In this document: piece after piece, positions 1-64,000 of the stretch
Position numbering within the stretch: position 1 is the stretch's first letter
How the letters are laid out: each line of letters opens with the position of its first letter
Assembly (NCBI RefSeq): GCF_001399755.1
Contig: NZ_LJCP01000010.1
Location: forward strand, 372,001-436,000
DNA length: 64,000 bases
DNA from: Thiohalorhabdus denitrificans
GTDB lineage: Bacteria > Pseudomonadota > Gammaproteobacteria > Thiohalorhabdales > Thiohalorhabdaceae
Reading direction: 5' to 3'
Position numbers and translations under genes: made by a program
Notes under the pieces: model-generated
Told to the model about the DNA's origin: nothing
What the model saw: the letters and a program-made list of their open reading frames with translations, nothing else
Database searches by the model: none

Positions 1-822
1 GAGCTGGTTCGGGTCTGCTCCCCGGTCACCGCCGGTCGGGACCTTCTGGAGCGCTTCCACGCCCCGGAATACGTGGAGCGGGTCCGGACCCTTGCGGAGC
101 GTGGTGGAGGTTACCTGGACCTGGGGGATACCCCGGCGGAACCGGGCATCTTCGAGGCGGGGTCAACCGTGGTGGGGAGTGCGGTGGACGGCGCGGAACG
201 CCTGTTACGTGGGGATTGCACCGCGGTCTTCGTGCCCATCGCCGGACTGCACCACGCCCGCCGGGACCGCGCCTCAGGGTTCTGCGTGTTCAACGATTGC
301 GGGGTCGTGATCGAAACCCTGAAGCGGGACCACGGGCTGCAGCGGATCGCCTACGTGGACATCGACGCCCACCACGGCGACGGGGTGTTCTACGAATTCG
401 AAGCGGATCCGGCCGTGTGGATCGCGGATATCCACCAAGACGGCCGCACCCTGTTTCCCGGCACGGGGGACGCGGAGGAGCGGGGGAAAGGGGCGGCGGA
501 GGGCACTAAGCTGAACCTGCCCCAGCAACCGGGAGCGGACGAAGGGGACTTCCGTACCGCCTGGGAGGAAGTGGAGGCCCATCTGGACCGGGCGCGTCCC
601 GAATTCATCATCCTTCAGTGCGGGGCCGACAGCCTGGCCGGGGATCCCCTCACCGACCTGGCCTTCTCGCCGGCCACCCATGCCCGGGCCGCCGCCCGCC
701 TGCAGGAACGGACCGCCTCCTGCCGCGGCGGCCTGCTGGCCCTGGGGGGAGGGGGATACAACCGCGAGAACCTCGCCGAAGCCTGGACGGAGGTGGTCGC
801 CGCCCTGGCCCGCGTCTCCTGA
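1..822 (+). CDS. Histone deacetylase family protein (AcuC/HDAC-like), 5' truncated by window edge
   Basis: The frame is open from base 1 and ends in TGA at 820-822; a GTG at 73 exists but the homologous reading continues upstream of it, so the true start lies outside the window. Visible signatures of the arginase/deacetylase fold are GLHHARRD (the His-His pair before a SGFCVFND block), DIDAHHGDG (metal-binding Asp and His), CGADSLAGDPL (second metal-binding Asp) and the C-terminal LGGGGYN loop with the glycine-rich turn. Family members are zinc amidohydrolases that deacetylate lysine, acetylpolyamines or related substrates; the substrate here cannot be told from sequence. It converges on pyrE with only 7 bp between stop codons and no obvious terminator. 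Confidence 0.9.
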   Translation, partial: ELVRVCSPVTAGRDLLERFHAPEYVERVRTLAERGGGYLDLGDTPAEPGIFEAGSTVVGSAVDGAERLLRGDCTAVFVPIAGLHHARRDRASGFCVFNDCGVVIETLKRDHGLQRIAYVDIDAHHGDGVFYEFEADPAVWIADIHQDGRTLFPGTGDAEERGKGAAEGTKLNLPQQPGADEGDFRTAWEEVEAHLDRARPEFIILQCGADSLAGDPLTDLAFSPATHARAAARLQERTASCRGGLLALGGGGYNRENLAEAWTEVVAALARVS

Positions 823-829
823 GCCGAGC

Positions 830-1411
830 CTAGGCCCCGCGGCTGCCCGGCTTCTCCAGGGGCAGGCCTTCGGCGCACAGGGGGCAGTCGGCGGGCTCCC
901 AGGCCTGGACCTCCAGCCCTACCAGGGCGTACAGGGGCAGCCCGTTCAGGTCGGCCTGCCCGTCGGAGCGGTCCACGAGGCAGCCGCAGCCGGCGATCTC
1001 GATGTCCTTCTCCTTCAGCGCCTCGTGGCACTCCCGGATGGAGGTACCCGTGGTGAGGATGTCGTCCATGATGAAGACCCGGGCCCCCGCCGGTAGCTGG
1101 AAGCCACGCCGGAGCTGCATGGCCCCCTCCTTGCGCTCCGTGAACTGGCCGTAGGCACCCAGGGCGCGGGCCAGCTCGTAGGCCACCACCACTCCGCCCA
1201 GGGCCGGTCCCACTACGTACTGGATTCCCTCCGGCAGGCGCTCCGCCAGCGCCCGGCACAAGGTCTCCGCCTTGCGGGGATCCTGCAGCACCAAGGCCGA
1301 CTGCAGGTAACGGTTGCTGTGGAGGCCGGAGGAGAGCTGGAAATGGCCCTCCAGCAGGGCTCCGCTCTCGCGGTAGAGGTCGAGGAGCGCTTCCGGGGAT
1401 TGGGCTTCCAT
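830..1411 (-). CDS. pyrE: Orotate phosphoribosyltransferase
   Basis: 193 aa; converts orotate and PRPP to OMP in de novo pyrimidine synthesis. The PRPP-binding signature VFIMDDILTTGTS is at residues 112-124, the N-terminal substrate loop reads SSGLHSNRYLQ near 27-37, and the flexible catalytic loop with ERKEGAMQLRRGF is at 92-104. It lies 32 bp downstream of pyrF on the same strand, so OMP formation and decarboxylation are probably co-transcribed. An AGGAG sequence lies about 13 nt before the ATG, rather far, so the start is likely but not certain. Confidence 0.95.
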   Translation of the reverse strand: MEAQSPEALLDLYRESGALLEGHFQLSSGLHSNRYLQSALVLQDPRKAETLCRALAERLPEGIQYVVGPALGGVVVAYELARALGAYGQFTERKEGAMQLRRGFQLPAGARVFIMDDILTTGTSIRECHEALKEKDIEIAGCGCLVDRSDGQADLNGLPLYALVGLEVQAWEPADCPLCAEGLPLEKPGSRGA

Positions 1412-1443
1412 GGCGTGCGAGGTTCTCCTTTGGGTTGGTCGGA

Positions 1444-2154
1444 TCAGGTGCCGCCGGCGGCGGCGTCCATCTCGGCGATCAGGGAGCTCCAGGCCCGGGC
1501 GGGGTCCTCGGCCCGGGTGAGCGGCCGGCCCACCACCAGGTAATCGGCCCCGTCGGCCACCGTCCGACCCGGCGTGGCGGCCCGGCGCTGGTCGTCCGCC
1601 CCCGCCCCGGCCGGACGCACCCCGGGGGTGACCAGGAGGAAGTCCGGCCCGAGCTCCTCCCTCAGCATCGGGACCTCCATGGGGCTGGCCACCACCCCGT
1701 CCAGTCCGGCCTCCCGGGCCAAGCGGGCCAGGCGGAGCACCTGGTTCTCGGGATCACCTTCCACCCCGACGGCCCGCAGCTCTCTGGCATCCATGCTGGT
1801 CAGGACCGTGACCCCGATTAGCCAGGGCCGGGCCTCCGATCCCTCCAGGGCCTCACGGGCGGCCTCCAGCATGCGCGGCCCGCCACTGGCGTGCACATTG
1901 ACCATCCATGCGCCGATATCGGCCGCGGCCCGAAGGGCCCCTGCCACCGTATTGGGGATATCGTGGTATTTGAGGTCGAGGAAGACCTCACGGCCGCGGT
2001 CCCGCAGCTCCTCCACCACCCGGGGCCCGGACCGGGTGAAAAGCTGCTTGCCCACCTTCACCCGGCGGTTCTCCTCCGGCAGGCGGTCCAGCATCTCCCG
2101 GGCCTGAGCCCAATCCGGCGCATCCAGGGCCGTGATGACGCGGTCGCTCCACAT
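1444..2154 (-). CDS. pyrF: Orotidine 5'-phosphate decarboxylase
   Basis: 236 aa; last step of UMP synthesis. The catalytic tetrad of the family is visible: Lys33, then Asp60, Lys62 and Asp65 in the LDLKYHDIPNT motif, with Asp11 at the first strand; the spacings equal those of the E. coli enzyme (22 and 27 residues). A purine-rich GGGGAGAGGA element lies about 5 nt before the ATG. Upstream is lapB (93 bp gap with nothing recognisable), downstream pyrE. This lapA-lapB-pyrF order is the classical gammaproteobacterial one. Confidence 0.97.
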   Translation of the reverse strand: MWSDRVITALDAPDWAQAREMLDRLPEENRRVKVGKQLFTRSGPRVVEELRDRGREVFLDLKYHDIPNTVAGALRAAADIGAWMVNVHASGGPRMLEAAREALEGSEARPWLIGVTVLTSMDARELRAVGVEGDPENQVLRLARLAREAGLDGVVASPMEVPMLREELGPDFLLVTPGVRPAGAGADDQRRAATPGRTVADGADYLVVGRPLTRAEDPARAWSSLIAEMDAAAGGT

Positions 2155-2247
2155 GGCGGTCCTCTCCCCTGCCCCAAGAAATGGTTCCAGAGCCCCGGAT
2201 TCCCGGGGCCCAAATGCCCGTCCGGAAATGGAAAACGGAAGGCGCGG

Positions 2248-3420
2248 TCAGGCGGCCTGCAGCTCCAGGGTGCCCCAGTTGCGGCACTGGGGGCACTTCC
2301 ACTGCATGTAGGCGCTCTTGAAGCCGCAATTGGTGCAGACGAAGCGCGATTGCCGGGCTCGGGCACGCTCCAGGTAGGGTTCAACAACCTCCAGGACCGC
2401 CCGGCATTCCTCGCCCCGCTCCTGCAGGTCCTTCCACATCCCCACGTAAGAGCTGACCAGCTCCGCGCTGTTCGGGTGCCGGGCCAGGCCCTCGGCCACG
2501 TACCGCAGGGCCTCCTCCGCCCCCACCTCGCGGGCGAGGTGGACGGTCAGGGCCGCAAACAGCGAGGGGTGCTCGGCGGACTCCAGAGTGTCGGACAGGA
2601 ATTTCCGGAGCGCCTCGGTCTCGCCCATCCGGTGATAGGCCGCCACCAGGTCGTCGAGGACAAGCACCAAGTGCTGCGGCTGCTGCCGCACGATGCGCTC
2701 CCACTCGCGGACGGCCTTGCGGTCGTTGCCCTTCAGGCTGTGCAGCTGTCCCGCCAGGATGCTCGCCCGAACGCAGGCGGCATCAACGGCATGGGCGCGG
2801 CGGATGGCCTGCTGGGCGCGGGAGAGATCGTTCCGGGCCAGGGCCTCGGACGCCATCTCGCAATGAATGAGGCTTTCGGCTACCGGATCCCCGTGGCCCC
2901 GGATACGGGCCAGTTGCTTGCGCCACTCCAGGGCCTCCGGCCATTCGCGCTCCTGCTCGGTGATCTCCACCAGTGCCTGCACCGCCGGGGTGTAATGGCG
3001 GTTCCGCTCCACCAGCTCGGAGAACACCTGCCGGGCGCGGTCAAGCAGCCCGGCCTTCTGGTAGTCCAGCCCCAGCTGGTACATGGCGTGGTCGCGCTGG
3101 TCCCGGGCGAGATTGGGGCGCGCGATCAGGTTCTGGTGGATGCGCAGGGCCCGATCCACCTCTCCCCGCCGCCGGAACAGGTTCCCCAGCGCCAGGTGCG
3201 CATCCACCGTCTCGGGCTCCACCCGGGCAACGTTGAGAAAGGCCTCGATGGCCTGCTCGGGCTGCTCGTTGAGCAGGTGGTACAGACCCTGGAAATAGGA
3301 GGGGGAGCTTCCGTCCTGGCGAGCCGCGGCGGGAGGCTCCACCGAGCGCCACCGGCCCCAGAAGTAACCGACCCCGGCGGCCAGAGCCAGGAGCAGCCCG
3401 CCGGTCCAGAGCTCCGGCAT
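2248..3420 (-). CDS. lapB: LPS assembly protein B, TPR and rubredoxin-like metal protein
   Basis: 390 aa from the ATG at 3420; an open frame extends further upstream but overlaps lapA and is not homologous. A single N-terminal membrane segment (about residues 4-20) is followed by a TPR array (roughly 50-340) and a C-terminal rubredoxin-like knuckle with Cys362-x2-Cys365 and Cys376-x2-Cys379. In E. coli LapB is a cytoplasm-facing inner-membrane protein that brings FtsH to LpxC and so controls lipopolysaccharide synthesis; length (389 in E. coli) and architecture match. One base separates it from the lapA stop codon, so the two are surely co-translated. Confidence 0.95.
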   Translation of the reverse strand: MPELWTGGLLLALAAGVGYFWGRWRSVEPPAAARQDGSSPSYFQGLYHLLNEQPEQAIEAFLNVARVEPETVDAHLALGNLFRRRGEVDRALRIHQNLIARPNLARDQRDHAMYQLGLDYQKAGLLDRARQVFSELVERNRHYTPAVQALVEITEQEREWPEALEWRKQLARIRGHGDPVAESLIHCEMASEALARNDLSRAQQAIRRAHAVDAACVRASILAGQLHSLKGNDRKAVREWERIVRQQPQHLVLVLDDLVAAYHRMGETEALRKFLSDTLESAEHPSLFAALTVHLAREVGAEEALRYVAEGLARHPNSAELVSSYVGMWKDLQERGEECRAVLEVVEPYLERARARQSRFVCTNCGFKSAYMQWKCPQCRNWGTLELQAA

Positions 3421-3421
3421 G

Positions 3422-3721
3422 TCAGGGCTCGTCCTTGAGCGGCAGCTTACGCAGCCGCCCCAGCTCCTGTTCCATGTCTTCCATACGGCGCCGGATCCGC
3501 CGGACCTCGCGGTGGCGACTGAGCAAGGGGAAGCTCGCCACCAGGCCCCCGAGAAGGACCCCAACCAGCAGTACAACGATCATCACCAGGCTGACGGGAA
3601 ACGGCCCCAGGTGGATCCCGAAGTAGTAATGGATCTCCACCCCTTGCGGGTTCTTCAGGGCAAAGCTCACCCCGATCAGGAAGACAACCAGGAAAAGCAA
3701 GGCGCTCAGGGTGCGTTTCAC
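3422..3721 (-). CDS. lapA: LPS assembly protein A (YciS-like membrane protein)
   Basis: 99 aa with a GTG start at 3721. I chose this over the upstream in-frame start at 3853 because a perfect AGGAGG sits 4 nt before the GTG and the protein then begins directly with a membrane helix (residues about 4-22), as in the family. A second hydrophobic segment (about 41-63) is followed by a charged coiled tail rich in Arg and Glu (HREVRRIRRRMEDMEQELGRL). It is the usual partner of lapB and lies immediately upstream of it. Confidence 0.92.
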   Translation of the reverse strand: MKRTLSALLFLVVFLIGVSFALKNPQGVEIHYYFGIHLGPFPVSLVMIVVLLVGVLLGGLVASFPLLSRHREVRRIRRRMEDMEQELGRLRKLPLKDEP

Positions 3722-3724
3722 GAA

Positions 3725-3731
3725 TCCTCCT
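3725..3731 (-). promoter_or_regulatory. Shine-Dalgarno element that fixes the lapA start
   Basis: On the minus strand the bases read AGGAGGA, with the GTG start of lapA 4 nt past AGGAGG. This full anti-SD match decides for the GTG at 3721 against longer open-frame starts. Confidence 0.85.
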
Positions 3732-3788
3732 GTTCCAACGCGGGCCGCAGCCAGGACAATCCAAGGGCAAGTAGAGGCGGGACGCTCG

Positions 3789-3823
3789 GGGGCGCCGGAT
3801 ACGGGGGCAAGACCCGGCGCCCC
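3789..3823. repeat. Inverted repeat in the ihfB-lapA spacer
   Basis: A 10-bp perfect stem, GGGGCGCCGG with CCGGCGCCCC, around a 15-nt loop, in the 219-bp gap between ihfB and lapA. There is no T tract on either strand after the stem, so it is not a standard intrinsic terminator; it may be an RNA processing or attenuation structure. I see no gene in this gap. Confidence 0.5.
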
Positions 3824-3940
3824 GGCCTCACCCAGTAAGGGGGATCCGGTCATGGATGGGCGGGCAACCGGGGGTCGTAGCCCCGTTCGAGAGGGTACCC
3901 ACCGACTACCGAGGCGTCCACCGCCCGGGCCAGGCGGGAT

Positions 3941-4222
3941 TCAGCCCTGGTCCACCTCCTCCCGGAGGCTCTTCCCGGCTCGGAAGAAGGGAACCCGCTT
4001 GGGTGGCACATCCACGGTCTCCCCGGTCTTGGGGTTCCGGCCCCGCCGGGCGGCCCGGCTCTTGGTCCCGAAGCTGCCGAAGCCCCGCAGCTCGATCCGG
4101 CGATCGGCAGCGATCTGCTCACTAAGATAGTCAAAAAGGGTATTAACGGCTACCTCGGCGTCCTTGCGGGTGAGGTAATCCAGCCGCTCACACACACGGT
4201 CGATCAAATCGGATTTGGTCAT
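3941..4222 (-). CDS. ihfB: Integration host factor, beta subunit
   Basis: 93 aa starting at the ATG at 4222, with AAGGTGG 6 nt upstream. It begins MTKSDLIDRV, has the RIELRGFGSFG core typical of HU/IHF proteins near residue 43-53, and the GRNPKTGE arm that carries the DNA-intercalating proline at about 63-70. With the alpha subunit (not in this window) it bends DNA at sites for recombination, replication and sigma-54 promoters. It lies downstream of sppA and upstream of lapAB, close to the E. coli rpsA-ihfB-lapAB order. Confidence 0.95.
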   Translation of the reverse strand: MTKSDLIDRVCERLDYLTRKDAEVAVNTLFDYLSEQIAADRRIELRGFGSFGTKSRAARRGRNPKTGETVDVPPKRVPFFRAGKSLREEVDQG

Positions 4223-4260
4223 GGTCGCCACCTTGCTATGCGCCGTTACGCTTTGGCGAT

Positions 4261-5157
4261 TCACCCCCCCTGGTACAGGTACCGGGGCTCGGGGGCAAAG
4301 CGTAGCTGCAGCCAATTGAAAAGTCCGGCAGGAAGGACCTGCCGCAGCCAGCCCTCGGGGGCCTCCAGGGTGCGGATGGGCGCTTCGGGACCCAGCTGGG
4401 CCTCCTCGCGCAGCCATTGGAGGGCCGTTTCCCGGCCCCCGACCGCATCCACCAACCCGGAGGACCGGGCCTGGCTTCCGGAGAACACCCGACCATCGGC
4501 CAGGGGGCGAACCTCCCCCGGCTCCATGCCGCGCTCCTCGGCCACCATGGCCACGAACTGGCCGTGCAGCTCGTCCACCATGGACTGGAGGTAATCGCGA
4601 TCCTCCTCGCTCATCTCGCGCAGGGGAGACCCGGCATCCTTGAATCTCCCTGATTTAATGATACGCGGCACCACACCAATCTTGTCCAGCAGGGGATAGA
4701 CCCCGGTGCTCATCATGATGACGCCGATGGATCCCGTGAGCGTGGAATCCAGAGCAAAGATCCGGTCGCCGCCCAGGGCCACCATATATCCTCCGGAGGC
4801 GGCCATATCGCCCAGGGAGACCGCCACCGGCTTCTCCTCCGACAGCCGGGCCACGGCCTTGTACAGGGACTCGGAGGCCCCCACTCCACCCCCGGGGCTG
4901 TTGACCCGGAGCAGTACCCCCTTCACCTCGGGACGCTCCCGGGCGTCCTCGATCAGGCTGAGGGTGGGCTCGGCGCTCAGGATCGGCCCCTGGATCTCCA
5001 CCTCGGCCATGTGGGACTGGGTGGCGACCGACCCTCCCCCGGAGAAGATCCCCAGGAGGCCGCTGGCGACAAGAAACAGAAGGCCGCCTGTCAACCAGGC
5101 GGCCTTGCTGTCGCGAGAAGGGTGACGGGAACGCGGTTCAGCCGTCATCCTCTCCAT
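4261..5157 (-). CDS. sppA: Signal peptide peptidase SppA (short form)
   Basis: 298 aa inner-membrane serine protease that degrades signal peptides left after secretion. One membrane anchor is at residues about 20-38. The Ser-Lys dyad is visible: Ser121 in MAASGGYM and Lys173 in GRFKDAGSP, 52 residues apart exactly as in the Bacillus enzyme (Ser147/Lys199). It is the single-domain form, half the length of the E. coli 67-kDa protein. The start overlaps the 3' end of rpsA by 20 bp (ATG 5157); a second in-frame ATG at 5148, inside GGAGAGGATG, is nearly as plausible, so the first three residues are uncertain. Confidence 0.93.
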
Positions 5158-6868
5158 CTTTCTTCATCATCTGTTCTTTGAGGAGGTCACCCAGGCTGGT
5201 GGTCCCGGAGGCGGCCGCCTTGGATTGGTAATCCTTCACGGCCTCCTTCTCCTCAACCTTATCCTTATCCTTGATGGACAGGTTGATCATGCGGTTGCGC
5301 CGGTCCACGCCGGTGACCTGGGCCTCCACCTTCTGGCCGGCGACCAGGGCGGAGCGGGCGTCCTCCACGTGGTCCTGGGAGATATCCGCAACCCGGACGA
5401 AGCCCTCCACATCGTCGGCCAGGTGGACGCGGGCCCCCTTGGGCTCCACCTCGATCACCTCGCCCTCGATGACGGTGCCCTTGTCGTGCTCGGCCACCCA
5501 GTTGCTGAAGGGATCATCGGAGAGCTGCTTGACGCCGAGGCTGATGCGCTCCCGCTCGGGATCCACGGAGAGCACCACGGCCTCCACCTCCTCGCCCTTC
5601 TGGTACTGGCGGACGGCCTCTTCGCCGGCCTCGCTCCAGGAGAGGTCGGAGAGGTGCACCAGGCCGTCGATGCCGCCGGGAAGGCCCACGAAGATGCCGA
5701 AATCGGTGATGCTCTTGACCACACCCTGCACCCGGTCGCCCTTGGCGTGGGTCTGGGCGAACTCCTCCCAGGGGTTGGACTGGCACTGCTTCATGCCCAG
5801 GGAGATGCGGCGGCGCTCCTCGTCGATGTCGAGGATCATCACCTCCACCTCGTCGCCGGGCTGCACCACCTTGGAGGGATGGACGTTCTTGTTGGTCCAG
5901 TCCATCTCGGAGACGTGCACCAGACCCTCGACGCCCTCCTCCAGCTCCACGAAGGCGCCGTAGTCCGTGATGTTGGTGACCTTGCCCCAGACCCGGCTGC
6001 CCTCGGGGTAGCGCCGCGGCAGGTCGGCCCAGGGATCCTCGGTGAGCTGCTTGAGGCCGAGACTGATGCGCTCGCGTTCCTTGTCGAACTTGAGGATCTT
6101 CACCTCGATCTCGTCGCCGACGTTGACCATCTCGGAGGGATGGTTGACCCGCTTCCAGGCCATGTCGGTGATGTGCAGCAGGCCGTCGAGGCCGCCGAGG
6201 TCGATGAACGCGCCGTAGTCGGTGAGGTTCTTGACGATGCCCTTGACCGTCTGACCCTCTTCCAGGCGGTCCATGAGCGCCTTGCGCTCGGCGCTGCGCT
6301 CCTCCTCCACCACGGCCCGGCGGGACACCACGGCGTTGTTGCGCCGGCGGTCCAGCTTGATGACCTTGAAGTCGAGCTTTTTGCCTTCGAGGTAGGTGGC
6401 GTCGCGGACGGGCCGCACATCCACCAGAGAGCCCGGCAGGAAGGTGCGGATGCCGTTGATGTCGACGACGAAACCGCCCTTGACCTTGCCGGTGAGCACA
6501 CCCTGAACCACTTCGTCGTTGTTGTAGGCCTGCTCCAGCTCGTTCCAGGCACGGGCCCGCAGGGCCTTGGCCCGGGAGAGCCGGGTCTCGCCGAAGCCGT
6601 CGTCCACGGCCTCGACGCAGACCTCCACCTGGTCCCCCACATCCACGGCGATCTCGCCGTTCTCGTCCATGAACTCCTGGAGAGAAACGAGGCCTTCGGA
6701 CTTGAGGCCGGCATGGACGATCACTTCCTTTTCGTCCATGCCCACAACTTCTCCGGTGATGATCTCGCCGGACTGGATCTCCTCCTCGTTGAGGCTCTCC
6801 TCGAGAAGGGTGGCGAAATCGGGCTCGCCGGGGGCTTGGGTGGGGGTTTGGGTGTTGGTCTCAGGCAT
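5138..6868 (-). CDS. rpsA: 30S ribosomal protein S1
   Basis: 576 aa with six tandem S1/OB-fold RNA-binding repeats; conserved repeat phrases include [32 protein letters not shown] and [18 protein letters not shown], each followed by GLVH or GLLH and a RISLG strand. The two N-terminal repeats bind the ribosome in the family and the rest hold mRNA. The N terminus is acidic and proline/threonine-rich. An AGGAG lies 13 nt before the ATG. It sits between cmk and sppA; cmk-rpsA is a very conserved pair. Confidence 0.98.
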
Positions 6869-6920
6869 AAAAGGTTGCCACTCCTGGTGAAAATTTCTGG
6901 GACCCGTGGGTCCCGGCTCC

Positions 6921-7637
6921 TCAACCGTCCGCGAACTTCTCGGGGAGGCTCTGGCGTACCCGGCGCAGGGTCTCGGCCACCACCTCCTCTATGGAAATGT
7001 CCGTGGTATCAATAACATATGCCCCTTCGGAGGGGCGCAGGGGCGCCACATTCCGATGGGTATCCCGCTCGTCCCTTTGACGGAGCTCCTGCGTTATTCG
7101 TTCCAGACTAACATCACAACCCTGGCCCCTCAACTGTTCATAACGCCTTCGGGCCCGTTCCTCCGGGGTCGCGGTCAGGAACACCTTGGCCGGCGCCTCC
7201 GGGAACACCACCGTCCCCATGTCCCGGCCGTCGGCCACCAGGCCGGGCGGCTCGCGGAAGCGCCGCTGCAGGTCCAGCAGGCCGTCCCGGACCGGCTTCA
7301 TGGAGGCAACGATGGAGGCGGCCTCGCTTACCGGCCCGCTGCGCAGCTCCTGGGTCACCTCCTGCTTGCCGATGAAGGTCCGCACCGGTCCCTCGGCCTC
7401 CGGCTGGAAACGGATCTCCAGGTTCCGCGCCAACGTTCCGAGCTCCTCGGCGTGCGCGGCTTCCAGGGGGATGCCGGCCTGGATCGCGGCCCAGCCCACG
7501 GCGCGGTACAGGGCGCCGCTATCCAGATAATGCCAGCCCAGCTCCCGGGCCAGCAGGTTCGCCAGGGTCCCCTTGCCCGTACCGCTGGGGCCATCGATGG
7601 TTACTACCGGTGCGGAATCTTCCCCGTTGCCTGCCAT
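6921..7637 (-). CDS. cmk: Cytidylate kinase
   Basis: 238 aa; phosphorylates CMP and dCMP. Walker A GPSGTGKG is at residues 16-23; [10 protein letters not shown] and [11 protein letters not shown] are the family substrate-binding blocks, followed by a lid rich in arginines. The ATG at 7637 is chosen because it follows GAGGGGAGC and lies 7 nt after the aroA stop; the longer open frame would overlap aroA. aroA-cmk-rpsA appear to form one transcription unit. Confidence 0.96.
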
Positions 7638-7644
7638 GCTCCCC

Positions 7645-8970
7645 TCAGTCCTTGTCCGCTTCGATCTCAAGGCCGGCCGACCGGGCCACCGCGAGGAAAT
7701 CCGGGAAGGAGGTCCGGATGGCCGCGGCCCCCGTCACGGTTATGGGTGCGGAGGCCGCCACGGAGGCCACGGCGAAGGCCATGGCCACGCGGTGGTCGCC
7801 ATGGGCGTCCACGGTTCCGCCCCCGATGGGCCCGCCGTCGATGACGATGCCGTCCTCCAGGGGCTCGGCGGCAATGCCCAGGGCCCGCAGCCCGTCGGCC
7901 ATGACCTGGATGCGGTCGCTCTCCTTGATCCGGAGCTCGGCGGCACCCCGCAGGACGGTGCGCCCGCGCGCGGCGGCGGCGGCCACGAACAGAACCGGAA
8001 ATTCGTCGATGGCGAGGGGCACGAGGTGCTCGGGGATCTCGATCCCCTCCAGCTCCCCACCTCGGACCCGCAGGTCCGCCACCGGTTCCCCGCCGTAGGT
8101 GCGCTCGTTGCGGACCTCGATCCCCGCGCCCATGGCCAGCAGGATGTCCAGCGCACCCCGCCGGGTGGGGTTTATCCCCACCCCCTCCAGGGTAAGATCG
8201 GAGCCGGGCTGCAGGGCCGCGGCCACCAGGAAGAAGGCCGCCGACGACAGATCCCCTGGAATGGTGAGGTCGGCGGCCCGCAGGCGCCCGCCCCCCTCCA
8301 GGCAGACCGTCGCCCCCTCCTGACGCAGGGGGTAGCCGAAGGCCGCGAGCATGCGCTCCGTATGGTCCCGGGTGGGGGCGGGCTCGGTGACGCAGGTCTC
8401 GCCCTCCGCGTATAGCCCCGCCAGCAGCACCGCCGATTTCACCTGCGCGGAGGCCACCGGAAGGTCGTAGCGAATGCCTCGCAGCCCTTCGGCGGGGGCG
8501 ACGCGCAGCGGCGGGCGGCCGCCCTCTTCCAGGGCGGTGATCCGGGCGCCCATGCTTCCCAGCGGCTCCGCCACCCGCCCCATGGGCCGGTTGCACAGGC
8601 TGGCGTCGCCGGTAAGCTCCGCGGCGAAGGGCTGGGCGGCGAGCAGCCCGGCCAGCAGGCGCATGGAGGTCCCCGAGTTGCCCATGTCCAACGGCGCCTC
8701 CGGGGCCCGCAGGCCGTCCATACCCACGCCGTGGATCACCAGCCGCCCGTCCTCGGGGCCCTCGATGCGCACCCCCATGGCCCGGAAGGCGGCCAGCGTG
8801 GCCAAGCAGTCCTCCCCGGCCAGGAAGCCCTCCACGTGGCTCACTCCCTCGGCCAGGGCCCCGAACATTACGGCGCGATGGGAGATGGACTTGTCGCCCG
8901 CCACCGCCACGGTGCCGCCGATGCGCCCGCCCCGGGCGACGAGCCGATCCTCCTGATCACTGCTGGTCAT
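7645..8970 (-). CDS. aroA: 3-phosphoshikimate 1-carboxyvinyltransferase (EPSP synthase)
   Basis: 441 aa; sixth step of the shikimate pathway. The start is the ATG at 8970 with GAGGAG 4 nt upstream; the longer reading to 8988 lacks this. Substrate-binding motifs are GDKSISHR (residues 25-32) and NSGTSMR (98-104). SAQVK, NRPMGR and NPTR match the motif set used to define class II EPSP synthases, while the PEP-site position that is alanine in the glyphosate-tolerant CP4 enzyme is glycine here. It overlaps the tyrA 3' end by 14 bp, so translation is coupled. Confidence 0.96.
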   Translation of the reverse strand: MTSSDQEDRLVARGGRIGGTVAVAGDKSISHRAVMFGALAEGVSHVEGFLAGEDCLATLAAFRAMGVRIEGPEDGRLVIHGVGMDGLRAPEAPLDMGNSGTSMRLLAGLLAAQPFAAELTGDASLCNRPMGRVAEPLGSMGARITALEEGGRPPLRVAPAEGLRGIRYDLPVASAQVKSAVLLAGLYAEGETCVTEPAPTRDHTERMLAAFGYPLRQEGATVCLEGGGRLRAADLTIPGDLSSAAFFLVAAALQPGSDLTLEGVGINPTRRGALDILLAMGAGIEVRNERTYGGEPVADLRVRGGELEGIEIPEHLVPLAIDEFPVLFVAAAAARGRTVLRGAAELRIKESDRIQVMADGLRALGIAAEPLEDGIVIDGGPIGGGTVDAHGDHRVAMAFAVASVAASAPITVTGAAAIRTSFPDFLAVARSAGLEIEADKD

Positions 8971-9862
8971 CTTGCTCCTCGTCGGCATGGACCCGGGGCG
9001 GCAGGCCGCGCCGCAGGGCGCGGGCCTCCCGGAAAAAGGCCTCCAGGGCGTCGCCGTCCCCGGCGGCGATGGCGCGGCGCAGGTCGTCCAGCCGGGCCTC
9101 GAACCGGTCGATCATCTCCAGCAGGGGCCCGGCGTTGGCCAGGGCGATATCCCGCCACATCACCGGGTCGCTGCCGGCGATCCGGGTCAGATCGCGGAAG
9201 CCCCCGGCGGCGAACCGCCCCAGGCGCTCGGGCTCGTCGAGCCCCCCGAAGGTCCGGATCAGGCTGAAGGCGAGCATGTGGGGCAGGTGGCTGGTGGCGG
9301 CCAGGACGTGGTCGTGCTCCTCCGGCCCCATGGTCACCACCTCGCTGCCCACCAGGCGCCACAGGGCCGAAAGCCGCTCCAGGGCCGGCGCGGGGGTCTC
9401 CTCCGTGGGGGTCAGAATGCACAGCGCCCCCTGGAACAGGTCCTCCAGGGCGGCCTCCACCCCGGAGTCCTCGGTCCCGGCCAGCGGATGCCCCCCGAGG
9501 AAGCGGCCTCGGCCCTGGAGGCGGGCCTCCGCCTCCGCCGCCACGCGGCCCTTCACGCTGCCCACGTCGGTGACCAGCGTGTCCTCCCCGAGCCCCGGCG
9601 CGATGGCCTCCAGCACCGCGCCGAAGCTGCCCACCGGCACCGCCACCACCACCACGTCCGCCCCCTGGGCCCCTGTGGCTGGATCCCCCTCGACGCGGTC
9701 CACCAGCCCCCGTTGGAGGGCGCGCTCGCCGACGGCGGCGGAGGCGTCCACCCCCACCACCTCGTCCACCTCCCCGCACCGGCGCAGGGCCAGCCCCAGG
9801 GAGCCGCCGATCAGCCCGAGGCCGACGACGGTGACGCGGTGAAAAGCATCCTGCCCGCTCAT
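8957..9862 (-). CDS. tyrA: Prephenate dehydrogenase
   Basis: 301 aa from the ATG at 9862 (a TTG at 9874 would add four residues). The NAD-binding GxGxxG motif is VVGLGLIGGSLG near residues 10-21; the C-terminal helical domain carries the HMLAFSLI block and FRDLTRIAGSDP, both typical of TyrA. It is a stand-alone dehydrogenase without chorismate mutase, consistent with the AroQ mutase being fused to pheA upstream. pheA, tyrA and aroA run together with short gaps or overlaps. Confidence 0.94.
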   Translation of the reverse strand: MSGQDAFHRVTVVGLGLIGGSLGLALRRCGEVDEVVGVDASAAVGERALQRGLVDRVEGDPATGAQGADVVVVAVPVGSFGAVLEAIAPGLGEDTLVTDVGSVKGRVAAEAEARLQGRGRFLGGHPLAGTEDSGVEAALEDLFQGALCILTPTEETPAPALERLSALWRLVGSEVVTMGPEEHDHVLAATSHLPHMLAFSLIRTFGGLDEPERLGRFAAGGFRDLTRIAGSDPVMWRDIALANAGPLLEMIDRFEARLDDLRRAIAAGDGDALEAFFREARALRRGLPPRVHADEEQDDQQ

Positions 9863-9877
9863 GGCCCCGGCCAACCG

Positions 9878-10981
9878 TCAGCGGGCCCGGGGGTAGGAGC
9901 CCAGGACCTTGACCGCGGCCCCGCCCTCGGTCACCCCTTCCAGGGCCTTCTGGACGGTGGGCTCCTCCCGGTGACCCTCCAGGTCCAGGAAGAAGACGTA
10001 TTCCCACAGGGAGGACCGCGCCGGGCGGGAGACGATCTTGGTCAGGTTGACCCCGGCCCGGGAGAAGGGCTGCAGCACCTGAAACAGGCTCCCGGGCCGA
10101 TTGGGCGCCGAGATCACGATGGAGGTCTTGTCGTTGCCGGAGACCCCGGCGCCCTCCTCGCCGACCACCACGAAGCGCGTGGTGTTGTCCGGCTCGTCCT
10201 CGATACCGGCCGCCAGGATGGGGAGCTCGTACAGCTCCGCCGCCGCGGCGCCGGCCACCGCCGCGCTTTCCGGCTCCTGGCTGGCCCGCCGCGCCGCTTC
10301 GGCGTTGCTGGGCACCTCCACCCACTCCACCCCGTCCAGATGGGCGTGCAGCCATTCCCGGCATTGGGCCCGGGTCTGCGGGTGCACGTAGAGCCGCTGG
10401 ATGGCCCCGATGCTTCCGGCGTGGCTCATCAGGTGGTGCTCCACCCGCAGCGCCACCTCCCCGCAGATCTGAAGGCTGGTGCGCATGAGCTGGTCGAGGG
10501 TGGCGTTCACAACCCCCTCGGTGGAGTTCTCCACCGGCACCACCCCGTAATCGGCGGTACCCGCCTCCACCTCGCGGAACACCTCGGCGATGGCGGCCAC
10601 CGGATGCTCCTCCACCGCGTGGCCGAAATGCACCTGCACGGCGGTGTGGGTGAAGGAGGCCTCGGGCCCGAGGAACGCGATGCGCAGCCGGCGCTCCAGG
10701 GCCAGGCAGGAGGACATGACCTCGCGGAAGATCCGGACCATGTCCTCGTCGGGGAACGGACCCTCGTTGCGCTCGGCGACGCGGGCGAGGATCTGGGCCT
10801 CCCGCTCGGGCCGGTAGAAAGGCCCGCCGTTGGACTCCTTGATGCGGGCGATCTCCAGGACCCGTGCGGCGCGCTGGTTGATGAGCCGCTGGACCTCCGC
10901 GTCCAGGCGGTCGATTTCCTGGCGCAGCTCCTCCTGGCGGCCATCGCTTTCGCCGTTATGGGATGGACCGTCTTGGCTCAC
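9878..10981 (-). CDS. pheA: Chorismate mutase / prephenate dehydratase (P-protein)
   Basis: About 367 aa from a GTG at 10981. Domains in order are an AroQ-type chorismate mutase helix bundle (about 15-95, with LRQEIDRLDAEVQRLINQRA), prephenate dehydratase (about 100-275, with FLGPEASFTHTAV, PVENSTEGVV and the catalytic DNTTRF), and an ACT domain (about 290-365, with NRPGSLFQVLQPF) that in this family senses phenylalanine. The start is uncertain: an in-frame ATG lies 24 codons upstream, and the GGAG before the GTG is about 15 nt away. Confidence 0.95.
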   Translation of the reverse strand: MSQDGPSHNGESDGRQEELRQEIDRLDAEVQRLINQRAARVLEIARIKESNGGPFYRPEREAQILARVAERNEGPFPDEDMVRIFREVMSSCLALERRLRIAFLGPEASFTHTAVQVHFGHAVEEHPVAAIAEVFREVEAGTADYGVVPVENSTEGVVNATLDQLMRTSLQICGEVALRVEHHLMSHAGSIGAIQRLYVHPQTRAQCREWLHAHLDGVEWVEVPSNAEAARRASQEPESAAVAGAAAAELYELPILAAGIEDEPDNTTRFVVVGEEGAGVSGNDKTSIVISAPNRPGSLFQVLQPFSRAGVNLTKIVSRPARSSLWEYVFFLDLEGHREEPTVQKALEGVTEGGAAVKVLGSYPRAR

Positions 10982-11105
10982 GGCTGATTCCGTTCTCCAC
11001 CTGTTGGAAGGTTGGGCTCCGCGGCCTGGCAAAAACGGGGCCGGACCCGTCAACCGGTCCGGCCCGCCAATCCTACCCGTTACGTCGGGGCGGAGGTACC
11101 CGTAG

Positions 11106-12686
11106 CTACAGGTTCACCTCCTTGACCTCCAGGACGTTCTCCTCGGAGGCGATCTGCTTGAGCACGTCCGCAGGCACCGACTGATCCACGCTGATGAAGG
11201 AAACCGCCTGCTGATGCGGGGCCTCCCGGCCCAGCATGAAGCCCGCGATGTTGATGCCGGCGTTGCCCAGGGTGGTGCCGATGCGGCCGATGAGGCCGGG
11301 CTCGTCGCGGTTGGCCATGTACAGCAGGCGCCCGTCCGGCACCAGCTCCAGCTCCACGCCGTTGAGCTCCACCACCCGCGGGGTGCCGTGCACCAGGGTG
11401 CCGTCGATGGTCCAGGCGCGCTTCTCGGTGGTCAGGGTCACCCGCACCATGCTGGTGAACTCCTCGGCCTGCTTCCTGGTGGTCTCGCTCACCTTGATGT
11501 CACGCTGCTCGGCGAGCAGGGGCGCGTTCACCAGGTTCACCGAGTCCGGCAGGATGGGGTCCAGCACACCCTTCAGGATGGTGGTGGTGATGGGCTTCTG
11601 GTTGAGCCCGGAGACCTCGCCGGCGTACTCGATGTCCACCTTCTTCAGCCCGCCCGCGGCGAGCTGGCCGAGGATGGAGCCCAGCCGCTCGCCCAGGTTC
11701 AGGTAGGGCTGCAGCAGCGGCATCTCCTCCTCGGCCACCGAGGGGATGTTCACCGCGTTCTGGATGGTGCCCTTATTCAGGTAGTCGGCGATCTGCTCGG
11801 CCACCTGCACGGCCACGTTCACCTGGGCCTCCTCGGTGGAGGCGCCGAGGTGCGGCGTGCAGATGAAATTGTCGTGGCGCAGCAGGGGATGGTCCTCCCC
11901 CACCGGCTCCTCCTCGAACACGTCGAGGGCGGCGCCGCGGATCTTGCCGGCTTCCAGGGCCCGGTCGAGGGCCGCCTCGTCCACCACCCCGCCGCGCGCG
12001 GCGTTAATGAGGATGGCGTTATCCTTCATCTGGTCGAAGGCGTCATCGTTCACCAGGTGCTTGGTGGCGTTGGTGAGCGGGGTATGGATGGTCATGAAGT
12101 CGGCGCGCCGGAACAGCTCGTCCAGCTCCACCAGCTCCACGCCCAGGTCGTCGGCGCGCTCCTGGGAGATGAAGGGGTCGTAGGCGATGACCCGCATCTT
12201 CAGGCCGTGGGCCCGCTCGATCACCAGCGAGCCGATGTTGCCGGTACCGATCACGCCGAGGGTCTTCTGGTAGAGCTCGACGCCCCCCCACTTGGTCTTC
12301 TCCCACCGGCCCTGTTTCAGGGCGGCGGAGGCCTGCGGGATGTTGCGGGCCGCGGAGACCATCAGGGAGACGGCGTGCTCGGCGGTGGTCACCGTGTTGC
12401 CGAAGGGCGTGTTCATCACGATGATGCCCTTCTGGGACGCCGTGGGGATGTCGACGTTGTCCACGCCGATCCCGGCGCGCCCCACCACCTTCAGGTTGGT
12501 GGCGGCGTTGATGATGTCCTCGGTCACCTTGGAGGCGGAGCGGATGGCCAGGCCGTCATACTCGCTGATGATCTCCTTGAGCTCATCGGGCGACAGCCCG
12601 GTCTTCACGTCCACCTCGATGCCGTGCTCCTGGAACACGGCCTCCGCCTTCGGCGACATCTTGTCGCTGATCAGTACCTTCGGCAT
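11106..12686 (-). CDS. serA: D-3-phosphoglycerate dehydrogenase (long form)
   Basis: 526 aa from the ATG at 12686 (MPKVLISDKMS); the frame stays open upstream but that part is low-complexity spacer. It is the long type of PGDH: substrate and NAD domains with GTGNIGSLV and NAARGGVVDE and the catalytic-His segment PHLGAST, then an intervening domain and a C-terminal ACT domain with NRDEPGLIGRIGTTLG. It commits 3-phosphoglycerate to serine. GAGG lies 11 nt before the start. serC is upstream on the same strand, so two consecutive steps of serine synthesis are adjacent. Confidence 0.96.
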   Translation of the reverse strand: MPKVLISDKMSPKAEAVFQEHGIEVDVKTGLSPDELKEIISEYDGLAIRSASKVTEDIINAATNLKVVGRAGIGVDNVDIPTASQKGIIVMNTPFGNTVTTAEHAVSLMVSAARNIPQASAALKQGRWEKTKWGGVELYQKTLGVIGTGNIGSLVIERAHGLKMRVIAYDPFISQERADDLGVELVELDELFRRADFMTIHTPLTNATKHLVNDDAFDQMKDNAILINAARGGVVDEAALDRALEAGKIRGAALDVFEEEPVGEDHPLLRHDNFICTPHLGASTEEAQVNVAVQVAEQIADYLNKGTIQNAVNIPSVAEEEMPLLQPYLNLGERLGSILGQLAAGGLKKVDIEYAGEVSGLNQKPITTTILKGVLDPILPDSVNLVNAPLLAEQRDIKVSETTRKQAEEFTSMVRVTLTTEKRAWTIDGTLVHGTPRVVELNGVELELVPDGRLLYMANRDEPGLIGRIGTTLGNAGINIAGFMLGREAPHQQAVSFISVDQSVPADVLKQIASEENVLEVKEVNL

Positions 12687-12788
12687 CTGAAATAAGACCT
12701 CGTATCCGGGTTGGTTCGGGGGATCGGGAGAGCGCCCGCCGGCGGGGAGGCCGGAAAGAAGCCCCGACGACGCGGCGCCCCACGGGAC

Positions 12789-12816
12789 GGGGAGGCCCCT
12801 GCAGCAGGGCCTCCCC
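12789..12816. repeat. Strong GC hairpin in the serC-serA spacer
   Basis: A 10-bp perfect stem (GGGGAGGCCC and GGGCCTCCCC) with an 8-nt loop lies in the 252-bp spacer between serC and serA, about 100 nt before the serA start. No T tract follows on the minus strand. The rest of the spacer is very GC-rich and holds no gene that I can support. Confidence 0.6.
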
Positions 12817-12938
12817 CTGGCGGACGGGCCTTGGTGGCGCCCGGTCCCGCGCCCGATGGCGCCGTCCACGGGGCCGCGGACGCCGCCGTTCTTCCCGCTC
12901 CGGGAGCGGCGTCCCTGACCGACCCCCTCAGGAGGCGG

Positions 12939-14021
12939 CTACGCGTTCCGCTTCTCGAAATCGCGCATGAAATCGATCAGCGCGTCCACTCCGGCCTCGG
13001 GCATGGCGTTGTAGATGGAGGCGCGCATACCGCCCACGGAACGGTGCCCCTTCAGCGCCACCAGACCCTTCTCGCCCGCCTCCTCCAGGAAGGTGGCATC
13101 CAGATCCGGATTGGACAGGGTGAAGGGCACGTTCATGTAGCTGCGGTCCTCGGGGACCACGGGGGAATGGTAGAAATCGCTGCCGTCGATGGCCTCGTAG
13201 AGCTTGTTGGCCTTGCGCTGGTTCAGCTCCGCCATGGCCTCCAGGCCGCCCTGCTCCTTGAGCCACTCGAACACCAGGCCGGCGATGTAGATGCCGTAGG
13301 TGGGCGGGGTGTTGTACAGGGACTTGGCGTCCACGTGGGTCTTGTAGTCGAACATGGTCGGGCACCAGTCCACGGCGTGCCCCACCAGGTCGTTGCGCAC
13401 GATAACGATGGTCAGCCCGCTGGGCCCGATGTTCTTCTGGGCGCCGGCGTAGATCATGCCGAACTTGCTGACATCGATGGGCCGGGAAAGGATGTCCGAG
13501 GACATGTCGGCCACCAGCGGCACGTCACCGGTATCGGGGGTGTAGTGGAACTCGGTCCCGAAGATGGTGTTGTTGCTTGTCATGTGGCAGTAGGCGGCCG
13601 CGGGGTCGAGCTCCAGCTGGTCCTGCTTGGGGATCCAGGTGAAGTTCTCGGCCTCGGCGGTGGCGGGCACGTTCGCCTCGCAGTAGCGCTTGCCCTCGGA
13701 GATGGCCTTCTTGGACCAGCTGCCGGTGTTGATGTAGTCCGCCTTACCCTTGCCGCGCAGCAGGTTGAGCGGGATCATGGCGAACTGGCTGCTCGCGCCG
13801 CCCTGGAGAAAGAGAACCGAGTAGTCGTCGGGGATCTGCATGAGCTCGCGGAGGTCGGCCTCCGCCTTCTCGATGATGGCGGTGAACTCCTTGCCGCGAT
13901 GGCTCATCTCCATCACCGACATGCCCGACCCGTGCCAGTCCAGAATCTCCTCGCCGGCTTTGCGCAGGACCGCTTCGGGCAGGGCGGCGGGTCCGGCGCT
14001 GAAATTGAATACTCGGCTCAT
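12939..14021 (-). CDS. serC: Phosphoserine aminotransferase
   Basis: 360 aa, near the 362 of E. coli; transfers the amino group of glutamate to 3-phosphohydroxypyruvate (and to the related pyridoxine precursor). It begins MSRVFNFSAGPAALP; the PLP-binding Lys196 lies in YAGAQKNIGPSG. The start at 14021 is preferred over ATG 14027 because GGAG then lies 7 nt upstream. It is the gene before serA and follows gyrA with a 75-bp gap that contains a long dyad. Confidence 0.97.
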   Translation of the reverse strand: MSRVFNFSAGPAALPEAVLRKAGEEILDWHGSGMSVMEMSHRGKEFTAIIEKAEADLRELMQIPDDYSVLFLQGGASSQFAMIPLNLLRGKGKADYINTGSWSKKAISEGKRYCEANVPATAEAENFTWIPKQDQLELDPAAAYCHMTSNNTIFGTEFHYTPDTGDVPLVADMSSDILSRPIDVSKFGMIYAGAQKNIGPSGLTIVIVRNDLVGHAVDWCPTMFDYKTHVDAKSLYNTPPTYGIYIAGLVFEWLKEQGGLEAMAELNQRKANKLYEAIDGSDFYHSPVVPEDRSYMNVPFTLSNPDLDATFLEEAGEKGLVALKGHRSVGGMRASIYNAMPEAGVDALIDFMRDFEKRNA

Positions 14022-14044
14022 CGACATCTCCAAGGAATGAATGA

Positions 14045-14090
14045 AGCCCCGTATTTTAACGCAAATGGCGCCATTCCTTAAATCGGGGCT
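14045..14090. repeat. Interrupted long palindrome between gyrA and serC
   Basis: The outer arms AGCCCCG (14045-14051) and CGGGGCT (14084-14090) enclose a perfect 12-bp palindrome AATGGCGCCATT (14064-14075), and the sequences between are partly complementary. On the minus strand a TAAAAT -10-like hexamer lies inside it. It could act as a weak terminator for gyrA or an operator/promoter for serC. Confidence 0.5.
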
Positions 14091-14096
14091 CCCCGC

Positions 14097-16661
<2,565 letters not shown>

Positions 16662-16700
16662 GAGGTCCCAAGCTCCCGTTCCTGAATGAAGAAAGAATGA

Positions 16701-16729
16701 AGCATAACCCCCGGAAAACCCGGGGTCAA
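16701..16729 (-). promoter_or_regulatory. Predicted sigma-70 promoter of gyrA
   Basis: On the minus strand TTGACC (16729-16724), a 17-bp spacer and TATGCT (16706-16701), giving a start near 16694 and a 5' leader of about 33 nt. The spacer itself is a dyad, CCCCGG-GTTTT-CCGGGG in part overlapping the -35 end. Known gyrase promoters respond to DNA relaxation, so a cruciform-prone spacer is worth noting. Confidence 0.7.
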
Positions 16730-16845
16730 ACCGGCACCCGGGCTATGGGATTTTCCGCCTCCGCCCGGTTCCCCGGCCAACAGCGGGGCATTTTCCCAAT
16801 TTCCCCGGCATCCGCCCGGTACCTTTCCCCCCGCCGCTCCATATT

Positions 16846-16873
16846 TTGCTACCCGTTGAATCGGGCGTAAAAT
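16846..16873 (+). promoter_or_regulatory. Predicted sigma-70 promoter of the DUF2892 gene
   Basis: TTGCTA (16846-16851), 16-bp spacer, TAAAAT (16868-16873); start expected near 16880, about 30 nt before the ATG at 16911. It is divergent from the gyrA promoter. Confidence 0.6.
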
Positions 16874-16910
16874 CCCATCCTGAACTGGCAGCCCAATGGG
16901 AGACGCGGCC

Positions 16911-17111
16911 ATGAAGGAGAACGTGGGAACAATCGACATGGTCCTGCGCATCGTCGTCGGGGCGGTTTTGCTTGCCTTTGCCGTAACCGAACCGGTGGCC
17001 AACTGGTGGGGCTGGATCGGCCTGATCCCCCTGGCCACCGGCGCCTTTCGCCGCTGCCCGGCCTACGCCCTGCTGGGCACCGACACCTGCGGCACCAAGA
17101 AACAGGCCTGA
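16911..17111 (+). CDS. DUF2892 (YgaP-type) small inner-membrane protein
   Basis: 66 aa from the ATG at 16911, with GGGAG 8 nt upstream; an ATG five codons earlier is less well placed. It begins MKENVGTIDMVLRIVVG, which is the DUF2892 consensus start, followed by two short hydrophobic segments (about 9-25 and 29-45) and the conserved ending CPAYALLGTDTC with two cysteines. In YgaP this domain is the membrane part of a rhodanese; here it stands alone. Function is unknown. It is a monocistronic unit bounded by its own promoter and terminator. Confidence 0.85.
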   Translation: MKENVGTIDMVLRIVVGAVLLAFAVTEPVANWWGWIGLIPLATGAFRRCPAYALLGTDTCGTKKQA

Positions 17112-17133
17112 ATCCCCCGCTTCCGGACGCCCT

Positions 17134-17168
17134 GCCCGGCCGGCCCGCCAGGACCGGCCGGGCTTTTC
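17134..17168 (+). terminator. Rho-independent terminator after the DUF2892 gene
   Basis: Perfect 10-bp stem GCCCGGCCGG / CCGGCCGGGC with a 10-nt loop followed by TTTTC; it starts 22 bp after the stop codon. Confidence 0.85.
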
Positions 17169-17251
17169 TATCGGGGGCCGTCGGGCTATGTTAGGGCCCG
17201 CGCCGCTCCCGAGGCCCCCGGTTTTCCACGCCCCCCTGCAGGAGGAACGCG

Positions 17252-17956
17252 ATGGCTGCCGTCGACGAGGCGGAAATCAACAAATTCGAGCAGCTCGCCG
17301 AGCGCTGGTGGGACCCGGAGGGCGAGTTCAAGCCCCTGCACCGCATCCAGCCCCTGCGCCTGGACTATATCCGCAGCGTGGTGGACCTGGACGGTAAGCG
17401 CGTCCTGGACGTGGGGTGCGGGGGCGGCCTGCTGGCCGAGGGCATGGCCGCGGCGGGGGCCGAGGTCACCGGGGTGGAGCCGGGCGAGGCCGCCGTCGGC
17501 GCGGCCCGGGCCCATCTGAAGGTGAGCGGGCTGTCGGTGGACTACCGCCAGGGCGAGGCGGCGGATCTGCTTCCGGAGGAGGCAGAATCCTTCGACGTGA
17601 TCACCTGCATGGAGGTGCTGGAGCACGTCCCGGATCCGGCCCGGCTGGTGGACGAGTGCGCCCGCCTGCTCAAGCCCGGCGGTACCCTGTTCTTCGCCAC
17701 CCTGAACCGCACCGTGCGCTCCTACCTCATGGCCATCGTCGGCGCCGAGTACATCCTGCGCTGGCTGCCCAAGGGCACCCACGACTGGGAGAAGTTCATC
17801 CGCCCCGCCGAGATGGAGGCCCACCTGCGGGCCGCCGGCCTGCTGCCGCGGGAGATCCGGGGCATGATCTTCAACCCCCTGGACAACTCCTTCCGCCTGG
17901 GCAGCGACGTGGCGGTGAACTACCTGGGCCACACCACCAAGCCCGGGGACGCCTGA
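17252..17956 (+). CDS. ubiG: Ubiquinone biosynthesis O-methyltransferase
   Basis: 234 aa SAM-dependent methyltransferase that performs both O-methylations in ubiquinone synthesis. SAM motif I is VLDVGCGGGLLAEG (about residues 51-64); the N terminus FEQLAERWWDPEGEFKPLHRIQP and the C-terminal NYLGHTTKP are UbiG-specific. AGGAGG lies 6 nt before the ATG. It is followed after 4 bp by dapC, so it probably shares the transcript, although the pathways are unrelated. Confidence 0.96.
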   Translation: MAAVDEAEINKFEQLAERWWDPEGEFKPLHRIQPLRLDYIRSVVDLDGKRVLDVGCGGGLLAEGMAAAGAEVTGVEPGEAAVGAARAHLKVSGLSVDYRQGEAADLLPEEAESFDVITCMEVLEHVPDPARLVDECARLLKPGGTLFFATLNRTVRSYLMAIVGAEYILRWLPKGTHDWEKFIRPAEMEAHLRAAGLLPREIRGMIFNPLDNSFRLGSDVAVNYLGHTTKPGDA

Positions 17957-17960
17957 GCCC

Positions 17961-19157
17961 ATGAATCCCCGTCTGCAAGCCCTGAACCCCTATCCCTTCG
18001 AGCGCCTGCGCGAGCTGTTCCGGGACGTGCAGCCGCCCGCGGACCGGGAGCCCATCAATCTCGGCATCGGTGAGCCCAAGCAGGCCCCGCCGCAGTTCGT
18101 GCTGGACGTGGTGGAGCGGGAGCAGGCGGGCTTCGCCCGCTACCCCACCACCGGCGGCACGCAGGCGCTGCAGCAGGCCTGCGCCCGCTGGGCCACGGAG
18201 CGCTTCCGGCTGCCCCAGGGCTCCCTGGAGCCGGGCCGGAACGTGATCCCGGTGAACGGTACCCGGGAGGCCCTGTTCGGCATCGCCCAGGCGGTGGTGG
18301 GCGCCAAGGAGCGCCCGGCGGTGGCCATGCCCAACCCCCTGTACCAGATCTACGAGGGCGCAACCCTGTTCGCCGGCGCGGAGCCGGTCTACGTGGCCGC
18401 CGGGGAGACCGGGGGCCTGCCCGACTTCGCCGCCCTGCCGGAAGAGGTGCTGGCCCGCACCGAGCTGCTCTACGTCTGCTCCCCCGCCAATCCCACGGGC
18501 GCGGTTGTGGGCCGGGAGCAGTACCGGGAGCTGCTCGATCTGGCCGACCGGCATGACTTCGTGATCGCAGCCGACGAGTGCTACTCCGAGATCTACCCCG
18601 ACGAGGACAACCCCCCGGTGGGGCTGCTGGAGGTGGCCGCCGCCGAGGGACGCACCGACTACCGGCGCTGCCTGGCCTTCCACAGCCTGTCCAAGCGCTC
18701 CAACCTCCCGGGGCTACGCTCGGGCTTCGTGGCCGGGGACGCCGAGGTGCTGGAGGGCTTCCTCAAGCTGCGCACCTACCTCGGCAACGCCACGCCCCCG
18801 CCGCTCCAGGAGGCGGCCATCGCCGCCTGGGGCGACGAGGAGCACGTGCGGGCGAACCGGGACGCCTACCGCGAGCGCTTCGCCCGAGTGCTGGAGGTGC
18901 TGCGGCCGGTGCTGGACGTGGAGGCCCCCGCCGGCGGCTTCTACCTGTGGCCCCGGGTGCCCGGCGGCGGCGAGCGCTTCGCCAAGGAGCTCTACGCCCG
19001 GGAGGGGATCACGGTCCTGCCCGGTGCCTACCTGGGCCGGGCGGTGGACGGCCGCAACCCCGGGGCGGAGCATGTACGCATCGCCCTGGTGGACGACGTG
19101 GAGCGGTGCGAGGACGCCGCCTGGCGGATCCGACGGGTGGCCGAAGACCTGCAATGA
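17961..19157 (+). CDS. dapC: N-succinyldiaminopimelate aminotransferase (DapC)
   Basis: 398 aa fold-type I aminotransferase. The PLP lysine is Lys245 in SLSKRSNLPGLRSGF, and the NPTG and DECYSE blocks are in place. The opening NPRLQALNPYPFERLRELF is characteristic of proteobacterial DapC. It makes N-succinyl-LL-diaminopimelate, the step between DapD and DapE, and both of these genes follow directly, which supports the specific call over generic aspartate aminotransferase. Confidence 0.93.
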   Translation: MNPRLQALNPYPFERLRELFRDVQPPADREPINLGIGEPKQAPPQFVLDVVEREQAGFARYPTTGGTQALQQACARWATERFRLPQGSLEPGRNVIPVNGTREALFGIAQAVVGAKERPAVAMPNPLYQIYEGATLFAGAEPVYVAAGETGGLPDFAALPEEVLARTELLYVCSPANPTGAVVGREQYRELLDLADRHDFVIAADECYSEIYPDEDNPPVGLLEVAAAEGRTDYRRCLAFHSLSKRSNLPGLRSGFVAGDAEVLEGFLKLRTYLGNATPPPLQEAAIAAWGDEEHVRANRDAYRERFARVLEVLRPVLDVEAPAGGFYLWPRVPGGGERFAKELYAREGITVLPGAYLGRAVDGRNPGAEHVRIALVDDVERCEDAAWRIRRVAEDLQ

Positions 19158-19221
19158 CGCCACAGGCAAATCCGTAAGAACCGTTCATCCCGCAGTAGGC
19201 TTGGTGTGGTATGGGATGGGG

Positions 19222-19296
19222 GCTTGTGCGGGAGCGGTCCGTGACCGCGACCGGTTCAATCGCCCTTCATCACGGTCACGGACCGCTCCCACAAGC
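19222..19296. repeat. REPIN: two inverted REP palindromes in the dapC-dapD spacer
   Basis: Left copy 19222-19250 reads GCTTGTG-C-GGGAGCGGTCC then GTGACCGCGA; right copy 19271-19296 is its inverse, ending GACCGCTCCCACAAGC. Each holds the GTGGGAGCGG head and GGTC/GACC hairpin seen in REP sequences of Pseudomonas and relatives, and the two can fold on each other, which is the REPIN (REP doublet) layout mobilised by RAYT transposases. The rest of the 234-bp spacer shows no gene. Confidence 0.75.
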
Positions 19297-19391
19297 GATT
19301 TGTAAAATTGTGCAAACCATTCATCCATTTTTTGGGGCCAACCGGACCCACTAAAGATTTTCCCAATTTTTCCAGGATTTAGGAGCCGGAC

Positions 19392-20213
19392 ATGGACAAT
19401 CTGAAGCAGACCATCGAGGCGGCCTTCGAGCGCCGTGCTGATATCACCCCCGATAACGTGGACCCCGAGACCTTCAAGGCCGTGGAGGAGGCCATCGGCC
19501 TGCTCGACCGCGGCGAGGCCCGGGTGGCCGAGAAATCGGGCGGCGAGTGGGTGGTCAACGAGTGGCTGAAGAAGGCCGTGCTGGTGTCCTTCCGCATCCA
19601 CGGCAACCGCGTCATGCGCGGCGGCGAGACCCACTACTACGACAAGGTGCCGCTGAAGTACGGCGAGTACGGCCAGAGCGACTTCGAGGCCCAGGGCGCC
19701 CGCGTGGTGCCGCCCGCCACCGTGCGGCGCGGAACCTTCATCGCCCCCTCGGCGGTGCTCATGCCCTCCTACTGCAACATCGGCGCCTACGTGGACGAGG
19801 GCACCATGGTGGATACCTGGGCCACCGTCGGCTCCTGCGCGCAGATCGGCAAGAACGTGCACATCTCCGGCGGCGCCGGCATCGGCGGCGTTCTGGAGCC
19901 CCTGCAGGCCAACCCCGTGATCATCGAGGACGAAGTGTTCATCGGCGCCCGCTCCGAGGTGGCCGAGGGCGTGATCGTCGAGGAAGGCTCGGTGCTGTCC
20001 ATGGGCGTCTACCTCGGCCAGTCCACCCGGATCCTCAACCGCGAGACCGGCGAGGTCCTCAAGGGCCGCGTACCGGCCAACTCCGTGGTGGTCCCGGGCA
20101 CCATGCCCTCCTCCGACGGCACCCACAGCCTCTACTGCGCGGTGATCGTCAAGCAGGTGGACGCCGGCACCCGGGCCAAGACCTCCGTCAACGAGCTGCT
20201 GCGGGACGCCTGA
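19392..20213 (+). CDS. dapD: 2,3,4,5-tetrahydropyridine-2,6-dicarboxylate N-succinyltransferase
   Basis: 273 aa trimeric left-handed beta-helix acyltransferase of the succinylase branch of lysine/meso-DAP synthesis. The N-terminal helical domain (about 1-100) is followed by hexapeptide repeats, with [20 protein letters not shown] and [19 protein letters not shown] (substrate and CoA sites). TTTAGGAG precedes the ATG by 6 nt. It is followed without a real gap by dapE. Confidence 0.97.
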
Positions 20214-20214
20214 A

Positions 20215-21351
20215 TTGACGGACGCCGTTACCCAGCTCACCCGCGAACTCATCGCCATCCCCTCGGTGACCCCGGACGACGGGGCCGGCCAGGCGCCCCT
20301 GCGCGACCGGCTGGCCCCGTTGGGGTTCCAACTGGAGGACATGAGCGAGGGCAACGTGGCCAACCTCTACGCCCGCTACGGGAACCAGGGGCCGGTAGTG
20401 GCCTTCGCCGGCCACACGGACGTGGTGCCCACCGGCGCCGAGGAGGACTGGACCCACCCGCCCTTCTCCCCCACCGCCTCCGGGGCCTACCTGTACGGGC
20501 GCGGCGCGGCGGACATGAAGGGCTCCCTGGCCGCCTTCACGGTAGCGGTGGAGCGGTTCCTGGCCCGCCACCCGGAGCCCCAAGGCTCCATCGCCCTCCT
20601 CATCACCGGCGACGAGGAGGGCCCCGCCGTTCACGGCACGCCGGTGATGGTGCGCCGGCTCGCCGAGCGCGACGAAATGCCCGACTACTGCCTGGTGGGC
20701 GAGCCCTCCTGCAGCGAGCGGCTGGGGGACACGGTGAAGAACGGCCGGCGGGGGTCGCTGACCGGGGAGATGGTGGTCCTCGGCACCCAGGGCCACGTGG
20801 CCTACCCCCACAAGGCGGACAACCCGGTCCACCGGGCCCTGCCCGCCCTGCAGGAGCTGGTGGAGACCGAATGGGACGCGGGCAACGCCTACTTCCCGCC
20901 CACCAGCTTCCAGATCCCCAACGTCCGCGCCGGCACCGGCGCCCACAACGTCATTCCTGGCACGCTGGACGTCCAGTTCAACTTCCGCTACTCCACCGAG
21001 CGCACCAAGGACGACCTCAAGGCCCAGGTCCACGAGATCCTGGACCGCCACGGCCTGCGCTACGACCTGCACTGGCACGAAAACGGCGACCCCTTCCTCA
21101 CCGAGCCCGGCCCGCTGGTCAACGCCCTCACCGAGAGCATCCGCGCGGCCACGGGGGTCGACACCCACCTCTCCACCGCCGGCGGCACCAGCGACGGCCG
21201 CTTCATCGCCCCGCACGGCGTCCAGGTGGCGGAGTTCGGTCCGCTCAACGACACCATCCACCAGGTGGACGAGCGGGTGGCCATGGAGGACCTGGAGCGG
21301 TTGGCGGAGATCTACGAAGGGGTGCTGGAGCGGCTGCTGACGGAAACGTAG
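20215..21351 (+). CDS. dapE: Succinyl-diaminopimelate desuccinylase
   Basis: 378 aa M20-family di-zinc hydrolase. Metal and catalytic residues visible: His67 in FAGHTDVVPTG, Asp100 in GAADMKG, Glu134-Glu135 in TGDEEG, Glu in GEPSC, and the C-terminal His in NDTIHQVDE. The start is a TTG at 20215, one base after the dapD stop codon; no in-frame ATG fits better. Translation is therefore likely coupled to dapD. Confidence 0.95.
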   Translation: MTDAVTQLTRELIAIPSVTPDDGAGQAPLRDRLAPLGFQLEDMSEGNVANLYARYGNQGPVVAFAGHTDVVPTGAEEDWTHPPFSPTASGAYLYGRGAADMKGSLAAFTVAVERFLARHPEPQGSIALLITGDEEGPAVHGTPVMVRRLAERDEMPDYCLVGEPSCSERLGDTVKNGRRGSLTGEMVVLGTQGHVAYPHKADNPVHRALPALQELVETEWDAGNAYFPPTSFQIPNVRAGTGAHNVIPGTLDVQFNFRYSTERTKDDLKAQVHEILDRHGLRYDLHWHENGDPFLTEPGPLVNALTESIRAATGVDTHLSTAGGTSDGRFIAPHGVQVAEFGPLNDTIHQVDERVAMEDLERLAEIYEGVLERLLTET

Positions 21352-21370
21352 CAAAGGCCGAACATTTTCC

Positions 21371-21395
21371 TGTGGGAGCGGTCCTCGACCGCGAC
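21371..21395 (+). repeat. Single REP element after dapE
   Basis: TGTGGGAGCGGTCCTCGACC followed by GCGAC; the internal hairpin is GCGGTC-CTC-GACCGC. Head and stem match the dapC-dapD copies. Confidence 0.7.
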
Positions 21396-21405
21396 CCTGA
21401 AAAGG

Positions 21406-21433
21406 ACAAGGGCCGGGAAACCCCGGCCCTTGT
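21406..21433. terminator. Bidirectional terminator between dapE and the FN3 gene
   Basis: A perfect 12-bp stem ACAAGGGCCGGG / CCCGGCCCTTGT with a 4-nt loop. It sits between the convergent ends of dapE (21351) and the minus-strand FN3 gene (21461). T-rich bases follow on the minus strand (CCTTGTCCTTTTC), fewer on the plus strand. Confidence 0.7.
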
Positions 21434-21460
21434 ACCCGAACACCGGACATCCCCGCCCGT

Positions 21461-24400
21461 TTATTCCTCCGCGCCCGGAACCTCCACATAGCCGTCGGAC
21501 GCATCGGTCATCTCCCGCTTGCCGTCGGTGATGCGGGCGACGATGCGGTACTTACCGGCGGGGAGATCCGGCAACCGCCACTTGTAGCTGTCGCCCTGGC
21601 GGTCGGGGTCTTCCTCCAGGCCGCCGACGATCACCGTTTCCTCCCCGGGCTCGCCGCCCACCGGCCGGTAGCTCAGGGTGATCCGGGCGTTGTCGTCGGC
21701 GTCCAGATCCTTCCAGCGGATGTGGACGCGGTCGCCGGGCTCCTTCTCCTGGGCGCCGTTGGGGCCTTTCAGGCGGATGAACGGCTGGCCGCCGCCGTCG
21801 CCGATGACCACCTCGTTGGGGGCGCGAACCTCCTTGCGGGTGTTGCCGTCGTCGATCACCGCGTAGGGGAAGTAGACGCCGTCCTCCAGGCCCGAGAGGT
21901 CCCACAGGTAGCGGTCGCCCCGCCCGTCCGGATCCTCCTTCAGGCCCTCCACGATCACGCCGCGGCCGCCGCCGTTTCCGTCCCGATCGTAGTAGTGGTC
22001 GATGGTGGCATTGCTGTCCGGGTCGCGGTCGTACCAGTGGAGCAGGGCGTGGTTCTTGTCGGGCGCGCCGGGCTCCTTAGTCGGGGCTTCGTCCTCCTCC
22101 CGCTCGGCCGGCTCCTCGGGTTCTTCCTCCGGCATGGGCTGCTTGCCCCGGCCGTCCCCGGGACGCTGGCCGTTGCCGTTGTTGCCACCGCCCACGGTCC
22201 CGGGCAGGTCGTACTTCACCTTGTGCAGCCGCATGACCGGCTCGTCGTTGACCCCATCGGCGTCGGCGTAGAACACCACGAAGTCCATCCAGTCCGAGGC
22301 CAGGCCGTGCTCGTCCACGGCCCGGGCCCGCCAGTAGTACCAGCCGCTCTCGGGGACGGGGCTGTCGATCCGCCAGGATTCCTCCCCGGATTCCCCGGCG
22401 GCCAGCCGCTCGCCCAGGCCGCCCTTCTTGGCCGGGGCGTAGAGCTCGAACTCGTAGTGCAGCTCGTCCCGGTCCACGTCCCTGGAGGGGTTCACCTGCA
22501 GGGTGGGCTGGAGGGTGCCCACCCAGCCGCCCTGCCCCGGGTTGGCCGGGGTGGGCACGGTGGGCGGATCGTTGAACTGGTTGACGAAGAAGCTGCCGGC
22601 GGTCCAGGGGCTGTCGACCTCGCCGTCGGAGGCCTTGACCCGCCAGAAATACTCGGTGTTGTCCGCCAGCCCGGACACCGGCCAGGCGGCCGTGCCCCGG
22701 TCCCCTTCGGGGATGCCGCCCGAGGTCCGCTTGGCGTCGCTGTCAAAGGTGGCCGTCCGGTCCAGCTGGAAGTGGTACGTCACCGGCTCCATCTCCGGAT
22801 CCTCAGCGTCGCGCGCCAGCAGGTCCACATCCAGGGTCGTCACCTCAACGCCGTCGACAGGCGCCTCGATGGCGGGCGCCGTGGGGGCGTCGTTGCGGGT
22901 GTTGACGAAGAAACCCCCCACGGGGCCGGCGGTCTCCGCGCCGTGCTCGTCCACGGCGGTGGCGCGCCAGTGGTACCAGGTGTTCTCCGTCAGCTCGTCG
23001 GGCACCGTCCAGGCGGTGGTGCCCTCGTCCCCCTCGGACACGCCGGTGGTGGCAGCGACCTCCTGCGTCAGCGCCTCGTCGACGTAGACGGCGAAGTCGT
23101 AGGTGAGAGCGTCCTCGTCCACGTCGGTGCTGTTGGTCACCTCCAGCACGGGGGTAAAGGTGTCCACGAAGGTGCCGTCCGCCGGGCCGCTGATGGCGAA
23201 CTCCCCGGGCGCGTCGTTCTCCGTGTTGACGAAGAAGGTGCCGCCCACCCATTCGCTGTGGATGTCCGCGCCAAAGGCCCGCGCCCGCCAGTGGAACCAG
23301 TGGTTGTCCGTAAGCGCGGGGGACACCGTCCAGGAAGTGGTTTCCTCGGCCTCGGGGACGTCGAGGACATGGGCGACGCGCTCGGACATCTCGGCGTCGG
23401 CGTACACCTCGAACTCGTAGGTGACGTCGAACAGGTCGGAGTGCTCGCTGTTGATCAGGGTCAGCTCCGGGGTCTGCGTGGTGACCTCGCTGCCCGCCTC
23501 CGGGGCCTTGGGCTCGGGCTCACCCGGTCCGGGGGGCCGGGTGGGATCCATGCCCTCCTCGTACTCCTCCAGGTCGGTGTAGCCGTCGCCGTCGTAGTCG
23601 CCGGTGCCGTCCCGGTCGAGGGTGCCGAAGTGCTCCAGCTCCCACTCGTCCTTCATGCCGTCGCCGTCGCGGTCGTGAATCCAGCGCACCTCGATGGGGG
23701 CGGACCGGGTGCTTTCCAGCTCGCCGTCGGAGGCGCGGAAGGTAACGTTGTAGGTGCCCTGCTGGCCCAGCTCCGGAGTCCACTCGAAGGTGCCGGTGCC
23801 GTCGCCGTTGTCGGTGAATCCGGCCCCTTCGGGAAGATTGTCCACGGACAGGGTGATGGGGTCGCCGTTGGCGTCGGCGGCCTCCACGCCAAAGGCCAGC
23901 GTTTCGGTCTCCACCACCACCTGAGGGGGGATGTAGGCGATCTCCGGGGCCACCGGCCCGATGTCCGGGGCCTTCATCACCACCGTGTAGGAGCCGGTGG
24001 TGTTGGCGTCGAAGAGGTGAAGGCCGTAGTCCCAGGTCAGATCGTCGTTGCGCTCCCGGGCGAGCCAGGCGTTGCGCGCGTTGATCTCCTTACCGTCGGA
24101 GCGGTAGACCGCCTCGATCTCCTTCTGACCCAGATAGGGGTCCCGGACCCGGGCGTGGATGAAGCCGTCCTGCTCGGGGACGGTGAAGCGGTGATGGACC
24201 CGGTCGCCGTCCTCCTTGGTGCGCTCCAGGGCGGCGTCGGCGGAGAGGTCCGCCACCTCGCTGTCGGTGCCGTTGGACTCGTACACGGTCAGGAAATCGC
24301 CGTCCCGGGCCAGAAAGTCCCGCACGGCGTCCCGCCCGGACAGATCCACCAGGACATCGCGCACCAGGAAATGGGTGTTGACGGCGTCGATGACGGAGGT

Positions 24401-25288
24401 CAGCGAGCCGCCCAGCTCGTCAGAGTGGCTGAAGGAGGCGTCGAAATCGGTGAAGCGCCCGGAGAGGTCGGTCACCATGCGCCAGCGCCCCACCATGGCC
24501 TCGCCGGCGGGGATGCGGCCGAAGTCCAGCAGGAGGGTCGGCTCGGCGGGCTCGTTCTGGATGTAGCTCTCCAGGATCTCGAAGCTGATGTCCAGGCCCT
24601 GCTCGTTGGCCACGATCTCGGGCTGGGCGGAGTCGATGGAAACCGACTCCGCGGGGCCGCTGCCGTTGTTGCGGATGCGCACCCCCAGGGTGAAGGGCTC
24701 GGCCGGCTCCTCCTCCTCGGTGAAGGGATCGTCGGCGTAGACCTGCTCCTTGAGGAAGTAATCCAGAGTCAGCAGGGGCAGCGGCTTGACGGTGATGGAA
24801 TCGGGGGCGACGTCGGTCTCGTGATGCTCGCCGGCAAGGTCGTATTCCAGGGTGGCCCCGACGAAGAAGAGCTTGCCGTCGGAGACCTGCCCCGCCGCCC
24901 CGGGCGAGGGAATGATCTGCCAGTGGATGTCCGCGGAAGTGGACGGCATGACCGTGCCCGTGCCGTCCACCGCGTCGATGCCGTCCAGGGAATCCTGGCG
25001 GATAAAGAAAGTGGCGTCTTCGCTGTCCGGATCGGAGGACGCTACAACGGGGTTGCCATCCTTATCGGTGAATTGGACGGAAACGGCAACGTTCTCCAGT
25101 GGATCCGTGTCCAGCCCGTTGTTGATGCGCATGTGCGCTTCAAAGGCCTGCCGCTCCAGAGTGAGTTCCTGCTCAATCTGGAGCTTGACCTGGGCGCAAA
25201 GGGATTCCTGGGCAAGGGCCTGCCCAACCTGGGTGAGGAGGCCCAGGAAGCAGGCAAGCGAAATGACCACCTTTTTGGGAAACATCAT
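21461..25288 (-). CDS. Exported multi-domain Ig/FN3 protein with Asp-rich calcium-type repeat
   Basis: 1275 aa. Sec signal peptide at 1-26 (cleavage after QALA). Residues about 150-345 hold a non-catalytic beta-sandwich region (NNGSGPAESVSI, LDFGRIPAGEAMVGRW) of a type I associate with large exported proteins near YD-repeat genes. Then a putative Ig domain (about 447-536, DGTGTFEWTPELGQQGTY), an Asp-rich thrombospondin-3-like segment (538-582, DRDGDGMKDEWE and DYDGDGYTDLEEY), four FN3-like repeats of about 105 aa (583-1017) each ending W-x-G-x-FFVN-x2-ND-x-P or similar, a Glu/Pro linker (1050-1078), and two related C-terminal modules (1079-1163, 1168-1270). No membrane anchor or sorting signal seen. 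Probable surface or released binding protein; last gene of the four-gene set. AAGGGGGG precedes two adjacent ATGs. Confidence 0.75.
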   Translation of the reverse strand: MMFPKKVVISLACFLGLLTQVGQALAQESLCAQVKLQIEQELTLERQAFEAHMRINNGLDTDPLENVAVSVQFTDKDGNPVVASSDPDSEDATFFIRQDSLDGIDAVDGTGTVMPSTSADIHWQIIPSPGAAGQVSDGKLFFVGATLEYDLAGEHHETDVAPDSITVKPLPLLTLDYFLKEQVYADDPFTEEEEPAEPFTLGVRIRNNGSGPAESVSIDSAQPEIVANEQGLDISFEILESYIQNEPAEPTLLLDFGRIPAGEAMVGRWRMVTDLSGRFTDFDASFSHSDELGGSLTSVIDAVNTHFLVRDVLVDLSGRDAVRDFLARDGDFLTVYESNGTDSEVADLSADAALERTKEDGDRVHHRFTVPEQDGFIHARVRDPYLGQKEIEAVYRSDGKEINARNAWLARERNDDLTWDYGLHLFDANTTGSYTVVMKAPDIGPVAPEIAYIPPQVVVETETLAFGVEAADANGDPITLSVDNLPEGAGFTDNGDGTGTFEWTPELGQQGTYNVTFRASDGELESTRSAPIEVRWIHDRDGDGMKDEWELEHFGTLDRDGTGDYDGDGYTDLEEYEEGMDPTRPPGPGEPEPKAPEAGSEVTTQTPELTLINSEHSDLFDVTYEFEVYADAEMSERVAHVLDVPEAEETTSWTVSPALTDNHWFHWRARAFGADIHSEWVGGTFFVNTENDAPGEFAISGPADGTFVDTFTPVLEVTNSTDVDEDALTYDFAVYVDEALTQEVAATTGVSEGDEGTTAWTVPDELTENTWYHWRATAVDEHGAETAGPVGGFFVNTRNDAPTAPAIEAPVDGVEVTTLDVDLLARDAEDPEMEPVTYHFQLDRTATFDSDAKRTSGGIPEGDRGTAAWPVSGLADNTEYFWRVKASDGEVDSPWTAGSFFVNQFNDPPTVPTPANPGQGGWVGTLQPTLQVNPSRDVDRDELHYEFELYAPAKKGGLGERLAAGESGEESWRIDSPVPESGWYYWRARAVDEHGLASDWMDFVVFYADADGVNDEPVMRLHKVKYDLPGTVGGGNNGNGQRPGDGRGKQPMPEEEPEEPAEREEDEAPTKEPGAPDKNHALLHWYDRDPDSNATIDHYYDRDGNGGGRGVIVEGLKEDPDGRGDRYLWDLSGLEDGVYFPYAVIDDGNTRKEVRAPNEVVIGDGGGQPFIRLKGPNGAQEKEPGDRVHIRWKDLDADDNARITLSYRPVGGEPGEETVIVGGLEEDPDRQGDSYKWRLPDLPAGKYRIVARITDGKREMTDASDGYVEVPGAEE

Positions 25289-25379
25289 CCCCCCTTACCC
25301 AGGAAAGATTGATCGAAAAGCTAAAAACCGATCAGACCATTCAAATCGTTCAAAAACGAAACCAGCAGTTGCGCTACAC

Positions 25380-25736
25380 CTATTGGGCCCCGCCTAGCGA
25401 ATAGGGCTCATTCATCGGAAAGGAGATAAGCCGGCCCTACTACAGATAGCCCCGCCACACTTCTCGGAAATTGACGTTGCGGCTGTAGCGCCGGTGCGCT
25501 TCATGCATCGCCGGGGCCAGCCCTTCCGTCGGCTCCGGCACGGCAATCAAATGTAGGTGATTCGTCATCAGGCAGCAGGTCCAGATCGCCACCCCATAGT
25601 AGGTACACTAGGTCACCAGGAGCTCGAAATAGGCATGATAGTCCTGATCGCCAAAAAAGATCTTTTGCCGACAGTTGCCCAGCTAGATTATGTAGTGCGG
25701 AAATCCCGCCGCAACCAAGCGGGCCAATTTAGCCAT
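25380..25736 (-). pseudogene. Decayed REP-associated tyrosine transposase (RAYT, TnpA_REP)
   Basis: Read on the minus strand in a single frame from the ATG at 25736, the sequence gives MAKLARLVAAGFPHYII-stop-LGNCRQKIFFGDQDYHAYFELLVT-stop-(C)TYYGVAIWTCCLMTNHLHLIAVPEP then TEGLAPAMHEAHRRYSRNVNFREVWRGYL, two more stops, and GRLISFPMNEPYSLGGAQ-stop. This follows the RAYT/transposase-17 consensus (GNRRQ, FFGDEDY, CLMPNHVHLI, EAHRRYTR, NFREGWRG, WQGRF, FPMDEPY) almost residue for residue, including the HxH (HLH) of the HUH endonuclease. At least five in-frame stops, two of them where WQ is expected, and loss of the 3' part with the catalytic tyrosine show it is dead. It lies between the rhs gene and the FN3 gene. 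Confidence 0.85.
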
Positions 25737-25813
25737 GGGCCAAGCTCCAATCCCGTCTATTGCGATTTAAGTAAAGTGCCCCCGCAATTCACCCGTCCGG
25801 AATTAACGCATAC

Positions 25814-28800
25814 CTAATCACAGCAATCTAAACTTTCAATATTTGAATCGACAATTGTTGATTTCCCTATATACCCGGTCGCGTAAGCGCCAACACTTCC
25901 TGATTCGTCATTTTCATCATAGGACTTGCTTTCAGTATTACTGCCATCACTAATACTGAAATTAACTCCCTTTGAGGCCCCCCCAAGTCTAAGATAGGAG
26001 GCTCCAGCACTAGCTCTCCCCGCATATACCCCGGCCGCCAGTTCTGCATAGACCCCAGAAAGGACGTCTGGATCTGGGCATTTAAGGCCGTCTTGCAGAG
26101 TAACACCATTTGAACCAGAAAGTTCAACGACCTTCCTTGATGAGTTAATTCCCGCCCCGATCGCTAAGACAGTGGCCTCGGCTTTCTTTTCACAGTCTTT
26201 GCAAACAGCAGCCCATAAATCGAAAATGCTGCCCGTTGCTCCTGCATAAAGCCAAGAGACGCTAACCTGTACTCTGCTTCCTTTCCAGGTTACCAATCCA
26301 AGCGGATCAACCCCAGTAACCGGATTACCCTCTGCATAGGAGTAAGAGTTCCTTCCTGCCCGAAGAGGGTCCCTGGTCAAGTATCGTCCCGTTGAAGAAT
26401 TATAAAAACGATGAAAGTTATAATATAACCCGGTTTCATCATCTTTATAATGTCCCGGAAAAGATAGGTTGTTGGAAATTTCATTTATTGAAGCAACTCT
26501 TTCCCCAAAAGATCCATATTTTGCCGACCAAACAATTCCACCTTTTACATCCACCAATTTCTGGGGAACCCCCGAATGATCGTTTATATAGAAAAAGTAA
26601 TTTCCGGACTTTTTCATAAATTGAGGATTGGTTGTCCACTCCCCTTCCGGTTGATATCCATAGCTTTTTTGAACCTCACCGCCTCCATCAGTTTCAGCTA
26701 TAAGCCCTTTCTTGGAATAAACATATAATTTCAAACCATTTACAGTTTTCTTTTTGATACGTCGCCCAAAAGGGTCATAGGAATAAGAAGCTATTTTTTC
26801 ACCATCTTTCTTCACACTTGCCAATCTGCCTGCCACGTTATACTGGTATTTAGTCACCTCCCCGGTTTCGGTATTAGTTGTTTGAACCAAGTTGCCGTCG
26901 GCATCGAATTCCTGTTCGAATTCTCCGTAGTCAACCAATTGGTCGGACTCGTTGTATATCCATTCCCCGGTTGTATGGCTGTAGGTTTTGCGGTTTCCCA
27001 CAGCATCATAGGTATAGGCCTCGTCTGGTAAGGGATCGGGAGTTTTGGCCTGAATGAGCTGATCTAACGAACTGTAGCTATAGTTGTAGTCGCCATGCTC
27101 CGTAATCTTCTCGGTAAGATTGCCGGCGGCATCGTAGGTATACTCAAAGTCCAATAGCGGATTGCCGGCGGGATCCAGAGCTCGGATTTTTCCCAGCCGC
27201 ATCATGCGGTCGAAGAAATGCTCCTCCACCCCGCCGCCTGGCCGCATTATGCGAGTAGGCCGCATCCACTGGTAATCGTGGTAAGTAATCTCACCGAGGC
27301 CGGGAATCATGATCCCTTTTAAGCGGTTAGCGTCGTCATAGCGATAGTTGTAGGTGGTGCCGTCGGGTGCGGTGAAGGACTTTATCTTGCCGTTAACGTA
27401 GTAGGTGTAGCTGTAACTCTTGGTGAAATCGCCGTAATCGACAGTGGCGCCGATACGCCGCCCGGCGCTGTCGTAGGTGTAGGTTCCTGTGGTGACACTG
27501 CCGCTGTAGCCAGTCATCCGGCCGTCGGCGTCGTAGGTGAAGGCGACGGTGCGGTCTGGGCTAGCGGATGGATCGGTGTGGTAGGTACTCTTCACCCGCC
27601 GACCCGCAGCGTCATAGGTATGGCGAATGGCCTGGCCCCTGGCGTTGATCTTCTCCACCAGATTTCCAGCATTGTCGTATCGGTATTGGACAGTGTCCCC
27701 ATCCGGCCAGAGTATGGCAGTGCGGCGCCCTGCTAAGTCATACTGAAAACGGCGGATAGCAACCCCACGGGCATTCGTTACTTTAAGTAGGTTGTCATGA
27801 CTGTCGTAAGCGAACCTGGTAACACCTCCAGCAGGATCGATCTTCTTGGTCAGACGGCCAAGGGGGTCATATTCAAACCGAGTTGTCCGGCCTTTGGGAT
27901 CTGTCTCGGCCACAACTCGCCCCCCAGCGTCAAAGCTCTTCCTTATTACCTGCTCCAGGGTGGAGCCCTCCGCCTTGATAGTCTGAGTTCTCCGTCCTCT
28001 GGAATCGTAGGAGAACTTAGCAGCATAGGTTGGATAATTCGTTGAGCTTCGTAGCCGAGGATTGCCCGTATGGGTTTGATCGTAACCATAAGTTGTGGCA
28101 TTTCCCGCACCATCAATCACTTTGGTCAACCGACCCAAAGAATCATACTTTAAGTCCTGGCTCACCCCGGAAGGATCCGTAATATTAGTTAGCCGACCGC
28201 TCCGGTCATAGGCCAAGCGAATGGTGGCGCCCAGTGGATCCGTCATGGCCACTCGACGATCGTCTGCGTTGTACTCAAAAGAAAAAGAATTACCTAGAGG
28301 ATCGGTTAAGGCGATTCGGTTGCCCACCGCGTCGTATTCGTAGGTGGTTGCGTTACCTAGGGGATCGGCCTCCTCAATAAGATTACCGGCAGCATCGTAG
28401 CGCTTGGTCCAGGTCTCGCCCCGGGCATCCACCCGCTTGGTCACCTGTCCCAGCACGTTATGGCTGAACTTTTGAACCCCGCCCTCGGGCCCGGTACGCC
28501 TGATGACATTGCCGTACTGGTCGTATTCCAGCCGGATGGTTGCGTCCTCGGCTACGGCGTCACCTCCACGCGTGACAGTAGTTACTCTGTTGTACTGGTC
28601 GTATTCGTAGGAAGTTTCCCGCTCGGCCTCGGTCCCCACCGCCTCCACGACCCGTGTCCGGTTTCCGTCGGCGTCGTATTCGTAGCGTGTGACATTGCCG
28701 AGCTCGTCCACCTCCCTGGTCCGAAGGTCAGTCCCCGCCCGGTACTCGTAGCGCTGGCTGGAACCATCCGGGTGGGTAACTCGGATCAGGTTGTCCCACT

Positions 28801-29851
28801 CGTCATACTCGCGAACGGTGCGGTTGCCGGCCGCGTCGATGGTGATCTTCTTGCGGTCCCCGTAGCGGTGCTCGCGCACCAGCTCGCCGTTCTTCCGGAT
28901 GCGGATGAGATCACCGTCTTTGTTGTAGGTGGTCTCGGTAACCAGCCCTTCCGGACTCTCTTCCCGTTTGACGAACGCACCCTCGGCGGGGTCATGGTCG
29001 TAGCTCGTCTGCACCGTAAAGCCACCCGGGGTGGTCTCGCCCTTGAGGGTGCCGTTGGGATTGTATTCGAGCTCGGTGGTGCGGCCCTTGGGATCGGTCT
29101 TGGCGGAAAGGCGATCACCGGAATACTCGTAGCTCCAGGTGTTGCCGCGGACGTCGGTTACCTCGGCGAGCTTGGGGCCGTGGTCGTATGTGGTATCGGT
29201 GTAGGCATAACGTACGGTTCGCCCTGCTCTATCCTCCACCAGGGTCAGGCGGTCGTCGGTGTTGTAGGAAAAAGTGAGGACCCGGTTGCCGTGGTGGTCA
29301 AGAACATGGAGTAGTCGGCCATCGTTGTCGCGCTCGAGGGTAACCTGTATATCGTTGGAATTGCCGTAGGCGACGGCCCGCCGTTCGGCGTTGTAGCGGA
29401 TCCAGTTGCCCGCCGTGTCCTCCCAGCGGTAGCCTCCGTTTTCCAGGGGAACGATGCGCTTGGTTGGGTCTTTTTCCGGAACGAAATGGTCCCCGTTTTC
29501 CTCGTATTCGCTCCCGTTCCGAATTAAGATTTCAGGGGTTCCCGGTTTTTCCGGGCTCACTCCCGGCGCGTATTTGTCCCCGGAAGAAAAACCGGCTGAC
29601 AGCCCTTTCCAGCGCCGGTTGAACTCCCATTGACCCTGAACCCAGGTCCGCTTCATGCGCACATAGCCGCCAAGGACCTTTATCTTGAGGTCCTCCTGCG
29701 TTTCGATGTGCTGCCCGAAGTTTGGAGAGTCCATTTCTTCGGTGGTTGCGGCCTCTGCACCCCAGGCGCTTCCGGATACCGCACTCAAAGCCAGTAGGAC
29801 CCCGGCCCCGAGCCCCTTCCGCGCGATCCGCCCGTCCATCATTGCTGCCAC
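25814..29851 (-). CDS. Sec-exported YD-repeat (Rhs/WapA-type) protein with unrecognised 159-aa C-terminal tip
   Basis: 1345 aa from a GTG at 29851 that has AAGGGGA 5 nt upstream; ATGs at 29842 and 29839 would shorten it by 3-4 residues. Signal peptide about 1-32 (SAWGA-EA). After an N-terminal segment (33-150) come YD repeats (about 150-1080, e.g. YEYDADGNRTRV, YTYDAAGNLTEK, YSYDPFGRRIKKK) forming the expected cocoon, then the Rhs-core end FYNSSTGRYLTRDPL and NPVTGVDPLGL. The tip (1187-1345) is rich in Gly, Ala and Ser with a CKDC pair and terminal CCD; I recognise no toxin fold. No PAAR or VgrG-binding domain, so not a standard T6SS effector. From about 28.2 kb down to the stop the gene is visibly AT-richer than its 5' end. 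No intact gene follows that could encode immunity. Preceded by the giant gene, 84 bp away. Confidence 0.85.
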   Translation of the reverse strand: MAAMMDGRIARKGLGAGVLLALSAVSGSAWGAEAATTEEMDSPNFGQHIETQEDLKIKVLGGYVRMKRTWVQGQWEFNRRWKGLSAGFSSGDKYAPGVSPEKPGTPEILIRNGSEYEENGDHFVPEKDPTKRIVPLENGGYRWEDTAGNWIRYNAERRAVAYGNSNDIQVTLERDNDGRLLHVLDHHGNRVLTFSYNTDDRLTLVEDRAGRTVRYAYTDTTYDHGPKLAEVTDVRGNTWSYEYSGDRLSAKTDPKGRTTELEYNPNGTLKGETTPGGFTVQTSYDHDPAEGAFVKREESPEGLVTETTYNKDGDLIRIRKNGELVREHRYGDRKKITIDAAGNRTVREYDEWDNLIRVTHPDGSSQRYEYRAGTDLRTREVDELGNVTRYEYDADGNRTRVVEAVGTEAERETSYEYDQYNRVTTVTRGGDAVAEDATIRLEYDQYGNVIRRTGPEGGVQKFSHNVLGQVTKRVDARGETWTKRYDAAGNLIEEADPLGNATTYEYDAVGNRIALTDPLGNSFSFEYNADDRRVAMTDPLGATIRLAYDRSGRLTNITDPSGVSQDLKYDSLGRLTKVIDGAGNATTYGYDQTHTGNPRLRSSTNYPTYAAKFSYDSRGRRTQTIKAEGSTLEQVIRKSFDAGGRVVAETDPKGRTTRFEYDPLGRLTKKIDPAGGVTRFAYDSHDNLLKVTNARGVAIRRFQYDLAGRRTAILWPDGDTVQYRYDNAGNLVEKINARGQAIRHTYDAAGRRVKSTYHTDPSASPDRTVAFTYDADGRMTGYSGSVTTGTYTYDSAGRRIGATVDYGDFTKSYSYTYYVNGKIKSFTAPDGTTYNYRYDDANRLKGIMIPGLGEITYHDYQWMRPTRIMRPGGGVEEHFFDRMMRLGKIRALDPAGNPLLDFEYTYDAAGNLTEKITEHGDYNYSYSSLDQLIQAKTPDPLPDEAYTYDAVGNRKTYSHTTGEWIYNESDQLVDYGEFEQEFDADGNLVQTTNTETGEVTKYQYNVAGRLASVKKDGEKIASYSYDPFGRRIKKKTVNGLKLYVYSKKGLIAETDGGGEVQKSYGYQPEGEWTTNPQFMKKSGNYFFYINDHSGVPQKLVDVKGGIVWSAKYGSFGERVASINEISNNLSFPGHYKDDETGLYYNFHRFYNSSTGRYLTRDPLRAGRNSYSYAEGNPVTGVDPLGLVTWKGSRVQVSVSWLYAGATGSIFDLWAAVCKDCEKKAEATVLAIGAGINSSRKVVELSGSNGVTLQDGLKCPDPDVLSGVYAELAAGVYAGRASAGASYLRLGGASKGVNFSISDGSNTESKSYDENDESGSVGAYATGYIGKSTIVDSNIESLDCCD

Positions 29852-29935
29852 TTTTTCCCCTTTTGGGCCTTTCCCGCACCGGCAAAAGAATTCACAAATG
29901 ACGCTTCCGCATCCGGCCCCACTTTCATGACCCCC

Positions 29936-32900
29936 TCAACCTCCGGCTCCGGTTCCGCCTACATTGCACACACAACTGTCCTCGTACGGACATTCCGGAG
30001 GACAGTTATCCCCGGAGCCGCCCAGGGACTCGTAAGAGGGCGTGGTTTCCTCCCCTACGGCCCACTCATCTTCCCCGCAATTCAGGCACTTGCCCGGGGA
30101 AGTATGGATAATTTCCCTTTCTTTACAGGAAGAAGGTGTATAAAACCAACATACCCCGGAGCTTCCGCTGGTGGTCGTGTCATTGGCACACTCGTAGTCG
30201 TAGGTAACCCCTCCACAGTGCTGGTAGGGCTCGCAGCCGCCGCCGGTTCCGGAGCCGTCGGGCTCGATGGGCTGCAGGGCCGTGATCCGGTAGGGCACCC
30301 GCACGGTCTCGCCGGCCTCCAGGGAGTCCGGGAGGCTGTCCATGAGCTCGTAGTGGTAGTGGGTACCGTCCTCCGGGATGGTTAGCTCGACGTTGTCGGC
30401 CCGGATCAGGCCCTCGTTGGTCAGAACAAGCTCGCCGTTGTAGACGTCCCCGGCCTCCATGGTCGGCAGGTTGACGCTGCTCGGCTCGACGCTCACCACC
30501 GCCGCCGGGACGTCGGTCTCGTAGGTAGTATCCAGCTCGATCTCATAGACATCCTCAATGGTGTCCTCGGTGACGGACCACTCCACGGTCACCAGGTTGT
30601 AGTCGAGGAACACCTCGTGGGTCCCGGTGACCCCGGCCCGCACTCGGAAGGACCCGGACTTGGCCTCGTGGTTGGAGGCGCTGGCGCGATAGCGGTAGGT
30701 GCCCGCCGGCAGGGCCTCGAACAGGGCCTCGCCCTGGTCGTCGGTGGTGGCGGTGCGCTCGACGCTCAGGACGTTCTCGTTCTGGATCTCGACGGTGGCC
30801 CCGGACAGGCCCGGGATGATGGTGCCGTCGTCGTCCTGGGTGCCGGTGTAGATGTCGGAGAGCTTGAACAGGGCCCCGCCCTCCCCGTCGAGGGTGACGG
30901 AGACCACCACCGGGATGTCGGTAACCACGCTTCCGCCGCTCATCACCCGCAGCAGGAAGCGGTAGACCCCCTCTTCCACCCCGGTTCCGGGCTCGGCCTG
31001 GATCAGAACCTCTTCCGAATCGCCCACGGCCAGCTCGCCCGGGTTCCGGGTGGTGACGATGTCGATCCAGTCGGGTGCGGGAGCGCCGGAATCCTCTTCC
31101 ACCAGCGCCAGGGATACGTCGGGCTGCGGCGCGAGGCCTTCGTTCTCCAGGACCATCCGCTCCTGGATGCTGCCGCCCTGCTGGACCCCGGTCTCGATGA
31201 AATCGGGACTGTGGGTCAGGACCGGCTCGGCGGCCGCCAGCTCGAAGTCCACCGTGATCGTCTCCAGGACGGTATCGCCGGCCTCGTCGCTCACCAGCCG
31301 CAGCACGGCCGTGCCGGTGTCCGGGGCGTCGGCGCCGGGCTCGAACCCGACCCGGATCTCGTCGCTGGCCTCGGGGTTCAGGTCCACCGAACCGCCAGGA
31401 TCTATGGACAGTCCGGGTAGGAAGGAGCCGGAGGGCTGGTCGGCCTCGACGTATTCCAGGTGCAGGTTGGTGGCCGTGGTGCCGGCCCCGGCCTCGACGG
31501 TGACGGGGATCTCCTCGGCCCGGTCGCGCACCGTCCGCAGGTCGACGGCGCTGGGCGCGGCGAACACCCGGCTTATGACGAACCGGGCCTGGTCGGGCCG
31601 GTCCACCACGTCCGGATGGACGGCGCTCACCTCGTAGACCCCGGATTCCCCTTCCAGCGGAGTGAAGGTGTGGCTGAAGGCTCCTTCGCTGTCGGTGTAG
31701 ACCTCGTAGGTGCGCTCGAAGCCGGCGTTCCGGATGGCCAGGGTCAGGGGCACGGAGGCCAGGGGGTCGCCGGTATCGCGCGCCAGGGCCCGGCCGCTGA
31801 TGACGAAGTCCCGGGCCTCGAAGGCCTGCTCGGGCTCGACCCCAGTGACCTCCCCCTTGTAGGCGGTGCTCACAAGGGACAGATCCTTGCGGCTAGATGG
31901 CCCGGCCATGCTGGCGGCAGACGGTTCGCCGAGGTTGTAGTGGACGCGGTCGACCTTCGCGGCCAGGGTCACCTCGTCCGGGGCCTCGGAAGGCACCGCC
32001 ATGGGCTGCCAGTCGGTGGTGAAGGTCTCCCCGGCGGGGATGCGAGCCACCGAGCGGCCGTCGGCACGGGTAGTCACCAGGCTGCCCACTGCCTGCCGAA
32101 GGGGCTGCACCGCCAGCACGTTGCCGTCGGCGTCGGTGAGCCGGAAGCGCACCTCGTCGCTGGGCCGGCTGCCGCCGGAGGTGGCGGTGATCAGCTCCAC
32201 CGGGGCATCGCCGGTGTTGGTCAGGGCGAACCGGGCCTGGCCCTCGGCGCCGCGCACGAAGTCCTTGGTCAAGACTTCCAGGGCGAGGCCGCCCTCGCGG
32301 ACGGTGAGACTGCCGCTGCGGACCAGGCGGGCGCTGGAGCCGGCGGCGGGCCGGCTGCGGAAGGTGGCCTCCAGGTCCGCCTCGGCCGGTAAGGTGTCAT
32401 GGCCGCCGACCACCACCGGAACCGTCTTGCCCTCCCCGGCCCCCAGGGCGAATTCCGGGCTGACCACCGCGTGGCCGCCGAGGTTGAGCTCCAGGCGGGC
32501 CCGGTCCACCGGGGCCGAGCCCTCGTTGACCACCTCGTATTCCACCCGGTTCATCACGCCCCGCCGGATGGACTCGGTCCGCAGGTTCAGGGCCACGTCC
32601 GGCAGGACCAGGATCCGCGACGCGCTCTCGGCCCCGTTGGCGTCCACCGCCGTCAGGGCGTAGCGGCGCTGGTTGCCGCTGTAGCCGGCGTCGGTGTAGC
32701 CGGTGGCTTCCAGGGGCTCGTCGGTGAAGGAAACGGCCAGGCCCTCCGGTCCCACGGCCAGGTCGTAGCCGGCGATCTGGTCGGGATTGGGGTGGCTCCA
32801 GCTGAGCGCCGGGTCCTCGGTGCCGGTCTGGCTCACGTGGAAGGTGCTTACCGGGAGCAGGTCGACGTTCAGGTATTCCGACCCGGAGGGGGCGGACTCG

Positions 32901-35900
32901 TTGCCGGCCCCGTCCACCGCGGTCACCGCGTAGGTGTGGGCGTCGGTGGAGGGCGAGCCGTCCACCGTCACGGTGTCCGCGAGGCCGGTCTGTAGGGGCT
33001 CCAGGCCGTCCACGCTGGTGATCTCGGCCCCCTCCGCCCGGTAGAGGTTATAGGCGACGGCTTCCTCGGTGTCCGGGGCCTGCCAGACGGCCTCGATGCC
33101 GTCGCCGGTCATGGTCAGGGAGAGGCCGGTGGGCGCCGGGGGCGCGGTGGCATCAGCGGTCACGGTCGCGGTGGCGCTCAGGTCGCTTTCCGCCTGCTGG
33201 CCGTTGGCCTCCCGGATGCTGGTGACGGCGTAGGTGTACTCGCCCTCCTGGGCGGTGCTGTCGGGGAAGGCGGTCTGGCTGTCGGTCAGGGAATGGGCGG
33301 TCAGCTCCGGCTCGCCGGGGGCCTGGCGGTACACCCGGTAATCGGCGGCATCCTCCACCGCCCGCCAGGCCAGCTCAACCGCGCCGTCCGGCCCGGCCTC
33401 GGCGGTCAGGCCCTCGGGAGCCGCCAGCGCCGGCAGCGCTTCCTGGTAGACCTCCAGGCTGGGGGAGCCCTCGATGCGCGTGCCGATGTTGCCCAGGTCG
33501 TCGGCGGCCTCGAAGGCGAAGCTCAGCTCCTCGGCGCTGTCCAGGCCGGCATCGGCCGGCAGGGTGAAGCTGCCCCGCCAGCTGCGCTCGTCGGTGCGCA
33601 CCAGGGTATCCACCGGGGTCTCGCCGCTGTCGCCGAGGCGGTAGGCCAGGCTCGGCCCGTCGGTGCCGGCGGCCTCCTCGGTCAGGCCCAGATCCACGGT
33701 AACCGTGACGGGGCTGGCCTCATAGTTGCGGATCGGGGAGGACGGGCTCACCGTGATCTCGCTGACCGACGGTCCGTCGGTGTCGAGGGTCAGGGTGGCG
33801 CCCTCTTCCACCTGTGTGCCCCGGTTGCCGATGACGTCCCGGGCCGAGAACACGGCGTAGGCGGTGCCGGAGGGGGTGTCCGGCTCGATGCGGAAGGCCC
33901 CCTGGTATTCGGTCTCGCTCACCCGGTCGAGGGAGACGCTGATGGGGGTGCCGCCGTCGGGCGAGATGCTCAAGAAGGGCGTGGCCAGGAGCGGCTCGGA
34001 GACCGTCAGGTCTACCTCCACCAGGCCGGTGCCGAAACGCCCGGTCTCGGCGTCGTAGGCGCCCTGGGGCCGGTACTCGATGGCGGCGGTGGGGGGCGTG
34101 GCGTCCGAGACCCCGTCCACCGCGGCCGAAACCTCGCTTTCGGTGCCCAGGTCGTTGACCGCGGTCACGCGGTAGTAATAGGTGCCTTCCTCCGCCGGCA
34201 GGTCGGTGTAGCCGGTGCCGGTCAGCAGGTCGACATTGAGGCGCTGCGCCTGCGCGAGGCTGTCGAAGGCCTCCCCGGCGCGGTAGATGTTGTAGCCGGC
34301 GACTCGGTCGTCGCTGGCCTCGTCCCAGCTCAGGCGCAGTTCGCCCTGCTCCCGGACCTCCAGGCCGAGCCCCGTGGGGGCATCGGGAATGGAGGAGTCG
34401 AGGGTTACGGTGACCCCCGCGCTCTTAGCTCCGGTGCCGCCCCGGTTGCGGCCGGCCGCCTCGATGGTGTTGGTCCCCTCGTCGAGAGATACGGCCGCCT
34501 CGAAGCTGCCGTCGCTACCCACTGCCACGGGGTCACCCACCTGGGTGCCGTTGCGGTGGAGGAGCACCTCGGCGGCATCCCCCGCCTGGCCCGCGACCGT
34601 TACGGAGCCGTCATTGGTGACCAGCCCGTCGCTCGGCTCGGCAATGGAGGGGGCGTCCGGCGGGGCCAGGGCCACCTCCAATCCCAGGGTCTCCTCGGCG
34701 GTATTGCCCAGGGTGTCGGTGGCGCGAACGGTGAGGTCATGGGGGCCGTCGGCGGTTTTCGCCAGATCCCAGTAGGTCCGCGCGGGGGAGCTGCCGCTGC
34801 CGTCCGTGCCCAGTACCTCACCATCGAGGAGGAACTCCACTCGCGCCAGGCCGCTGGGATCGCTGGCGGGCACGGCGAGGAAACCGGCGGCCTCCACCAC
34901 GCTGCCGGCGCCCAGATCCTCGCCGCTGAGGGAGACGGTGCCGATGTCCGGGCCGCTGGTGTCCTCCTCCGGCGTGGCGGTGACGGTGGCTACCGCCGGA
35001 TCCTCGCCGCCGGAGGCGTTCACGGTGGTCACGGCCAGATGGTAGGTGGTGCCCGTCTCCAGGCCGGCCACGCTGCCTTCGGTGGTGCCGGCGGGAACGG
35101 TGGCCTTGGGCTCCAGGCCGGAGACGCCGGTGAAGTCGTCGGGCGAGGCGTATATGGCGTAATGGTCCACGTGCTCGCCCGGGGCCACCGGGTCCCAGGA
35201 GACCTCGACCAATGTGGTGTTGTTGCGGGCCTGCACACCCACGGGATTGGGAAGCAGGGTCACCGCCTCGCCGCTCAGGCCTTCGCTCTCGTTGCCCGAG
35301 CCGTCCATGGCGGTAATGCGAACGGGATAGCTGGTGGCGGGGCTCAGGCCCGTGGCCGCGTAGCTGGTGGTCCCGGCCGGGACGCTGACGCCGTCGGTAT
35401 CGCCGTCGAAATAGACCCGGTAATGATCCAGGTCGCCGGGCTCGTCAGGGGACGGCGACCAGCTGAAGGCGATGCGGTCGCTATCGACTTCCGCCTCCAG
35501 ATCGGTGGGGTCGCCGGGGGCCTGGGTGTCGGCGGTGGTAACGTCGACCGGGGTGACCTCCGGATTGCGGCTACCCAGCTCATCCACGGCCACCACGGCC
35601 AGGTAATAGGTCCGGTCCCGGACCAGACCGCTTAGCTCATGCCGCTGGGTGCCGCCTGGGACCTCGGCCACCTTTTCGGCTTCGGTGATATCGGTAAAGG
35701 AAGTATCGCCTTGGTAGACCGCATAATGGGCAATGTCGCCCCCGTTGGCGGCCTCATCGTAGGCGGTCCAGTCCAATTCAACAGAGGTGCCGTCCGGAAG
35801 GGCCTCGGCGCTCGGAGTCACCGGCCCTGGGGCCTCGTTGTCGAAGGTAACGGTTGCCGTAACCGCCTCGCTCTCGTTTCCGGCGCGGTCCCGGGAGGTT

Positions 35901-38900
35901 ACCTGGAAGGTGTTTTCACCCTCGGCCAGATCGTGGGCGACCTGCCAGTCGCTGCTTTCGGTGTTCCCGACCACCCGCTGACCGTCAATGCGAATGGAGG
36001 CGTGGGCGTCCTTGGTCCCGGAGAGGGTGATTCGGGACTCGTTGGTGACCTCGGGCAAATCGTCCAGAACCGGTGCCGCGGGGGGAACCCTGTCCAGAGT
36101 GAAGGTCCATTCCCGGACTTCGGAGGTCAGGCCCAGCTCGTCCTGAAGCTGGACGGTCACCTGGTAATCGTCGTCGCTGAGACGGGTTTCCGGCTGGAAA
36201 AGGACTGAGCCGCTGTCCTTACTCGTGGTGCCCGCCATTTCAGCCCCGCCCCGCGTCACCGTCAGCTTGGATTCGTCCAGATCGAGGCCGCTGCCGGTCT
36301 CCGTGTAATCGACCTGGATCACCTGCTCCTCGTTCACGAAGGTGCCGGCCCCAGGCTGGACACGGTCGATGCGGGGAGCAATGCTGTCGACGAAGAACAG
36401 CACCCGAAGCTTCTCGGAAGGGATTCCGTCGCTGTCCTTCGCGTAGACCAGAACTTCGTTGTCGCCCTGGTCCAGATCCACGTCCGCGGACCAGGTTCCG
36501 GAGCCGATAGACACCGCTTCACGACCATCGATCCAAATGGACGTATTGTCGGGGCGATCGCCTTCCAGGGTGACCGTGGTGATGGTCAGCTTGGTCACCG
36601 CCGGGGCCAGTGGGTAATTGGTAACCGTGGGCGGAGGGCCCTCGATCACCAGCTCGTACACGCCCTCGGTTTCGGCCGTGGTGTTGCCGCCCGCATCCTG
36701 GGCGCCGGCCACGTCCACCACCACCGGATTCTCCCATCCGGATTCCAGAGGGATCGGGGGTGTGGTGTAGGTGTCGTTGTCGAAACGGGAACTGGACCAG
36801 GACCCGCCGGCGGGAGCGGAAAGCTCCTGGCCTCCGTCCGTGCGGAGCCGCACATCGGGCTCCACCGCGGTGTCCATGGCGCTGTCGAAGAGGATCTCCA
36901 CCCGGAAGTCCTCCTCCGCAGGAACCGGATTCTGGGGGGTCCCCCGCGCCTCCAAAAGCTCCGGAGGGACGGAATCCTCCAGGGTCAGGGAAGCCGTGTT
37001 GTCAACGGGATTGCCGGCCACGTCGGTCAACCGGTCGGAGGGGGTGACCTCCTCCGACCCCTTAATCGTGAAGTCACTGGTGACCTCGATGGTCAGCTGG
37101 GTGTTGCGCTCGCTCCAACCGATCCGGTTTGGGGAGCCATAGGACCGGTCTTCGGGAGAAAGGTGGGTGTCGGCGTCCTGGGTGCCGTCCCGGATCACCG
37201 AGGCCGCCATGGGCTCGGTAAAGACGAAGGTGTAGGTATCGCCCGGGCTTACTTCTCCATCACCGTCGGGGTCGTCAAATACGACCTCTTCGATCTCCGG
37301 CGGGGTGAAGTCCGTCGGGTTCTTGAGGACCGTGCCGTCTTCGCCGTCCTGATAACCCCGCCCTTTGACGGCCTCCAGGGCTACAAGGTTGGCATTGTCA
37401 ACATCGACATAAATCGCGATCCGCCCCCCAGCGCCACCACCGCCCGCGCCACTCCCCTGCGAGCCGCCGTCGCCGCCGTTGGCATGGATCCCGCCCGATC
37501 CCGCCAAAATGCCCGCGTCAACCCAAATCGAGCCGCCCGCACCGCCGCCGCCGGCGTCCCAATCGGAGTTCCCCCCGGCATACCCGTCGGCCGCAATGGC
37601 CCCGTCCACCATCAACGTGCCGCCCACCTGCAGCCGGACCGCACCGCCGCCGTGGCCACCCGCCGCATAACTGCCGCCGCCACCGCCCGACCCCAGTGCC
37701 GTCGGAGCTTCGTGGTCCCCGTACTCCGAACCGCCCGCGCCACCACCGCTACCGGCACCGGGGTGACCCTCGCCCCCACCGCCGCCGTGGCCCGCGCCGC
37801 CGCCGGACCGATAGGTGGAGTCCGAACCGCCCCCCGGACCGCCACCACCCTGCCTCTGGGAACCGCCCCGATAGCCCCAGCCGGAGACATCGACCGTCCC
37901 GGCCACCGTCATGTCCTCGTCCACGGCCAGCAGCAGGCCATAGGCTTGGTCACCACCGGGTCGCCGGTGCGAGAGAACGGCTTCTTCCGCCACCTCCACC
38001 AACCCCACCTGCGGCAGCTGCCCAATATCCAGCGGCACGCTGAAGACAAACCGGCCCTTTTCCACCGCTAGACTGTCGGCCGTGAATGCCGTCTCCGACG
38101 CCAGCTGCAACGCCGCGTCGCCTTCCGCCCGTAGCCGCCCGACATGGAACTCGGTCACCCCGGATTCCAGGACAATGCGCGCACCCGCCCGGAGGGTCAG
38201 GGACGCCGGATCCCCGGCGGAGGCGTCCAGGGTCAAAGAGCTCGACCCGGAGGCGCTACTGTCGCTGCTGCCCCGGGCGTCCACTACCAATTCCTTGGTG
38301 GGGCTGGAGGCACCAGTCTCGGTGTAGATCGTCCCGCCACCGCCGCCCTGGTACCCCCGACCACCCGTCGCCGAGTAGCTCCAGTCCCCGTTAGCCAACT
38401 CGGCGTACACCGCAATCCGCCCCCCGGCGCCACCACCGCCCGCGCCACTCCCCTGCGAGCCGCCGTCGCCGCCGTTGGCATGGATCCCGCCCGATCCCGC
38501 CAAAATGCCCGCGTCAACCCAAATCGAGCCGCCCGCACCGCCGCCGCCGGCGTCCCAATCGGAGTTCCCCCCGGCATACCCGTCGGCCGCAATGGCCCCG
38601 TCCACCATCAACGTGCCGCCCACCTGCAGCCGGACCGCACCGCCGCCGTGGCCACCCGCCGCATAACTGCCGCCGCCACCGCCCGACCCCAGTGCCGTCG
38701 GAGCTTCGTGGTCCCCGTACTCCGAACCGCCCGCGCCACCACCGCTACCGGCACCGGGGTGACCCTCGCCCCCACCGCCGCCGTGGCCCGCGCCGCCGCC
38801 GGACCGATAGGTGGAGTCCGAACCGCCCCCCGGACCGCCACCACCCTGCCTCTGGGAACCGCCCCGATAGCCCCAGCCGGAGACGTCAATCCGGCCCCCG

Positions 38901-39262
38901 CCATTCCCCTGATCCCCTTCCAGCGTCAGGTTGGCCGCCTGCAGCAGGGAAAGATTGGCACGGATTAGGCCGCCGTCCTCGACGGTTATATCTCCGCCCA
39001 TCTCCATACGGGCCTTTTCCGCCTGGTTCGTCCGGATGACGCCCCCGTTGCGGACGATTAGGTGGCCAGCCCCCTCGACCACCTCCCCCTCGGCCAGGGT
39101 TTGGTCCGTGGTCACCTCGCAGGTGGTGTCCAGGGTGCCCGAATCGCAGCTGAAGGCCGCCCAGGCGGATTGGGGAAGCACAAGCAGGAAGGCCGTCACC
39201 ACCGCTTTGGCAGTCAGGCCACTGAGGGCGTCGAGGAAACGATCAGGCATCCCTAAAGGCAT
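29936..39262 (-). CDS. Giant exported glycine-rich / FN3 / CARDB-like protein (3108 aa)
   Basis: Signal peptide at about 1-35 (QSAWA-AF). Residues about 80-620 are a glycine-rich region with two copies of a 153-residue block (127-279 and 459-611, identical DNA) of the pattern GGGGGSYAAGGHGGGAVRL, ILAGSGGIHANGGDG, probably a parallel beta-helix. Next come bacterial Ig-like domains (about 625-1150), a long run of fibronectin type III modules (about 1150-2210), a CARDB-like domain (about 2220-2290, RVEYEVVNEGSAPVDRARLEL), further beta-sandwiches, a carboxypeptidase-regulatory/SdrD-type domain (2797-2877, GEALFEALPAGTYRYRASA) and a cysteine-rich tail (3008-3108, 11 Cys). No autotransporter, LPXTG, T1SS or PEP-CTERM signal is seen. 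ATG at 39262 follows the stop of the transglutaminase-like gene by 3 nt with GGAAGG 7 nt upstream: tight coupling. Likely a surface adhesin or scaffold. Confidence 0.8.
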   Translation of the reverse strand: MPLGMPDRFLDALSGLTAKAVVTAFLLVLPQSAWAAFSCDSGTLDTTCEVTTDQTLAEGEVVEGAGHLIVRNGGVIRTNQAEKARMEMGGDITVEDGGLIRANLSLLQAANLTLEGDQGNGGGRIDVSGWGYRGGSQRQGGGGPGGGSDSTYRSGGGAGHGGGGGEGHPGAGSGGGAGGSEYGDHEAPTALGSGGGGGSYAAGGHGGGAVRLQVGGTLMVDGAIAADGYAGGNSDWDAGGGGAGGSIWVDAGILAGSGGIHANGGDGGSQGSGAGGGGAGGRIAVYAELANGDWSYSATGGRGYQGGGGGTIYTETGASSPTKELVVDARGSSDSSASGSSSLTLDASAGDPASLTLRAGARIVLESGVTEFHVGRLRAEGDAALQLASETAFTADSLAVEKGRFVFSVPLDIGQLPQVGLVEVAEEAVLSHRRPGGDQAYGLLLAVDEDMTVAGTVDVSGWGYRGGSQRQGGGGPGGGSDSTYRSGGGAGHGGGGGEGHPGAGSGGGAGGSEYGDHEAPTALGSGGGGGSYAAGGHGGGAVRLQVGGTLMVDGAIAADGYAGGNSDWDAGGGGAGGSIWVDAGILAGSGGIHANGGDGGSQGSGAGGGGAGGRIAIYVDVDNANLVALEAVKGRGYQDGEDGTVLKNPTDFTPPEIEEVVFDDPDGDGEVSPGDTYTFVFTEPMAASVIRDGTQDADTHLSPEDRSYGSPNRIGWSERNTQLTIEVTSDFTIKGSEEVTPSDRLTDVAGNPVDNTASLTLEDSVPPELLEARGTPQNPVPAEEDFRVEILFDSAMDTAVEPDVRLRTDGGQELSAPAGGSWSSSRFDNDTYTTPPIPLESGWENPVVVDVAGAQDAGGNTTAETEGVYELVIEGPPPTVTNYPLAPAVTKLTITTVTLEGDRPDNTSIWIDGREAVSIGSGTWSADVDLDQGDNEVLVYAKDSDGIPSEKLRVLFFVDSIAPRIDRVQPGAGTFVNEEQVIQVDYTETGSGLDLDESKLTVTRGGAEMAGTTSKDSGSVLFQPETRLSDDDYQVTVQLQDELGLTSEVREWTFTLDRVPPAAPVLDDLPEVTNESRITLSGTKDAHASIRIDGQRVVGNTESSDWQVAHDLAEGENTFQVTSRDRAGNESEAVTATVTFDNEAPGPVTPSAEALPDGTSVELDWTAYDEAANGGDIAHYAVYQGDTSFTDITEAEKVAEVPGGTQRHELSGLVRDRTYYLAVVAVDELGSRNPEVTPVDVTTADTQAPGDPTDLEAEVDSDRIAFSWSPSPDEPGDLDHYRVYFDGDTDGVSVPAGTTSYAATGLSPATSYPVRITAMDGSGNESEGLSGEAVTLLPNPVGVQARNNTTLVEVSWDPVAPGEHVDHYAIYASPDDFTGVSGLEPKATVPAGTTEGSVAGLETGTTYHLAVTTVNASGGEDPAVATVTATPEEDTSGPDIGTVSLSGEDLGAGSVVEAAGFLAVPASDPSGLARVEFLLDGEVLGTDGSGSSPARTYWDLAKTADGPHDLTVRATDTLGNTAEETLGLEVALAPPDAPSIAEPSDGLVTNDGSVTVAGQAGDAAEVLLHRNGTQVGDPVAVGSDGSFEAAVSLDEGTNTIEAAGRNRGGTGAKSAGVTVTLDSSIPDAPTGLGLEVREQGELRLSWDEASDDRVAGYNIYRAGEAFDSLAQAQRLNVDLLTGTGYTDLPAEEGTYYYRVTAVNDLGTESEVSAAVDGVSDATPPTAAIEYRPQGAYDAETGRFGTGLVEVDLTVSEPLLATPFLSISPDGGTPISVSLDRVSETEYQGAFRIEPDTPSGTAYAVFSARDVIGNRGTQVEEGATLTLDTDGPSVSEITVSPSSPIRNYEASPVTVTVDLGLTEEAAGTDGPSLAYRLGDSGETPVDTLVRTDERSWRGSFTLPADAGLDSAEELSFAFEAADDLGNIGTRIEGSPSLEVYQEALPALAAPEGLTAEAGPDGAVELAWRAVEDAADYRVYRQAPGEPELTAHSLTDSQTAFPDSTAQEGEYTYAVTSIREANGQQAESDLSATATVTADATAPPAPTGLSLTMTGDGIEAVWQAPDTEEAVAYNLYRAEGAEITSVDGLEPLQTGLADTVTVDGSPSTDAHTYAVTAVDGAGNESAPSGSEYLNVDLLPVSTFHVSQTGTEDPALSWSHPNPDQIAGYDLAVGPEGLAVSFTDEPLEATGYTDAGYSGNQRRYALTAVDANGAESASRILVLPDVALNLRTESIRRGVMNRVEYEVVNEGSAPVDRARLELNLGGHAVVSPEFALGAGEGKTVPVVVGGHDTLPAEADLEATFRSRPAAGSSARLVRSGSLTVREGGLALEVLTKDFVRGAEGQARFALTNTGDAPVELITATSGGSRPSDEVRFRLTDADGNVLAVQPLRQAVGSLVTTRADGRSVARIPAGETFTTDWQPMAVPSEAPDEVTLAAKVDRVHYNLGEPSAASMAGPSSRKDLSLVSTAYKGEVTGVEPEQAFEARDFVISGRALARDTGDPLASVPLTLAIRNAGFERTYEVYTDSEGAFSHTFTPLEGESGVYEVSAVHPDVVDRPDQARFVISRVFAAPSAVDLRTVRDRAEEIPVTVEAGAGTTATNLHLEYVEADQPSGSFLPGLSIDPGGSVDLNPEASDEIRVGFEPGADAPDTGTAVLRLVSDEAGDTVLETITVDFELAAAEPVLTHSPDFIETGVQQGGSIQERMVLENEGLAPQPDVSLALVEEDSGAPAPDWIDIVTTRNPGELAVGDSEEVLIQAEPGTGVEEGVYRFLLRVMSGGSVVTDIPVVVSVTLDGEGGALFKLSDIYTGTQDDDGTIIPGLSGATVEIQNENVLSVERTATTDDQGEALFEALPAGTYRYRASASNHEAKSGSFRVRAGVTGTHEVFLDYNLVTVEWSVTEDTIEDVYEIELDTTYETDVPAAVVSVEPSSVNLPTMEAGDVYNGELVLTNEGLIRADNVELTIPEDGTHYHYELMDSLPDSLEAGETVRVPYRITALQPIEPDGSGTGGGCEPYQHCGGVTYDYECANDTTTSGSSGVCWFYTPSSCKEREIIHTSPGKCLNCGEDEWAVGEETTPSYESLGGSGDNCPPECPYEDSCVCNVGGTGAGG
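37431..37888. repeat. Long direct repeat inside the giant gene, copy 2 (protein 459-611)
   Basis: 458 bp that read the same as 38427-38884 by eye; the copies are offset by 996 bp, i.e. 332 codons in frame. The flanking mismatches that end the match are at 37430/38426 and 37889/38885. Confidence 0.85.
38427..38884. repeat. Long direct repeat inside the giant gene, copy 1 (protein 127-279)
   Basis: Partner of 37431-37888, same orientation, glycine-rich coding sequence. Even third codon positions agree, so the copies are recent or kept alike by gene conversion; recombination between them would delete exactly 332 codons without a frameshift. Confidence 0.85.
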
Positions 39263-39265
39263 GGG

Positions 39266-40168
39266 TCAGCCTTCCATCCGGATGGAGACCGATTCCTGAT
39301 CGGTCCGGAAAAAGGACTGCGTTGCGGAGAGACCGGCCTCTTCCTCATCCGGCGAGAAAACGCGGAAGGCGATGTGGCCGGGGATTCCTTCTTCGAGTCG
39401 TTCGTTGACCGGATCCGTGACCCAGGCCTCACCTTCCGGCCAGGCAGCCACCCAGTTGTGGAAGTCTTCGGGCGACAGGACACTATTGCCCGAGGTGGGG
39501 AAGCCGGCTACGCCCACGCTCGGGATTTCGTTGGCGCGGAGCAGGGCCAGGCTCAAGCTCATGGCCTCGGTGCAGTCGCCGGTCCGGTTCTCCAGGGCGT
39601 ACAGGGCCCCCCGGTCCTCGGCGATGTATCCCTCGTAGGCGATGTTGTCGACGGCCCACCGGTGGGTGCCGCGGAGGGTGGCCCGGGGGCTTTCCGGATC
39701 GGCTAAGGAATCGGCCAGCTTCCGGATGCGGGGATGGTCGGCCGGAGCAAGTTCCGAAGGCTTCAGAAGCTCCCCGAAAGGATAGGTCTTTTTCACCGGA
39801 TTGGGCTCACGGGCTAGGCGCAGCCGGGCGGTGACCCGGACAACCGCCTGTCCATGCGGCGGGAGGTCCTGAAGGGTGAAGTGAAGGACCTGGTTCCCCA
39901 GGGCGTCCTCTTCCAGCCGGTAGGGATGCGAGGCCTCGATCCCTTCCAGCCTCTGGGTGGGGGTGCGCTTGACCGGGGCGAGGGTGCGGAACCGCACGGT
40001 TTCCACGGCCCGGTTATCGAGATTCTGGACGGTGAACCCGTACCGGACCGTCCGCTCCACCGGATAGCCGGGCTGCTCGTTACCGCCCTGCCCCTGGACG
40101 TACGCCAGACCCCCGGCCGTAAGCAGCACAGCCAGGAGGGCGGTTACCGAGCCGAACCGCAATGTCAC
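39266..40168 (-). CDS. Transglutaminase-like cysteine protease/ligase family protein, exported
   Basis: 300 aa from a GTG at 40168; AGGA lies about 12 nt upstream. An N-terminal hydrophobic segment (about 5-25) is a signal peptide or anchor, so the rest is periplasmic. Residues 35-125 are a beta-sandwich-like N-terminal part; the transglutaminase core has the full triad Cys199 (NRTGDCTEAMSL), His237 (EDFHNWVAAW) and Asp252 (WVTDPVNE). Family members cross-link, hydrolyse or otherwise act on amide bonds; the target is unknown. It is the first gene after a strong promoter and directly upstream of the giant gene (3-nt gap), so the giant protein or a partner is the obvious candidate substrate. 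Confidence 0.85.
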   Translation of the reverse strand: MTLRFGSVTALLAVLLTAGGLAYVQGQGGNEQPGYPVERTVRYGFTVQNLDNRAVETVRFRTLAPVKRTPTQRLEGIEASHPYRLEEDALGNQVLHFTLQDLPPHGQAVVRVTARLRLAREPNPVKKTYPFGELLKPSELAPADHPRIRKLADSLADPESPRATLRGTHRWAVDNIAYEGYIAEDRGALYALENRTGDCTEAMSLSLALLRANEIPSVGVAGFPTSGNSVLSPEDFHNWVAAWPEGEAWVTDPVNERLEEGIPGHIAFRVFSPDEEEAGLSATQSFFRTDQESVSIRMEG

Positions 40169-40508
40169 CTGGACGGTTTCCTATCCAGGGGGCTCGAACC
40201 AACGGGAAGGCTTCGACCGTTTTCTGTCGGGAAAAAAGCGGAAGGAACCACCGGAGGGGAGCCTGCATTACGGGGAGAAAGGCCAGGAAGGAGGGTCCGG
40301 ATGCAGGCGGGAAGGGAAACGCCCTCGCCCGGAGGAGCCAACGCCCTCCAGAGGGATATCGGGCGTAACAACGGCCCCTGCCCGGACATGGAAACCCGCG
40401 GAAGGGTTCCCATGCCCCGAGACAGTCGAGCCGCGGCCGCCCCCGCTGCCCGCCGTGCGGTGCTTGTCCGGTTCCTGGTGTACAAATGTGTCCCCTTTGA
40501 CTTCGCGT

Positions 40509-40537
40509 TTTATATCAAGCACGAAACGAAGGGTCAA
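40509..40537 (-). promoter_or_regulatory. Near-consensus sigma-70 promoter of the transglutaminase-giant-rhs operon
   Basis: Minus strand: TTGACC (40537-40532), 17-bp spacer, TATAAA (40514-40509). Predicted start near 40502. It is the best promoter match I found in the window and points at the accessory genes. Confidence 0.7.
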
Positions 40538-40555
40538 ATACTTACTGTTCTTTTT

Positions 40556-40617
40556 CGGACACTTTTGTCCCTTTCGGCACACCAAAGAACTCGGACATTC
40601 GGAGGGAATTCCGGACA
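40556..40617. promoter_or_regulatory. Three direct CGGACA repeats upstream of the accessory promoter
   Basis: CGGACA (TGTCCG on the minus strand) occurs at 40556-40561, 40592-40597 and 40612-40617, all in one orientation, starting about 19 bp upstream of the -35 box; an inverted TGTCCG occurs at 40465-40470 downstream. A small dyad GGACA-CTTT-TGTCC spans 40557-40570. This arrangement suits a regulator-binding cluster; no known regulator is assigned. Confidence 0.4.
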
Positions 40618-40707
40618 GAAATTGCGGGCAGGGGGCAGGAACCAGCGGGGAACGAAACGTAGGCTGCTTATCTACAGCAGACAAACCAGGCAGGGGTGCG
40701 ACAACGG

Positions 40708-42072
40708 TCAGGAGTCGAGCAAAGCCTCCAGGGCCTGCTCGATGCGCCGCACGGGGTGGAGGGTAAGGCCGGGGTTATCGAGGCCGTCGGCGCTGGCCGC
40801 CGGGATCACCGCCCGCTGGAAGCCCAGTTTGGCGGCCTCCTTCAGGCGGTCCTCGATGCGGCCCACCGCCCGCACCTCGCCGGCCAGGCCAACCTCGCCG
40901 AGGATGATGGTCCGCTCCGGAAGGGCCCGGGAGCGCAGGCTGGACACCAGGGACGCCGCCACCGCCAAGTCCGCGGCAGGCTCCGACAGGTCCACCCCGC
41001 CCACCACATTGATGAACACGTCCTGGTCGAACAGGGCCACCCCGGCGTGGCGGTACAGCACCGCCAGCAGCAGGGACAGGCGGTCGCGCTCCACGCCGAT
41101 GGCCACCCGGCGTGGCTGACTGAGCGGGCTCTCGGCCACCAGGGCCTGCAGCTCCACCAGCAGGGGCCGGGTTCCCTCCTGGCTGGCCACCACCGCGGCC
41201 CCGGGGACCGGCTCCTGGTGCTCGGACAGGAACAGGGCCGAAGGGTTGGTCACCGCCTCCAGGCCGCCGCCGGTCATGCGGAACACCCCCAGCTCGTTCA
41301 CCGAGCCGAAGCGGTTCTTGATGGCGCGCACCAGCCGGTACTGCCCGCCCTGCTCGCCCTCGAAGTAGAGCACCGTGTCCACCATGTGCTCCAGCACGCG
41401 CGGCCCGGCCAGAGCGCCTTCCTTGGTGACGTGGCCCACTAGGCATAGCACGGTGCCGGTCTGCTTGGCGTAGCGCACCAGGCGCGCGGCGCACTCCCGC
41501 ACCTGGGCCACGGAACCGGGAGCGGACTGCAAGGAGCCGTCGGCCACGGTCTGCACCGAGTCGACGATGGCCAGATCCGCCTGGTGCTCCTGGAGGCGGC
41601 CGAGGATGGTGTCGAGGTCGGTCTCGGCCAGGAGCTGGAGGGGGCTGTCCTGGACCCCAAGGCGGTCGGCGCGCTGGGCCACCTGGGCGGAGGATTCCTC
41701 CCCCGTGACGTAGAGCACCCGGCGTTCGCTGGCCAGCCGGGCGGCCGTCTGCAACTGCAGGGTGGACTTCCCAACCCCCGGCTCCCCGCCGATGAGGACC
41801 ACCGCCCCCGGTACGAGGCCGCCGCCGAGGGCCCGGTCCAGCTCGCCGATGCCGGTGGGCAGACGGGCTTCGCCGCCCGGTTGCACCTCGGGAAGCGGCG
41901 TGGGCCGGCCGCCATGGAGCCCACTGCCGAGGGGCTTTTCCGCCTCCTGGGGGGTGGGAGCCTCCTCGGTCAGCGCATCCCAGGCCCCGCAGTCCGGGCA
42001 CTGGCCGAACCATTTGGAGTGCTGGGCACCGCATTCGGTGCAGGCGAAGACGGTCTTGGGGCGTTTGGCCAT
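40708..42072 (-). CDS. radA: DNA repair protein RadA
   Basis: 454 aa. N-terminal zinc finger Cys11-x2-Cys14 and Cys25-x2-Cys28, RecA-like ATPase with Walker A GEPGVGKST (96-104), the RadA-specific KNRFGSVNELGVF motif near 260, and a C-terminal Lon-protease-like domain. RadA drives branch migration of recombination intermediates in the family. Upstream is mlaD with a REP element in the 79-bp gap; downstream is the accessory island. Confidence 0.97.
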   Translation of the reverse strand: MAKRPKTVFACTECGAQHSKWFGQCPDCGAWDALTEEAPTPQEAEKPLGSGLHGGRPTPLPEVQPGGEARLPTGIGELDRALGGGLVPGAVVLIGGEPGVGKSTLQLQTAARLASERRVLYVTGEESSAQVAQRADRLGVQDSPLQLLAETDLDTILGRLQEHQADLAIVDSVQTVADGSLQSAPGSVAQVRECAARLVRYAKQTGTVLCLVGHVTKEGALAGPRVLEHMVDTVLYFEGEQGGQYRLVRAIKNRFGSVNELGVFRMTGGGLEAVTNPSALFLSEHQEPVPGAAVVASQEGTRPLLVELQALVAESPLSQPRRVAIGVERDRLSLLLAVLYRHAGVALFDQDVFINVVGGVDLSEPAADLAVAASLVSSLRSRALPERTIILGEVGLAGEVRAVGRIEDRLKEAAKLGFQRAVIPAASADGLDNPGLTLHPVRRIEQALEALLDS

Positions 42073-42102
42073 GACTGCCTTTCATCCAGCGGAAGCGAGG
42101 GA

Positions 42103-42130
42103 TCGGTCGCGGCCGATGGCCGCTCCTACA
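42103..42130 (-). repeat. REP element of a second subtype between mlaD and radA
   Basis: Minus strand reads TGTAGGAGCGGCCATCGGCC then GCGACCG; hairpin GCGGCC-GAT-GGCCGC. The head is TGTAGGAGCGG rather than the TGTGGGAGCGG of the other copies. It is close to the REP consensus known from pseudomonads. Confidence 0.75.
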
Positions 42131-42151
42131 TGGCCCAGGATCCCCGGATAC

Positions 42152-43645
42152 CTACAGGCCCCCGGTAGGCACCGAGCCGGCCAGGTACTTCAGGTCCTCG
42201 TCGAAGAAGCGCAGGCCGAGGCCGATGAAGGGTGAACGGTATTCCTCGGAAAAGGCGTTGTGCATGCCGCCCTCGAGGAGGAGGTGGTCGTCGAGGAAAG
42301 CGTAGCGGGCCATGAAGCGGGATTGGGGCCCGTCGAACTCGGTGCCGCTGTTGGCGCCACCGAAGTCCCAAAGATCCGCCGACAGCTCCAGGGAGCGGGT
42401 CGGGTAGTAGCTCATGCCCACGCCCCCGGTGGACTGGAGCATCCCGATGCGCCCGGACACTCCGTACTCGGGCCAGGTCTTTCCGAACATGAAGGTGAAC
42501 TTGTAGTCGCTTCCGAACTCCTCCTCCTGGCCGAACAGCGGATCCCCGGCCTCCGCGTCCTCGGCCTGGGTGGGGAGGCCGTCGGAGGTGGCCCCCAGGA
42601 GGTAGTAGCGGGTCGGGCGGGTCTGCAGGCGGATGCTGAAATCGGACTTGGAGGTCTCCTGCTCGGTCAGGTAGCGCGAATCCAGCGCCACCGAGGTCTG
42701 CATGCGCTGCACCCGCTCCGTGTATTCGCCGATCCCGGCCACGGCGGACTCCAGCTGCCGGCCCACCTCGTCGTCGCTGACCAGCTTGCCCAGGGCCCCC
42801 TCGCCCTCGTTGATCTTGGTGGTGATCTCCCCGAGGTTCTGGCTGATCGTCTCCAGCTCCGTGTAGACCGCCTCCTCCTTGTAAAGCTTGCCGATGGTGC
42901 CGTTGCCGGCCTGGATCTCGCCGGTGATCTCTGCAAGGTTGGCGGCGCTATCGTTCAGGCGAGCCACCAGCTGACGGACGTTCTCTCGGTTCTCCGCCAG
43001 GATGTCGTTGGCGTTCTCCGCCGTGCCCCGGAAGTCCTCCACCATCGGCGGCAGATCCTGCTTGAGGGATTCGGTCAGGTCGCGGACATTGGCCACCACC
43101 CTGCGGAGATCCTCGCGGTTGGCCTCCACCATCTCCCGCAGGCTCCCGGTAAGCGCCTGGACATCCTCCCCGACCTTCCCGTAGGTCCGCATGAGGTCGT
43201 CCAGGTCCTGGGAGGGCGCCTTCTCGCGGATGGTGGAGCCCTCCGGAAGGGTGTCCGGCTCGGCCTTTGCCACCCCGGGCCTGCCCTCCTCACCTCCTTC
43301 GGCACCCCCCGGATAGGTGATCACAACGTACTTGTCCCCCACGAGGCCCGACCCGCCGATCAGGACACCGGCCCCCTCGGGGATCTCCACGTCGGACCGA
43401 ACCTGCAGCTCCACCTCCGCCGTGCCGTTGGCCAGCCGGATGGCCCCCACCCGACCGACCTCCACACCGGCCATGCGCACCGGGGCCTGCTCCTTGAGGC
43501 CCTTCACGTCGGAGAACACCGCCGTATAGGTCTTGCGTTCCGGGGCACCGAGGGGATCCATGTCGCCAATGATGAAGGTGGCGAAGCCCAGAAGGATCAG
43601 GGTGCCGACGATGAAGAGTCCGACCTTCTGCTCGGTTCCGAACAT
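42152..43645 (-). CDS. mlaD: MCE/MlaD family lipid-transport protein with C-terminal beta-barrel-like domain
   Basis: 497 aa, about three times the length of E. coli MlaD (183 aa). One membrane anchor at 8-27, the MCE domain at about 38-115 (RMAGVEVGRVGAIRL, GLVGDKYVVI), a long helical, coiled-coil-prone stretch (about 150-325) and a final domain (about 334-497) of alternating hydrophobic/aromatic strands (TRYYLLGATSD, YKFTFMFGKTW, SRFMARYAFLDDHLLLEGGMH, FIGLGLRFF) that resembles an outer-membrane barrel. MCE proteins form hexameric lipid channels with MlaFE. It is the third gene of an mlaE-mlaF-mlaD set; MlaB and MlaC are not present here. Confidence 0.85.
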   Translation of the reverse strand: MFGTEQKVGLFIVGTLILLGFATFIIGDMDPLGAPERKTYTAVFSDVKGLKEQAPVRMAGVEVGRVGAIRLANGTAEVELQVRSDVEIPEGAGVLIGGSGLVGDKYVVITYPGGAEGGEEGRPGVAKAEPDTLPEGSTIREKAPSQDLDDLMRTYGKVGEDVQALTGSLREMVEANREDLRRVVANVRDLTESLKQDLPPMVEDFRGTAENANDILAENRENVRQLVARLNDSAANLAEITGEIQAGNGTIGKLYKEEAVYTELETISQNLGEITTKINEGEGALGKLVSDDEVGRQLESAVAGIGEYTERVQRMQTSVALDSRYLTEQETSKSDFSIRLQTRPTRYYLLGATSDGLPTQAEDAEAGDPLFGQEEEFGSDYKFTFMFGKTWPEYGVSGRIGMLQSTGGVGMSYYPTRSLELSADLWDFGGANSGTEFDGPQSRFMARYAFLDDHLLLEGGMHNAFSEEYRSPFIGLGLRFFDEDLKYLAGSVPTGGL

Positions 43646-43654
43646 GGGAGTTCC

Positions 43655-44416
43655 TTACGCCCCGTCCGTGATGGGACCGTGGGCCCGGCCGTGGACAAAC
43701 TGGGAGACCACGGGGTGATCGGTGTTCTGGACCTCCTCCGGGGTGCCCGTGAAGATCAGCCGCCCCTGGTACAGCATGCTGATGCGATCGGCGATCTTGT
43801 AGGCGCTGGGCATGTCGTGGGTGATGACCAGGCCGGAGGTATGGGTCTTCTCCCGGAGGTAGATGATCAGCTCGTTGATGACGTCGCTGGTGATGGGGTC
43901 GAGGCCGGTGGTGGGCTCATCGTACAGCATGAGCCGGGGCCCGCTGGCCAGGGCCCGGGCCAGCCCCACCCGCTTGCGCATGCCCCCGGACAGCTGGGCG
44001 GGATCGCGATCCTCGATGCCCGAAAGACCCACCCACTCCAGGACTTCCGCCACCCGGTCGCGGATGCCCGCCCGGTCCATCAGCTTAAGCTGCGCCAGCT
44101 CGAATCCCACATTTTCGCCTACTGTCATGCTGTCGAACAGGGCGGCGTCCTGGAACAGCATCCCGACCTCGCGGACGATCTCCGCGCGGGTAGCGGGGTC
44201 CGCCCCCACGATCTCGCGCCCCCGGAAGCGGATGGATCCGGAATCCGGCTGCAGGAGCCCCAGCACGGTCTGCAGCAGCACCGACTTCCCGGTACCGCTG
44301 CCGCCGATTACGGCGTGGGTCTCCCCCTCCTCCAGCGTAAGGTTGCACTCCTCCCAGACCACGAAGTCCCCGAAGGCCTTGCGCATGCCGCGGACGTCCA
44401 GGAACGGCTCCGCCAT
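43655..44416 (-). CDS. mlaF: ABC transporter ATP-binding protein, MlaF type
   Basis: 253 aa. Walker A GGSGTGKSVLLQ (about 38-49), Q-loop MLFQDAALF, the ABC signature LSGGMRKRVGLARAL and Walker B RLMLYDEPTTGLDP are all intact, followed by H-loop VITHDMPSA. The signature LSGGM-x-KRV is typical of Mla/Mkl lipid ABC systems. It starts one base after the mlaE stop codon. Confidence 0.94.
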   Translation of the reverse strand: MAEPFLDVRGMRKAFGDFVVWEECNLTLEEGETHAVIGGSGTGKSVLLQTVLGLLQPDSGSIRFRGREIVGADPATRAEIVREVGMLFQDAALFDSMTVGENVGFELAQLKLMDRAGIRDRVAEVLEWVGLSGIEDRDPAQLSGGMRKRVGLARALASGPRLMLYDEPTTGLDPITSDVINELIIYLREKTHTSGLVITHDMPSAYKIADRISMLYQGRLIFTGTPEEVQNTDHPVVSQFVHGRAHGPITDGA

Positions 44417-44417
44417 C

Positions 44418-45191
44418 TCAGACCACCAGGTAGGTGATGAAGTAGTTGGCGGCCAGGATCAGGCTGGCCGCGCCCACCACCGCGCGCGTGGTGGCGCCGC
44501 CCACCCCCCGCGCACCGCCCCTGGCGGTGAAGCCCTCGAAGCTGGCCACGAAAGCGATGATGCCCCCGAACACGGTCGCCTTGATGAGCCCGGAGTAGAA
44601 GTCCCAGAGCTCCATGAAATCGAACATGCTGTCCCAGTAGACGACGGGGTTGGCCCCGAGCACCCAGACGGTGAGCGCGTAGCTCGCCCAGATGGCGATG
44701 AAGTCGCCGAGGCTCACCAGCAGGGGCAAAGCAATCACCCCGGCCCAGAAACGGGGCACGATCAGGTAGCGAACCGGATCCGCGGACAGGGCGTAGAGGG
44801 CGTCGATCTGCTGGGTGACCCGCATGGTCCCCAGCTCCGCGGCCATGGCCGCTCCCGCGCGGCCGGCGACCATGAGCCCCACCAGCACCGGCCCCAGCTC
44901 GCGCACGATGGAGTAGCCCACCACGGTCCCCGTCATGCTCTCCGCGCCGAAGCGCGCGAAGCCGGAGAAGATCTGCAGGGCGAGGACCAGCCCCGTGAAG
45001 GCGGAGGTGAGCAGGACCACCGGCAGCGAATTGATGCCGATGGACTCGATCTGGTAGATGAAGTTACGGAAGTAGAAGGGCGGGCGGAAGGTCACTCCCA
45101 GGGTCCGCACGAAGAGCAGGGCGGACTCCCCCCAGCGCCCCAGGACGTGCAGGGCCCACCCGCCGACCGCTCCCAGGGACTTCCCGATCAC
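44418..45191 (-). CDS. mlaE: MlaE family lipid ABC transporter permease
   Basis: 257 aa, five to six hydrophobic segments. The family core FTGLVLALQ, RELGPVLVGLMVAGRAGAAMAAELGTMRVTQQIDAL is clear (position about 60-130). The ATG at 45191 overlaps the alr stop in an ATGA arrangement, so this lipid transporter is translated after alr. Confidence 0.93.
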   Translation of the reverse strand: MIGKSLGAVGGWALHVLGRWGESALLFVRTLGVTFRPPFYFRNFIYQIESIGINSLPVVLLTSAFTGLVLALQIFSGFARFGAESMTGTVVGYSIVRELGPVLVGLMVAGRAGAAMAAELGTMRVTQQIDALYALSADPVRYLIVPRFWAGVIALPLLVSLGDFIAIWASYALTVWVLGANPVVYWDSMFDFMELWDFYSGLIKATVFGGIIAFVASFEGFTARGGARGVGGATTRAVVGAASLILAANYFITYLVV

Positions 45192-46276
45192 TCGGTCACC
45201 CGTCGCAGGCGGTTGCGCAGGCCGCAGAGGATCTCGTAGGGGATGGTGCCCGCCTGCCGGGCCAGGGCCTCGGCGGGTACGGCCGGGCCCAGCAGCTCTA
45301 CCCTCGCGCCTTCACCGGCCTCCGGCAGGGAGGTCAGGTCCACGAAGATCATGTCCATGCACACGCGCCCCAGGGTGCGGGTTTCCCGGTCCCCGACACG
45401 CACGGGGGTCCCCGTACCCAGATGCCGGGGATAACCGTCCCCGTACCCCAGTGGCACCACCCCTACCCGCATGGGCTCCTCCGCTTGAAAGGCGGTCCCG
45501 TAACCCAGCCACTGCCCCGGCTCCAGATGGCGCACGGTGATGACGCTGGACTCCAGGCGCAGCACCGGCTCCAGACCCAGGTCCGCCCCGCTCCACCCTT
45601 CCAGGGGGGAGGCGCCGTAGAGCATCAGGCCGGGGCGCACCCAGTCCAGATGCGCCTCCGGGCGGGCGAGCACGGCGGCCGAGTTGGCCAGGGACAGCGG
45701 ACAGCCCCCGTCCACGGACGCCCCCAGCTCCCGCAGACACCGGACTTGTTGGTCATTATACGGATCGTCGGGGGTGTCCGCGCGGGCCATGTGGCTCAGG
45801 AGGCCTTGCCAGGCCACCCCCGGGGCCCGGGCCAGGCGCTCCGCCTGGGCCGGGACCTCGTCGTGATCCAGCCCGAGCCGGTGCATGCCCGTGTCCGCCT
45901 TGAGAAAGCAGGGGATCGGGGCCTCCGGCGTGGCCTCCTCCAGGACCGCGTCCACCTGCTCCGGGCGGTGCAGGACCAGCCCGAGGTCCAGGGCCTGCAC
46001 CGCCCGGAGCTCCTCCCGCTGAAAGAAGCCCTCCAGGATGAAGACGGGCCGGCGGACCCCCGCCTCCCGCAGGCGGATCCCCTCCTCGATGCAGGCCACG
46101 CCGAAGGCGTCGGCGCCGCCCTCCTCCAGCACGCCCGCGGCCCATTCCAGACCGTGTCCGTAGGCGTCCGCCTTGACCACAGTCATGACCCGGGAGCCGA
46201 TGGCATGCCGCCGCGCCACCTCCAGGTTATGGGCAAGGGCCCGGGCCGAGACCCGCACTAGCGAGGGCCGGCCCAC
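45188..46276 (-). CDS. alr: Alanine racemase
   Basis: 362 aa from a GTG at 46276, one base after the dnaB stop; GAGG lies about 9 nt upstream. The open frame can be extended to a TTG at 46294, but the shorter form aligns with the family start (RPSLVRVSARALAHNL). PLP Lys35 is in VVKADAYGHG; GYGDGYPR and the C-terminal RVCMDMIFVDLT block are conserved. Supplies D-alanine for peptidoglycan. dnaB-alr is a common gammaproteobacterial pair. Confidence 0.94.
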   Translation of the reverse strand: MGRPSLVRVSARALAHNLEVARRHAIGSRVMTVVKADAYGHGLEWAAGVLEEGGADAFGVACIEEGIRLREAGVRRPVFILEGFFQREELRAVQALDLGLVLHRPEQVDAVLEEATPEAPIPCFLKADTGMHRLGLDHDEVPAQAERLARAPGVAWQGLLSHMARADTPDDPYNDQQVRCLRELGASVDGGCPLSLANSAAVLARPEAHLDWVRPGLMLYGASPLEGWSGADLGLEPVLRLESSVITVRHLEPGQWLGYGTAFQAEEPMRVGVVPLGYGDGYPRHLGTGTPVRVGDRETRTLGRVCMDMIFVDLTSLPEAGEGARVELLGPAVPAEALARQAGTIPYEILCGLRNRLRRVTE

Positions 46277-46277
46277 C

Positions 46278-47639
46278 TCAGAAGCCCTCGGCAAGCTCGG
46301 GGCCGGCGTAGTTCTCGAAGCGGGTGTATTCGTCCAGGAAGGTCAGACGCACCACCCCCGTCGGCCCGTTCCGCTGCTTGCCGATGATCAGCTCGGCCAC
46401 CCCCTTCGACTCGGGGTTGTCCGGGTTATAGACCTCGTCGCGGTAGATGAACATGATGATGTCGGCGTCCTGCTCGATGGCGCCCGATTCACGCAGGTCG
46501 GACATCATGGGGCGCTTGTCTTGGCGCTGCTCCAGGCTTCGGTTCAGCTGGGACAGGGCGATCACCGGCACGTCCAGCTCGCGGGCCAGGGCCTTCAGCG
46601 ACCGGGAGATCTGGGAGATCTCCGTGGCCCGGTTCTCGGCGTCGGAGGAGCCCTGCATGAGCTGGAGGTAGTCCACGATCACCAGGCCGAGGCCGTGCTC
46701 GCGCTTCAGCCGCCGGCAGCGTGCGCGCATCTCCATGGGCCCGAGGCCCGGGGTGTCGTCGATGAACAGGGGCGCCTCGGAAAGCTCTCCCACGGCCTTG
46801 GTAAGCTTCGGCCAGTCGTCCGGGTGCAGATTGCCGTTGCGCATCTTGTGCGCGTCGATGCGGGCCCGCGAGGAGAGCAGCCGCATGGTGAGCTGCTCGC
46901 GGGGCATCTCCAGGCTGAAGATGGCCACGGGCGCGCTGCCCTGCAGGCACACCGACTCCGCCATGTTCATGACGAAGGAGGTCTTGCCCATGCTGGGCCG
47001 GCCGGCAATGATGATGAGGTCGGAGGCCTGGAGGCCCGAGGTCTTGTCGTCGAGGTCCTCGAAGCCGGTGGGCAGGCCGGTGATGGGATCGTCGCGCTGG
47101 AACAGCTCATCCAGGCGCTCCACGCTCTCGCGCAGCAGATCCCGCAGGGGCGAGAAACCGCCCTGGCGCTGGTTCGACTGGTCGGCGATGCGGAAGATCC
47201 GCTGCTCGGCGCTGTCCAGGATCTCGGCGACGGACTGCTCGCCGGGATGGAAGGCGCTGTCCGAGATGTCCCCCGCCACCTGGATGAGGGAGCGCAGAAC
47301 CGCCCGTTCCCGGACGGCGTTGGCGTAGTGGACGATGTTGGCGGTGGTGGGCGTGTTGTTGGCGAGGGTAGCCAGGTAGGCGGTGCCGCCCGCCTCCTCC
47401 AGCTTGCCCTGCCGCTCCAGGACCTCCGCCACGGTAACGATGTCCGCGGGCCGGTTCTGGTCCACCAGCTGGCCCACCGCGTCGAAGATCAGCTGATGGT
47501 CGTGGCGGTAAAAGGCCTCGCTGCTGAGGACATCCGCCACCCGGTCCCAGGCGTTCTCGTCGAGCAGCAGACCGCCCAGCACCGACTGCTCCGCCTCCAC
47601 GGAGTGGGGCGGGACCTTCAGCTCATCCGTATTCAGCAC
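46278..47639 (-). CDS. dnaB: Replicative DNA helicase DnaB
   Basis: 453 aa from a GTG at 47639. N-terminal DnaG-binding domain (HSVEAEQSVLGGLLLDENAW), linker, and RecA-like helicase domain with Walker A GRPSMGKTS (about 206-214), the DnaB SGLQASDLIIIAGRP lead-in and the arginine-finger region SDLRESGAIEQDAD. No intein. Hexameric helicase that unwinds the fork; follows rplI by 73 bp. Confidence 0.97.
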   Translation of the reverse strand: MLNTDELKVPPHSVEAEQSVLGGLLLDENAWDRVADVLSSEAFYRHDHQLIFDAVGQLVDQNRPADIVTVAEVLERQGKLEEAGGTAYLATLANNTPTTANIVHYANAVRERAVLRSLIQVAGDISDSAFHPGEQSVAEILDSAEQRIFRIADQSNQRQGGFSPLRDLLRESVERLDELFQRDDPITGLPTGFEDLDDKTSGLQASDLIIIAGRPSMGKTSFVMNMAESVCLQGSAPVAIFSLEMPREQLTMRLLSSRARIDAHKMRNGNLHPDDWPKLTKAVGELSEAPLFIDDTPGLGPMEMRARCRRLKREHGLGLVIVDYLQLMQGSSDAENRATEISQISRSLKALARELDVPVIALSQLNRSLEQRQDKRPMMSDLRESGAIEQDADIIMFIYRDEVYNPDNPESKGVAELIIGKQRNGPTGVVRLTFLDEYTRFENYAGPELAEGF

Positions 47640-47661
47640 ACCGCACTACCCCGCTTTCCGC

Positions 47662-47675
47662 GCCCCGCGCGGGGC
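47662..47675. repeat. Perfect GC palindrome in the rplI-dnaB spacer
   Basis: GCCCCGCGCGGGGC, 14 bp, in the 73-bp gap. No T tract; role unknown. Confidence 0.4.
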
Positions 47676-47712
47676 CGGAGCGCCCCGCGGAGGAATGAGC
47701 AGCCGTCCGGCC

Positions 47713-48159
47713 CTAGATGCCGGCCACGGAGATCGTGATCGTCACAATAACATCCGGGTGAAGCCGCACCTGCACCTCGTGGTCTCCCACCTCCTTGATG
47801 GGGCCCTCCGGCAGCAGGATCATGCCGCGCTCCACCTCGTAGCCCTGCTCCTTGAGGGCGTCGGCGATGTCGGCGTTGGCCACCGAGCCGAACAGGCGCC
47901 CGGCCTCGGCCACCCGCCGGTCCAGCTGCACGGTGGTGCCGTCGATCTTCTTGCCCAGGCTCTGGTAAAACTCCAGGAGCTCGGCTTGGCGCGCCTCGAA
48001 GGCCTTGCGCTGGGCCTCGAAGCGCTTCTTGTTGCCCTCGGTGGCGAGCAGCGCCTTCTCCTTGGGCACCAGGTAGTTGCGTGCGTAGCCCGGGGCCACG
48101 TTGACCACGTCGCCAAGGCCTCCCAGATTCTCCACCTTCTCCAGCAGGATGACCTCCAT
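47713..48159 (-). CDS. rplI: 50S ribosomal protein L9
   Basis: 148 aa, begins MEVILLEKVENLGGLGDVV, the universal L9 start, then the long connecting helix (about 42-75) and C-terminal domain. AAGGAGG lies 6 nt before the ATG. Member of the rpsF-priB-rpsR-rplI operon. Confidence 0.97.
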   Translation of the reverse strand: MEVILLEKVENLGGLGDVVNVAPGYARNYLVPKEKALLATEGNKKRFEAQRKAFEARQAELLEFYQSLGKKIDGTTVQLDRRVAEAGRLFGSVANADIADALKEQGYEVERGMILLPEGPIKEVGDHEVQVRLHPDVIVTITISVAGI

Positions 48160-48195
48160 CGAACCCTCCTTATTCGGTATTCGGGGTGCCGCGCC

Positions 48196-49134
48196 TCAGG
48201 CGCTGCCGGCACCCTTGATCTTGTTTCGGAAATCGGCCCAGACGTCCGCCAAGCCCAGCAGGGCCACCGCCATGGTCAGCTGCACGAACAGGCCCACAAA
48301 GACATAGAACGCCACCAGCCAGCCCTGGCCCAGGCCATAGGCCAACCGGGCGCTGTGCACCACCGCCAGCCCCTGGGCGAAAAAGAGCATGGCCACCACG
48401 ATCAGCCCGTTGCCGGCCCAGTACCCCAGGTCGCTTCCCGCCCCGGCCCAGGCCAGGATGCCCAGGGCCACCACCAGCCAAACCGTGGCGTCGGGGAGCC
48501 GGAAGTCCCGCAGGCTCTCGGCAAGATCCGGGTTCTCCCCCACTCGGGTGGCCAGCGACAGGCCTGCCAGGCTGTTTATCCACCAGGTCAGCAGGATCCC
48601 GGCGCCGATCACGCCGGGCAGGAACCGGGCCAGGGCCGGCACCATACTGGACTCGAGCTCGCCCATCAGCTCCCGAGTCTGATCCTGCGGCAGATCGCGG
48701 CTTTCCACCCAGCCTTCCAGGACACTACCGACCCAGCTGCCCACCAGCGCCTGGGGATCGCCCTCCACGCTCAGGACCCAGCCCCCCACGCCCGCGAGGA
48801 TAACCAGCACCTGGGCCAGCCCCACCGCGGGAAACAGGGGCCCCCGGCGCAGGACCACGGCGGCGAGCCCCACCGGCAGCCAGAAGGCCGCCAGCCAGAG
48901 GACGGGCATGAGGGGTGCCAGGGTGGCGAGGCCGATGAGAAGGCCGGCGATCAGGCCCACCTCCACCAGCCCCCGCGCGCCTACGTGCCAGCCGATAACC
49001 ACAGCCGGGGCCGCCGCCACAAGACCGAGCAGACCCCCTAGGGCGGGGACCAGGGCGGCGGCCAGAAAAAGGCCGGCGGCGATCACGCTCGCCGGCAGCC
49101 GCCCTCCCAGAATGATCCGGGCGAGGCGCTCCAC
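48196..49134 (-). CDS. DUF2232 (YybS-like) multi-pass membrane protein
   Basis: 312 aa from a GTG at 49134, 3 nt after the rpsR stop codon. About eight hydrophobic segments; the stretch LPGVIGAGILLTWWINSLAG and FRLPDATVWLVV match the DUF2232 family in my recollection. Genes of this family often lie between rpsR and rplI in gammaproteobacteria. Function unknown; membrane location is the only firm inference. Confidence 0.75.
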   Translation of the reverse strand: MERLARIILGGRLPASVIAAGLFLAAALVPALGGLLGLVAAAPAVVIGWHVGARGLVEVGLIAGLLIGLATLAPLMPVLWLAAFWLPVGLAAVVLRRGPLFPAVGLAQVLVILAGVGGWVLSVEGDPQALVGSWVGSVLEGWVESRDLPQDQTRELMGELESSMVPALARFLPGVIGAGILLTWWINSLAGLSLATRVGENPDLAESLRDFRLPDATVWLVVALGILAWAGAGSDLGYWAGNGLIVVAMLFFAQGLAVVHSARLAYGLGQGWLVAFYVFVGLFVQLTMAVALLGLADVWADFRNKIKGAGSA

Positions 49135-49137
49135 CCT

Positions 49138-49359
49138 TTACCGGACGGTGAACGGGATCAGGGCGATGGCGCGGGCGCGCTTGATGGCCTTGGCCAGCAT
49201 CCGCTGATGGCGGCTGCAGGTTCCGGTGATGCGGCTGGGGACGATCTTGCCCTGGTCCGTGATGTTGCTCTCCAGGGTGCGAACGTCCTTGTAATCGATC
49301 TCGTTCACGCCGTCCACGCAGAAGCGGCAGACCTTACGACGACGAAAGCTCGGGCGCAT
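49138..49359 (-). CDS. rpsR: 30S ribosomal protein S18
   Basis: 73 aa: [36 protein letters not shown] and [16 protein letters not shown] are all S18 hallmarks. Retains the Cys pair (CRFC) and a further Cys, i.e. the zinc-binding C+ type. AGGAG precedes the ATG. Partner of S6 on the ribosome platform. Confidence 0.98.
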
Positions 49360-49388
49360 TGGTTAGGCTCCTATTCCTGATCAATCGG

Positions 49389-49739
49389 TCATTCGGGTTC
49401 GGAGGGAGGCCCCGCCAAGGGGGTCAGGGCGGTGGCGTGCACCTCGAGGCGCCCGTACAGGGGCTCCTCGCCGCGGCGGCGCCGGACGCGCTGCCCGAGG
49501 ACTCCCTCCACGCGGCAGTGCTGCCCGTCGGCCAGGCCCTTCGCCTGGCCGCTCAAGGCCTCCCCGAGGGCCACCACCGTCACTCGGCAGTGCACCACGC
49601 GTTCCATTCCGGCGATGGTGACCCGGGAGCTGTGCTCCAGCTCGAAGCGAACCAGGGGAATCCCCGCGGGGGTCCAGCGCGTCTCCGCCCCGGGCAGCAC
49701 CGTGCCCTCCAGGCGGATCCGGTTTTCGGGCTCGGACAT
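49389..49739 (-). CDS. priB: Primosomal replication protein N (PriB)
   Basis: 116 aa, single OB fold: NRIRLEGTVLPGAETRWTPAGIPLVRFELEH and later CRVTVVALGEAL. It loads the PriA-directed restart primosome. Located between rpsF and rpsR as in E. coli; about 12 residues longer than the E. coli protein because of a C-terminal Pro/Glu tail and an RRRRG insert. Confidence 0.92.
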   Translation of the reverse strand: MSEPENRIRLEGTVLPGAETRWTPAGIPLVRFELEHSSRVTIAGMERVVHCRVTVVALGEALSGQAKGLADGQHCRVEGVLGQRVRRRRGEEPLYGRLEVHATALTPLAGPPSEPE

Positions 49740-49759
49740 CCCGCGATGAGACCCCGGCC

Positions 49760-50200
49760 TTATTCGGTGGCTTCAGCGGATTCCGGAGACTCGGGCGATT
49801 CGGGAGTCGCTTCCGGCTTTTCCTCGCTGGGCTCAGGCCGTTCGGAGCGCTCGCCGCCCCCGGACCCCTTGTCCTTTTCCTTCTGGGACTTGTAGATCTG
49901 GGTGGGCTCGGTCTCGGCGTGCTCCTTGCGCACCACCATGTGCCGCAGGATGGCGTCGTTGAAGCGGAAGGCCTCGGCCATCTCGTCCACCTCGGCGGCG
50001 TCGCACTCGACGTTCAGGAGGACGTAGTGGCCCTTGTGAACCTTATTGATGGGAAAGGCGAGCTTGCGCCGGCCCCAGTCTTCCTCGCGGTGGATTGTGC
50101 CCCCGTTCTGGGTGAGCATGCCCTTGTACTTCTCGACGAGGGGCGGGACCTGGTCGCTCTGGTCAGGATGGACGATGAACAGGATCTCGTAATGGTTCAC
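49760..50200 (-). CDS. rpsF: 30S ribosomal protein S6 with acidic C-terminal tail
   Basis: 146 aa from a GTG at 50200 with AAGGAGAGG upstream. The S6 fold is clear (MNHYEILFIVHPDQSDQV, KLAFPINKVHKGHYVLLNVE). The last roughly 45 residues form a low-complexity tail of Glu, Pro and Ser with repeated PESPES units; E. coli S6 also has an acidic tail that RimK extends with glutamates, but this one is longer. Confidence 0.96.
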   Translation of the reverse strand: MNHYEILFIVHPDQSDQVPPLVEKYKGMLTQNGGTIHREEDWGRRKLAFPINKVHKGHYVLLNVECDAAEVDEMAEAFRFNDAILRHMVVRKEHAETEPTQIYKSQKEKDKGSGGGERSERPEPSEEKPEATPESPESPESAEATE

Positions 50201-50226
50201 GACTTCCTCTCCTTACGGATAAAGCC

Positions 50227-50242
50227 CTACCGACACCGGCAG
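50227..50242 (-). promoter_or_regulatory. Leader hairpin of the rpsF operon (possible S6:S18 site)
   Basis: Minus strand CTGCCG-GTGT-CGGTAG, a 6-bp stem with one G-U pair, between the predicted start (about 50257) and the rpsF ribosome-binding site. An S6:S18-binding leader with an important CCG is known for this operon in many bacteria. Placement fits; the exact motif fit is uncertain. Confidence 0.35.
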
Positions 50243-50263
50243 AGCAAGGATGGAAAACGGGGC

Positions 50264-50292
50264 ATTGTAGGGCTTCCGGGGGTATTCGCCAA
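50264..50292 (-). promoter_or_regulatory. Sigma-70 promoter of the rpsF-priB-rpsR operon
   Basis: Minus strand TTGGCG (50292-50287), 17-bp spacer, TACAAT (50269-50264), expected start near 50257, 57 nt before the rpsF GTG. Confidence 0.75.
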
Positions 50293-50337
50293 GCCCCGGC
50301 CTGGGGGCCGCCGCCCGCGTCCGGAGGCGGGCCCGGC

Positions 50338-51099
50338 CTAGCGGCTTTCCGCCGGGGGTAGGGAACGCTGCCGCACCGTCTCGAACAACACCACGCCCGT
50401 GGCCACGGAGACGTTGAGGCTGGTTACGTGGCCGGCCATGGGGATGGCGTAGAGGGCGTCGCACTTTCGGGCGGTGAGGTCGCGCATGCCCTCCCCTTCG
50501 GCGCCGAGCACCCAGGCGACGGCACCGGTTCCTTCGGCCCGGTACCAGGGCTCGTCCGCCTGGTCGGAGGTGCCCAGCAGGAAGATCCCCCGTTCCTTGA
50601 GGGTGTCCATGGCCCGCGCCAGGTTGGCCACCGCGGCCACCGGCACGGTCTCGGCGGCGCCGCTGGCTACCTTGCGGGCGGTGGCGTTCACGGGGGCGCA
50701 GCGGTCGCGGGGCACCACCACGGCGTGGACGCCGGCGGCGTCGGCGGTGCGCAGGCAGGCCCCCAGGTTGCGGGGGTCGGTAACGCCGTCCAGGAGCAGG
50801 AGCAGCGGCTCCTCGGCGAGGCTGTCCAGGTGGGCGTGCAGGTCGCGCTCGCCCCACAGGGCGACCGGCTCCACCCGCGCCACCACCCCCTGGTGGCGGC
50901 CACCCTCGGCGCGGCGGTCCAGGTCCTCCCGGGGCACGTGCCGGACGCGCACGCCGCGTCGCTTGGCCTCGTTCTCCAGGCGCCCCAGGCGCTTGCCGTG
51001 GAAATCCTTGGCGATGCGCACCTCAGCCAGGGCGGTGCCGGACTCCAGGGCCGCCGTCACGGCGTGGATGCCAAACAGGTAGTCGTCCCGATCGCTCAT
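50338..51099 (-). CDS. rlmB: 23S rRNA (guanosine-2'-O)-methyltransferase RlmB
   Basis: 253 aa SPOUT-fold methyltransferase. N-terminal L30e-like domain starts with YLFGIHAVTAALES; the C-terminal SpoU motifs are DPRNLGACLRTADAAG, VLGAEGEGM and the knot IPMAGHVTSLNVSVATGVVLFE. Methylates G2251-equivalent of 23S rRNA in E. coli. Its ATG overlaps the cls stop codon by 4 bp (ATGA). Confidence 0.95.
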   Translation of the reverse strand: MSDRDDYLFGIHAVTAALESGTALAEVRIAKDFHGKRLGRLENEAKRRGVRVRHVPREDLDRRAEGGRHQGVVARVEPVALWGERDLHAHLDSLAEEPLLLLLDGVTDPRNLGACLRTADAAGVHAVVVPRDRCAPVNATARKVASGAAETVPVAAVANLARAMDTLKERGIFLLGTSDQADEPWYRAEGTGAVAWVLGAEGEGMRDLTARKCDALYAIPMAGHVTSLNVSVATGVVLFETVRQRSLPPAESR

Positions 51100-52523
51100 A
51101 GCATGGGGCTCAGGGTGCGGGCCAGGCCCTCCAGGCCGCTCCGCAAGGCCGAACGCTGCTGATAGTCATCCAGGGTGATGGGACTGGCGGAGTGGAGCTC
51201 TTCCTCGAAGAGCGTGGACAGCCGGTTGATGGGTCCCTGGTCCTTGAGGATCACGTTCAGCTCGTAGTTCAGGTAGAAGGAGCGAGCGTCCAGGTTGGCC
51301 GATCCCACGGTGGCCCAGCGGCCGTCCACGGTAACCTGCTTGCCGTGCACCATGCCCTGCCCGCTGCGGTAGATCTCCACGCCCGCCTTGAGCAGCTCCT
51401 CGTAGAAGGCGTTGCTGGCCAGGGCCACCATGGGGTGGTTGTTGTGCCGGGGCACGAGCATTCGCACCCGCACCCCCCGCCGGGCAGCGCTGGCCAGGGC
51501 CATCTGGACGCTCTGATCGGGGACGTAGTAGGGCGTCACCACCTGGACCCAGTCCTGGGCCGAGGTTATGGCGTTGAATACCGTCTCGTGAAAGGCCCGC
51601 CAGTACTGGCCCGGACCGGAGGGCAGGGCCCGGGCCACGCTGGGACCGTCCGCCGGCATGCGCGGATAGAAGCGCTCGTCCACCAACGCCTCCCCCACCA
51701 CGTAGTGCCAGTCCTTGGCAAAGATGGTGGCGATCTGGCGGGTCACCGGGCCCTCGATGCGGAGGTGGAGGTCTTTCCACAGCCGCGGCCCTTCGCGCCC
51801 CCGGTAGTCGTTGCCAATGTTGATGCCGCCGGTGTAGGCCACCCGGCCGTCCACCACCACGATCTTGCGGTGGTTGCGGAGGTTTGCCCCGAGGACCGTG
51901 GAGGGGGAAAGCAGGGGCGCGAAGGCGCGCACCCGGCCCCCCGCCTTCCGCAGGGGACGCAGCAGCCAGCCGGCGGTGGTGGCGCCCCAGGCGTCGTACA
52001 GGACCCGCACCTCCACCCCCTCCCGCACCTTCTCGGTGAGGAGGTCGCGGAGCCACATCCCCGTGCGGTCGTTGGCCCACAGGTAGTAGGCCAGATGGAT
52101 GTGGTCCTCGGCCCCGCGGATGTCCTCCTCCAGGCGGGCGTACTTCTCCTCGCCGTGGCCGAACACGTCCACGTTGTTGCCCGTGGCGTTGGGGTAGTCG
52201 TCCAGTGCGGATTTGCGGAACACCGGCTCGGGGCCGGATGGGGCCTTTTCCGGCGCCCCGCCCAGCTTGGCGGGAAGGGCCAGGGTAAACTGCCAGTCCC
52301 GGAGAAGGCGCAGGCTGGCCACCCGCCGCACGCGGTAGCCGCCGAAGATCAGATAGGCGGGACCGGCGACCCAGGGGATGAACACCACGGCCAGCAGCCA
52401 GCCGAAAGGGGACTGGGTTTCCTCCCGGGAGGAGAGGATGAGCAGGATGAAGACCCCGGTCAGCACATGGCCGACGATGGCATAGAGCTCGGTCCGGAGC
52501 CCGCTGCCCAGCCACTCCCACAT
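51096..52523 (-). CDS. cls: Cardiolipin synthase (PLD family)
   Basis: 475 aa with two N-terminal membrane helices (about 12-31 and 39-60) and two HKD phospholipase-D motifs: HRKIVVVDGRVAYTGGINIGN and HGKQVTVDGRWATVGSANLD. Condenses phospholipids to cardiolipin at the inner membrane. Which of ClsA/B/C it corresponds to is not decidable here, but the two-TM layout resembles ClsA. Lies between rnr and rlmB, an unusual insertion into the common rnr-rlmB pair. Confidence 0.92.
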   Translation of the reverse strand: MWEWLGSGLRTELYAIVGHVLTGVFILLILSSREETQSPFGWLLAVVFIPWVAGPAYLIFGGYRVRRVASLRLLRDWQFTLALPAKLGGAPEKAPSGPEPVFRKSALDDYPNATGNNVDVFGHGEEKYARLEEDIRGAEDHIHLAYYLWANDRTGMWLRDLLTEKVREGVEVRVLYDAWGATTAGWLLRPLRKAGGRVRAFAPLLSPSTVLGANLRNHRKIVVVDGRVAYTGGINIGNDYRGREGPRLWKDLHLRIEGPVTRQIATIFAKDWHYVVGEALVDERFYPRMPADGPSVARALPSGPGQYWRAFHETVFNAITSAQDWVQVVTPYYVPDQSVQMALASAARRGVRVRMLVPRHNNHPMVALASNAFYEELLKAGVEIYRSGQGMVHGKQVTVDGRWATVGSANLDARSFYLNYELNVILKDQGPINRLSTLFEEELHSASPITLDDYQQRSALRSGLEGLARTLSPML

Positions 52524-52535
52524 GGCTGCTCCCCG

Positions 52536-54773
52536 CTATTCGTCGGCGGCGGAGGGCTCCCCCTCCTCGTCCCGGTGCGCGCCCATCTCCGCCGGGCTCT
52601 TCACCAGGCCCAGGTCGATCTTCAGGTCGTCCACGTCCACCCGCGTCACCTTGACGCGCAGGGGATCACCGAGCTGGTAGATGCGGCCCGTGCGCTCGCC
52701 GCGCAGCAGGTGATGGACCGGATCGAAATGGTAGTAGTCGTCCTCGAGGTTGGTGATGTGCACCAGCCCCTCCACGTACACCCCGGTCAGCTCGGCGAAG
52801 ACCCCGAAGCCGGTCACCCCGGCGATCACGGCGTCGTACTCCTCGCCGAGGTGGTCCTGCATGTACTGGCACTTCAGCCAGTCCACCGTCTCCCGCTCGG
52901 CCAGCTCGGAGCGCCGCTCGGTGACGGAGGTGTGCTCACCGATCTCGGCCAGGTTGGCCTTGAAGGCCTCCTTCTTGGCCTCCTTCACCCGGCGACCGGC
53001 CACGATGTCCTTGATGCGCCGGTGCACCACCAGGTCCGGGTAGCGCCGGATGGGCGAGGTGAAGTGGGTGTAGTGGTCGTAGGCCAGGCCGAAGTGGCCG
53101 TGGTTGTCGGGCCGGTACTGGGCCTGCTTCATGGTGCGCAGCATGACCGTCTCGATCAGGTGCGCGTCACGCCGCTCGCGGGCCTGGTTCAGCACCTGGC
53201 CGAAGGACTTGGGCGAGGGCGGATCCTCCGCGCCGAGATCAAGGCCGATGGTCTTCAGGAAGTCGCGCAGGTTCTCCAGCTTCTCCTCGGCGGGCGGCTC
53301 GTGGACGCGGAACAGCGCGGGCTCCTCCTTTTCCGCGAACAGCCGCGCGGCGCTCTCGTTGGCCGCCAGCATGCACTCCTCAATGAGGCGGTGGGCGTCG
53401 CGGCGCTCGTAGGGCACGATCATCTCGATCTGGTTGTTCTCGCCGAAGACGATCTGCGTCTCCAGGCCCTCGAACTCGATGGCGCCCCGCTCCACGCGAG
53501 CCGCGTGCAGGGTGCGGTAGAGCTCGTAGAGGACCTCGAGCTGGCCAAGCAGGTGGGAGTATTCCTCGCGCACCGATTCGTCGCCGTCCTCCATCATGGC
53601 CGCCACCTGGTGGTAGGTGAGCCGGGCGTGGGAATGCATGACCGCCTCGAAGAAGCGGTACTGATCCACCTGGCCGTCGCTGGTGACGTGCATCTCGCAG
53701 GCCAGGGTGAGCCGGTCCACGCCGGGGTTGAGCGAGCAGATGCCGTTGGACAGCGCCTCCGGCAGCATGGGCACCACCCGCTGCGGAAAGTAGGTGGAGT
53801 TGCCCCGGTGGTACCCCTCCTTGTCCAGGTGGGAGTTCGGCGTCACATAGCTGGAGACGTCGGCGATGGCCACGATCAGGCGATAGCCGTCCCCCGCCCG
53901 CTCCGCGAACACCGCGTCGTCGAAGTCCCGGGCGTCGGCGCCGTCGATGGTCACCAGCGGCAGGGCACGAAGATCCTCGCGGTCGCCGATATCCTCGGGG
54001 GCCACGCTCTGCGGCACCTTTTCGGCCGCCGCCAGCACCTCGTCGGGCCAGGCATGGGGGATGCCGTGCTTGCGCATGACGATCTCCACCTCCACCTCGG
54101 GGGTCAGGTGCTCGCCCACGATCTCGATCACGCGCCCGGTGGGCTGCTTCTTCTGCGTGGGGTGGTGGATGATCTCCAGGGTCACGATCTCGCCGGGCTG
54201 GGCACCGCCCTCCTCCCCGGGCGGGACCAGGATGTTCTGGTTAAGGCGCTTCTCGTCCGGCACCACGAAGTTGATGCCGTCCTCCTCGTCGAGGCGGCCC
54301 ACGATCTTGTGCTGGCCCCGTTCCACGATGCGGACGATGGCGCCTTCCGGCCGCCCGCGCTTGTCGAAGCCCACCAGCCGGGCCACCACCTTGTCGCCAT
54401 GCATGACCTGGCGCATCTCGCGGGGGGACAGGAAGAGATCCTTCTGGTCCTTTTCCTCGGGGACCAGGAAGCCGAAGCCGTCGGGATGGGCGGTCACCTT
54501 GCCGCGCACCAGGTCCATGCGCTCGGGCAGGCCGTACAGGTTGCGGCGGGTGCGGATGAGCTGGCCATCGCGCTCCATGGCGCGGAGCCGCCGGTTCAGG
54601 GCCGTTCGCTGCTCCTCGTCCTCCAGCTCCAGCCCGTCGGCGACGTATTCCTCGCTCACGGGGGCGTTGGTGTGCTCGCGCAGGAAGTCGAGGATGTATT
54701 CACGGCTCGGAATGGGCCGCTCGTAGCGCTCCGCTTCCTGCTCCTGCTGGGGATCTTCTTCGAATCTGGCCAT
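52536..54773 (-). CDS. rnr: Ribonuclease R
   Basis: 745 aa from the ATG at 54773 (AAGG about 9 nt upstream); the frame is open further upstream but only through non-coding spacer. Order: winged-helix N terminus (PIPSREYILDFLREH), two cold-shock domains (about 75-220), RNB catalytic domain with GADARDFDDAVF, and a C-terminal S1 domain (GVYVEGLVHITNLEDDYY). Processive 3'-5' exonuclease able to degrade structured RNA. Somewhat shorter than E. coli RNase R (813 aa) because the lysine-rich C-terminal tail is missing; it ends in an acidic stretch instead. Confidence 0.96.
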   Translation of the reverse strand: MARFEEDPQQEQEAERYERPIPSREYILDFLREHTNAPVSEEYVADGLELEDEEQRTALNRRLRAMERDGQLIRTRRNLYGLPERMDLVRGKVTAHPDGFGFLVPEEKDQKDLFLSPREMRQVMHGDKVVARLVGFDKRGRPEGAIVRIVERGQHKIVGRLDEEDGINFVVPDEKRLNQNILVPPGEEGGAQPGEIVTLEIIHHPTQKKQPTGRVIEIVGEHLTPEVEVEIVMRKHGIPHAWPDEVLAAAEKVPQSVAPEDIGDREDLRALPLVTIDGADARDFDDAVFAERAGDGYRLIVAIADVSSYVTPNSHLDKEGYHRGNSTYFPQRVVPMLPEALSNGICSLNPGVDRLTLACEMHVTSDGQVDQYRFFEAVMHSHARLTYHQVAAMMEDGDESVREEYSHLLGQLEVLYELYRTLHAARVERGAIEFEGLETQIVFGENNQIEMIVPYERRDAHRLIEECMLAANESAARLFAEKEEPALFRVHEPPAEEKLENLRDFLKTIGLDLGAEDPPSPKSFGQVLNQARERRDAHLIETVMLRTMKQAQYRPDNHGHFGLAYDHYTHFTSPIRRYPDLVVHRRIKDIVAGRRVKEAKKEAFKANLAEIGEHTSVTERRSELAERETVDWLKCQYMQDHLGEEYDAVIAGVTGFGVFAELTGVYVEGLVHITNLEDDYYHFDPVHHLLRGERTGRIYQLGDPLRVKVTRVDVDDLKIDLGLVKSPAEMGAHRDEEGEPSAADE

Positions 54774-54969
54774 TGACCCAACCTTGATCGGTGTTATTAA
54801 ATCGCCCGCCTCGCGCTCGGGGGAGGCCCCTTGCCCTCTCCGGGCTCGCGGGCCGGGCCGGCTCGGCCGCGGCCCGCGTGTCCCCCTGGCCGTATGCGGA
54901 GGGCGAGGACAAAGCTGTCTTCCTGTCCAAGCCCCGGCCCCCGGGGCGGACAAGCCCTTTCCGGGATGA

Positions 54970-55087
54970 CTGCCCTCCGGCAGCCTCTCGCACGCTGAAG
55001 TGTGACGAAACTCTGCCGAGGTGGATGCTCTACAGCATCCGCACCATCTCCAAAGCAGTAAGCCCCGCGGCTCCGCGGGGCTTTTTT
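54970..55087 (+). ncRNA. Candidate small RNA ending in an intrinsic terminator
   Basis: Both neighbouring genes are on the minus strand, yet a textbook plus-strand terminator occurs here. Ahead of it are hairpins at 54970-54983 (CTGCC-CTCC-GGCAG) and 55023-55040 (GGATGCT-CTAC-AGCATCC), and a single-stranded stretch. No similarity to 6S, 4.5S, tmRNA or RNase P RNA that I can see, and no convincing promoter, so the 5' end is a guess. Confidence 0.4.
55061..55087 (+). terminator. Intrinsic terminator on the plus strand downstream of purA
   Basis: AGCCCCGCGG / CCGCGGGGCT stem (9 bp with a GCTC loop) followed directly by six T residues on the plus strand. Read on the minus strand the stem is preceded by A's and not followed by a T run, so as a purA terminator it would be poor. 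Confidence 0.8.
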
Positions 55088-55105
55088 GTGTCCGTTTCCC
55101 CGGGG

Positions 55106-57633
<2,528 letters not shown>

Positions 57634-57892
57634 TCCTTTCCGGATGCGCCGGACCCCGATCGCGGGTCCGACGCGCCTGGTTTCCTGGCCAAGGTCGGGC
57701 GGGGGACCGCCTCCGCCGCGGATCCGGGGAGGCTGGCGGAGGCGCGGGCAGCCGGCCTCCCATCCAGCAAGACTACGCAGGACGCCGAGACAGGGCGCCG
57801 CCCCATCCCGAACAGCCAGTGTGCCTTGCTAGGATGGCGTATTGAAGGCGCAAACGAAACCACGCCTGGGAGTCGGTGTCAATCGCGGCAAC
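57634..57892. other. Spacer between mshM and hisZ
   Basis: 259 bp, no gene supported. A 7-bp hairpin CGGACCC-N7-GGGTCCG at 57650-57670 lies just before the hisZ ribosome-binding site, and a TTGACA on the minus strand (57882-57877) lacks a good -10 at the right distance. The hisZ-purA promoter is presumably here but I cannot place it. Confidence 0.4.
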
Positions 57893-58798
57893 CTAGGCCT
57901 TGCCGGCCATCCGCGCCATGCGGAGCACCATCTCCCCGGAGAGCAGGAACGGCGGCGCCCACGCACCGCCCAGGGGCGGTCCCCCCGCGGGCGGCCCCAC
58001 CTCCGCCTCCTGGTCCGCCGCGCGGACATGGCGCTTGCGAACTTGGGGCTCGCCCTCCGCGTGAGCGGCCAGCAGGGCCTTGTGGGCGAGGATGTTGACC
58101 TGACGGGGGATTCCCCGGGTGCGCCGGTACAGGGCCTGCAAGGCATCCGCCCGAAACAGGGGGTCGCCCCGCCGGCCCGCCACGCGCAGCCGGTGCTCCA
58201 GATAGCTGCCCAGGTCCTCGCGGCGCAACGGCACGAGCCGAAAGGAATGCGTCACCTTCTCCCGCAGGGGAAGCAGGGCGGGGTCCTCCAGCCGGAGGTC
58301 CAACTCCGGCTGGCCCATGAGCACGATGCGCAGGAGCTTGGCCCGGGCCGTCTCCAGTCCGGCCAGGAGACGCAGCTGCTCCAGGGTCTCCAGGGGCAGG
58401 GCCTGAGCCTCGTCCAGCACGAGCACCACCGGCCGGCCCCCTTCCCACGACCGCAGCACGCTGCCCTTGACGGCCTCCAGCAGATCGGCCAGATCGCGCC
58501 CCTCGGGGTTGAGCCCAAGCTCCCGCGCCAGGGCACCCACCAATTCCCCCCCACGTAGGACGGGGTCCTGGATGTAGGCCAGAGCGGCCTCGCCTTCCAT
58601 GACCCGCAGGAAGCGCCGCCCCAGGGTGGTCTTCCCCGTGCCCACCTCGCCGACGATTTTGATGAGGCTGCCTCCCGACCGAACGCCCTGCACCAGGGTG
58701 CCGAAGGCCTCCCGACGGACCGGATCGTTGAAGAAGAACGCCGTATCCGAGGTCAGGGCAAACGGCTCATCCCGCAGTCCGTAGAAATCCCTGTACAC
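57893..58798 (-). CDS. mshM: MSHA biogenesis ATPase MshM (ExeA/GspA-type AAA)
   Basis: 301 aa from a GTG at 58798 with GGGGAGG 5 nt upstream; the longer open frame overlaps mshL. Begins [15 protein letters not shown], the ExeA-family start (FYGL-x-x-PF), Walker [10 protein letters not shown] (50-58), Walker [12 protein letters not shown], then sensor [14 protein letters not shown] and the C-terminal [18 protein letters not shown]. No peptidoglycan-binding domain. Probably helps place the secretin; last gene of the msh block here. Confidence 0.85.
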
Positions 58799-58829
58799 CG
58801 GCCCTCCCCTTTTTGCTGTGCGGCCGCGC

Positions 58830-60500
58830 TCATCGGTTCGACTGCCCCTCCTCCAGTCCACGCTCCCAGATCCGCCGCAGGGATTCGCGGCGCGCTCCAT
58901 CCTGGGGCGTCCCGTAAACGACCCGGGGGCGCAGGAGGATGACCAGCTCGCGCTTGGTCTGGACGGATTCCTGGTGGCGGAACAGCGCCCCGAGCAGGGG
59001 GATGTCCCCCAGCACAGGCACCTTGGTCTGGTTCTCGGTGGTGGATTCGGACATCAGGCCACCGATGACCACGATCTCCCCGTCCCGGGCGCGGACCACG
59101 GAATCGGACTCCCGGACGTCGCTGCGCGCGAGCGGGAACTGAAAGACCCGATCCTCACCGAGCTGGAACACCTTCTGCTGGGAGGTCACCTCCGTCACCG
59201 AGGGATGGACGTGGAGCGTTACCATGCCCTCGCGGCTGATCTGGGGGGTAACATCCAGGGCGATCCCGTTGAAGAACGGGGTCAGATCCACATCGAAGTT
59301 CTGCCGCTCTCCCGCCGAGGTGATGGTATCCCGGAGGTCCACGTCGGTCAGGAAGAATTCGTCCTGTCCGACCTTGATTACCGCCTTCTGGTTGTTGACG
59401 GTCGCCACCCGGGGGCTGGAAAGCACGTTGACGTCGCCCTGGGTCTCCAGCAGGGAGAGCACGGCGGAGAAGTTGTCCATGGCCACCGCAGCGGAGAAGA
59501 CTCCCTCGCTCTCCAGGCCCTGGAGCTGGGGCAGCAGCCCCGGCCCTTCGCCGCCGTTCACCAGGGCCTCGCCCACGGTCGCCCCGCCACGCTCGGACGG
59601 TGTCATGCGGGTGGCGATACCGGCTTCCCCGGCTCTGCCCAGGGTGGCCCAATCTATGCCACTTTCAAAGGCGTCGTCCAGGCGCACCTCGAGGATCTTG
59701 GCCTCGATAACCACCTGCCGGTGTGCCCCCCCTTCCACCGCCTCGAGATATTCCCCCACGTTTCGGAGGGTGGCCGGCATGGCCCGCACCAGCACCACGC
59801 CCGCGCCGGGGTGCATCACCAGATGGCTCTCATCGCCGGGGCCGTCGGCGAGGATGGCCTCCAGACCTTCCCGAAGCTGTCCCCAGAAGTCCTCCTCGGA
59901 GTCGGTCTCGATGCGGCTGCCCATGACCCTGTCGGATCCGTTGCCCCCCCGGTTGGAATCGTTGGCCGCCGATTGGGTTACCTGCCCGGAGCTGATCCGG
60001 GTCTGGCTGGAGCCGCTGCGGTCCATGCTGAGGTAGTTAACCCGGAAAGTGCGGGTCTGGAAGTCCGCCGGCTGAACCAGGAACCGCCGGCCGACCCGTT
60101 CCACCCCGTAGCCGTAGCTGCGGGCCAGGAAGTCCATGGCTTCCGGCACCGTCACCTGCCGGAGGTCCAGGGCCACCTCGCCGCTCACCTCCGGGTCGAT
60201 GACCACGCTGTAGTCCGTCCCGTCCACGAGCCCCAGGAGCACCTCCCGAACCGGCGCCCCCCGCGCAGCCAGGTCGAAACGCTTCGCCTCCGGCGCCTGC
60301 TCCGCGGGTGGCGCGGGCTCCCGGGTGTTGGGAGCGGAATCGCGGGTGGACTCCTCGGCGGCGGCCTGCCGGTCATTGGCCGCGGGTCCGGAGCTCCCCT
60401 GCCCGGGGAGGCTACCGGGAAGGTCGCGCGCAGGCTGGGTGGTGCCGCAGCCGGCCAGCAGACCGACCGTAAACAGCAGGATGGGGATGCGGGGGATCAA
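58830..60500 (-). CDS. mshL: MSHA outer-membrane secretin MshL
   Basis: 556 aa lipoprotein: signal peptide with lipobox LLAGC (Cys18). STN-like N-terminal domain (about 75-150, APVREVLLGLVDGTDYSVVI), N domain (about 230-290), and secretin core (about 330-540) with VLSSPRVATVNNQKAVIKVG and VPVLGDIPLLGALFR. The start is a TTG at 60500 that overlaps the mshK stop (ATTGA), with AAAGG about 9 nt upstream; no ATG or GTG lies between it and the lipobox. Forms the outer-membrane pore for the type IVb pilus. Confidence 0.9.
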   Translation of the reverse strand: MIPRIPILLFTVGLLAGCGTTQPARDLPGSLPGQGSSGPAANDRQAAAEESTRDSAPNTREPAPPAEQAPEAKRFDLAARGAPVREVLLGLVDGTDYSVVIDPEVSGEVALDLRQVTVPEAMDFLARSYGYGVERVGRRFLVQPADFQTRTFRVNYLSMDRSGSSQTRISSGQVTQSAANDSNRGGNGSDRVMGSRIETDSEEDFWGQLREGLEAILADGPGDESHLVMHPGAGVVLVRAMPATLRNVGEYLEAVEGGAHRQVVIEAKILEVRLDDAFESGIDWATLGRAGEAGIATRMTPSERGGATVGEALVNGGEGPGLLPQLQGLESEGVFSAAVAMDNFSAVLSLLETQGDVNVLSSPRVATVNNQKAVIKVGQDEFFLTDVDLRDTITSAGERQNFDVDLTPFFNGIALDVTPQISREGMVTLHVHPSVTEVTSQQKVFQLGEDRVFQFPLARSDVRESDSVVRARDGEIVVIGGLMSESTTENQTKVPVLGDIPLLGALFRHQESVQTKRELVILLRPRVVYGTPQDGARRESLRRIWERGLEEGQSNR

Positions 60501-60877
60501 TGCTCGGGGACCTTTTTCATTCCTGGTGTGGAAATCAACCGCAGGACCCGCGTGCCTTCCCCCCCTGCGAGCACCACCCGGTCCCGCCCTATTTCCTCTA
60601 CGGTGTAACCGTGGATGCGGTCCCCCACCCGCAGGCTCCGCCCATTGATGATCGCCAGGGCGCGCTCGCCGCCGTGCAGGAGGGACTGCAGATTCAATTC
60701 CTCGGGTGGCCCCACGGTCTCCGGGGAGGGTCCGGATCCACCGGTAACCTCCGGGGGCCGGGTGGGATCCGGCAGGGACGGCTCGCCGGCCGCCAGGGGG
60801 CTCGCCGCGAATAGCACCGCGAAGGCGGCCGGTAACAGGACGGGGCCGCCCGGCCTCCGGAGGCACCTAACCCGCAT
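60497..60877 (-). CDS. mshK: MSHA biogenesis protein MshK (PilP-like)
   Basis: 126 aa with a signal peptide (about 1-30). Core LQSLLHGGERALAIINGRSLRVGDRIHGYTVEEI matches the MshK/PilP-type beta domain (V-I-N-G-x-x-x-x-x-G-D). Such proteins link the inner-membrane platform to the secretin. ATG overlaps mshJ by 11 bp and its stop overlaps the mshL TTG. Confidence 0.8.
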   Translation of the reverse strand: MRVRCLRRPGGPVLLPAAFAVLFAASPLAAGEPSLPDPTRPPEVTGGSGPSPETVGPPEELNLQSLLHGGERALAIINGRSLRVGDRIHGYTVEEIGRDRVVLAGGEGTRVLRLISTPGMKKVPEH

Positions 60878-61538
60878 TTCCGGCCTCCCGTGTGCCGAGG
60901 AGGAAGGTATGGGCTTTGAGCTTCATGCGGGCGCGCGGATATTCGGTCACCTCGTAATCGAGCGTGGTTACCTGCACGGCCCAGGGCAGCTCCTCCACCT
61001 CCTTCAGGAAGCGCAGGGCGTTGGGGAAGTCCGCCTCCACCACCACCTCAACGCCTTTCCGGACCAGCGTCACCGGCGGGGCCTGTCCCCCGCCCGAGCC
61101 CCCGAAGCTGCGCTCCTCCCGCTCCAGGCCGGTGACCCGCTTAACCTCGCAATTGCCGATGGTCCGCGAGTCCAGCAGCTCCTCAAAGAACCCCATCAGC
61201 CGGGCGGGGCGGATGAAGCTCCCCACCTGCTCCCGCAGGCCTTCCCGCTGTTCGCGGAGCCGGCCGGACAGCTCCTGCCGCCGGGACTCCAGCTCGGCCC
61301 GTTCCGCCTGAAGCGCCGAGCCCTCCAGACGGGACCTCTCGGCGCGCAGCTCCGCCGCCTCGGCCCGGATGCGCTCGGTATCGCCGCGCAGCTCCCGCCA
61401 TTGGGCGAGGACTGGCCCCAGAGCGAGCTGATACGCGGCGGTCAGCAAAAGCGCCCCGCCCGCCGCGAAGATCAGGACCCGCTCGCGGAGGGTCCGGCCA
61501 TCGAGGGTGGCCGCCAGCCGCCTCAAGCCCTCCCTCAT
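60867..61538 (-). CDS. mshJ: MSHA biogenesis protein MshJ (PilO-like)
   Basis: 223 aa bitopic protein: short cytoplasmic N terminus, membrane helix (about 20-40), coiled coil (about 48-105, many Glu/Arg/Leu), then a ferredoxin-like periplasmic domain with VVVEADFPNALRFLKEVEELPW, the MshJ/PilO signature. Start and the preceding stop share ATGA. Confidence 0.82.
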   Translation of the reverse strand: MREGLRRLAATLDGRTLRERVLIFAAGGALLLTAAYQLALGPVLAQWRELRGDTERIRAEAAELRAERSRLEGSALQAERAELESRRQELSGRLREQREGLREQVGSFIRPARLMGFFEELLDSRTIGNCEVKRVTGLEREERSFGGSGGGQAPPVTLVRKGVEVVVEADFPNALRFLKEVEELPWAVQVTTLDYEVTEYPRARMKLKAHTFLLGTREAGNAG

Positions 61539-62179
61539 GGATCGCCCCCACCGCCCTCGCCCCCGTTAAAGGGAAACCGGGTGTGCGCGGTGAATTCGAG
61601 CAGCCCTCCGGCCCCTCCCCCGTTCTCCAGGGAATGGGCCGAAAGCTCCCGGAAGTCCCCACCCGGGAACCCGATCCGGTCGGCCACCGCCTGGAGGTAT
61701 CGGGGGATGGACTCCGGCGTGCGGGCCTGTCCTTCCAGCTCCATGGCCACTTCCTCGACGCCATTGAGCCGGAAGCGGGTCAGCCAGAGGTCCTGAAGGC
61801 CGGAGCTCGCCATGCCCAGGTCCCGGACCAGGGCCGCCTTGTGCCCGGTGGCACGCAGACGCCCCTCCAGGGCGCTGCGGGCCCGCCGGAACGAGCGCAG
61901 CTCCCCCTCGAGGGACCGGTTCCCCTCCTGGAGCCGGTCCAGCTCAGCGCGCCGTTCCCGCATTGCCTCCCGTAGGGGGGCGAGTCGCGCCTCCGCCTCC
62001 GCCCGTTCCGCTTGGGCCTCCTCCCGGGCCTCGCCCTGCATCTCCACCAGGTAGACCGCGCCGCCCAGAACCACCCCCACCAGGGCCGCCAGCACCAGGC
62101 CGGCCTGGGCCATGCGGCGGGCCGCAAAGGGGACGGGGCGGGGCCAGAGCTCGGCCTTGTTGAGGTTGATCTGCCGCAT
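61535..62179 (-). CDS. PilN-like MSHA assembly protein
   Basis: 214 aa starting MRQINLNKAELWPRP, the PilN/MshI2 cytoplasmic motif (xxINL-x) that docks on the PilM-like protein, followed by a membrane helix (about 26-46), coiled coil (about 48-110) and a compact periplasmic domain. Its ATG overlaps the mshI stop by one base (TGATG). I leave the symbol open because naming of this gene varies between clusters. Confidence 0.78.
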   Translation of the reverse strand: MRQINLNKAELWPRPVPFAARRMAQAGLVLAALVGVVLGGAVYLVEMQGEAREEAQAERAEAEARLAPLREAMRERRAELDRLQEGNRSLEGELRSFRRARSALEGRLRATGHKAALVRDLGMASSGLQDLWLTRFRLNGVEEVAMELEGQARTPESIPRYLQAVADRIGFPGGDFRELSAHSLENGGGAGGLLEFTAHTRFPFNGGEGGGGDP

Positions 62180-63252
62180 CAGGGCGCCTCCGTACCCTGT
62201 AGCCGCAAGGCGGCCCCGAGGGCGTAGATGGCCTCCTGGGCCCGCACCTCCCCGGGGTCGGATTCCGGCTCGGAATCCATGGAGATGTCCATAAGGTCCC
62301 GGGGATCGAGGAAGCGGAAGCCGCGTCCCAGCACTTCCTCAAGGCGCTCCACCAGCCCCTCCACCAGGGCCCCCTCCCCGGCCAGGTGGATCCGTTGCAC
62401 CCCGGCCTCCCGGAAGCGGGAATCGTAGTAGTCCAGGGAGCGCTGGATCTCGAGGGCCAGACGCTCGGCGTAGCCGGTCAAGGCCTCCTGGCGGCTTTCT
62501 CGCTCCCCTTCCGAAGGCCCCTCCTCGAAATGCAGGCCCCCGTCCCCCTCGGCTTCCGTGGCTTCCTCACCGGCCAGGGACAGGGCGCCCAGCTCCTCCC
62601 GTACGTCCACGCCCAGGAGACGGCTGAAGATCAGCTCGCCGTCCCGGCTGATGGTGATGAGCGGGCTTTCGGGGTTGAGGATTACCAGGCAAGTTCCCGG
62701 GGATTCCTCCCGGGGCAGGAGCAGGGCCAGATTGCGATGGGCCATGTCGGGGATGTCCACATCCCGCAGCTCCAGCCCTGCCTCCCGACAGGCGGTCACC
62801 CGGGACCGTACGGTTTCCTGGCGCGCGGCCACCACGAACACCGGCGCCCCTTCCCCGGGGAGCTCCCGAACCGGAATGGGCAAGACATCCACCACGGCTT
62901 CGTCCGCCGGGAAGTCGAGCAGATCCCGTACCCGCCACCTCATGGCCGCGGGCAGGTCCGCCTCCTCCACGCGGTCGGGGGCGTCGGTCAGGATGAGGTG
63001 GAACTGGGGACGGTAAAGCAGGGAAACGGCAGGGCAGCCCCGAAGCCCGAGGCGCTCCACGAACGGGGCCAGCAGTTGGGTCAGTCGCTCCGGGCCGGGC
63101 CTCCCGGTACCTTGCAGTGGGATACGGGACAGGGAAGCCGAGAGGGGGACGGATCCGCCGCCCCGCAGGGCTGCCAGGAGCAGAGCGTCCTGGCGCACAT
63201 CCACCGCAACGCTGAGGCCTTCGCAGCGGCGCTTCTTCTTGAAGATGGGCAA
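62179..63252 (-). CDS. mshI: MSHA biogenesis protein MshI (PilM-like, actin fold)
   Basis: 357 aa from a TTG at 63252 (MPIFKKKRRCEG), the only sensible start though its ribosome site is weak. Actin/FtsA-like layout of PilM: first strand LSVAVDVRQDALLLAAL, DLPAAMRWRVRDLLDFPADEAVVDVLPI, a phosphate-binding segment LVILNPESPLITIS, and IHLAGEGALVEGLVERLEEVLG. Contains a Glu-rich insertion around 230-250. Cytoplasmic partner of the PilN-like protein. Confidence 0.83.
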   Translation of the reverse strand: MPIFKKKRRCEGLSVAVDVRQDALLLAALRGGGSVPLSASLSRIPLQGTGRPGPERLTQLLAPFVERLGLRGCPAVSLLYRPQFHLILTDAPDRVEEADLPAAMRWRVRDLLDFPADEAVVDVLPIPVRELPGEGAPVFVVAARQETVRSRVTACREAGLELRDVDIPDMAHRNLALLLPREESPGTCLVILNPESPLITISRDGELIFSRLLGVDVREELGALSLAGEEATEAEGDGGLHFEEGPSEGERESRQEALTGYAERLALEIQRSLDYYDSRFREAGVQRIHLAGEGALVEGLVERLEEVLGRGFRFLDPRDLMDISMDSEPESDPGEVRAQEAIYALGAALRLQGTEAP

Positions 63253-63417
63253 TTGCAGAGCCGGAGTCCTGGTGGTTGGCCGGATATCCCCGAAAAATGT
63301 TCCGGATGCCTTCCTGCCTCCCCCCAGAGCCCGGAAAGATCCGTTGCTGGAATCCCCCCCGGCACAGATCTACCCTAATCCTATAGGAAAACTTCCACCC
63401 GGTCTAAGGATTAACCC
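63253..63417 (-). promoter_or_regulatory. Probable promoter region of the mshI operon
   Basis: 165-bp gap after mshQ. On the minus strand a TTAGAC / 18 bp / TAGGAT pair and a CCTATAGG palindrome lie near 63378-63411, in an AT-richer stretch. The match is weak; the region is the only place for a promoter of the msh block. Confidence 0.35.
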
Positions 63418-64000
63418 CTAAGGGAAAACCTCCTGCCAGTACAGGATCCGGTCATCCCCCCGGTAGCGGCCGAAGGTGGCGCGCACCTGCGGGTACTCCG
63501 TAAAGGAGCCGTCGCCGTCGCGGTCCACCTCCAGCCAGGGCAGCTCCACCAGGTCGGCGCGAACGTCCACATATCCCGTGCTCCCCTCGCCCGGCGCCGC
63601 CAGGGTCAGGGTACCGTACCCACCGGCCAGGCCGGTTGTCGCCGTGCCCTGGGTGGTCCCTCCGGTGCCCCCCAGCAGGCCCACTTCCCCCTCGGCGGCC
63701 ACCCAGGAACCCCCATCGTCCAGCTGCAGCCGGACGGCATCGGCGGCCCCGCTCATGCTGATGGGGGTGCAATCGTCCTCGCGGTTGGCCACGAAACGCT
63801 CGCCGTCGTAGTACTCGGCGCGGGCCGGGACGTTCAGGTCCGTGAGCTCCGAGCCGTGGGCGTTCTCCAGGGCCAGGCGCCCGAACCGGACCGGGCCGGC
63901 TCCCCGGATGGGGGAGATCTCGTAGGTGGGCGGGCTGGCCCCGCCCTCGTAACGGATGCCGTCCCCATCCTCCACGTCGAAGCGCAGCTTGACCCACTGG
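63418..64000 (-). CDS. mshQ: MSHA-associated protein MshQ, C-terminal part (DUF6701), 5' end outside window
   Basis: The frame is open to the window edge, so only the last 194 residues or so are visible. They match the DUF6701 end of MshQ: RFGRLALENAHGSELTDLNVP, EYYDGERFVANREDDCTP, LPWLEVDRDGDGSFTEYPQ and RATFGRYRGDDRILYWQEV. MshQ is a large exported protein encoded at the end of the MSHA pilin operon in Vibrio and relatives. Its presence just before mshI confirms the pilus type. Confidence 0.85.
   Translation of the reverse strand, partial: QWVKLRFDVEDGDGIRYEGGASPPTYEISPIRGAGPVRFGRLALENAHGSELTDLNVPARAEYYDGERFVANREDDCTPISMSGAADAVRLQLDDGGSWVAAEGEVGLLGGTGGTTQGTATTGLAGGYGTLTLAAPGEGSTGYVDVRADLVELPWLEVDRDGDGSFTEYPQVRATFGRYRGDDRILYWQEVFP

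Follow-up and report, generated by a model that had tools for sequence, protein, structure and literature searches.

We find that the four-gene block in the window (the whole stretch of 64,000 nucleotides from Thiohalorhabdus denitrificans that was analysed) is, with a probability of roughly 0.6, a compact form of a conserved system by which Rhs polymorphic toxins are exported and displayed. Comparison of loci from Pseudomonadota, Desulfobacterota (Thermodesulfobacteriota), Myxococcota and several other phyla marks the N-terminal region of an exported Ig-like protein (P4N), the C-terminal module of a giant protein (GIANTC), an Rhs protein of one N-terminal family, a transglutaminase-fold enzyme (TG) and a rhodanese-like protein as a co-inherited set. 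The window carries P4N, GIANTC, Rhs and TG, all on one strand and within ~20 kb; a profile search around the block found neither rhodanese nor T2SS-like genes. The features referred to below are, by position in the window:

39266..40168, minus strand: TG, transglutaminase-fold enzyme of 300 aa, GTG start
29936..39262, minus strand: giant, 3108 aa
25814..29851, minus strand: Rhs, YD-repeat shell protein of 1345 aa, GTG start
21461..25288, minus strand: P4, Ig/TSP3/FN3-like exported protein of 1275 aa
30125..32569, minus strand: GIANTC, ~815-aa C-terminal module of the giant (profile match 1163 bits)
23654..25231, minus strand: P4N, the first ~420 aa of P4, which have no Pfam family, plus the He_PIG/Big_9 Ig domain
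25817..26293, minus strand: C-terminal tip of Rhs, 159 aa after the DPLGL motif, Gly/Ser/Ala-rich and encoded by low-GC DNA
25289..25813, minus strand: Rhs–P4 gap with a decayed REP-associated Y1/RAYT transposase (readable piece 25443-25607)
38411..38887, minus strand: Gly-rich repeat copy 1 in the giant, its 159 aa identical to those of copy 2
37415..37891, minus strand: Gly-rich repeat copy 2 in the giant, 474/477 nt identical to copy 1
40509..40537, minus strand: promoter-like TTGACC-17-TATAAA, 10/12 consensus matches, ~340 nt upstream of the TG start
21409..21424, minus strand: terminator-like hairpin 3' of P4, ahead of a convergent dapE

All four reading frames are intact and large, and the layout described in the original prediction, same-strand genes with gaps of 3 nt (TG to giant) and 84 nt (giant to Rhs), was borne out. 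The same holds for its housekeeping flanks, which by sequence reading are dapD/dapE-like genes on one side and radA with mce/mla-like genes on the other. The transcription signals it placed at the two ends fared less well: the promoter-like site exists, but its −10 box fails the rule of the consensus scan and it lies far from the first start codon, so that it is only suggestive as the promoter of the block. The hairpin at 21424-21409 is likewise present, with a stem reaching ~10 bp by eye, but hairpin sites were no commoner in the terminator scan than in shuffled sequence, and its role as terminator is suggestive only. The third gap, of 525 nt between Rhs and P4, contains no intact reading frame that could be an immunity gene directly downstream of Rhs; the transposase remnant in it is matched over a piece only, below the cut-off (PF01797, E = 6e-4). 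GC content is 47% in the 3' half of rhs and 54% over the whole gene, compared to 66-69% in the neighbours.

We scanned GTDB contigs with a P4N alignment, which gave 177 relatives, of which 80 loci were kept, and sought partners in these by profile search of all frames. At least one partner is present in 74 of the 80 loci (TG in 43, GIANTC in 41, the rhodanese-like gene in 34, RHS in 32 and T2SS-like genes in 20-23), those without any being mostly short contigs, and every one of the 150 instances of TG, rhodanese, GIANTC and RHS lies on the strand of P4N. Fusions join P4N to GIANTC in 20 loci, and GIANTC to RHS in L141 and in Methylomonas plasmids. Spacing is also conserved: GIANTC is either fused to the Rhs N-terminal domain or situated 245-677 bp before it in 20 of 22 loci (396 bp in the window), and the distance between TG and P4N has a median of 391 bp in 52 loci. 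When 369 genomes of the same class were searched with GIANTC, P4N and TG, we found 5, 8 and 6 matches, respectively; the 6 for TG are those at orthologue level, the remaining 38 TG matches being weak and generic. P4N is on the same contig in all six genomes with an orthologous TG (hypergeometric p ~ 8e-12 over the 369 genomes). Conserved linkage across distant taxa, which the original prediction had named as its check, is thus observed. Many lineages add to the set two elements that lay outside its view: a rhodanese-like protein and a T2SS-like export machine.

P4 contains a He_PIG/Big_9 Ig domain, a TSP3 motif and FN3-like domains, with the He_PIG/Big_9 matches confined to the part beyond residue ~429. 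P4N has 47-57% identity to 65 homologues, and its model, predicted from a 66-sequence alignment (pLDDT 89.5), is all-beta, with Ig-like domains in a row; a Foldseek search with it returned only generic Ig chains. The constant element of the gene set is P4N rather than Rhs. Loci with P4N and TG but without Rhs exist, also in the window's own genus. The P4N tree has one clade of Burkholderiales and Xanthomonadales plus one methanotroph, and a second with most Desulfobacterota together with Myxococcota, Nitrospirota, Elusimicrobiota, Fibrobacterota and Lentisphaerota; the window's P4N sits on a long branch (end branch 0.95) near Gammaproteobacteria, with weak support.

The giant has a Sec signal, a Gly-rich N-terminal part, Big/Glucodextran_B/FN3 repeats (Pfam families fn3, Glucodextran_B, Big_13 and CarboxypepD_reg) and the conserved module GIANTC, which a profile search found in 47 loci and which in other taxa is fused to P4N or sited just before Rhs. 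Rhs and P4 have ordinary Sec signals as well. The expectation of an export signal on each of the four proteins thus holds for three, but TG probably stays in the inner membrane, exposed to the periplasm, and is less likely to be released: its model has an N-terminal hydrophobic helix (residues 5-26), and in most of its homologues a short N-terminus with positive charge is followed by a hydrophobic stretch that has no obvious cleavage site.

TG matches Transglut_core (PF01841) with 44.5 bits against a cut-off of 23, the sole Pfam report at E <= 0.01, with no match to Peptidase_C93 (PF06035). Its Cys199-His237-Asp252 triad is invariant in an alignment of 26 homologues, from which L092 was left out as its TG start is masked by N in the record. 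The model (pLDDT 90.4) comprises the N-terminal helix, a beta-sandwich and the TG core, and its nearest solved folds are 3isr, a putative cysteine protease (E 4e-16), and TgpA, at 17-19% identity; the cross-linking enzymes TG2 and TG3 rank below both. We consider it more likely that TG acts as a maturation or release protease, or an amidase, than as a Lys-Gln cross-linker. As TG tracks P4N at short distance and is kept in loci that lack Rhs, its substrate would more likely be P4 or the giant than the Rhs shell. The enzyme is not essential to the gene set, since members from Xanthomonadales lack an orthologous TG.

The order of genes varies by lineage. In Burkholderiales and Xanthomonadales, it runs giant, Rhs, small gene(s), P4, GspG, GspF, GspE, T2SS/T4P-like genes and secretin, and sets in these orders are often built around the T2SS-like genes, with a toxin tip and an immunity gene. 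The complete cluster of Eleftheria terrae encodes an Ig-like giant, RHS, ankyrin, P4, GspG, GspF, GspE, secretin, pseudopilins, rhodanese and TG, and in nine further genomes of the Burkholderiales type, whose flanks are cut, TG is found where the T2SS-like block ends or immediately past it. Desulfobacterota have TG, a P4N–GIANTC fusion, rhodanese and then a beta-helix giant of 4.4-5.3 kaa; by position match in four genomes, these giants have RHS repeats at their end, just downstream of P4N, and L066, L096, L099 and L138 have T2SS-like genes upstream in divergent orientation. Other orders of Gammaproteobacteria show rhodanese–TG–P4 or Rhs–P4–rhodanese–TG. In G121, the sole other P4N-bearing genome of the window's genus among those searched, transposase-like remnants separate TG from P4, and neither the giant nor Rhs was found; G110 also has P4N and TG without Rhs. 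Among the components of the linked machine, GspG scores above the NCBIfam cut-offs and GspF, GspE and secretin below them, so we call the machine T2SS-like but divergent.

The window's Rhs has a signal peptide ending SAWG-A, 16 stretches of RHS_repeat (PF05593), PF03527 and the TIGR03696 core (72.5 bits against a cut-off of 32.5); the Pfam scan matched no PAAR domain, and no SpvB/TcdB domains of the Tc-toxin B/C type beside the repeats. Its tip has no match to Pfam or toxin families. Gly-rich beta-like tips are present also in G072, L116, L132 and L136, with no significant sequence match to that of the window. As L132 and L136 have a Rhs with a Gly-rich tip ahead of P4 and another with a toxin tip after it, the window may represent the Gly-rich-tip type only. 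We extracted 33 complete tips, a number that includes two from one genome entered twice and the tip of the second Rhs of the window's genome (C6:255-260 kb), which we do not count as a member of the set as it has no TG, P4N or GIANTC nearby. Judged by their sequences, the tips of the linked relatives carry features of antibacterial polymorphic toxins: they include PT-HINT with an RNase (Thiothrix), PT-HINT with a weak HNH, HNH, phospholipase A2-like, Tae4 (Lysobacter) and, in Rhodanobacter, NucA/NucB followed by a SUKH immunity gene. The original prediction had left the choice between a surface delivery and an adhesion machine; toxin delivery is now the better supported, because linked Rhs carry polymorphic toxin tips with immunity genes.

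As for how these proteins could leave the cell, T6SS delivery of Rhs is ruled out by the absence from the window's genome (G000) of TssC/VipB (PF05943) and by the lack of PAAR. The genome encodes four secretins, which we ranked with a profile of P4N-linked secretins built without the window's protein. The best is the canonical GspD (289 bits), from the T2SS at C10:~315-320 kb, where secretin, ATPase, GspF and GspG are all present, and this T2SS is the best candidate exporter of the block's products. The MSHA-type pilus cluster inside the window (57.9 kb onwards) was rejected as an exporter, its secretin ranking lowest of the four at 117 bits. A role for a T2SS has a precedent in Bcn-A, a Rhs bacteriocin whose activity is lost in an xpsD (T2SS) mutant (PMC7259588).

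Under the reading we favour, the giant, Rhs and P4 would use Sec to pass the inner membrane and a T2SS-type machine to pass the outer one, and the giant and P4 may serve as Ig/FN3 stalks on which the Rhs shell is held or presented at the cell surface. In the periplasm, TG, tethered to the inner membrane, would direct its Cys-His-Asp chemistry at P4 or the giant. The window's copy is a compact variant without rhodanese, dedicated exporter or immunity gene, and its activity is uncertain. These gaps count against the reading, as do a tip that matches no toxin family, the lack of giant and Rhs in G121, the lack of an orthologous TG in Xanthomonadales and the merely generic fold matches of P4N.

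An unlikely alternative, though one with several observations in its favour, is that the set builds an adhesive or biofilm matrix. P4, the giant and Rhs would be structural proteins of the surface that TG cross-links or trims, some lineages would have put the scaffold to later use with toxin tips, and the window's Gly-rich tip would itself be structural or adhesive. The window's tip has neither a toxin match nor an immunity gene, similar Gly-rich tips recur elsewhere, both G121 and G110 have P4N and TG but no Rhs, and giants consist of FN3, Ig or beta-helix repeats. Most complete linked tips are, however, diverse, several match antibacterial toxins with immunity genes, and toxin exchange typically gives just such AT-rich, polymorphic tips. 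Rather improbable, too, is a true transglutaminase activity of TG, in line with the cross-linking that the original prediction put forward, in which isopeptide bonds would tie P4 or the giant to Rhs, to the envelope or to itself. The Transglut_core fold with its invariant triad and the Lys/Gln-bearing Ig repeats as candidate substrates would fit such a role, but the folds closest to TG are those of 3isr and TgpA, and the bacterial transglutaminase-fold superfamily includes proteases such as LapG.

That the window's copy is a decaying, non-functional remnant of a T2SS-linked toxin system seems to us improbable: immunity gene, rhodanese and exporter are missing, a transposase remnant is present and both giant and Rhs are missing in G121, but the four reading frames of the window are undamaged and its genome keeps a canonical T2SS. 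The chance neighbourhood of unrelated exported adhesins, which the original prediction had offered as its own alternative, is rejected by the linkage across taxa and can be considered extremely unlikely. The lower GC of Rhs and the transposase remnant that parts it from P4 speak for it; against it stand the cross-phylum linkage itself, the uniform strand, the fusions and the co-occurrence statistics, and the P4N tree, with the long end branch of the window, does not suggest a single recent transfer.

Bcn-A of Xanthomonas perforans is a secreted Rhs/YD protein of ~1400 aa that depends on the T2SS (xpsD) and kills bacteria, and its locus has an immunity gene and accessory genes with reading frames of 100-290 aa; a transglutaminase, a giant Ig protein, P4N and a dedicated T2SS are not reported there (PMC7259588). 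With the T6SS Rhs effectors RhsA of P. protegens (PMC8765631) and Tse5 (PMC10684867), the window's Rhs shares the YD shell and the core domain, and its C-terminal tip is a candidate for the variable tip that they carry, but it has a Sec signal and no PAAR/VgrG-linked N-terminus, in a genome without TssC, which agrees with the original prediction that it is distinct from them. Like WapA of Gram-positive bacteria, it would be a Sec-exported YD-repeat polymorphic toxin; it differs in its Gram-negative host, in having no wall-binding domain that we could find and in its companions P4N, giant and TG, which we did not find described. The nearest functional analogue of TG is LapG of the LapG/LapA retention-module system, a periplasmic transglutaminase-fold cysteine enzyme that acts on the giant adhesin LapA. 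TG differs from it in belonging to PF01841 and not Peptidase_C93 and in its probable membrane anchor, and the neighbourhoods read showed no T1SS. TgpA spans the membrane several times, whereas TG has a single N-terminal helix.

We found no description of the set in open PMC papers, although an earlier account elsewhere is possible. At slightly under even odds, it may constitute an undescribed, phylum-spanning system in which Rhs toxins are carried on Ig/FN3 giants, marked by P4N, exported by a dedicated, divergent T2SS-like machine and matured by TG with a rhodanese-like partner. The set makes it directly testable how a Sec-exported Rhs reaches other cells in Gram-negative bacteria without a T6SS, for which Bcn-A is the one T2SS-dependent example that we found. 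P4N provides a marker for finding such loci in many phyla, and an uncharacterised enzyme family, that of TG, gains a specific substrate hypothesis.

Three minus-strand features lie within the four-gene block of the window (TG, giant, rhs and P4) or upstream of it:

25289-25813, minus strand: remnant of a REP-associated (Y1/IS200-like) tyrosine transposase, interrupted by several stops, in the gap from rhs to P4
37415-38887, minus strand: duplicated 159-aa Gly-rich segment of the giant, 474/477 nt identical between copies
57893-64000, minus strand, on to ~446 kb of the contig (G000:C10): MSHA-type pilus cluster

The gap holding the transposase remnant is the expected place of an immunity gene. 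The Gly-rich duplicate would reflect either recent internal duplication or gene conversion. Housekeeping genes separate the block from the MSHA-type cluster 18 kb upstream, which encodes an ExeA-like ATPase, MshL secretin, PilM-like, pilin-like, GspF- and GspE-like proteins and, when compared with the T2SS-like exporter linked to the P4 N-terminal region (P4N) in other lineages, is not nearest to it.

A second Rhs gene lies elsewhere in this genome, and in others Rhs genes occur in pairs around P4N:

L024:9355-14760 (G000:C6, ~255-261 kb): gene for a 1645-aa Rhs

Behind it lies an apparent immunity gene encoding a membrane protein of 142 aa; neither TG nor P4N is found nearby. In two loci (L132 and L136), P4N is located between two Rhs genes, of which the one ahead has a Gly-rich tip and the one after a toxin-type tip (HNH or PT-HINT).

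The rhodanese-like partners of the set are secreted (for example, L083:7255-8082), and because at least one lacks Cys in the expected active-site loop, its domain may serve for binding rather than as a sulfurtransferase.

On Nostoc plasmid pTCL26-01_C, a P4N-bearing giant adjoins annotated ORFs that are probably a DNA repeat array given gene annotation:

L162, 22048-24313: eleven tandem 51-aa ORFs, 211-bp period

The set is carried by Methylomonas koyamae plasmids (L016, L018) and the 784-kb plasmid of Eleftheria terrae (L017/L163), two of these plasmids being typed as mobilizable, which points to its horizontal spread.
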